DNA of 64,000 bases. Origin: Chytriomyces cf. hyalinus JEL632. Its lineage: Eukaryota; Chytridiomycota; Chytridiomycetes; Chytridiales; Chytriomycetaceae. The DNA lies in assembly GCA_025435555.1 (NCBI GenBank), contig JAIWWG010000078.1, positions 105,104 to 169,103 on the forward strand. Direction: 5' to 3'. Positions 1 through 64,000 of this stretch are shown piece after piece. The notes beneath the pieces are model-generated. The model was not told the origin of the DNA. It saw only the letters and a program-made list of their open reading frames with translations, and did not search any database. Position numbers and translations under genes: made by a program. The first letter of the stretch is position 1. Each line of letters opens with the position of its first letter.

Positions 1-2145
1 CTGGAGGATTCACGAGTGGGAGGCGTTCTGTGATTTGTCCAATCGATTTCAGGGGAAGAAGTCACAGACAAATCCATATCCGCGGATCCGTCAGTGGCAG
101 TGCCCTTGCCCTTTTTAACACTTTCCTTTTTCGAATGAGCTTCTCTACGATGAGACAGTTCCTCTGTTATAAAGAGACGCGCAAGGTCAGTTTTGCACAT
201 TTTTGTAGGCGCATAAATCTCGTTCGCAATCATACTTTCGAAAATAGCAAGAGTGTCTGACGATACCACGGCAGAAAGTTCCATTTCACAAAAGTTGACA
301 TCGCAGGACAGAGGCAAGTGGCTCATATATCGGCAGCGTTTACGCAAATCCTGCGGAGATGATGCTTTAGAATACTGCGTTTATCGCGTACCCATTCATT
401 ACCTCGTTCATGGTTGATTCTTGTACACTCAAGACTTGTCCAAAAATAGCATCAGGAAAGTTGGAGTATTCTTTGAATTCCTGTTTCAGAATCTTAATGT
501 CCAGAGGATGGAGGTACATGTGCTGCCCATCATGCGCTTGATAGAAGTAATAAAATTCGGCAGATGGCTGCCCTGTTCGAGAATTAATCTGCTTCGAGTT
601 GGATTCATCTCTTGCATTTGGTCTTTTCGGACTTGAGCTTCGGCCGCGAATACTCGATGCAACAACGGTATCTGCTACTGCGGACGCCTCTGATGGTTTC
701 ATTTCCGCTTCCCTCCTATCTTTCGATATTGCTCTCCCGCCAGCCTTAGTGGGGCTTGACTTTCGACCCCCATATTTAACGGGGGTGTATCCCGGGACCA
801 GATTAACCGAATCAGCTTCATAGTCAATCTCCCAACTTCGCTTATCCACGTCATCCAGTCCGCTTTTTATGATTCCACGCGCAGCTTCGACGTACTTTCT
901 TTCTGCAGCAGTCTGAATCGCCAAATCGGTGTGAAGTTGACTTCCAGTTGACCCAGCTGCGCGAAAAGCTTTTTCTTCTTGAAAAAGTTCCAACAACACT
1001 TGGCCAAGTTCGTTGTAGTCTTTTCTCAGTCGAGAAATGTGCTCTTCTTTTGTACCCAAAAGAAGATGAGCGAATGATTTGTGTTCCGCAATCCAATGTG
1101 GCGGGGCGTTGGTGGAGTGTACAAAAGAAGAATTTGGCAGTGCAATGGTGGAGGTCTGAAAGTAAATTCAGATTTCTGTCGATGAAGCAGCACCGCGACT
1201 CACCAAACTTCGTTTCATCAGCACCATGTGCCCATTGTACCCACTTGTCCATTCTTCCACTCCATGAAAAGTGACGCATCGAGCATCTTTGCTGTACACA
1301 TATTCGAGACACACCGGGCAGGTCCCATAGTCTCCACCTTTAGGGCCAGAATCCAAATAGCGAAGAAGGCAAGGGGAGCAAAAAACGTGACCACATCGAG
1401 TAGAGCGCGGCGCAACCGGTGGTGAGAGACAAATAGGACAAGTTGGATGCTTGTGAACAGGATATGGAATGACTATCTCAAGAATCTGATGCCAAGGAAG
1501 CGGCGAGTCCGGATTTTTCAAGTGAACAGTATACGGTGCCGGCTTGAGAACGAAACGATAGCTGAGTGTCGGTGTCAAAAGGTGCCCTTTTGATGATTTC
1601 TGGGATGATTTAACACTCACTTTGCATTGATGAACTTCTCCTTATTGAAAGTTGGAAGGAGAGAGCTTTTCTTTCGACGCACAATTGTTGCAATAGCTGG
1701 CACTTCACGAACAGGGAAAGAAAAGTTGATGAGGTGGTTCAACGAAATTTCGCCCCGCTTGTTGACTTGGGGAGAATATGAAGCAAATTCAGAAGTATTC
1801 GAAGCATCCAGCTAGACAGATTTCAAGATTAGAACTCGGCGAATCATAGTGGAAAACAGCTTATCGACGAAATACCTGTAATGCCAGCATGTAATCCGGG
1901 TCATTCTTTGACACATAATTTGCACTGGAGGAGGAAGAAGGAAAACTGTCCAGGTACGAAGTACGGCGCGACAGTTCTTTCTTTTCTCGCTGAGATGGTT
2001 TCTTGATCCGTTGCTTATTTGTGCGTGCCGCGGGTGTCTGCAGCGACTGCCGAGAAACGGGCTGCGAAAGCGGCGACTGAGGCACGAGCGACACTGCACT
2101 GGATTGGGTCGACGGCGACGGCGACGGCTGTGGCGGCGGCGGCAT
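1..2145 (-). CDS. RNF10/Mag2-family RING E3 ubiquitin ligase (3' end outside window)
   Basis: Family role: RNF10 and yeast Mag2 mono-ubiquitylate small-subunit ribosomal proteins on stalled initiating ribosomes. Exons read 2145-1876, 1811-1621, 1561-1204, 1155-403 and 350 to the edge. The first in-frame ATG is 2145; the open frame above it begins with GTG. A C3HC4 RING lies at about residues 195-243 (CPICL, CGHVFCSPC, CPVCL). Family signatures flank it: SLNHLINFSF and NANYRFVL before, FYYFYQAHDGQHMYLHPL and EDLRKRCRYMSHLPLSC after. The splice at 402/351 was chosen over a nearer GT because it alone restores this last motif. The N-terminus is Pro/Ser-rich. The C-terminus is missing from the window. 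Confidence 0.9.
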
Positions 2146-2506
2146 CGGCGACTCAGACGGAGTCACGTTTTGGGCGGTGTATATTTGGTAAAAGTGTGAA
2201 TTAAGTTGCTGTAAAATGTGCGTTTATCGTCCAGCACTGTCGGGTTTATTATTTATTTGTCAGCGCAGCTGTGTCACTTACCCACTGACGCACTCCTTTT
2301 TGCATGCGTGAGTCTCCTACTCCGCGGCCAAAAAGGCTCTTACAATCCTGACAAGTCTTTAAACTCAGGTGTGCAAACTCTTCCATGTCACAAGATTGTT
2401 TTCAAGCAAGGGTCAATTCCTAGCAGTGGCCCGTGATCACTTGATCCACCTTTGTAACCCCACCAACACGCACAGCGCACAGTTAACTATGACCCGATTT
2501 AATACA
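2146..2506. other. Intergenic, no gene seen
   Basis: Upstream region of the RNF10-like gene and downstream region of VPS22. Short open frames here are GC-rich shadows or begin without ATG. No repeat or hairpin stands out. Confidence 0.4.
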
Positions 2507-3386
2507 TTATGGGAATTCTGAAAAGAAACTTGCGACCCAGAACTGAGGAGGATGCACTTGTTGATCAGTCCAACACACTCCGTCTTGTAAAAGCCGTGTC
2601 TTGGATGCAGGTTCGCGTTAAGTTGTGGAAGATGTAAATGACTCACGGCACTCACAAGAACTTGCTCAACGCGGTCAACATCCCAAGACAGGGATGCGGC
2701 GGCGCCTGCAACTGTAACATATCCAGTGTCTTGGGCGACTGTCATCACAGTTTCGTAGTCGGTGTTCAGCTCGCGCGGCTGACTCTGAACCATCTTCCGA
2801 CTCCCAAACTTGACAATCTCAAATCCGCTGCCCAAAGTCGCCATTGACTTCACAGCCTGTGCGATATCTTCGTCCGATATTTTCTGTGCTTTGCTGCCGC
2901 GCATTTTTGAAAGATGGCCCTTCAGATCTTGGAGGTCAATTAAACCACCGTTCCGTTCACGAGTGGCCAAGCAGATTTCTGGCAATTGCATCAATAAACT
3001 GCGCGACCAGAACTGAGAAGAAAATACCTGCAATCTGCACAGCAAGTTCGTAATAGAAGTCTCCGACTCCGAGCAGCTCCGCCCAAAAGCCCTTGTTCGC
3101 TGCAGAGCGAGGATAAGCGCCAGAAACGTCACCAATACCTTCACTCACATGCCAGAGGATCAACACCAATACTCGCACACATGTTCTGGAAATGGGCTCT
3201 GAATTGCGGGTTCGAGCGGATCTCGTTCTTGTACTTGATGCTGAACTGCTCCAAGTTTTGCTTAAAGAGTGCAAGTTGTCCCTTCAACTGTTCGAGCTGT
3301 TGCTGGTTCAATTCGTTGCCCACGCGCTCCAGCTGGCTCTTGACAGCGTGCTGGTGCGTGAGGCCTTGGATGCCTCGCTTTCGCAT
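2507..3386 (-). CDS. VPS22: ESCRT-II subunit VPS22/SNF8
   Basis: Endosomal sorting subunit that with VPS25 and VPS36 forms ESCRT-II on late endosomes and recruits ESCRT-III. Four exons (3386-3149, 3099-3028, 2978-2656, 2599-2507) give 241 residues, near the usual 230-260. Signatures: start MRKRGIQG, an N-terminal helical hairpin, IGVDPLASNKGFW across the first splice, [24 protein letters not shown] and the second winged helix with [14 protein letters not shown]. The last exon had to be read in a frame giving [16 protein letters not shown], which matches the family C-terminus; a nearer stop in the retained-intron reading was discarded. The gene is divergent from USB1, 179 nt between start codons. 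Confidence 0.93.
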
Positions 3387-3565
3387 TTATTCGTGAATTT
3401 ATTTTTATTTACACACCCACTGTGCAACCCCCACAAGCGCGAATGTTGTTTGATATCGATGATATGGGCAGAAGCAACAACTGTGCTTTTCAATGTGCGA
3501 AGTGGGGCTGCAAATAAACTGATGGCACCAAGGAGCAAAACTTGAACAAAATTCTGAATAAATCC

Positions 3566-4601
3566 ATGGCTCCGCTCGTCGACTACTCATCGGATTCTGA
3601 TGCCGATTCCGAACTAGATCAGGTGCCTTTACAGCAACCAGGCAAAAGGAGACGTCTTCTTCCGCCGCCGGTTTTACCCGACTCAACCATCAACAAATAC
3701 AAGCAGAAGGGTGACTGGCAATGCGCATAATATGGATGTGCTCAACTCAACCCCTTTATTTTTACAGTTGAGCAACGTCTGCGCATCCAAAACTTTGTGC
3801 CTGGGAACTGGTCAACAGTCGTGCATGTGACAGGTGACCAATCCGCAATCGCACGAAGCGCAATCACGCTCATTCGTTGTCCACTATTCTCCAGTCGAGC
3901 CACCAGAACACATCGCGTTGTTCATTGCGAATGCGTGCGACAAAATGCGCGCTCGATTTCAGACGTTCGAACAAGTCTCACCGCTGCATATCAGCCTGTC
4001 TCGGACAATTTTCCTGAAAGAGTTTCATATTGCGCGGTTTATTCAGCTGCTTAAAACTGGCATTTCTGCCCATTCGAGGTTTCTTATGTTTCTTTCTCGT
4101 GACTTGATTCTGTGCATGTCACTCAACAAACTGTTTAGCTTCGACATTTCTCTTGCAAAATTCAACGCGTACTCCAATGACGATCAGTCAAAGCATTTCT
4201 TGAGCATCGATGTTGGAGCAGGGTCGACGCAGGTGCGAATTTTCTTGTGTCGAAACAGCACAACAAATTCAAACGTTTAGTTTTGCACCAGCTGGAGCAG
4301 CTCACAACAAGCGTTAACTCGGTTGTCAAGCAGTTTTCTGAACCTGAATTTTATAAGGTTTAGTGCTCTGTTTGCATGCCATTTTCCCGAATCCATACTC
4401 ACACATGGTAAAAAGGACCCGAAATTCCATGCAAGTATCGGATACATACTTGACACCGAGACGATGTCCAGTGCATCCACGCATGAAAATGAAATGAAGG
4501 GTATGTTTCAGGACACTGAGATTCCTCAGGACGCGACCTTTTCAATGCACCAAGTCGTGTGCAAAACCGGGAATCAAGTTTTTTGCGTGCCTTTGAAATA
4601 A
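3566..4601 (+). CDS. USB1: U6 snRNA 3'-exonuclease/phosphodiesterase USB1
   Basis: A 2H-phosphoesterase that trims the 3' oligo(U) tail of U6 snRNA and leaves a protective phosphate end in the nucleus. Six exons: 3566-3710, 3768-3833, 3895-4078, 4139-4232, 4292-4357, 4416-4601; 246 residues. Both catalytic HxS motifs are present: HIS at about residues 102-104 and HAS at 190-192. Other family features are the N-terminal LVDYSSDSD stretch, PGNWSTVVHV and the final CKTGNQVFCVPLK. The ATG at 3566 is used because the frame upstream opens with a TTG codon. The fifth exon acceptor (4291) was chosen to keep frame; an earlier AG at 4280 breaks it. Confidence 0.93.
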
Positions 4602-4821
4602 ATGTGCATTCATTTCAAATCCCATCCTGCTTTGTCTTCGCCGCAGTTCAAAGAACTGACAAGATCTTATTCAACCTTAAATTTTGTACGGTGTGTTCCT
4701 CTGCTCCCAAAAAGCTCTTCAACAAACAAAACCCATAGACGAGGCAAGCACCATCAAATAATGAAAGCAATTTGAAAACGTGCTGACTGAAGCAGTCGGA
4801 AAAAAACAAACTTGAGCCCCA

Positions 4822-7800
4822 TTATTGTCGCAGGGAGGTGACGCTGGACTTGACACCCCCCGTTGATAGGCCTGTAACGGTGAATACTGCCTCTCTTGCC
4901 GCTGCTTCCCGCTTTTCCATTTCTGCGGGAGAAACGACATGCGCCAGTTGGACAACCCCGCATGTCCTTAATTTGACCCTGGCAAAAAAATGCGTGTTAC
5001 TTCGCTGCTGAACAAAGAAAAAAAACTTACCAATGCTCCCGATTTGCCTGGAGCGACCCCAAAATGTGTGGAACCTCAATATACTTATTCACAGCCTCAA
5101 AAAGGGGCAACAACACGTAATCCATAAATCCGATCTGACTTGATGGCACGTTAATGTTTTCACGGTCCATGAATGGACTGACTGGCAAGTTCAAGCTTTT
5201 CTCCAAGTCTCCCTGACGCATGAATTCTTCTTGCACGCGTTCGCACCAAGGAAAGTAGATGGGCCATTCTTTGGTGGGGTTGGATACGTCGGCGCACTTC
5301 ATTAGAATTTTGAGGAGGATGACGCGGTCTTCGCGGCATTCTTTGGGATCGAATGTTTGTGCGATCTGAGAATATCGTTGAGTTCGAACTTTTCGCATCA
5401 AGTAAACTCATCTATTAAATACAGGTATTCACCTTATTTTTGAAGGAAGCCAGAAGACCAAAGTGCTGAGATAAGTCTGTTTTGGAAGCAAGCCAGTTTA
5501 AAGCTGTGTATAGCGAGTCAGATGTTGAAGGTTTGAAAAGCACCTGTGGCCAAGACCATTTCAATCACGGTTTCGCGGATGTTTTTGAACTCAGCCCGCG
5601 GTAGCTGGCCCAAAAAGTCCAAATCCGTTCGACTCATGAATGAAAAAGCAGTGGCTAGATGGTGGTTTTCAAGTATGGATTTGTCATTGTACAGGATAGC
5701 TCGAACATCATATGTTGTTGATAAAAAGTTGTTGTTGACGCCAGGATGGTCCACATCTGTGTTGTGTGTGTTTTTCGCGTTCATTTTTCAAACTCGCCGA
5801 GGCGGAGGAAATCTGTACTCACCATGCACAATCGCTGCAATGTAAATGCACAACAGCTCAGTCTCACCGATAATGTTTGAGATTTTATCCAGTTGCGCCA
5901 AGTGTGCGATGCAATGCAGAACATCTGCCGCATGTGCCGCATTATGAACTGCCCGGATGTGATCATGTTATCGAATAGCTCAATCTGATTTGTAGTAAAT
6001 TCAGCAACAGACTCACAAGGTAGGTCCGAGTGATACGCCAACTCAATAGTCGCAATAAACTTCCAAAACTTCTCGTACGGAATGTCAAAGTGACTGAACA
6101 AGTCAGCTCGTTCAAACAAGTAGCCTGTCAGAACACACAGTGGGTGTGAATCTGATGCGTCCACAAAATCAAAAATCCTCCAGTTGTAAATATCGACGGA
6201 CGCAATAATTGGCGCCATGACCGGTGAAGTAACGATTTCGTTGAATTGATCAAACGTCATTGTTGGACCCGTATCCCCCCGCCCACGATTTGAGCTTGAC
6301 CGGGTTACTCGCGAGTTTTGCTGACGCTGTGAGTTTTTCGTGGCGATAATATTGGGTGGCGAGAGCGTAGACTCTGCATTGTGATGCTGCTCATGCGCAA
6401 TGCGTGGCGTACTTGCTGGTTTTGGTGAGTTGCTAAGCGATGATGCGGATATTAAAACGGGTCCTCCGGAAGATGTGGTGGTCGTGCTACCAAGGTCCAC
6501 TTCAACAGAGGGTAATTTATCTTTGTCGCCGCTTGATGTTTCTTTTTTGACGCTGGGTCCTGTGGCTACACTGGATCTTCGTCTGTTATTGCCTGGTCCG
6601 GCTTTTCTGAGGGCTCCTCCAACGCGTTTTCGAGGGGCTATCTCACTGAATAGCCAAGCCTGAAATTGAACCTAAGTTTCAAGCCCATAAAAGAACCAAA
6701 AGAAACTGACGCACCTCCTGTTCGTTGTCCATGAAATCTGTCAACTGGTTTTCCAAATCCGGCGTCAAAATATTCGTGCTCCCCAGTAGCTGAACAACCT
6801 GATCCAGCATAACCAAAATCGCCGGGCTCACTCCCGGGTCAGCCAAAATGGATTTTAAAATCAGCACGCTCTTTTCAAGGGGTGAGTCAAAATCTGCCGC
6901 CTTGTTATTAAACGTCTTTTGCAGGCCCTTCAGCTGCGATGTAAGCTTCGAGTTCATTTTGTGCATTTCTAGTCCATAAACGAATTGGTAACGGGTAAAC
7001 GTTTCCGTTTCTCGCGAGCAGTAGATGATGACAAGTGTTACGAGAAACAGAATGATAAAGTTTTTCGTGACCGACGTGAAGGACATTGGTGATCCAATGG
7101 TCGTAAGTTCCATAACGGTGGAAGTAGAAAGATGGCCAAACATTCCGTAAAATACACACACGCTGATGATTCCAGATATGGCTGCATACGAAAAGCGGAT
7201 CCGTAGCATCGTTATGCAGGCTGTTACAAGGAAGATTTGAAGAGTGGACACGTTCCCAGCGTTAATGTTTGGTTGCACCATGTAAAAGCGCAGATAAATT
7301 CCAATTGTGGAGGTTGTCAAGAAATAAAAGCTGCTGATGCCGTGGAGAAGGCGAGTAAGTAATGCCGGCTTCAGTAGGAGGGATGAAGCCAGGGCAACCA
7401 AAAATGGAAAAAGAATCCCAACAACCAGAAAAATGATATCCTTCGTTAGATCGTACGTGTCACACACTGTATCAGGGTGGCATGAGGAGCTGCGAAGAGG
7501 AATCTCAGCCTGCTATCAAATATACAAGTTGCTGAGAAACTGACCAGAAATTCCAGGTACAAGTTAAATTTGAGAGTTCTAACTCTGAGACTGCCTCACT
7601 CTGAACCCCGGATGCAAAGAAATACGCGTAGTAGCACAGCAAGACGGTTGTGATGACACAAATGTTGAACCGCCACAACGATAGAGTTTTTGCCATGAAG
7701 AATTTTTCGTACTCTCCTTCATGGACGGGATCGATGAAACTCAGTGTGAATATGTTGACGCGTTCGGATTTCGATTTTTCCATGTCATCCGTCATTTCTT

Positions 7801-8310
7801 TGAAACTGGCGCCAGAGTGCGAGAGAGACTGGGTTTTGTAGAATCTGTCCGACAAGGCAATGCTGTTTGTTCGCAGCACTTGCCGCGACTGATCGGGAGG
7901 GGTTCGACCCTTAATTGTGTTTTTGGATGTGGCAATGACTTTCGGATTATGTTATCGTCAGGATTCACCTGAACGAAAATTTGCCAGCGAAACGCTAAAT
8001 GGAACATACCTTCTGCCAAGTGTGAGCTTTTAATGACTGATCCTCGATTCATATTCATATCCGATGTTTCTGACTGCCGAAGTTTCTGGATGTCCGCGTT
8101 ACTTTCCGGCGGAGTTGCAAGCAACGAGTTTCGCCCTCCATTTTCGCGCTTCGTGTGAAGACTCTGAGCAGGACGCAGAGGAGCAGTAGGAGTAATGGCA
8201 CCAATGACTTGCGGCTGCACCAGCCTCACATCCAACGACTTTCTCCTGTCTGAAGCGGACGCCCGTCGGGTTTCCATGACAGGTGAGTCTTTGTACGTAG
8301 TTTGCTGCAT
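4822..8310 (-). CDS. Six-TM 3',5'-cyclic nucleotide phosphodiesterase
   Basis: Class I PDE that hydrolyses cAMP and/or cGMP, here anchored to a membrane. Nine exons (8310-8010, 7938-7545, 7489-6715, 6659-6017, 5948-5823, 5756-5544, 5476-5433, 5365-5031, 4978-4822) give 995 residues. Residues 1-150 are polar. About six hydrophobic spans lie in roughly 200-400 (for example IIFLVVGILFPFLVAL and NFIILFLVTLVIIY). A Ser-rich linker follows, then the catalytic domain at about 640-960 with metal-binding HNAAHAAD (706-713), HDVDHPG (746-752) and CADVSNP (Asp858). No GAF, PAS or rhodopsin domain was seen. The frame stays open upstream to 8541 but starts with TTG, so ATG 8310 is preferred; an extra 5' exon is possible. 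Substrate preference cannot be read. Confidence 0.93.
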
Positions 8311-9625
8311 TTTTTTCAGTGTGATGGGCTGATGGGTGGGTCTCGACCTCGGGAAATTTGACTTGCTGAATCCAATCCAGGTTGATGAAAAGGCTCCGAT
8401 GCACGCGGCGAAGGTTAATGGAGAATTGAGTACTGATGAGGATGTTGAGATTTCGCGTGCGCGTGCAGGTGCTCTGTTGTTAGGGTCGCGGGCTTGCAAA
8501 TCTTGCGGAGTGTTGTTGACAATTTGTTTCCACGCTCTCAAATTTCAAAGGCTGGACTCAAAATCAATGCTACGAACCGTTTGGATTCTTCGGCGGGTCG
8601 GCATTATTAGAACTGTTATCATGGGGTGGTATGTGACACTTGGTTGCCATTTATGAGAACGATCCTGTGAGGGCAATGATTTACATACACTTTACCAAGC
8701 CAGATGATCTTGCGTTGCATATGAAGCAAATGCCGTCTATGCATCGCATTGAGAGCACGCATACCACTGGCAGTAGTTGGCCAGTGTCGGATATCTGGTA
8801 GATGCAGAAGACCGCGACCCTTTCAAGGCAGATTTCAAGCTGATAAGGATCGCGTCATTTAAACCCAGCGCAGCAAGAAGTGATTCTATTTTTACTTTTC
8901 GCACTTTATCTGCTGCAAATAAATGAAGTGAAGATGCCATGATACTGAAGAGGTTAGGGTGGTGTCTCTACTGAGTGCTAGAATTGTACAAGTGGTTATA
9001 ACGTTAAGTTTTGTGGTTTCAGAGTTGAAGCTGCATCTGCGAATGCATTCTCGAACTCGGGAGCCGCTACTGCTGACAGGTCTATAACTGTTCCTTCATC
9101 CTCAAACTCTTGGAATTCGTCCATCTCGCCAGGTATGGAAGAAAGGATACTGAGCGTTGCATGTTTGCGGATCACGCGCATGGATGCGATGAGCATCTTA
9201 GCGCGTCAGAAGAGCCATGGTCACTCGGCGGGTCTGGCCCACTCAAATTGCACGTGCTTGTCTGTTTTCGTGTTAATTTTTGCTTGGCTGCCAAACACAA
9301 TAAAATGCGATCGCATAAAAACGGACAAGGGCCACCCCACCTGCATCGCAAACTGAACAACAAAACTTGATCGCATTTGCGCCCGATCAGATACACTTCA
9401 ACCAAAGCCCCTCGGACCATCCTCGCGACCTCGCCATCTGCAGCCTCAATGCCTGCCCACTCCCGCAAGCAATCTTACGCGTCCCTCTCTGCAAAGCGAG
9501 AATGTCTCTCAGCAGCGTGTCTCACCTTTAGTTTTGTTTTATCCTCATCATGCTCGAACATGGCTGTCAAGGTTCTGTCAGATCCGCGCCGATCGAAGCC
9601 ATCAATGTGAGTGTTTTCTGCAGAC
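8311..9625. other. Gap with unresolved minus-strand coding-like fragments
   Basis: Two minus-strand frames look coding but could not be joined into a gene. One is 8940-8737, starting MASSLHLFAADKVRKVKIES, 67 residues. The other is 9196-8996, with the acidic MDEFQEFEDEGTVIDL, perhaps with an upstream exon from 9468 (MREWAGIEAADGEVARM). I recognise no family. They may be one or two small split genes, the second divergent from the GATA gene. Confidence 0.3.
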
Positions 9626-10396
9626 ATGCACGCCAACACAATTCTAACTCAACCACGGACAAACAGCGCAAGACTAGTTCCATCCGAAGTAAACTCCCGC
9701 AGCAGCCCTGTTTTACCAAATACCTCTCAATTTCCCAGTAGTGCTCCTGGTCAGCCAGTACCCGTCTGCACCGTCCTCGCGTCTTCTGCGCAGCAACATA
9801 CTGGATACACAAACTCCGATACTGCATATGCAAGAAGATTCTCTGTCGCGTCCTCGACCTCAGTTCCAGCATGCATCCGGCTTTCAAGTCCCTCTGACGA
9901 TGAGGACTCCTTCGTTCCCAACAACATGGTCGCCCCACGCCCGTGCATTCCCATTCCTTACAACGCACCCGCAAAAAGCAACCGGTCCCAGAATCTCCAA
10001 AATTCCACATCTTTCACATCAAAAAAACCTGGCATGTGTTTGACTGACGATAGCAGCAGCAGCAGTGACAACGACTCCATTTCTCCACCCACACACACCC
10101 TCAAACACCAACCCAATGCTTCAAAGCAACCTCAACGCACCGTATCTTCGCAGCACCAGAACACCTTCTTAGCCTCAATTGCTCCGCCTAAGCCCGGTGT
10201 CTGCCACTTTTGCCAGTCCTGCAAAACCGGACAATGGCGACGCGGGCCTGGCGGCATGCGAACGCTTTGCAACGCGTGTGGAATCAACTGGTGCAGAAAA
10301 GTGCGCGCTTTTGCTCGAGTGAATGGCGTTTCAATCAGCGAGGCTGAGGAGACTGTCGGTGCTGACGGAGCTTGGTTCAGACGTATCGTGACCTGA
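9626..10396 (+). CDS. GATA-type zinc finger transcription factor
   Basis: Small DNA-binding regulator of 256 residues in one exon. A single GATA finger sits at residues 193-218: C-x2-C-x18-C-x2-C with WRRGPGG, then CGINWCRK and a basic tail. The 18-residue loop differs from the 17-residue loop of animal GATA factors and many fungal ones. The first 190 residues are Ser/Pro/Thr-rich with an acidic serine patch ([10 protein letters not shown]) and no recognisable domain. The frame is open from 9611 with GTG, so the first ATG, 9626, is used. A tiny 5' exon cannot be excluded, because GTGAGT lies just upstream at 9609. Target genes are unknown. Confidence 0.85.
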
Positions 10397-11133
10397 CATC
10401 ATGTTTTAGACCTTGCAGTCACAAATGTGCACGCGTATTTAACAATGAGCCGAATCTCTGCTCCCACTCCATTTACCCTTTTCCTCCTCTGTTTTGGACA
10501 CTGCTCAGTTCTTGCTTCTAAATTAATTAAGCTTTTTGCTTCCTATTCTTTCTCCGTTGTAAAGTTATTTATCATCCAGTTTTCATATGTATGAAAGAAA
10601 AGAGTCAAATGTCACTGTCAGCACAAGCAACTTTATCTCCAAAATCCTTGTCTTGTCCCACATCTTCCGAGCCCAGACTTCCCTTCAACAAGCCAAAAAA
10701 ACTTACGGATCGCCCGGTCTGCTGGCTTTCGTTGTGCCCCGCTTGCATTTATTCTGTCCTCAAGATTCGCATCTAAAACGCGTTTTTATGTTCACAACAA
10801 GGGGCATAGGAGCCATTTATCTCGGTTTCCCCAACCATTGCTTTTTGACACGCAGCATGCGACAGCATAGCACAACCTGAGAAAATGGGGAATAATAATA
10901 ACATATCGTCCGATTTAATTTTTTGGAAACAGGATTCTCAAGTTCCTTCTCAAACAGAAGCGTATAAATTAAATCAAGCACAGTGCGAAGAGGGAGGGAA
11001 GAGAAGAGAAGGAGAAGAGAGAAAATAAAAAAGAGACGAGTCTGTGGGTAAGAGAGAGGGAAAAACATTAACTAGCTACAAGCATTATACATGGCACCAT
11101 CCGTCATTCCTAATTTTTTGTGCCGTGTTTAGA
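10397..11133. other. Intergenic between convergent GATA and SET9 genes
   Basis: AT-rich 3' flanks of two convergent genes. A purine-rich GA tract at about 10990-11066 is the only marked composition. No conserved coding frame or RNA gene was recognised. Confidence 0.4.
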
Positions 11134-34121: not shown

Positions 34122-35876
34122 TCATGCCTTGATGGTCTTTCGAACATGCAATTCCTGCAACGCACTCTCATCGTCCACCACATACCCACGAGTGGTTCTC
34201 ACCTCTTCCAATAAATCCAGCGCTTGAAGTGTATACACGTCAAAAGACCGCATCCGCTTGGCTGCCGCATCATCCGCAACCAGCGACGCTAAGTTCAACA
34301 CCTTCTGTCGAACTGATGTAAACGTAACATCACCGCCTGTCGCAGCAAGACATACACTGCGCAGCGCTCCATCTTCAGCAAGTGCCTCAGCATACGCTCC
34401 CATCAACGATGTTCGAACTTTGATGACTTCCCGCACATTGAACCATTGTTCTCCTTTGACTGCCCAGTCCTCAGCCGCTTTAAAATCACCCGAACGTCCG
34501 TGCAATCGCACCAAATATCCAACGCACGATTCATCCATCACGCATCCGACGACGCCATTCAAGCTTTTAACAAGCTGCTCTGCCACTGCGACAGGACCAT
34601 CGGCCGCACCAGTATCAGGCTTAGCGACATCACCCAACGTGCGCAAACTCGTGGTCAACAAACGCGTTGAATCCTTGCGAAGCGTTTCGACAGACACGGT
34701 TGGATTCTTTTTCACTGGAGGTCCATTGAACACCGGCTCAACAAACGGGAGCACTGTTTGAGTAAGCGCTTTTACAATGGCGTATGCATGTTTGGGGAAC
34801 CCTGCCGCTGAAAATGCGCGAATGCTTTGATTGTTAAGTCGAAGTGCCACGTGTGATCGTTCGATGAGTCCTGCTGTTTCGAATTCGATGTAAGTGAGTG
34901 CTTGGTCATGCGCTGACGTCAGTCTGTCAAGTGGTTTTGCGACATCTTGTGCAGCTAGTGACAGGGCGCATTCATGAGTCTTTGCGGTTTTAGGGGGTGC
35001 TCCAGCCAAGTCGAGGGAATCAAGTATTGTGCGGGCTACTAATAAGTCTTCCTGCGTCGGTGGCGTCAGGGCCGTTTTCTTTGAAAAATTCGCAGTACTT
35101 GTCTCCAGTGATGCATCGTCAGGGCTGGCAATGTCTTGCAGCACATGGATTGGCTCTGAGAAAAGTGAAATCAAGTCGTGATACGACTCAATGCCCAGAC
35201 TCAACTGAATGTCCTGCTCAACAACTTGGTCCCACAGCTCTTTTGCAAGCAACCGGTCACCCCAGACAGATGCAACCTTGATCATGCGTGCATACGACGC
35301 GGTGCTATATACGTGGTTTGCTCCGTCTGGCCCGTTCAAATTGAAGCGTCCCCAATCCCGCCACACGCGCAGAAGGAAGTGCCTGTGCTCCATGCACTCG
35401 CTGCGCCCAGCGAGCAGACGGAACAGGTTATGAAAGTCGATAAACTTGAGACGGTCCATAATTCCGTTTCGAGAAATCAAGTTGTACAGCGCTTCAGTGT
35501 CTCTAAGGTACGGTTGACCTCCAGCAAGAAGCTGGCGCAACAGTTCAATCTTGTCGCTGCCGGAGAGAAGTGATAGTTTGGTGTGGTTGAGTTTGCGGAG
35601 TTTTGGGCGGAAGGAGTGCTGGTTGTTTTCTGCGGTGTCTTGGCTGCTTCTGGCCATGGCGCTTTGGCGAGTTCGTGCCAGGTGTTCGGATAATAGTTGG
35701 CGCTCTTGCTCAAGCGGGTTTGGAGGAGTATCCCTGACGCTCCTTGGGCGTCGACCCTTTGGTTTGCCTGTCACAGCTGGCGTTGCTGATATTGCAGAAT
35801 CTGAGGAAGCCCATCGAGCGTGGGTGAGTTGAATGAGGGGCCGACTGAACGCCCGATGCAAGAAGGGCCTGATCAT
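34122..35876 (-). CDS. Mitochondrial PPR-like helical-repeat protein
   Basis: Single exon, 584 residues from ATG 35876; the open frame continues upstream to 36005 but without a better start. The N-terminus MIRPFLHRAFSRPLIQLTHA is a strong mitochondrial presequence. The body is helical with PPR-like units, for example YARMIKVASVWGDRLLAKEL and YLVRLHGRSGDFKAAEDWAV. PPR proteins bind organellar RNA in processing or translation; the specific target is unknown. It is head to head with the adjacent module-family gene, 55 nt between ATGs. Confidence 0.7.
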   Translation of the reverse strand: MIRPFLHRAFSRPLIQLTHARWASSDSAISATPAVTGKPKGRRPRSVRDTPPNPLEQERQLLSEHLARTRQSAMARSSQDTAENNQHSFRPKLRKLNHTKLSLLSGSDKIELLRQLLAGGQPYLRDTEALYNLISRNGIMDRLKFIDFHNLFRLLAGRSECMEHRHFLLRVWRDWGRFNLNGPDGANHVYSTASYARMIKVASVWGDRLLAKELWDQVVEQDIQLSLGIESYHDLISLFSEPIHVLQDIASPDDASLETSTANFSKKTALTPPTQEDLLVARTILDSLDLAGAPPKTAKTHECALSLAAQDVAKPLDRLTSAHDQALTYIEFETAGLIERSHVALRLNNQSIRAFSAAGFPKHAYAIVKALTQTVLPFVEPVFNGPPVKKNPTVSVETLRKDSTRLLTTSLRTLGDVAKPDTGAADGPVAVAEQLVKSLNGVVGCVMDESCVGYLVRLHGRSGDFKAAEDWAVKGEQWFNVREVIKVRTSLMGAYAEALAEDGALRSVCLAATGGDVTFTSVRQKVLNLASLVADDAAAKRMRSFDVYTLQALDLLEEVRTTRGYVVDDESALQELHVRKTIKA

Positions 35877-35931
35877 TGTAAACTGGAATAAAATCCAAAA
35901 AGAAAGAAACCAAAAAGCAATCCCACAAAAA

Positions 35932-37790
35932 ATGGACACGGCCGTCTCATGGCTGCAGGACCAGCTGCGTGCGCAAATGCGCGAGAATTCGGACAACACT
36001 ATCAAGTACGCGCAGTGTCTCGAGCGCCAGACGCTTGTCCCCCGTCAAATGGAAGCCATGAAAGACGACATTTCCGAGTTGCAAGACCAGATCAGGCTGC
36101 TTGTCAAGCGAGTATCTGAACTGGAGAGCGGTCGTGCTGCGAATCCGAGGCCTTTAAATCCCAATAATGGGAGCGCAATGAATGGTAATCCAAAGACTGT
36201 CACGGATTCTGAAACCGCATATGATGAGCGTATACCACATCCTCCAAAAGAATCCCGTCCGTTAAAGCGTACTTCGACTCCCGATTCGCCAATACCTGAA
36301 AACACTTCTGTCTCTAAAAGGAGACTAACCGCGCCCCCTTCATCCTCTTCATCCTCTGCTTCTTCCCCACGGCCATCCGTCAAAACACCTACCGCAAAGA
36401 CTGCAACTGAAACCCCGCTCCTCTTGGAAAAGTCACGGCCCGACTTGCTTGCCGACGGATCGCCCAATATCAGCGGCTACCGCAGCTGGATCCAAGTCAT
36501 GAAATCATATGACCCGGGGTTTATGGCGAACGCGTCGAATCGGGGCCGGGTGGACTTGTTTCACGCTGCGTTTAATCTTTCGAAAGTGGAAATGAAACCG
36601 CGAAATACCCTCGGGATTCCGGCGAGCCTGCATTCGGAATTTTGCGAGTTTATGAAGTCTGGATGGCGCAAGTACGCAAAGCAGGAAAAGAACCAAATCA
36701 GTCGCAGTTCGCTTGCGAAAGCGGCAGACGCCGAAAAAAAGATCGCCAGTGCGGGTGCTGCGACCGCAGGTGCTGGGAATGGCGCGACTCCTGCGAAGGT
36801 GAGGAGGAAGTCGTCGGTTGTTTCAGCGGAAACCGTTGATTCGGACTTTGAAGACTGCGCCATTGTTGACTCTGGAAATTCTCCCGTTCAAAAAGCATCC
36901 GGCGCGTCCGATGCCAGTCAAAATGGCTATCTTCATGCATCAATTTCATACAATCAGTCCCCGGAAATGAACTCTCTGACACCCAAAAACAAATCCACGG
37001 GCGCCCTTACTCCTGCTCAAAGCAACAGTGCAAATGTGAGTGGTACACACATGTTTACAAACAAACAACTCATACTTTTGGCGCAGACGCATTCAGGCGC
37101 ATCTCCAAGCACACCTTTGCAACACCAGCTTTCACCGGATGTCCCGTCTCATAAATCAGGAACAACAAACACAACTGCCACGCCTAAAAACGATGACTTG
37201 AATAAATGGACTCCATCGCAAAATGGCAACGCCAGTCGTCGTCTGAGCAACGGGTCTACCAAAGGAACCACACCGCGCGAAAACTCTCAGGTCTCGAAAT
37301 CAAATACTCCCGCCCCGCATGAAGAGAGTGTAAATCCAAGAGTTGCTGTTCAAGAAAAAAGTCAAGGACTATCATCAACGACCTTTAAAGAGTTGCCTTC
37401 AGATGGGCACAACAAGGAAACAACTGATAGAATACCAAAAGGGATAAAATATGTCAAGTGAGTGTTGAGCATTTACACTCGCAGATCAGCCCTTTCTAAC
37501 CTCCAAAAACTAGAATCGTTCGTCAAGTTATGCCCGACTACAACGAACTTGACAAAGGCAGCAAGTCCGCGATTCATGCCGGCATCCGAGACTACCTTTT
37601 CGAAGCACTTGGGAACAACGAATCCAGGGCTCTCAAGTGCGTACCGCCCGGCTTCACGCTTGAAACTTCTCAAATGTATTGGATCCCGCAACCCTTGGTT
37701 CCTGATTTTCAGGACTGGCTGTATACGCAGCTTCAAACAATTTTTCCGAAGAGTAATATTGTTAAACCAGCGGCAGCCATCACTGTTTAA
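35932..37790 (+). CDS. FxIP-module family protein A (two modules, coiled coil)
   Basis: Two exons (35932-37457, 37514-37790), 600 residues. N-terminal coiled coil at about 35-70. First module about 180-250: GYRSWIQVMKSYDPGF, then LGIPASLHSEFCEFM. A long Ser/Thr/Asn-rich disordered stretch follows. The second module, 509-590, is coded by its own exon: KIVRQVMPDYNELDKGSKSA, then YWIPQPLVPDFQDWLYTQL. The phase-2 intron lies directly before the IVR motif, as in genes B and G. Basic clusters and Ser/Pro-rich linkers fit a nuclear protein. I know no named domain for the module. It opens the 35.9-46.6 kb cluster. Confidence 0.75.
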
Positions 37791-38286
37791 AACGAATTGG
37801 AAAGAAGGATGATGTCTTTAATTTTTCTTTCTTTTTTTTGGTGTCCGCGGGACACTATATACTGCTGCAAAGTTGGACGAAGAAGAGAGTGTAGAAATAC
37901 GATGCATTGACTGGTGCTGGAATAAATGTACGATTATGTCATGGCATTTTTTGCCTGATGACTTTTGCGCTCGTTGCCTCGCAATTATCTCGGCTGGGGT
38001 TGCTCTGAACACGATATAGACCGGAACGTTAGATGGGTAGCACTGGTGTTTGTAGGCGCTCTCCGCCAGCTGCCAGTCACGCTGTCTGGATCAGCCAATT
38101 TAAATAATTTGCATTGCTTCAGGAATTGAAACTGCATAATCGGGTCAATTGCAAAACACGCGAGAAGATGTGCAAATCCATCACAAAAACGGTCGAAAAG
38201 GGCCGGAGTAAACAGCGCCGTTTGTCAACTTCTGCTCCGAATGCGAATTACAAAGCCCGATAAAAAAAAAAACAATCGAGAGAAAA
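37791..38286. other. Intergenic between family genes A and B
   Basis: Nothing recognised apart from A-rich sequence just before the start of gene B, a trait also seen upstream of gene C. Confidence 0.4.
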
Positions 38287-40489
38287 ATGGAGGAGCTTCA
38301 AGAACCCGACGTCACCATCGACCTCCCAGCAAAGTACATTGCCGTGCTTGAAGAACGGATGCAGCTGGCTGACCAGCTCACTGAAGCGATGAGGGGCCTA
38401 CGCGCTGCCACTGACAAGCTGGAAGCTCTGACGTCCGACTTGACTGGATGCAGACAAGAGGTACTCACGCTGGCGGCGCAGCTGGAGGCTCTGCAGGCAG
38501 ACAGGGCCAAGGAAGTGCAGCTGGACGCGGAGAATAGGGAGCTGCAGCGGCAGGTTACGGCGTTGAAGGCCCAAGGCGCGATGGTGGTGGGCGTGACCAG
38601 AGGTGTGTGTCAGTCAATTTTACTACCTTGTCTGACACCTTGTCTGACAACAAACAAAACAACTTGTTCCTCCATCATACCCACACCCCTTCTTATGCGT
38701 ATTAGAATCAACTGCTGTGAGGAGATCTTCCAGCCGTTTGGATGCCCCCGCTCTTGACAGTTCAGCAAACACAACACCGCAACTAGCAAGATCTTCAAAG
38801 CGACTCAAATTAGCCACAGATAACATGGATGTGGATACTTCATTGTCACACGAAAACGCCACTTTAACCAATCGCAATTTCGTCGGCGAGCTCAATGCAT
38901 CCCATCCGACTCGTCAGTCCCGAACATCGATATCTGCTCTCATGACAGCAGCTGGATCCCCTGTCGCGAGTATTGACGAACATGTGGTCAAAATTGGATC
39001 TGGCTCTTTGCGGATCATCAAATGCAAATACTGCTCGCTGTCAATCTGCGGTGACCATCGCGCCCGGTGGGTTAAACACGTCGGTGGATGCACCTCTGCA
39101 CCGGAATCTACGCGAGCCTTATTCTCCGCGGACTTAATACCGAGCTCCGAAGACATTGCAAAGTCAGAAGCGGCAGAGGATGGGTCGGTGAAGGGTGCGA
39201 GGGAGGGTGACGACCACACGATCGTTTCAGAACCGTGGGACCCAAATGAGCGAGTGATTGACCACCATGTTTTGAAACGAGGTGTCGGTCCTTCGCGCGT
39301 GGTTTCGTGCAGGTACTGCAGTGAGCCTATTCGGTCCAAGGAACGGAAATTGTGGACACGACATGTCGCGGCCTGTCTCAAAGTGCCTGAATCAACCCGC
39401 ATTCTTTTTGGCGGACAGCCTAATGTGGCTGCAGATGCAAGCATGGAGACGCCTTCAGCAGACAATGGAGAATCCATCGCTGATTTGAACCCCGCTCCTT
39501 CTTCTTCCGCAACATTGGCTGCCGAAGAAAGTCCCGTGCATGCCAAAAAAGCACCTGATTCCGCTTCAAAAGTTCCAGTCCAAACTGTTTCAGTCACAGA
39601 GTTGCCTCCGCTGCGTCCATATCCGACGGACCCTCCCAAAACTCTCATGGATGGATCCGAGAACACTCTTCGCTTCCGCGCATGGATGGATATCGTGAGG
39701 TACCAGAAACCTGGCTACGTAATTGTAAACGCAACTGGTCTCAAAATGACAACGTTCAAGAAGCTGTACAATTTCAAAGAGGTGATACTATGAGCGCGTT
39801 AGTAATTATCAATCGCGTTCTCATACTTTTTTTCAAGGTCCGCATGGTCCCGGAGACGAGTACGAGCAAGTTTTCCAACGGGTGTTATGCGATTCCAGAG
39901 TATCTCCAGCAGGCCTTTATGGCCCACTTTAAAGGAGATCCTCGACACGTGATTGTACCAGAAAACCACGAGACTCCATTTGTAGGAGTGCCAGTCAAAA
40001 TAATATCTTCCAACCAGCGCGCATCATCAACAACTCGAGCTGTGGATTTGCAGCCTGTTAGTGCTGAAGAAAATTTGGCCGCTGCTGCCGCAGAGTCCAA
40101 AGACCATCCGAGGAACCCATCTGAAGATACTGAAAAAAATAGTGGTTCCGTGGTGAAACCTCAAGGAACTCGTTACATCAGGTGTGCAGGCTTTTCATAG
40201 AATGCACGCGTGTCATGCAACACACCCACTAAAATATTCGGAATTACACAGCATCATTCGTGGAATAATGCCCGAATTCCAAAGTCTGCCTGACGAAGCA
40301 CGAAAGGCAGTAAAGCGTGGAGTTCGTTTGTTTTTGGAAGCTGAACTTGGAGCCAGCTCATCAGACTGGGTCTTGACGAAGGGTGGAGGGACCATGTACA
40401 TGGTACCTGACAGTCTAGTGGAAACCTTCAAAGAATGGGTGCACGGGGAGTTGTCGCGCTGTTTTCCCGAAATGCAGCTCCGTGTTTGA
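38287..40489 (+). CDS. FxIP-module family protein B (coiled coil, two BED-like fingers, two modules)
   Basis: Four exons (38287-38602, 38706-39781, 39838-40181, 40252-40489), 657 residues. Exon 1 is a coiled coil (about 20-95). Two zinc fingers at 212-233 and 307-328 have the form C-x2-C-x14-H-x3-C with W three residues before the His, each after a D-x-HV-x2-x-G-x-G-x2-R lead-in. First module about 430-500: FRAWMDIVRYQKPGY, then YAIPEYLQQAFMAHF. Second module 579-655: IIRGIMPEFQSLPDEARKAV, then YMVPDSLVETFKEWVHGELS. BED-like fingers suggest DNA binding. It is the fullest architecture in the family. Confidence 0.78.
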
Positions 40490-40592
40490 AAAAGCGTTTG
40501 TGTAAAAAAATAAAAATAAAAAATCCGTTGATAAAAGTTCAAGCAACCCCCCCATAAAAAAAAAAATCCACAGACAGAAAGTACCCGCAAAT

Positions 40593-42091
40593 ATGGAGGT
40601 CGAAGGTCTTGGCGCCAAGCTCGCAATCATGAAGCATAAGCAGATCGAGCTTGAGCAAGAAATAGGACATGTCGAAGACGAGACGGCCCGGGCAAGAGAG
40701 TCACTCGCCGCGGCTGTGGCGTTGGCATCGCAGCTGCGCGAACAAGTCGCCGAACTGCGAACGAGGGTTGGAACGGATGTAGGATCGGAGGGACAGGGTG
40801 CGCAGAAGCTTGCGGTGCTGCAGGCGGAGAATGCCGGGTTGGTGCAGGAGGTGGCGGCGTTGAGGGCTTCACTGGAGACTGGAAGTGAGTGACTTGTATA
40901 TTGAGGCTGGGTGCTATAACTTACGTGCTTGACCGAAGCCGGCGGACCCAAGCGCAGTATCCGGCTGGTGCTGAATCCGAACCCAAACGTTCACATGGAT
41001 GAGTCTGCTGAATCGTCATCGTCGGAGACCGTGAACAAAAAGCAGCGGAGCGATGCGCACGGAACAACTGTCAGTGGTGACGACGATGACGCAATCGATT
41101 CTCATGTGGTGAGGACAGGAAGCGGCTCCTCTCGAAAAGTAAATTGCGTCCATTGCGACGGATTCATCAAGACGGCGCCAGGGTCAGTACCTACCGTATG
41201 TTATCCCCTGTCGATGAGACTACGTGGGCTGATTTTTTATGCAGGTGCGGTCGTAGGGAATGGAGAAGGCATATGCGGGTATGCACCAAGGCACCGGCAG
41301 AAGTTAAAAAGCAATTTGCTACCGACAAAAGCTCAAACTCGAGACGAAGCACAAACGATAGTCAGGAAATAGCCCCTCTAGTAATTCGCAGAAATCCCGC
41401 AGGATTTGCAGTCGTAAAAGATGACGGTTCAAACGGCGATAGTACAATGAAGGAGAATGCGGCAACTCATGGGGAATCCGTATCAGCAACTTCTTTTCCA
41501 TCGAAGGTAACATATCATCATTGTTGGCGTTATTTTCAGAGATTCTCAAAGTTGTTCCAACCCGATGGACTGGATCAGTCACCTCGTGTCACAGCAAGAT
41601 TAAATACCGCTGGAAGCCATCAAAATTCCTTTCCGGATGTGAGCGCAGCAGGGGTCAATTCACGCCATGTGTCTGGAGACAAATCTTCTGCGTTTTCATC
41701 GCCAAAAGTTGCAAACCTGAAAATGCCCAAATCGCCGCTCTTCCAAGAAGTTCACGACATTCAGTTTACTGCCTTGAAGCCGTACGATCATGAACCGCCT
41801 CCGTTCCTGCATGATGGAGCACCCAACACTGAAGGCTATCGATCTTGGAGCGATGTGATAAAGTATCAAATTCCAACACTGCAAGTGTTCAAAGCAACTG
41901 GGCTGAAGGTGACGAGTTTCAAAAGGCTTCATAAGATGCCTGAAATCAAAGTCTCGCCACACGGAACAATACGGGAGAAGCACATGGCTTTTGGGATTCC
42001 GGAGAATATGCAGGCTGCATTTGTCCTCCACGTACTGGGGCGGGACAAGGACAGAGTCCCTGAGTCTATGGACACCGAAATGAAGTTGTGA
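40593..42091 (+). CDS. FxIP-module family protein C (coiled coil, one finger, one module; lacks second module)
   Basis: Three exons (40593-40884, 40939-41182, 41245-42091), 460 residues. Coiled coil in exon 1. One BED-like finger at 167-192 with a 17-residue loop, split by an intron inside the loop. One module at 375-455: GYRSWSDVIKYQIPTL, then FGIPENMQAAFVLHVLG. Gene B continues with a second module in its own exon; here a stop follows and no such exon was found downstream. A 33-nt in-frame GT-AG segment at 41507-41539 may be an optional intron. It follows B in the same orientation, 103 nt after B's stop, so it is probably a tandem duplicate. Confidence 0.7.
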
Positions 42092-42800
42092 TTGTCCGCA
42101 CCTGGGCTGCCGAAATACGAAACCCGAACTTGAAATCCAGTCTTGATTGAGTGCTTGCAGTAAATAGTAAAAATAAACACCGACGAAACGAATTATCTGC
42201 GTTCAGCTCATCCACAGATTTGTTCCTGCTACCGAGTACTACGGACACATCCTACTTCTTCCCGTTCTGTCACAACGGATTCTGAGCCCTTCCTCCACAG
42301 ACACGGTGCCACTACCGGCATGGACATCTGATGCGCCATCATTTGCACCATCACCTTCATACTCTACAATTCCGGTGATATGCACCTCCATCACTGTCGT
42401 TTGTGCCTTCGTTTCCATCAACAAGACAACAAGAACCATGAAAACCACTTCCACCACCGAAAGTTTGGCGATACCAACTTTGACTACCACCGCTAAACTA
42501 TAACTCACTGCATGCTTTAACGACATGCAGCTTGCTGAGCATCTCACATAGGCGTAAATTACAACCCGCATTGAAGCAAGGAGCCAGGACGATTGCTTCC
42601 AGCATTCGCATATAACTTCAAAGAAATTCTCTCCAAGCGTTGGTGGGAACATGAATTCACCGACAAGATATGGTCACCACTGTACATGCCATTGGTGGAA
42701 AATCCTCGTTCGTTCATGACACTACGTCTGGGGTAGTTTATGAAACGGGTGATTCACATGTTGATCGCACGCCGTCTTGTTTATTTTTTCGGGGAGTATC
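42092..42800. other. Gap downstream of family gene C
   Basis: A plus-strand Ser/Thr-rich open frame (42306-42503) and an antisense frame over the same stretch are present, neither with signal peptide or domain. No remnant of a second module was found. Confidence 0.35.
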
Positions 42801-43286
42801 TTACTCGCCACCACTCACAGCATGCAAATCCCACATCTCCTGAGCGCTAAAATGCGAGAACGGGCTTCCCATCCACGAAAGCAGCATTTCAAAGCACCTT
42901 GGAGGCACTGCATCGCTTATCGCAAACGGCCGGCTTTCAACACGTACCTTGGCCAACTTCATGAGTCGATGGAACTTTCTGAACCGGCTGACTTCGTTGT
43001 GAATCGCCGATGGACCCGCGGAATAGAAGGGATACCGCGCTCGCATGACTTCGGTCCATGCCCGGTATCCTTCAATGTTTTGCCTTGTTTCAACAGTTTT
43101 CGTGGCCAGGTCCTCGATTCGTATTGTTGGTGGCGGCGGTGTGTCAAAGCTTAAGGGTCCAGGTTTTGGCGTGAAGCGGGCGAGGTACTCTTCCTCTTGT
43201 TGGCTCGAAGTAGCAGGTGTTTCTGATTGGTAGGGGCCGCGCTTGTTGCTGGGAAGGGCCTTCTTTCTGTCTCGAGGCATGTTCAT
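42801..43286 (-). CDS. FxIP-module family protein D (solo module)
   Basis: Single exon, 161 residues from ATG 43286 (MNMPRDRKKALPSNKRG); the frame above starts with GTG. A basic, proline-rich N-terminus leads to one module: GYRAWTEVMRARYPFY, then FAISDAVPPRCFEMLLSW, where the usual IP is replaced by IS. No coiled coil, finger or second module. A GTACGT...AG segment within the module could be read as an intron, but removing it would delete conserved positions. It is either a minimal member or a decaying copy; the absence of internal stops favours a working gene. Confidence 0.6.
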   Translation of the reverse strand: MNMPRDRKKALPSNKRGPYQSETPATSSQQEEEYLARFTPKPGPLSFDTPPPPTIRIEDLATKTVETRQNIEGYRAWTEVMRARYPFYSAGPSAIHNEVSRFRKFHRLMKLAKVRVESRPFAISDAVPPRCFEMLLSWMGSPFSHFSAQEMWDLHAVSGGE

Positions 43287-43628
43287 CAAATGTCTGCGTG
43301 TTTGCACCAGGACTTATACTACTTTTGCTTGCGTGGGAAGGAATTCAATTCCACAATTTATACGTGTCCCCGAAAAAAATACCATCGCGACGCAACGTGG
43401 GATGGATGGCCCCACTCACTACCCGACACTGCTTGCGTATCATCTCAGAATTCAGCGAATGGAAGCGACAGGCACTCCTGATTCCACTTCTCCACCACCA
43501 GAGTGCTCACCCTGGGTAGTCAATCACCTGCTTCGGAATGTATTTCCACAAGAAGTAACACAAGAGCGAGCATATCGGCGATCCGATAAGTTAAAAAGGA
43601 AGAGGAGAAATCTTTATTCGTTCCAAAA
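43287..43628. other. Intergenic between family genes D and E
   Basis: Short plus-strand frames only; nothing supported. Confidence 0.35.
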
Positions 43629-45077
43629 CTAAAGCAAAGAAGAGGAATCATAAACTAATGGAAAAAGCGGTGTGGGCACATTTGTACCCATAGAAGGCGT
43701 AGCGATAGCGAGTCCTGCTCCATGCATCCCAGCTGCCGGGGCAGAGTTTACAGACGCGACAGCGTTTTCAGAAATGACCTCTTCTTCGTCAAGCTCATCA
43801 TCATCCGAGGAGGAATCATCCTCGTCCGAGCCGTCCAGGTCATTGTCATCTGACGCTTCGGCAACGGCAGCCATAACAGAATTTACAGTTGCATCGTCCA
43901 GGTCCATCGCTTGTGACGTTCCGTGGTTCGATACCATGTTGTGTTGCATCATTAGTCCTTGGCTGCTATCCAGTCCCCTTGTGGTTCCATCCATACCAAT
44001 TGAGACGAGGCACGCCGCAGGGGTTAAGCTGCACCCAATAACATGCTTTTCCCACTTGTTTTTGCTTGAACTCGCAAATGTGACACCACAGTACTTACAC
44101 AAAACGAGCCGAGTTGTGCCCTTTCCTTCCTTAATTACGTGCAAATCAACAGGCCCCACAAGCTGCTTCATCTCTGTTGCCATACCAAGAACCATATTAT
44201 CCTTGTCCAACCGCTTGCCATCATCAAGAGCATTCGCAGCGGCAGCAGCAATCGCCGAAGCCGCCAAAGACGAATCCACTCTTCTCCTCCTGCCTCCACC
44301 TTCGGGGTGCGCCACTGCTCCAATGCCTTCATCCAAGCACCTCAAAAACTCGGGATGGAGCCTTTCCGGCAGCGCAAAACTCGCACGAAGCCTCTTACCC
44401 GGAGCAGCCTCGTCGATTTGAAACTGAGCCCTCAAAATCACGTCATCCGTCAGGTTGTGAAAAGTTTTGAAGGTGAGGAGCTTGGACTGGGCAGTCTCAA
44501 TGGCCATGTTGGGACGCAGATAGCGAACGACATCCATCCATGAGCGATAGTACAGCGTATTCAGGGAACCATCACGAAGCTGAGCGGGCGGCGGATGTGG
44601 GTAACCGAGAGAGTTTGGATACGTGGCAATGAGGTTTGCAATTTCCTGCGGAGAAGGGGACGTTTGGGAGTTTGGTGTGGGTGTTCCAGGGGCATGGAAA
44701 CTTTTCCGTTTTTTGACGCCGGACGGTGTAGGCAAAGCTTCTGAAGAAGGAGAGGGCACAAATGATGCGTTCAGGTCTGAAGAAGCAACAGCAAGTTGTG
44801 TTTGTTTTGATGCAATTTTTGAGGCGGAAGATTTGTCCACCAGTGCTGCTTGGAGGGCGGCCTGCAGCTCTTCCTTGTCCTTCTCGAGAGCAGCGACCCT
44901 CGCTTGAAGCAGGTCGATGAGGGCAGCGGGGTCGGTGGAGGGCTGGGAGTCGGGGGCCAGAAGGTGGGTAGTAGTCGTGGATAAGGTGGAGTGGGGTGCG
45001 GTATCGAGGGTCTTGTCGGTGTGGGTTGCAGACACGGGCTCTGTGGTCGTCGCTGGTTCGGTTTCACTCGCCATCAT
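43629..45077 (-). CDS. FxIP-module family protein E (coiled coil, module, then finger)
   Basis: Single exon, 482 residues. Coiled coil about 50-85. Module about 176-255: YYRSWMDVVRYLRPNM, then FALPERLHPEFLRCLDEG. The BED-like finger comes after the module at 327-349 (C-x2-C-x14-H-x3-C, KWEKHVIGC), reversing the order in B and C, with the same lead-in DLHVIKEGKGTTR. Downstream is a strongly acidic Ser/Asp/Glu tract near 400-440. No second module. The intronless structure contrasts with the split family genes on the plus strand. Confidence 0.72.
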   Translation of the reverse strand: MMASETEPATTTEPVSATHTDKTLDTAPHSTLSTTTTHLLAPDSQPSTDPAALIDLLQARVAALEKDKEELQAALQAALVDKSSASKIASKQTQLAVASSDLNASFVPSPSSEALPTPSGVKKRKSFHAPGTPTPNSQTSPSPQEIANLIATYPNSLGYPHPPPAQLRDGSLNTLYYRSWMDVVRYLRPNMAIETAQSKLLTFKTFHNLTDDVILRAQFQIDEAAPGKRLRASFALPERLHPEFLRCLDEGIGAVAHPEGGGRRRRVDSSLAASAIAAAAANALDDGKRLDKDNMVLGMATEMKQLVGPVDLHVIKEGKGTTRLVLCKYCGVTFASSSKNKWEKHVIGCSLTPAACLVSIGMDGTTRGLDSSQGLMMQHNMVSNHGTSQAMDLDDATVNSVMAAVAEASDDNDLDGSDEDDSSSDDDELDEEEVISENAVASVNSAPAAGMHGAGLAIATPSMGTNVPTPLFPLVYDSSSLL

Positions 45078-45542
45078 TCCTTCTTTGTGTTTATGGCTGC
45101 TGGACTTACGGCGGTGGATTTAAACGCTGCGTGCTTACTTAAATTGAGCGGGATGAAAAAATAGCAAAAATGATTTTACCATTTCGCTTCAACAGACTGT
45201 AAAAAGAGATTCTGAAACGATATTTTGAAGAGCGCTTGAAACACCGGCAAGGGCTGAAGCTGCTTCCGTCCAGAGATTTCTTGACTCGGCCTGTTTTGGT
45301 TGAGGGCACTCCAGCCAACAGGCATACACACACCAGGGAAGCCTGCGCTGCCAGCCGCGACGGCGCAGGGAACTCTTTAATAAAGGCAATACTCGAGAAA
45401 AGGGTTCTTTCTCATGACTTTCAACACTTGACTAACAATTATGCGCGCAGCATCAAGAAAAAAATGAAGCTCGAGTAATGAACGGGAAACTTGAAGACCA
45501 CCAGCCGGCAAAATACTGTACACAGAATGAAGGTAAATTAAT
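45078..45542. other. Intergenic between family genes E and F
   Basis: AT-rich flank; no supported gene. Confidence 0.35.
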
Positions 45543-46601
45543 TTACGCAGCAGCCGCCGCAACAGGTTCAGATTCAGGACATTTCGACTCCGAATCGCTG
45601 CCCTTATCTGTATCCTCCGGCTCAAAGTGAGTGACTTCCTGCTGATAATCCGGAGCCTGCATCCTTGCCTTCTTTTGGACCAACCCTCCCTCTTGTTTAA
45701 CATCTGTGCCGGCGGTGCGTTTCACAGTCGAAGAGGAGGATTCCAAGTTCAGCCTGAACCTTGCATGGGTTTCTGATTGCCGAGATTCATTTAATTGACT
45801 TGACTCGCCGTATGGATAAGGGGACGAAGCTGGATCTTCACGAATTCTTGGGCTGGATGGATGGCTTTCAAAACCATCGTTTTGCTGTTCCTGCCTTTTC
45901 CTGTCACTGAAGCGCGTCTTGCTTCGTGTGGAGGACGATCCTCCTGATCGATAAAGTGGAATTCGATCGCTCTGTTTATGCTCTCTGGCCTCCATATCCG
46001 ATTCGAAACCACTCTCGCTGTGTTCGCCTTCATTCTCATTGTTGGCATGCTCGCCATTTGCCGTCGCATAGTTCTTTAGAGTTTCCTCCATGAATTGCTT
46101 AAATTCGTCCACAAGATCGAATGGAATCTTGGTTGCCTTGCAGCCAGGTCCATTTTTTTTCAGATTGTTCAGATGGAGAAATTCGAAAGCACGTTGGCAG
46201 ACAACGCGCGAGTCAGTTGTTCCGTTTGACTTGAACTCTGAGAACCGCTCCCTTACAATGGCAGTCCAGGGTATTCCTGTGGCATCTGGCTCTGAAGTTG
46301 CGGGAGAGACTGTTTGCATTTTCTGAGGCTTTCTCACGGACTGAGGAGCTGTTACTGGGATGGCATGCATGGTTGATGATCGGCGGTGTGAATGGGATGA
46401 GGAGGCATAGTTTCGGCCAACGGCAATGTTGCTTGTTGGTTGACAGCCCTTCTGCAAGGCCTCTATCCTTTCATTTGTTGCTGTTCGTTCGTTCATGAGA
46501 GTTTCCCGCATGTCAGCAACTTGTTGTGTGGCACTCGCGAGCTGTTTTGAAAGGGAAAGACACTCTTCAAGAGCTTCGTAGTACTTGGTTCTCCAACCCA
46601 T
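45543..46601 (-). CDS. FxIP-module family protein F (coiled coil plus one module)
   Basis: Single exon, 352 residues. N-terminal coiled coil at about 5-50 (YYEALEECLSLSKQL). One module at about 110-190: IPWTAIVRERFSEFKS, then TKIPFDLVDEFKQFMEETLK. The rest is charged and low in complexity and ends in an Ala run. No finger and no second module. It is the most divergent member, recognised mainly by the W-x2-IVRxRF start and IP-x2-L-x3-F end. Confidence 0.62.
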   Translation of the reverse strand: MGWRTKYYEALEECLSLSKQLASATQQVADMRETLMNERTATNERIEALQKGCQPTSNIAVGRNYASSSHSHRRSSTMHAIPVTAPQSVRKPQKMQTVSPATSEPDATGIPWTAIVRERFSEFKSNGTTDSRVVCQRAFEFLHLNNLKKNGPGCKATKIPFDLVDEFKQFMEETLKNYATANGEHANNENEGEHSESGFESDMEAREHKQSDRIPLYRSGGSSSTRSKTRFSDRKRQEQQNDGFESHPSSPRIREDPASSPYPYGESSQLNESRQSETHARFRLNLESSSSTVKRTAGTDVKQEGGLVQKKARMQAPDYQQEVTHFEPEDTDKGSDSESKCPESEPVAAAAA

Positions 46602-47560
46602 GTTGTGGGTGTTGGATATGTTTGCGGTTTAAAACAAAAAAACTTTACACAGGGTTTCTGCAGCAGAAACCCTGTGTATTTTCGCTTTGCCATGTCCTTA
46701 AGACTTGATGAAGAGGTTCATAACAATCGAACGCGAGCTTGCTCTTGGCACTCATGCCCCTCTTCGCCAATTCTCATAAACACACCCAGGTATTTCTCGC
46801 ACCAAGCCTTCTAGTTTGTGCACGAAGAAAGAGCAAACTGGGGTCTCTGCGAACTGAAAGTCCTGCAAAGCGTGCCGCGCAAAATTAGTTTTTGATGTCG
46901 CGGAACAAGAAGTTTGGCGACGCTTGATAACATGTGCATTTCGGGAAAACTGCGAGCATCTGTCAATGTCGGGCGTGATCAAGGGGCACGAGCACGCGTT
47001 TTCCTCACGTTCGATTTCATGAGTTTTGGCGCGTGTACGGTTTGCATTCACGCGTTTGTGCTCGATTGATGTCTTCACCAAACTTTCCAAAACACGTCCA
47101 GCAATTTACAGCATAACTGCATAGTATACCAGCCATACATTACCCCATGCCACCCACCCTTCCGTGCAAAAAGCCTGCAAACCTTTTAAAAAAAAGAAAA
47201 CGAAAAGAAACGAAAAATATCTGTAAAATAAAAACAACAATAAAAAAAAAGCCGTAAAACCCGCCGTCCCTACCGCCGCACCTCAAGTACTAACGCCGTT
47301 TCTTGTCTTCAGTTCATCGTCTCACTCCGATCGCCCTGTGTTTGACCTGGTGAGTGCGCGCTGTTCCTGTCGTTTTGTTTTGCATAAACAATTTTTGGTT
47401 GGTCTTGGGCGATTTTCCTTTACAAATCCTTGTCTGCGTCTGTCTTTCGCTCTTTCGCCCCACGCATCCCCATTTCATTGCACCGTGCCTCCCCATAACC
47501 ACACTAACCTGATACTAAAAAATAAAAAGTAGAAAAAACAAACTGAAAATACGATCAAAA
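46602..47560. other. Intergenic; divergent promoters and one perfect hairpin
   Basis: Between divergent gene F and the AT-hook gene. Apart from the inverted repeat annotated separately, the segment near 47190-47260 is A-rich. A minus-strand frame at 47090-46752 has no domain and was not accepted. Confidence 0.4.
46647..46677. repeat. Perfect 14-bp inverted repeat with 3-nt loop
   Basis: Arms 46647-46660 and 46664-46677 (ACACAGGGTTTCTG and its complement) surround CAG. The stem lies 46 nt upstream of the ATG of gene F. It could be a 5'-leader hairpin, a regulatory site, or the relic of a small inverted-repeat element. Confidence 0.85.
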
Positions 47561-48529
47561 ATGTCTACCGCGCGAAGAACAGCAGCACCAGAAACCGCAG
47601 CCACAAAAACAGAAGAGGAATTGAACGAATTAGTCGAGTCTAACGATGGCGCAGAGTCAGTTGACGTGCCCGCAAAACGCGGCCGCGGGCGGCCCAGAAA
47701 GGACCCATCCATCACCGTTGCCGCTCTTAAAAAACTAAACGGTCCCATTCGGCCACGTGGTCGCCCCAAGAAAACGTATAGCCCTGAGGAATTGGCCGAG
47801 CGGGAAGCTTTGAAAAAGGCGCAAGGGTCTGGCAGAGGCAGAGGGCGTCCCAGGAAAGAGGACATGGGTATGGAGCAGTTGGTGGAGATAGATGCGGCGA
47901 AGGCTGCCCGACTGGCTGCTCTGGCGCAGAAAAAGAAGGATGTGAAAAAGAAAAGAGAAAATGAGGAAAAGGGCGATGTGAGCACGGATGCAGAAAAAGA
48001 AGACGAGGAAATCGCCACATTGAGCGACGCGGAAGGTACTGCAGAAAATGAAGATGAGAGTGATGCGGTCAAAGCAAGAGAAGGTGAAGAGGTCAGTGAC
48101 GAAACCGGTGGAGAAGAAACGGGTGCGGAAAGCGATGGGGGAGCATTTACTTTAAAAGGAAATGGGGGAGTCAAAAGACCACGTAGTAGACCACCGTCTA
48201 AAGCGCGTGCTGAGATTGCGAATGATGCTTCCAAAAGACCTCGGGGCAGACCACCCAAAAAGCCGAAAACCGATGAGGAAGCTCCAGACGCTGCACCCAG
48301 AAAACGCGGTAGACCTTCAGCAAAAAAGGGTGAAGAAACCGAAGATGGCGGGGAATCTTCTGCTGCAGAAGATGCAAAGAAAAATGCTTCAGAGTCTCCG
48401 AAACGCGGCCGTGGCCGGCCCCCGAAAGTGAAGGAATCCAACGACGCAGTTGCCACAAAATCTTCCCCACCCAAAAGAACCCGAGGAGCACCCCCCAAGG
48501 ATTCCGTGGCGGCTGCCGCGGATGTTTGA
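47561..48529 (+). CDS. Multi-AT-hook (HMGA-like) chromatin protein
   Basis: Single exon, 322 residues, highly charged. At least six AT-hooks are visible: KRGRGRPRK, RPRGRPKK, RGRGRPRK, KRPRGRPPKK, KRGRPSAKK and KRGRGRPPK, with degenerate hooks KRPRSRPPSK and KRTRGAPPK. Acidic stretches lie between them. Such proteins bind the minor groove of AT-rich DNA and shape chromatin or transcription. The opposite strand is also open for over 400 codons because of base composition; that frame is not a gene. Confidence 0.88.
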   Translation: MSTARRTAAPETAATKTEEELNELVESNDGAESVDVPAKRGRGRPRKDPSITVAALKKLNGPIRPRGRPKKTYSPEELAEREALKKAQGSGRGRGRPRKEDMGMEQLVEIDAAKAARLAALAQKKKDVKKKRENEEKGDVSTDAEKEDEEIATLSDAEGTAENEDESDAVKAREGEEVSDETGGEETGAESDGGAFTLKGNGGVKRPRSRPPSKARAEIANDASKRPRGRPPKKPKTDEEAPDAAPRKRGRPSAKKGEETEDGGESSAAEDAKKNASESPKRGRGRPPKVKESNDAVATKSSPPKRTRGAPPKDSVAAAADV

Positions 48530-49094
48530 TAGTTTTTGGTACATCTGTTTAACTCTGTTCCATTCAGCCCACCTCCAGGTGCAGAGCGCACGCATTTTTT
48601 TCCCAGTGTTTGATTTGTGATAATAAATACTCCCACTTTGATTCGCGCCTTCCGTGGCTCTGTAAAACGATTGGGATGGATCAGACGGGTTTTTGCTGAT
48701 GCGACATAGTGCTGAGATATAACAGTACTCAGAACCAACTTCACACTGCAGTGATTTTGAGATGCTAACACCCATCAAATGGCGCGTATCCCTGAAAGCA
48801 CCAGCTGCTAGGGCAACATGCAAGCGCCAGAAAATTCTCCGAGATGTATCTGAAACGAGAGAGCTCTCGTGATCGCTACCAATTAAAAGACTTGAAGGAG
48901 AGGATCCAATGCATTGCCAGATGTAAGAAATAGAGTTCGACAGTCAAGCGCAGATGGAATTGGTCGTATGCATGTGTATTTAAGTGAACGCAAAACGACA
49001 GCCTGGCAAACAAGCAACACAAAAACAAGTGCACAACTTGGTCTGCAACAGCTGTGCAAATTTGCGACATTGGCCTTCTGAACTGGATCCTTTT
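48530..49094. other. Intergenic, nothing supported
   Basis: 3' flanks of the AT-hook gene and PEN-2. Short open frames only. Confidence 0.4.
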
Positions 49095-49550
49095 TCATGA
49101 GCCCAACGGCAGATTGATTGAGATTCGATCGCCAAACTCTCCCCATTGCGTCCGCTTCGATAGATAGAGTCCCAGCCATGTGAAGATGAGAACAGTCCAG
49201 ACGGCGCATCCGCCGAGAGAAAGATACAGATCTGCGGATCCCCGGATCAGTGTCAAGTGGCATCAACAGCACGGCAAGGATTGCTTACATGTTGCGACGG
49301 ATGGGCTCAGTTCGTCCTTTCTCCTCCGAGCGACTCGATGGAGGTGTATGTAGTTGATGAGCCACATGAATGGCTGTGGGGGAGGAGGGGTGTCTGCGTG
49401 TGAGCAAGAGAGTTTCACAAGAGACAGGAGCGCCGTTACCAAGAAAGCCAGCCCCATCAGAAAGTACGTCTTTGCGATAGAGAGAATCTCTTCTGGAGCC
49501 ATGCGGTCCAGCGGGTCGGCGGACTTTTTGTCTGGATCGTCCACAGGCAT
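49095..49550 (-). CDS. PEN2: Gamma-secretase subunit PEN-2
   Basis: Small membrane subunit that activates presenilin in the gamma-secretase complex. Three exons (49550-49440, 49373-49289, 49231-49095) give 110 residues, against about 101 in animals. The 66-nt first intron is in frame without stops, and only its removal restores YFLMGLAFLPFMWLINY. Further matches: a polar loop ending ELSPSVATYLYL, the second span CAVWTVLIFTWLGLYL, and the C-terminal signature FGDRISINLPLGS, comparable to the conserved GDYLSFTIPLG end. No presenilin, nicastrin or APH-1 gene is in this window. The frame upstream stays open but is not part of the family. Confidence 0.87.
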
Positions 49551-50403
49551 CAAGGAGTGACAAAGAAATAAATTTAAAATTCTTAAATTCAGAGGATGGG
49601 CAGAAGTGCCATCAGCATCATTCGACGAGCGCGATCTGGCAAAGCTGCTTCGCAAACGGCTGCATAAGCAAGCGCAGATGCGGGATGGTTTCGAAATAAA
49701 CATTACCACCACAAGCGCCGCCAACAAGTGCAAGCAATCGAAAGAGAGGGCGATCAAGCGGAAGTATGCGAAGCAGAACATGAAGGACGAACTGATCAAT
49801 GGATAGGACCTCAACTGATACTTCACAAAGTATCCAACCCCAGCCAGAGGGTACCTACCATCGCTGCTTCGTGCAAATGAAGCAAGCAAAGCTGATATAA
49901 TTGCACCTCCAATCTCGCAAAACTGATGCATTTCCGTTTCAGCACCAATATCGACCATGTTGTGCGTTGTTCGAAATCCGCACACTTCAGAAACCGAACC
50001 AACACGGAGATGATTTTGAATGTTGCAAAATCCTGCAACTAAAAGTCGTATTTTTGAAGCCGAGGTTAGCTGGACGTGATTGGGAGTTCGGACTCGTTAC
50101 TGCCGCTGACAAAGTTGGGCCCACATTAAGCATAACCTTACAAGATCTGAAAGATAAAAAGGGTTGGTTCTCTGGGATAAAAGCGGGAAGTGCTACCGAA
50201 AATCCTCAAGGGTTCGCGTGTTTACAAATAAGAGAGGATCATTAACTGGCAACAAGAAGTACCGGTATCCAAAGGTTGAAAATAAGAACGTGATGTAAAT
50301 CCTTATTAAAAACTCTCTTTTTCAGCTCGGACAGTGATCTGTATCCGGCAATCTTGCTTGTCATTACGCACACCTGAAAATCTCTTGTATTCGCAGAAGT
50401 CAG
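49551..50403. other. Gap upstream of PEN-2 with unresolved hydrophobic open frame
   Basis: On the minus strand the PEN-2 frame stays open to 49985 and contains hydrophobic stretches (ALSFDCLHLLAALVVVMFIS). A second frame from 50038 can be spliced at 49856 into another leucine-rich reading. Neither has a recognised family, and a separate small gene is possible. Confidence 0.3.
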
Positions 50404-51462
50404 ATGGCCAACACCACCACCAGCATTCGTATTGACAGTATGTATCAAGGCTTCGAGCAAACGGAGCTGTTCATTATCGGCGCTTTCGTTGGCGCGCCTC
50501 TCGAAGTTTGTTTGGGTGCATTGCTGCTGAAATGGACACGCCCCAAAAAGGCCGGGCAATCCAAATGGCAGCTTGCACCGATTCTCTTGGACTTGGTCAA
50601 TATCTTTGGCATCGCTTATCAAATCACGAATCTGATAGCACTCTTTTTGGACGGCACAACATGCGTCCCATTCTACATATTCAACAACATCGCGTCTCAG
50701 CTGTTCTTTATCTGCTCAGGTACAGAGGGAAATGTTTCTGTTCTCGGCTGAATGCTCATCAGCAGGCCCTGCCATTTCCCAAATTACGCACACCAGATAT
50801 GTTCTTCCTGTACATCACGTACTTGATGTCAGATTTTTCATCGTGGGTGCTCGGCTTTTCAGTAGCACTGACTTTCAATCGAATTGGATGGGGGTTGGCC
50901 GACGTGGTGTACTCCGGCGGCCTCTATGTCCTCGAAGATGCCGCCTGCATTTACAGCCAGAACATCACCACAGGCACCGCGTATCCTCTCAGCGATATGC
51001 TTGTGGATTTGTTTTCAACCGGAGTTATGGTACATGTTGTGATCCATAAGCTGCGAGTGCAGTCACAGTTTTCCTTCAACTTGATCTGTCGGAATGGTGA
51101 GGCAACACTTGGTCACCACATTCAAAATTCTCACCATATCAATTCCTCACAAAGGTATTCGGTCTGCTACAATAGCTGTTATAAGCTCCTTCTGTATGTG
51201 GGCGATAGCAGTGTGGGAATCTCAGTTTTACCTCACACTGATGTACAATGCTCAGGTCTATGTGATTGCTCGCTGCGTAAACTACGACATTTTGTTTGAC
51301 GAGCAGCTGGGCAAACGATTGAACCAAAAGAGTAAAGCTTTGGTTGCCGCGGACAAGGCGAGATTAACTCTGAACGAAGCGAAGCGAGCGGGACGGCGGA
51401 CTTTGGGTATCCTTTTGACTTCTCCGCGCTATCGGAATCAACAATGTCCCACTGCGTTTTAG
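50404..51462 (+). CDS. Multi-spanning (about 7 TM) membrane protein of unknown function
   Basis: Three exons (50404-50719, 50797-51096, 51155-51462), 307 residues. Short glycosylatable N-terminus (NTT), then about seven hydrophobic spans, including LFIIGAFVGAPLEVCLGALL, ILLDLVNIFGIAYQITNLIA, SSWVLGFSVALTFNRIGW and IRSATIAVISSFCMWAIAVW, and a basic cytoplasmic-type tail. The topology resembles the orphan 7TM proteins common in chytrid genomes, but no GPCR motif (DRY, NPxxY) is evident. The acceptor at 50796 was chosen since the nearer AGs break frame. Confidence 0.68.
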
Positions 51463-51533
51463 AATTATGCGTGTGTGTGTGCCAGCTTGAATGCAAGGTG
51501 GTTGTTTGTAGGGGAAAAAAAACAATAAAAAAA

Positions 51534-54281
51534 ATGAGCATGGATGATGTCACAGCAACCCATGCTATCGAGCCCCATCAAGAGGACCTCGAGCACATTC
51601 GAAATACCTCAACCGCCACACTCTCGTCAATGCTGACTCCGCCGCTGAGTCTGACTTTGTTGCTGCTCGATGTGACCCGTGAGTCCACAGCACCACTTCC
51701 GCTCGCACGCCGCATCCGCTCCCTCGTCACCTTGCGTCGAAGCCTGCTTCAAACTGCCTCCGCAGAGGAATTTCTGTCTCAGTCCATGATCCACTCGTCA
51801 CACACATCGCCAATATCTGACTCTTCGAATGTGGGCAACGACTTTGCGAGGGTTGAAATCACTGTTTCGCAACATCAAATGCATATCGATGACGGGGAAG
51901 AATTTGTTTCGGATGACAACTTTGACTATGTCGATGCCCTGTTAAACAGCTCATGCGACTTGGCCGATGATCCTGAACTACTTGCAGACTCGCACTTTGA
52001 GAAGAGATTCCTGCATCCTGTGGTGCGTGCCGTATTTTTATTTTGGTGCTTTTTTCGCCGTCTTCTATCTTTGTTTGTTTCTTATCTAAACTTTCATTCC
52101 AGCCTGGCAGCGCTCCAATTCGGGTGATCATTCTTGACGAAGACGGGAGATCAAACGGATTCGCCGCAAGTTTATCCCTGCATCTTGATCATATCACGAA
52201 AGGTTCCTGCCACTTTTTTTTTTTTTTTGACCGGAACTCACAAGTCAACTTTTCAGCCTCAAACATGCCCCATGCTGTATCTTACCTAAGCGGAGGAATC
52301 GAAGCGTTACAAGTTGCATCTCCATGGCTATTCGACGCTGCCCGAGTGATTCCAACCAACACATTAGGGCCTGATGAGATAGCCACAACCACATTTGATT
52401 CAGCTTTCCTTGGGTGGGGGGATGAAGCATGCGAACAGTACGAATTCCCTGTACCTCTGGCAGTGAATATCCCATCGTTTCATGTGCAAGATACAGACAA
52501 CCAGATGGCTGCGGTATCTGCAGACGCAGATATCTCCATGACGGAACAAGAATCCACTAGTACGACCGAATGCGAAGATGAAAGCGACAGTGATGATACG
52601 GACGCATTGGGGAGCACGATCGAATCTTGCATGGTTGATAGTGGGATTGATCTTGATCTCTCAGAAAACCTGAAAACCGATGACCTATTGGAATGCGCAA
52701 CAGAAGCGAACATTGACATTGGAGCCGATACAGCGGCGGCACCGCGAACAAAATCGAATTCGACTGCCACTACAGCGAATTGTTCAGACTTTTCATTGAA
52801 TTTGGACGCTCAGTTCCGTGCAGCGCAAACCGTGCGCAATGACTCTATTCTCCCATCGATTCTCAAGCATCCCCAAGTTCATTTCAAGCATTTGTCGAAA
52901 TCAAACAGTCCAACACACGATTTGCGAATGCTTCAGCAGCATTTAATTGCTTCCGTGTGGTATGGAAAGCGGAATCCCGAGGGGGATATCGCTGTGCCCA
53001 TCTTGCATCCGCTCGCAAAAGAACCCTCAACTTCTCAGTCTTCATCAAGGCAATTGCCTGCCCAACCTCAACGATCCAACCCTCCTCGAACGTCCGCAAT
53101 TGAAACAACGCAAATTGCAGACTTTCTGCATTTGAGCAGTTGTTACGCCGCCGCAGACCCAGTCGAACTCAAAAAAAGAAACATTCGCCATGTTGTGCGC
53201 CTTGGATGGGGCTTTGAAGTTTTTCAAAATAGCTCAATGAAGCAAAGGAACAATGAATCATTTATTGACGACCCCGAATGTCTGGATTCAGGAGACTGGA
53301 GCTGCTGGGAGAGTGACCAAGAAGATCACCATGGTCAAAACCATGGCGCGAGCGCTCTTAATGGAGTTCGAGAAAGTATCATGTTTTTCCAGAGTCTGGC
53401 AAGCGGCGTCGGAATTGAAAGCGAATTGTCAAAACTGCTGACGGAAATTGAGTCGAAAAGAGAAAGCGATAAACCACCTAAGCTTACAACTCAAGAGCGG
53501 GCGCGCATTCGAAAACTCATGGGAGGAAACTGGCGTCGTGTTGGTGGCGCTGATGCGGGCATGAATCAAAAGTACAACTCGTGGCGCGTTAAAATGTATG
53601 ATTTCCCAATCGAAGACACCCCTGCAGCGCCTATCCGTTGGATTCTCGAAAAATGTTGTGAAGTGTTGGAAGCGGCACGCGTGTTGGGGGAAAACGTTCT
53701 TGTGCATTGCCATGCGGGTGTGAGTCGGAGTAGTACGATTGTTTTGGCGTATTTGATGCGCTGGCGACGGTTTACTTTGTATGAGAGTTGGTTGTTGACG
53801 TACAAGGTGAGCCTTTTTCGGCGAACGATATTCCAAAGAAAAAACTGTAATACTAACGTCCTATGTTCCTTCACCCGATTGAAATCAAAAGGCGCGTCCC
53901 ATCATTCGACCTAACGAAGGATTTTCGCGCGCTTTACAAGAGTTGGAATACGAAATGCATCCGCATCTCAAAGAATCGACAATGCCAATCTTTTGGATGT
54001 CCGACAGCTACACAAACTTTCTTGAAATTCTGGAGGTCCAAGAACGCTTGTGGCGATGGCAGTGCAAAGACCGGCCAGTGGAAGCAGCAGCAGCGGAAAA
54101 GAGTAATCTCTCGGTAGGAACTGTTCGCAAAAGCAGTTTTATTTCGGAATTGGTTGCCGCTGGACCGGTGACTGCTGAAGAAGAGGCTGCTGTTACCGGC
54201 GAATCGGGTGGTCAAACGGGAGGCAGGCTTTCTGTGAAAGGTCGTGGGCGTGGGCTTAGTTTTGGAGGAAGAGCAGGATAG
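51534..54281 (+). CDS. Dual-specificity protein phosphatase with long N-terminal region
   Basis: Four exons (51534-52022, 52103-52202, 52257-53806, 53892-54281), 842 residues. The catalytic P-loop LVHCHAGVSRSSTIVLAYLM places the nucleophile at Cys681 and the Arg six residues on. The fourth exon supplies ARPIIRPNEGFSRALQELE, the usual DSP continuation. Conserved upstream pieces are ADFLHLSSCYAAADP and the IRHVVRLGWGFEV strand. Residues 1-300 include a stretch (APIRVIILDEDG, then SYLSGGIEAL) reminiscent of the rhodanese-like docking domain of MAP-kinase phosphatases. A basic ARIRKLMGGNWRRVGG insert sits inside the domain. The substrate is unknown. Confidence 0.85.
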
Positions 54282-54832
54282 TTTTTCATGAGTATATTGC
54301 TTTTTTTTTTTTTTTTCTATTCTTTTCCCCTCGCCACTTTTTTTGCACTGTATTTATTAGGGCGGAGGATAGATCCGCTGTTGCGTTTTCCTTTTCCATC
54401 TCCTTTTTTTTCTTTTCTTCTTAATTGCTCCTTTTGCGTCATTTTGGACTGGAGTTGATGGAGGCTCTGGATGAAGCCATATTTCTTTGCAGCAACGCTT
54501 TGTGCTTTTCTTTTTTCGCGCCATGTCGCGCAAATGAAACTGTCCAAAAACAAGTAATTTCACCAATTTGGAATGCCACGCGCATGTGTCCAACATGAGC
54601 CAGTCTTGTGCATTTTGCATTCGAAACAAGGCATTTGAAGTTGGGGTGGGATCAACTGCCGCCGCTCAGAGTTAGCTGGAAGGAAGCAAACCAATTTTTG
54701 TTGTCGGGAAGGCTTTATTGAAACGTGAAGTAAGAAAAAAAAAATCAGAAGATAAAGACCAAAAGGAGAAGACAACGAACATTAGAAGGAGAAAATTAAA
54801 AAAAAAAAAAAAGTAAATGACGACTAAATCTG
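54282..54832. other. Intergenic with T-rich and A-rich tracts
   Basis: Convergent 3' flanks of the phosphatase and homeobox genes, with T runs at about 54300-54316 and A runs at 54797-54812. Minus-strand frames here are lysine-rich shadows. Confidence 0.4.
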
Positions 54833-57170
54833 TCACTGCGACGTTGAGCCAGGGTCATCCGTCACGGGTTCCTGATCAGTCGCTTCATAGTGACCTTGCT
54901 GTTGTTGCTGGTACTGTTGGTGTTGTTTCTGTTGCTGCTGCTGCTGCTGCTGCAAATCCCCCATTCGAACCCCCAATCCAAAAGAGTTGAGAATGTCTTG
55001 ATGCGATTGACCATTTGGTTGCTGCTCGTGCTGCTGTTGCGTAACTTGAGAGGTTTGTTGAAGAGGTTGTGGAGGCAGTGGCTGCTGCTGCTGCGGTTGA
55101 TAAAGACTTTGGTCTCCGCTGTGCTGCGATGACTGCTGCGAAGAAGATGCGTAGTCTGGCTGATAATGGCTTTGGTCAATGACTCCCAAGTGATGCTGCT
55201 GTTGCTGCTGCTGCTGGTGACCCATTTGCGACTGCTGCTGTTGCTGAGGCTGTGGCTGTTGCTGATGGTGCTGCTGCTGCTCAGGAATGTGCTGATGCTG
55301 CTGAGGATTATATGGTTGAGAGACTGACGATGCACCCATAATTGGTAACGGTTGGTAAGAATGAATTGGAGGTCCAGAACTGCTGCCAGCAGACAAACCA
55401 GCCAACCTGTCCGGCATACTACTGTTTCCCATGTACGCAGCTGCAGGATTCACTCCCGCCACTCCGCCTGGATACGCGTACACACTTTGCCCTCCATATG
55501 CATCTCGAGAATCATACATCTGCTGACGTCGATGCTGTTGCTGCTGTTGCTGTTGTTGCTGCTGCGGTGGTTGATGCTGGAATTGCTGTTGCTGGTGTGA
55601 ATTCTGGACATGTTGTTGCTGTGAGTCATATGGTCGGTATTGCATCTGTTGCTGGTGTTGGCCTGGCGCAGAAACCGGCGCTCCCATGTGTTGTACCACT
55701 TGCTCATGTGGATGCTGCTGACCCACTTCAGGCGGAGTTACGATACATCCGCTCAACCATTTATCTCCCGTCACGACTTCGGCCAGAGCACCCTTCATGA
55801 CTTCACTTTCATAACCTCCACCACCAGTACCCACACCATCCACACCGCCTCCAGCCAGAACGGTAAACAAGGGAACGGATGTGCCTTGTGAGTTTTCTGT
55901 AAAATCGCTGCACTGAATCCAGTTAAGGTTGGGCGGCAACTGCATATAAAACCTTGGGGGGATGGGTGCCAAACCAAACGTGACTGCCGTCACAACCATA
56001 TCTGCACCACCTTCGCCGGTTGAGTAGTGTCGGTCCTCCACCGTGATGCTGCTCACGCTGTCAAACGGGATTTCAATCCGAAACTGACCACCTCCACTCG
56101 TGATGGTAATGTAAAGCTGGCGATGCAAGGGGTCCATGTGCATTTGCAAATCGGGAGTTGGATCCATTGTTTGAGTGAGAGGGGTTAAGGTGCGTCGCCA
56201 TGACCCCCAAAGCAATGTGTCAATGGGGATTGCATGCATTTTTGGGGGACCGCCTGGACCCACGGACATGTTAGCTTGCGGAACACTCGATTGATGATGA
56301 AACATTTGTTGTTGTTGTTGTTGTTGTTGTTGCTGTTGTTGTTGTTGTTGCGGTGGGTATCCATTCGACATTGAGCCGGCGCCGTTTTGGTAAGGCGGCA
56401 TCATCGAGTTGGGTGGTGTTGGAAGTAATTCAATAGCGCTTGTGGGACCGTTTTGATTCCCGTAAACTGCGGGGGTTGGCTTGTATTTGGGTGCACCGCG
56501 TCTGGGTGGATTTGAGGGGGTGGGTTTGGGTGAGCCGCCTTCGGTAGAGTCTGGTTTTTTGGGGTAGTATGTCCCCTGCTTTCGGCCCCGTTTGCTGACC
56601 GTGTTAATGACCTGGAGTGCGGCTGTGTCGTTTGGGTTTATTTGGGCCCCATTTCGTTCGGCAAGACGGATTCTGGCTCTTCGGTTTTGGAACTGGAAGC
56701 AGAGTCATTTTAAATAAGAAGTAAATAAGAAGTAAAATAAAGAAGTAAAATAGAGACATAAATAAAACATTAAATGATTAAAAGTTAAAATTTTAGAAGG
56801 TCTCTGTTTCACACTTTTTTTTTGCACTCACCCAGATCTGGACAGAGCGCGGAGTCATGCCGCACTTGACTGCGAGCAGCTTGCGTGTAGCTGAGTCAGG
56901 GTTCGGGTTCATTGAGAAGGCGTCGTCGAGAGCGGCGATTTGAGCGACGGAGGCACGCTTGCGTTTGTTCATGGACCGGGTGTCGTCGTCGTCGTCGTTG
57001 TCGTCGTCGCTGTTGTTGTTGATGTCGTTGTTGTTGTTGGGGTTGCTGTTTGCGCTGGTTGCAGCGGGGTTTGCGCTGTTGGAGAAGTGGTTCTGGGTGT
57101 GAATCTGCGGGTGAGCGTCCGTCTGCGGCTGTGTCTGGACAGGCCCGTGCATGAGATTATGTCCGAACAT
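54833..57170 (-). CDS. Poly-Q homeobox transcription factor (Phx1-like)
   Basis: Two exons (57170-56832, 56692-54833), 732 residues. An Asn/Asp-rich N-terminus precedes a homeodomain at about 68-123 (NKRKRASVAQIAALDDAF, then SVQIWFQNRRARIRL across the intron), with the invariant W-F-x-N-x-R recognition helix. A second conserved block at about 320-470 (LLWGSWRRTLTPL, QFRIEIPFDSVSSITVED, PRFYMQLPP) resembles the region downstream of the homeodomain in fungal Phx1-type regulators. The C-terminal third is dominated by glutamine runs. The frame is open to 57191 but begins with GTG, so ATG 57170 is used. Likely nuclear regulator of development or stress. Confidence 0.87.
54900..56350 (-). repeat. 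CAG/CAA triplet tracts coding poly-glutamine
   Basis: Many clustered CAG/CAA runs in the homeobox gene. The longest, near 56305-56350, encodes about 15 Gln. They are prone to length change and create open antisense poly-Leu frames. Confidence 0.9.
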
Positions 57171-58490
57171 AACGTTTCCGGACGCAGACACGACTCCGCT
57201 GCGAGTGGGTCGTGGTGATTAAACAGGTGTGCATGATTAAAGAGGGGGGGGAGGGGGACTCACTTGACTGACATTTAATTTCAAAATATTTTCTGTATTT
57301 ATTTATTTATTTATTTACTTTTTACTTGTTCAAGTGTGAAACGGATAACTCGCGAGCCTGTTTGCTTCAATCGAAGGAAACAAACAACCGACGATATGTT
57401 CGCGTCAATCGTGCATATTGGTGGGCAAGTCCTGCGCTGCATGTGCACGGGTAGCTATGAACCCCCTGAACCACGAAATCCAACAATAGCCTCCACGCCA
57501 GCATCAAGACCTGCATGCGATGCTGTGCCAAGACGGCGGGTTTTCTGATGGACAGGCCGACGCGCTTTTGTAACTGATTGCAGGCGCAATCAACGAGAGG
57601 TTTTTCAATGCTCAGCTGATCATTTTCCTCGGGAGATGCCGTCATGTTGCTACACAAGTAAGCTTGCACATTAATGCTCGGCGTCAGCTAGCCAAACCCA
57701 CGTTCCTCAGTTTTCCCATTTTGTCACTTGCATTGATCTGTGATACTTTATGCTGTACTTGTCCTGGAAACAAGTCCCAGTTTTCTGCGATGGTGATCGA
57801 TAAGAGTCTGTTTTCACTGTCTGTCTGCAGAAGTAATTGATTCCCGACACGCTGCAAGCTTTCTTACTGGCGCCAGTTTGTTTCGAACCCTTTCCTATTT
57901 TGACCTGTTCTGAAGCATTTTGCAAATACCGACAGCAACATTCGTCATGTATCGTAATATCCGGCCATGCAGTATTCCGACTCTGTCCAAGATCAATAAC
58001 GGTCGAATTTGGTGTCTGACATGAAAGAGAATATTCATGTTCTGGGCAGCTTTCTTGCGGAGACAGTGTGTGATTCATCTCTAAAGATGCCTTAACTCTC
58101 TCCATAGAGCCATACGCTCAAGTAGGGGCAAGCTGGACTCGCCGGACTTGCAAGCGCAGCAAGGGTTGCGTAACGAGCATTTTTTATTCGATCGTGTTCT
58201 TAGCAATCACGCGATAAACCATGTCGCTGCAACGCTGTGAGCGATGAAATGGCCAGAAATCTGACGCGCTGATTCTGTTCACTAGCGGCCGCCAGTCAGG
58301 CAAGAGAGGGGGCCAAACGCAGCACACCCACTAAACCTCACCAATCTGTTCGCGTGATCTCCGTCACTCGCGATCTAACCTTTTCATCTTCGCTATTTCA
58401 TCGCTGAATGCAGCGTCAATCCCATGTCAGCCATTTGAAATCTGTCTGGACAGTGGCTGTGGGACGCCAATCCAATAAAATTTGGCAGGA
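57171..58490. other. Long intergenic region, no gene seen
   Basis: About 1.3 kb between the divergent homeobox gene and family gene G, probably holding both promoters. An ATTT tetranucleotide run lies at 57296-57316 and a G-rich stretch at 57243-57257. The open frames show no domain, and no tRNA or other RNA gene was recognised. Confidence 0.45.
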
Positions 58491-60627
58491 ATGCAAACAC
58501 CGGCAACTCCATCATCCGCTCTCGACCCAATCAAGCTTCACACAGCTTCCGGGTCCGATCCGGCATCCGCCAGCTTCGCAGACAAGTATCGCACGGCCCT
58601 CCATCAGCAGGCATTGCTGGCGGCCAAGCTTGCCGCCGCAGAAACAACAGCGAACCAACTCGTGCTCGATCTGAGGCGTGTCAAAGCTGAAGCAGACACG
58701 CTTCGTGCCTTGGTCGTAGCTTCGGGCGTGCCGGCGGCCCTTGCAAGGCTGCCACCAATCACCCCGCTGTCTGGATTTGTAGGGACCCACACGGACTTGC
58801 AGAACGCATCCTCGCTTGCACTCAATCCTCCGTCCGAAACCTTTGTCGACGCTTCTCTCGGTCTTCTCCCGTCACGTGAAGGTGCGTGTTCCCCACAGTG
58901 ACGCCCTTAAAATCAGCGTTATCTGCCCCGTCAGCGCTGTCCCCGCCCCTGAGAACACATGGCAGAGTTACTGGCGCTCTCCTGTCAGATTTCGCAGCTG
59001 CGGTTGTGTCTCTGACTTTGCCTAGTTCGGTTGCGCAGCTTGTCAGATTTATTCGTGTCTCACGCCCTTCATTCCCCGCCATTCCCTGGAACACTCTGAC
59101 GTCGCTCTCGTCCTTCTTCTCTACCTTCTTTCTTCTCATTTCTCGCTCTCTCTTCTTCCCCTTTTTTCTCTGCCGCAAACGCGGACTCAATGTTCACCTT
59201 TTCGTTGAACGTGACCAAGCAAAGCACCTCCAAAAATTTTCTCCATCTCTGCTAAAAATTTGCCACGTGTCCCAAACACGAACCCCTTGTCTCCATTCCC
59301 ATACAACTTGTTGAACGCGTCGCTGAGATTTCTGAACCATCTACACAGAAGACGAATACACCGAACCTCCCTCCCGACGCGGTGGAAGTCGATCAAGCCC
59401 TATAGTGGCTGTCTCTACGACATACGATGCTACAAAGCCCATTCCCTCTCCGCAATCAATGACCCAAAGCCCGATTGTGCCTAAACGCGAAATAAGCTCC
59501 AGCAACGAAAGTGACACCCATTCCGCTGAACCGAATCGCCGCACAAGCACTTCCAGCACAACCACGTCTGTGTCCAACGCGGCCAATACCACCGCCACCA
59601 CTGCCACACATTCAGTCAAGCGATCCAACAACCCCGTCAGTACCAGCCACATGCATGACCACACCGACAACCCGCTCCCCGCCAACAGCCTCGCATGGAC
59701 CGACATTATCCGCATGCGCTACCCAAACTTCCAACGAAGCACCGTGCAAACATCAAAACACGCGCGCGAGTTTATCGAAACGAGGCAGATTCCCTTCTTT
59801 CGTGTCACACCCACGCACAGTCTTGGACGCAGTAAACCCACCTACGCGATCCCTCCCGAAATGCAGAAACCCTTTTTGGATTACTTTGAGGAAAAGTTTT
59901 CGGGGACTGGTGTTTTGGGGCGACGGAGGCCTGGTGGCGATGTGTTTGCGGGCATGCCAGGATACGATGATTCTTTCCCAGATATCGAACCAGACACAGC
60001 TGCGACAGAAGACAAGAATTCACAAGCCGGATCCCGTGAAGTTGGAGAAGGACAACCAAAAAGTGCATCGTCCGGCGTAAAGCGGAAGGCTCCGGCTAAA
60101 AGGACCGTTTCCAAGAGCGAAACCCGCAAAAACTCAGTCTCCCCAGATGCTGACCGCGCGACAGCCACTGAAGATGCCGAGTCTTCTGAGGCCGCTGCAA
60201 AAAAACTGAAGACTACTTCTTCATCAAAAGCAGTGAGTAAAAGCGGATACATTCTGACCCGATACAATACGTCAGTGCCTTTTTTTTTTCCATGCTCTCT
60301 TTTGCAATACTGACGTCGCTAGATTTATTTTCTCTCGTCAGCATTGTCAACCGCATGATGCCAGATTTCAAAACTTTGTCGAACGAGGCACGTGTCGCCA
60401 TCAAAAAGGGCGTGAAACAATTTCTGCTGCATCAATTGGGCGCCACGTTTGATGAATGCATTATGATGACCCCCACCGAAAACTCTGGCCAAACGAGCGC
60501 GGCGCCGAAGCAAACATACGGTGTCCCCGAGCACCTGATTCCTGGATTCCAGCAATGGGTATACGTTGAACTGAAAAAGTGTTTCCCTGATTTGGTTGTG
60601 CTGGATCCAAAGGCCGCCGCTGCTTAA
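58491..60627 (+). CDS. FxIP-module family protein G (coiled coil, two modules)
   Basis: Three exons (58491-58881, 59349-60270, 60342-60627), 532 residues. Alanine-rich coiled coil at about 30-80. First module about 244-315: LAWTDIIRMRYPNFQR, then YAIPPEMQKPFLDYFEEKF. A basic Lys/Ser linker (VKRKAPAKRTVSK) looks like a nuclear localisation signal. Second module 438-525, in its own exon after a phase-2 intron as in A and B: IVNRMMPDFKTLSNEARVAI, then YGVPEHLIPGFQQWVYVELK. The first intron, 467 nt, is the longest in the window and may hide another exon. No BED-like finger. Confidence 0.75.
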
Positions 60628-61210
60628 AAACAAAAACAAGCGGTATGCAGTATATGTTATTATACGCTCATTTTTATATTCCTATATCACTGCTATTATT
60701 TTTCCCCCCGACCCTCCTCCTTTTCCTTCCCCGTGCAGGTTGTTGTTTTCGCAGGGCTATTTTTCTTTACATATCCATTGATTACACATACACACACACT
60801 GTAGCCGATGACCTGGCTGTTTTACTTCTTTTGTTGTTTCTTTTTTTTGCTCGCCCTTATTTCTCAATGTTTCTGTGAGTATACACTTGTTGCCTGGCTG
60901 GGAGACCTTCTTTTGTATGATTATTGTTTTTTAACTTTTTTTTTGTTTGGAATAAACCTGAAAGAGAAGTAGAGATTGGTATTTTTTTGGGTAGATCTGG
61001 TACCAGTGGAAGTGGTGTGGAAGCGGATCGAAGGTCAAAGAAGGTATCGGGGCACTGTGTCGTCATTTGAAGATAATAAATGCGTTGATGCGCTTTATTT
61101 GGTTGCTGTGTGACATGCTGATGAAAGCATCCACAAACATACACACCACCACATAGAAAAAAAGAAAAAAAAAAAACACTTCAAAATCCGCAAATCCGCA
61201 AAATGACAGC
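60628..61210. other. Intergenic between convergent family genes G and H
   Basis: T-rich and A-rich 3' flanks; no gene recognised. A short CA run at 60785-60799 is present. Confidence 0.4.
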
Positions 61211-63563
61211 TCATTGGTCAAGAATCACCTTGTCAGGAAAACATCTTCGAAGTTCGTCTACTGCCCAGGCTCTAAATCCAGAGAGCAAGTCGTCAGGGAC
61301 GCCGTAAGTGTGATGTTCCGCGCCTTCAAGAGTGAACATGCATTCATGAAATCGGTCGCCCATTCCTTGCTGTAGAAAGAGTTTGACTCCTCGCTTCACT
61401 GCAATACGCGCGTCGCGAGATAGAGATTTGAAGTCGGGCATAATTTTGACGAGAATCCTGAATAGCATATCGAAATACTCAAAAAAAACAATCCGACAGA
61501 AAAGGATCAAATACTTACGCGTTATATTTTGTAAGCTGCAGTCCTGATGCGCTGTGATATATATTTTGCTGATTTTGCTCCAAAGATTCTTGGCGAGCGA
61601 CTACAGGCACTTGAGCAGGAGCAATTTCGTCTTCCTGCATTTTCGCCTTTTTGCTTGAAACCTGGGGATCGGTGCTGGCTGGCGGATCCACAGACATTTC
61701 CTCACTTTTTCGAGACACCTTGTCACGCGGCGTCGCTGCTGGCTCTACACTGGCTAGCTGCGGTTCAGGGGCAGAGGTCGGCTCTTGAAAATGGCGAATC
61801 ATTGCATTTTCGAACCATTTCCGCAAATCTTTCACAAGAGGCTCAGGAACACTGAACCCAGTCGGTGTGTCAACCATTTGCAGCCCAGCACTTTCGCATT
61901 TTGCTTTGACAAACGCATGCGTCTGATTTCGAACGCGAAGCAGGAGTTTTGTGGCTTTCGCATGCTCAGCGAGATAGAGTCTTTGGTCATCGTTCAAAGC
62001 AGATTTCCAGTCTCTATCCGCAAGAAGAGATGTGGCTGCTTCTGTACTCACTTTGTCTTTGGAGATGTAGTCAGATGTACGACGTTCTCTCGCACGGTTG
62101 CTCACGGGCATAACTTCATCCTCCGATAAATTATTTTCAGATTTCTCAGAGCTTGACGCAGACCATGTCCCAGAACGTGACGGAACACGAAGAGAGGTAT
62201 TTCTTTTTTTTTTTTTTATCACATCCGAAAATGAGAAGAGTTTAGCTTCCACTGGGTCTCAATTTTTTTCGTAATTCTTTTTTTTTACTCACCCGCCATC
62301 TTGGATTTCGCTGCCTTCATCCTCTTCATCCTCTTCGTTCTCATCGTCTTCATCAACAGTATTCGATTTTGGGTCATTGGCTTTTGCATGGCTGCCATGC
62401 ATTTTGGCGTTGCCAAACATGCCGTTTTTGAGAAAGTGGGATTCCATGTATGTTAAAAACTCAAGATGATGCCGAGCGGGCATGCCGAATGCTGGTTTGT
62501 GGCTATTTTCACCAGTGACGGAGCTTAAAAGAACGCGTTTCATACTGTGCTTCTCCTAAAGTGAGGAAGCACAGTCAACATAGAGTTGAGATTTGCGGCT
62601 CAGATCAAGAGGGGACTGGGGCACACTTACAAGGTACTGTGATGCGATTCTACACATGTGTGAGCTGGTGCGATTAAAAGTTGGATATCGTCCCCGAATC
62701 ACATCAACCCAAGTTCGATACCCACTCTTATTGCTCAAGCCACCATAAAGAAGTGCAGCTGGCGGTGCAGTGAACACAAGACCCGAATCCGCTTCCAGTT
62801 GAGCAATCGACGATGCAGTATCAACCGAGGCCGACGGCTGCTTTGCCTTTGCACTAGCAGTGGAGAATGAATCTTCATCGGGTAATTCGGGGGACATGGA
62901 CATTGAGGCTGGAGCGTGAGTTATAGTTTGCTGTGAGGCAGGCGCTGATCTTCTCCTTTTGTTGCTCATTGAAAATTCATCCATCTTCGAGACCTGCTCC
63001 ATTTTGTTCACGAGCCAATCATTGAATGGTGGCAATAAATCTGCAGGGATGCCATAGAATGAGTTTGATCCGACGGATGAATAGATAAGACAAGTCGTTG
63101 CTGCTTCACTGCCAAGTCGCGGAATCAGGTAATCCTTGAGCACAATAGCGTCAATAAGACTCCGCTGGTGCTGACGCAAATGCGAGATCTGGCCGGGATA
63201 CAACTTGCGGAAAATGAGGTGCCAGGGAGTCAGGCTAGGCGGTTGCGCCTTTGGGGCCGGGTTGGCGACAGTGTTGGCTTCCAAGTTGGAAGCAGGGTTC
63301 GACTCCACTTTCGAATCTGGCTTCGCATCCAGGTTTGAATCCACCACATCCTGCTCCAGCGCTACAATTTCCATTCGTGGCGCCGCATGCAGCGCAATGC
63401 CCGCAGCCGTGCACGCGTGCCGCAGCAGTGCAACTCTACTCGCAAGCACCGCTGCTTCCCCGCGCAGAGCAAGCGCCTTTGTCTCGGCGTGACGCTGCTG
63501 CTCTACGCACTGGAGACGCTGCTCCAGCGAGTGCATGTACTTGCTCTTGTATGTGCTTTCCAT
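61211..63563 (-). CDS. FxIP-module family protein H (four modules)
   Basis: Four exons (63563-62631, 62555-62293, 62202-61519, 61457-61211), 708 residues. Coiled coil at about 5-50, then four copies of the module. Their end motifs are FYGIPADLLPPFNDWL (about 170-190), AFGMPARHHLEFLTYM (about 330-346), GFSVPEPLVKDLRKWF (about 505-520) and TYGVPDDLLSGFRAWAVDEL (about 680-700). The second begins GYRTWVDVIRGRYPTF; the last begins KIMPDFKSLSRDARIAV and, as in A, B and G, is coded by its own exon after a phase-2 intron. Acidic and basic linkers separate them. This gene is the best evidence that the two module types are one repeated unit. Confidence 0.72.
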
Positions 63564-63653
63564 TTTGCTTTTTAAATTTTGTGATCCAGCAAGAGTTATT
63601 TATTTATTGGTCTCTGCAAATATTTACTTCATCCCCAGCAACTGCCAACTTTA

Positions 63654-64000
63654 TCAAACCAAGTAAAATGCCGCGAATACCATGGCAAGTAGTCCGTAGT
63701 CATTTCGGGCAGATCCGCTCTTTGCTGCTGCACCAGCAGATGGCGCTGCACCAGAACCAGACCCAGATCCCGCACCCACAGAGCCAGCAGTCGCGACAGG
63801 AGCTCCAGTCACGGAAGAACCAGTAGCAGCACCACCCGTTGCCACATCTGGCGAGTTTGAGCAAGTTCCCAGCAAAGTCAATTTCGTGAATGTGAAAACA
63901 GCTCCAATCGGTGCCAAGTTGACCAAAGTCAAATCCTTCAAGTTTGTCAAATCGAACGGCTGGCCGAGCAAGTTGGTTGAATAGTCCTGCCACATGATTC
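63654..64000 (-). CDS. Secreted GPI-type protein, C-terminal part only
   Basis: The frame enters from the right edge and stops at 63654. About 60 residues of beta-rich sequence (KDLTLVNLAPIGAVF, KLTLLGTCSN) are followed by a Gly/Ser/Ala/Thr-rich linker and a hydrophobic end (YGLLAMVFAAFYLV), a GPI-attachment pattern. The N-terminus and any catalytic domain lie outside the window, so the family is unknown. Confidence 0.65.
   Translation of the reverse strand, partial: IMWQDYSTNLLGQPFDLTNLKDLTLVNLAPIGAVFTFTKLTLLGTCSNSPDVATGGAATGSSVTGAPVATAGSVGAGSGSGSGAAPSAGAAAKSGSARNDYGLLAMVFAAFYLV

Follow-up and report, generated by a model that had tools for sequence, protein, structure and literature searches.

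Eight genes, probably fungal, modelled with GT-AG introns and lying where an earlier note on this DNA had placed them, are found in the 64-kb stretch of DNA that was analysed (the window), four on the forward and four on the reverse strand; that note had also placed them on both strands. They are called G1 to G8 and share a module of about 70-95 residues, which occurs in 13 copies (that of G6 being marginal) and in one further doubtful copy. The number of copies per protein indeed varies between 1, 2 and 4: there are two in each of G1, G2 and G7, one in each of G3, G4, G5 and G6, and four in G8, the third of which is the doubtful one. The copies fall into an internal group (N-type) and a C-terminal group (C-type).

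G1 (35932..37790, forward strand, 600 aa, exons 35932-37457 and 37514-37790) comprises a putative N-terminal coiled coil, an N-type module (36439..36678), a long Ser/Thr/Asn-rich stretch and, in the last exon, a C-type module with its main part at 37514..37786 and its first residues located 5' of the phase-2 intron 37458-37513. G2 (38287..40489, forward, 657 aa, exons 38287-38602, 38706-39781, 39838-40181 and 40252-40489) has a putative coiled coil, two C2HC fingers (38972..39091 and 39257..39376), an N-type module split by intron 39782-39837 (39632..39951) and a C-type module (40252..40486), the first residues of which again lie 5' of a phase-2 intron (40182-40251). G3 (40593..42091, forward, 460 aa, exons 40593-40884, 40939-41182 and 41245-42091) combines a putative coiled coil with one C2HC finger (41094..41284, split by intron 41183-41244) and an N-type module (41795..42052). 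Three single-exon genes follow on the reverse strand: G4 (42801..43280, 159 aa) with an N-type module at 42849-43106; G5 (43629..45077, 482 aa) with a putative coiled coil, an N-type module at 44313-44591, a C2HC finger at 44031-44150 and an acidic tail; and G6 (45543..46601, 352 aa) with a weak coiled coil and its one marginal module at 46065-46298. G7 (58491..60627, forward, 532 aa, exons 58491-58881, 59349-60270 and 60342-60627) has a putative coiled coil, an N-type module (59693-59908) and a C-type module (60342-60600). G8 (61211..63563, reverse, 691 aa, exons 63563-62631, 62555-62293, 62151-61519 and 61457-61211) carries a first module at 62991-63230, a second with an intron inside it at 62424-62762, the doubtful third at 61764-62027 and a C-type module at 61223-61457.

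The claim that one module family is common to the eight genes was examined with a profile HMM. In the scan of the window 15 six-frame pieces were returned at E <= 6e-6, every one of them within the eight genes; the best-scoring remaining piece lay at E 0.15. Since the profile had been built from the same modules this test is circular, and it was therefore repeated with each gene held out. The module was recovered in all eight genes (best-domain E 3e-8 for G1, 1.3e-11 for G2, 1e-5 for G3, 1.1e-5 for G4, 3.8e-5 for G5, 0.009 for G6, 3.4e-12 for G7 and 2.5e-10 for G8, a range of 3e-12 to 0.009), the best E among 2,000 shuffles per run being 0.18-0.91. The earlier observation holds. The support is weak for the module of G6, and with G8 held out its third copy was missed (E 5) and its first copy was detected only at E 0.011.

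The start motif W-x2-V/I-x-R/K, attributed earlier to the module as a whole, was found in the internal copies, which begin with W-x-D-V-x-R-x3-P, but it is absent from the C-terminal copies, which have no start Trp. In all four genes with a C-type module, a phase-2 intron precedes that module at the identical place. In profile-to-sequence comparison the N-only profile showed no link to the C modules (best E 0.39-0.47; shuffles reached 0.064). When the two groups were compared profile to profile (hhalign), a match was obtained with E 1.2e-4 and a probability of 55% over 64 collinear columns, and none of 200 column shuffles was as good. On this link and the held-out recovery, the idea of unrelated regions or a chance resemblance was rejected.

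No named domain with this pattern was known to the author of the earlier note, and none has come to light in the collections searched. Pfam gave no family above cut-off for the eight proteins (E <= 1) and none for 12 modules, where the best E was 0.044 and each match concerned one module of the 12 only. NCBIfam gave no significant match to the module, PHROGs none below E 0.08 and the PDB sequences none below E 0.11. The alignments were also searched as patterns in contig collections: 21 matches (C alignment) and 10 (N alignment) among viral contigs, and 37 among prokaryotic genome contigs, searched with the C alignment only, yielded no confirmed relative. Among open-licence papers, in which a domain without a name offers no search term, no paper on such a family was found.

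Structure prediction, which had been named as a check against disorder, gave an ordered domain in both AlphaFold2 models, built as helix-helix-beta hairpin-helix with a pLDDT of 89.4 in the first and 80.3 in the second. Both runs used the same 12 modules (the doubtful third copy of G8 was included, the intron-split N module of G2 and the second copy of G8 were left out) and are not independent. The Foldseek libraries returned no significant match for either model, but this does not establish a new fold: a domain as small as this, built as helix-helix-hairpin-helix, could have arisen by divergence from a winged-helix or KilA-N-like fold.

It is unlikely that the module is a strongly diverged DNA-binding domain of the KilA-N/APSES type, which is found in Mbp1 and SBF, cell-cycle factors of fungi. 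On this reading a short strand and two helices would be followed by a wing hairpin and, after an aromatic-x-V/I-P turn, by the third helix. KilA-N was among three candidates named after the Foldseek result of the first model and before the search outcome of the second, and the second model shows the order strand-helix-helix-hairpin-helix as in KilA-N. Its Foldseek search placed Mbp1 (1bm8) at rank 27, although with an E of 3.2 and a TM of 0.39 this is not significant. N1R/p28 proteins carry KilA-N, and three viral Foldseek matches, among the 50 listed of 244, are named KilA-N, Kila N-family or N1R/p28-like. Nevertheless, the two viral matches with TM above 0.5 that were traced, to Gordonia phage GMA3 and Nodularia phage kac65v161 (by protein length, the second also by product), have no Pfam KilA-N match, and one of these proteins falls within a family of phage excisionases/regulators that shows weak matches to anti-repressors. 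By hhalign the C-type motif Y-x-V-P-x2-L-x3-F-x2-W was aligned to G-T-W-x-H-P-x-I-A-x2-L-A-x-W of KilA-N with E 0.012 (0/60 shuffles as good) and E 0.021 (0/100), but the probability stayed below 4% in all runs, and for other sets of modules E was 0.09-0.25, a level matched by 6/60, 7/100, 6/100, 8/150 and 22/100 shuffles. The likeness is inconsistent across module sets. Pfam KilA-N (PF04383) matched none of the eight proteins and none of 12 modules, in contrast to the controls Mbp1 (1e-13) and a phage KilA-N protein (4e-22). What the module shares with KilA-N/APSES domains is small size, the predicted order of elements and an aromatic residue and Pro before the last helix; it differs in having no profile match, no significant fold match and neither N-A/L-T in helix A nor G-T-W before helix C, both conserved in most of the KilA-N relatives aligned. 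Should the module nonetheless have diverged from KilA-N, it would add a chapter to the history of the SBF/APSES regulators, which have been proposed to be of viral origin (PMC4862756).

A histone-fold-like domain of the NF-YB/CBF type, serving for pairing or for chromatin contacts, is less probable still. In the PDB sequence search with four C-type modules NF-YB was ranked first, at E 0.11, and the C-type modules align with it in register along helix 1, a seven-residue loop starting from Pro and the beginning of long helix 2. Against five histone-fold sequences hhalign gave the C-type modules E 0.037 (1/60 and 1/100 shuffles as good) and, with three modules added, E 0.014 (0/60). The resemblance is below significance and confined to the first half of the module, however: the probability is below 4%, E was 0.21 for the 14 modules combined (1/60 shuffles as good), the N modules gave E 0.10 over a single column, and the module sets are again inconsistent. 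Both predicted models have hairpin strands in place of the short second loop of the histone fold, and no histone is found among the 50 PDB Foldseek matches listed per model, although the PDB is rich in histones.

Four C2HC fingers (C-x2-C followed by H-x4-C) accompany the modules, two in G2 and one each in G3 and G5. They had been described as BED-like, and the spacing C-x2-C ... H-x3-5-[HC] is that of zf-BED; three of the four were found by this pattern in unspliced frames, where one unrelated frame matched too, and the one in G3 was recognised by visual inspection of the spliced gene model. The description could not be upheld at the level of profiles, zf-BED being absent from the Pfam matches of all four fingers at E <= 10 (most matches weaker than about 0.1 are removed by the filters of the tool); the second finger of G2 and that of G3 match no Pfam family.

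The N-terminal 130 residues of each protein were given a simple custom heptad score and compared with 500 shuffles per protein. The score was reached by 0 shuffles in G1, 2 in G2, 1 in G3 and 1 in G7, and by 8 in G5, 16 in G6, 25 in G4 and 27 in G8. This signal is suggestive of N-terminal coiled coils and bears out their description in most of the eight proteins, G4 being unconvincing. The linkers are rich in Ser, Thr, Pro, Asn, Gln and Gly. Basic clusters of the form K-[KR]-x-[KR] are present in six of eight proteins (shuffle rates sum to about 2.6); they are missing from G1 and G4 and lie above the shuffles individually in G5 only. Net charge summed over 14 modules, a count made with no control, is +20 for helix 1, +38 for the middle block and -12 for helix 3.

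At roughly even confidence, we read the cluster as a local expansion of eight paralogues which most likely encode nuclear regulators, the module being a candidate DNA-binding domain; a putative nuclear DNA-binding role is plausible. Two chains would pair through the N-terminal coiled coil suggested by the heptads (unconvincing in G4), and each module, to judge from charge and topology, may contact DNA through its basic helix and hairpin. The basic parts would be the first helix and, in N-type modules, the middle block, the third helix being amphipathic and slightly acidic. The C2HC finger could add a contact in G2, G3 and G5, and the long Ser/Thr/Pro-rich or acidic linkers may recruit partners. 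A comparable architecture is seen in expanded families that join a coiled coil to a small DNA-binding domain, for example the MADF-BESS or BEN proteins of animals, with a pairing helix, a repeated small domain, basic linkers and local clusters. The difference is that Pfam reported neither MADF nor BEN for the eight proteins or 12 modules; a BEN-like reading had no support at the level of Pfam.

A protein-protein interaction module would account for these features too. That the proteins are coiled-coil scaffolds with a repeated interaction domain which binds proteins and not DNA is considered possible but on the doubtful side. It would suit the amphipathic third helix with its conserved Leu, Phe and Trp, the composition of the linkers and the modest charge of the modules: a net charge of at least +3 in the middle block is limited to 8 of 14, and the four C-type modules have -1 to +1 there. 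It fits less well with the C2HC fingers in three genes, the basic clusters and the fact that most modules of the N-type are basic in their middle block. The strongest form of the DNA-binding reading, an undescribed domain family that has its own helix-helix-hairpin-helix fold and has expanded as clustered regulators in one early-diverging fungal branch, is held just as tentatively. Were DNA binding to be confirmed, the module alignment would make a hitherto unrecognised share of the regulators of early-diverging fungi searchable. These regulators are catalogued by way of domains with existing models, as in a review built on an InterPro domain list (PMC5415576), and a domain without a model escapes such counts.

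There is very little probability that the cluster consists of mobile-element genes or of remnants of a recently copied element. We take the C2HC fingers to resemble transposase fingers, and one of the four gave a weak score to a Tc5-transposase finger (E 0.009, below cut-off). Nevertheless, none of the eight proteins has a transposase domain above the Pfam cut-off, and low-complexity runs are the only DNA repeats shared within 35-64 kb at a length of at least 25 bases, with no shared flanks of that length (shorter terminal repeats are undetectable in this way). The introns, moreover, are ordinary GT-AG introns with one position conserved, and the modules are 30-49% identical in protein with an excess of third-position change in the seven pairs compared.

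For the favoured reading of expanded paralogues, the gene models, the shared phase-2 intron and the N-C profile link point to an ancestral gene which probably had an internal module and a C-terminal module behind the phase-2 intron; this gene would then have been duplicated, some of the copies losing the C-terminal module, to give the two gene clusters. Selection on the protein is suggested by codon position 3, the most divergent position in all seven module pairs compared.

For the eight module-bearing gene regions at 35932-63563 (G1-G6 in a first cluster, G7 and G8 in a second), the three coding-strand frames were read, genes were modelled with GT-AG introns and module boundaries were set by hand on the modelled proteins. 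A module HMM run against the 64 kb gave 15 pieces at E <= 6e-6, all within G1-G8, the next piece having an E of 0.15. As this whole-set test is circular, it was repeated with leave-one-gene-out profiles, which recovered 8/8 genes with best-domain E from 3.4e-12 (G7) to 0.009 (G6), the best shuffle being no better than E 0.18; the module proposed in the earlier note is therefore common to the eight genes. At the level of single modules the first copy of G8 was marginal (E 0.011) and its third copy was not recovered (E 5).

The modules are put into two groups: N, starting with W-x-D-V-x-R-x3-P (internal copies of G1, G2, G3, G4, G5 and G7 and the second copy of G8), and C, without that Trp (C-terminal copies of G1, G2, G7 and G8). 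A profile from six YRSW-type N modules found the G7 internal module at 6e-10. The first copy of G8 belongs to group C; the C-only profile reached it at E 7e-6 and the tree placed it there with support 95/90, most other forks being weak and the G8 third, G4 and G6 copies having long branches. It is with some doubt that N and C are taken as one family. Against this reading, in profile-to-sequence searches neither group's profile matched the other group, and in an early comparison with truncated C modules only 21 columns were aligned (probability 6%). Nevertheless, hhalign of complete modules gave E 1.2e-4, probability 55%, over 64 collinear columns (0/200 column shuffles), changing to E 4.3e-5 and 69% with G6 added and to E 0.0013 and 18% without the G8 first copy (0/100 shuffles each).

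All four C modules carry a phase-2 intron splitting the codon directly 5' of the same Ile. The module genes are old paralogs, apparently under selection: in 7/7 pairs of modules compared the third codon position is the most divergent, and different codons encode 14-23 of the 24-40 residues that are identical. Apart from low-complexity runs, the genes have no DNA repeats of >= 25 bases in common. The coiled coils previously suggested are strong in G1, G2, G3 and G7 by a simple heptad score and weaker in G5, G6 and G8, but not convincing in G4.

The absence of a named domain was borne out, with no significant match in Pfam, NCBIfam, PHROGs or PDB sequences. In Pfam none of the eight proteins scored above a family cut-off (best scores mostly coiled-coil families or chance), and 12 modules alone gave a best E of 0.044, every family being matched in 1/12 modules. 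These 12 modules had zero matches in NCBIfam and a best E of 0.085 in PHROGs, each match again in one module. PDB sequences yielded no match at E <= 10 for all modules and 25 for the C modules, headed by the histone-fold protein NF-YB (E 0.11). No relatives were confirmed in a viral collection (C and N patterns) or a prokaryotic one (C pattern only).

AlphaFold2, run as the structure check that the earlier note proposed, predicted an ordered fold. The G7 C module (12 sequences; pLDDT 89.4, pTM 0.75) has helices at 2-5, 14-39, 63-80 and 89-93 and strands at 40-43 and 56-59; the G7 internal module (80.3, 0.69) has helices at 15-22, 31-43 and 68-83, a strand at 63-66, plus bridges of two residues each at 13-14 and 50-51. 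Both runs drew on one set of 12 modules, whose ends differed slightly between them, so the agreement of the models is not independent. Foldseek against PDB gave nothing at E <= 0.001 for either model (best 50 each, out of 121 for the C module and 132 for the internal module at E <= 10), nor did viral models for the internal module (best 50 of 244). Among the matches listed for the latter, all non-significant, were the winged-helix factors FOXK1, PadR and MarR, Mbp1, and three named KilA-N, Kila N-family or N1R/p28-like.

Two distant resemblances, to KilA-N/APSES and to the histone fold, were tested by profile comparison with shuffled-column controls. The larger set of the DNA-binding KilA-N/APSES family comprised Mbp1, PCG2 and 37 hand-chosen phage sequences, one of them discarded because of an in-frame stop; of the resulting 38, 24 were kept at < 75% identity. 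Against it, E was 0.021 for C modules (0/100 shuffles), 0.089 for C plus three other modules (7/100), 0.15 for all 14 (6/100) and 0.25 for N (22/100). The earlier, smaller KilA-N set gave 0.012 for C (0/60), 0.10 for C plus three (6/60) and 0.18 for all modules (8/150; reversed alignment 0.85). For the histone fold the values were 0.037 for C (1/60 and, in a second run, 1/100), 0.014 for C plus three (0/60), 0.21 for all modules (1/60) and 0.10 for N (single column, 3/100). Membership was therefore established neither for KilA-N/APSES, where module sets reached E 0.012-0.25 whereas phage KilA-N compared with APSES as a control gave 1e-8 (probability 95.6%), nor for the histone fold (E 0.014-0.21). 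A review on fungal regulators (PMC5415576) and a paper on SBF/KilA-N (PMC4862756) provide background.

The putative pairing coil, basic N-type modules, basic clusters and C2HC fingers in three genes (two in G2, others in G3 and G5) point to possibly nuclear, DNA- or chromatin-bound proteins; the main rival explanation is that the module binds protein.

The window (64,000 bases, G+C 49%, zero N) is of a eukaryotic host, and a fungus fits the introns and the neighbour genes, which include a homeodomain-like gene, a GATA factor, an AT-hook protein and tubulin. The homeodomain-like gene at 54833-57000 (-), assigned by eye, has an exon with the residues TPRSVQIW, an intron, then FQNRRAR and long Gln/His-rich stretches; its downstream exon alone had zero Pfam matches. 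Three adjacent open frames at 28010-30561 (-), alike by eye in cysteine spacing and Ser/Thr/Ala-rich ends, seem to encode secreted proteins and to form a second local set of paralogs; Pfam matched neither the first nor the third. The AT-hook motif protein lies between the two module clusters at 47519-48526 (+) (AT_hook 7.6e-6) and the GATA zinc-finger factor at 9611-10396 (+) (GATA 1.6e-7). Pfam also identified a dual-specificity phosphatase at 52001-53914 (+) (DSPc 9e-16) and a ferritin-like protein with a long Gly/Ser/Glu-rich tail at 25649-27181 (-) (Ferritin_2 1.7e-27).
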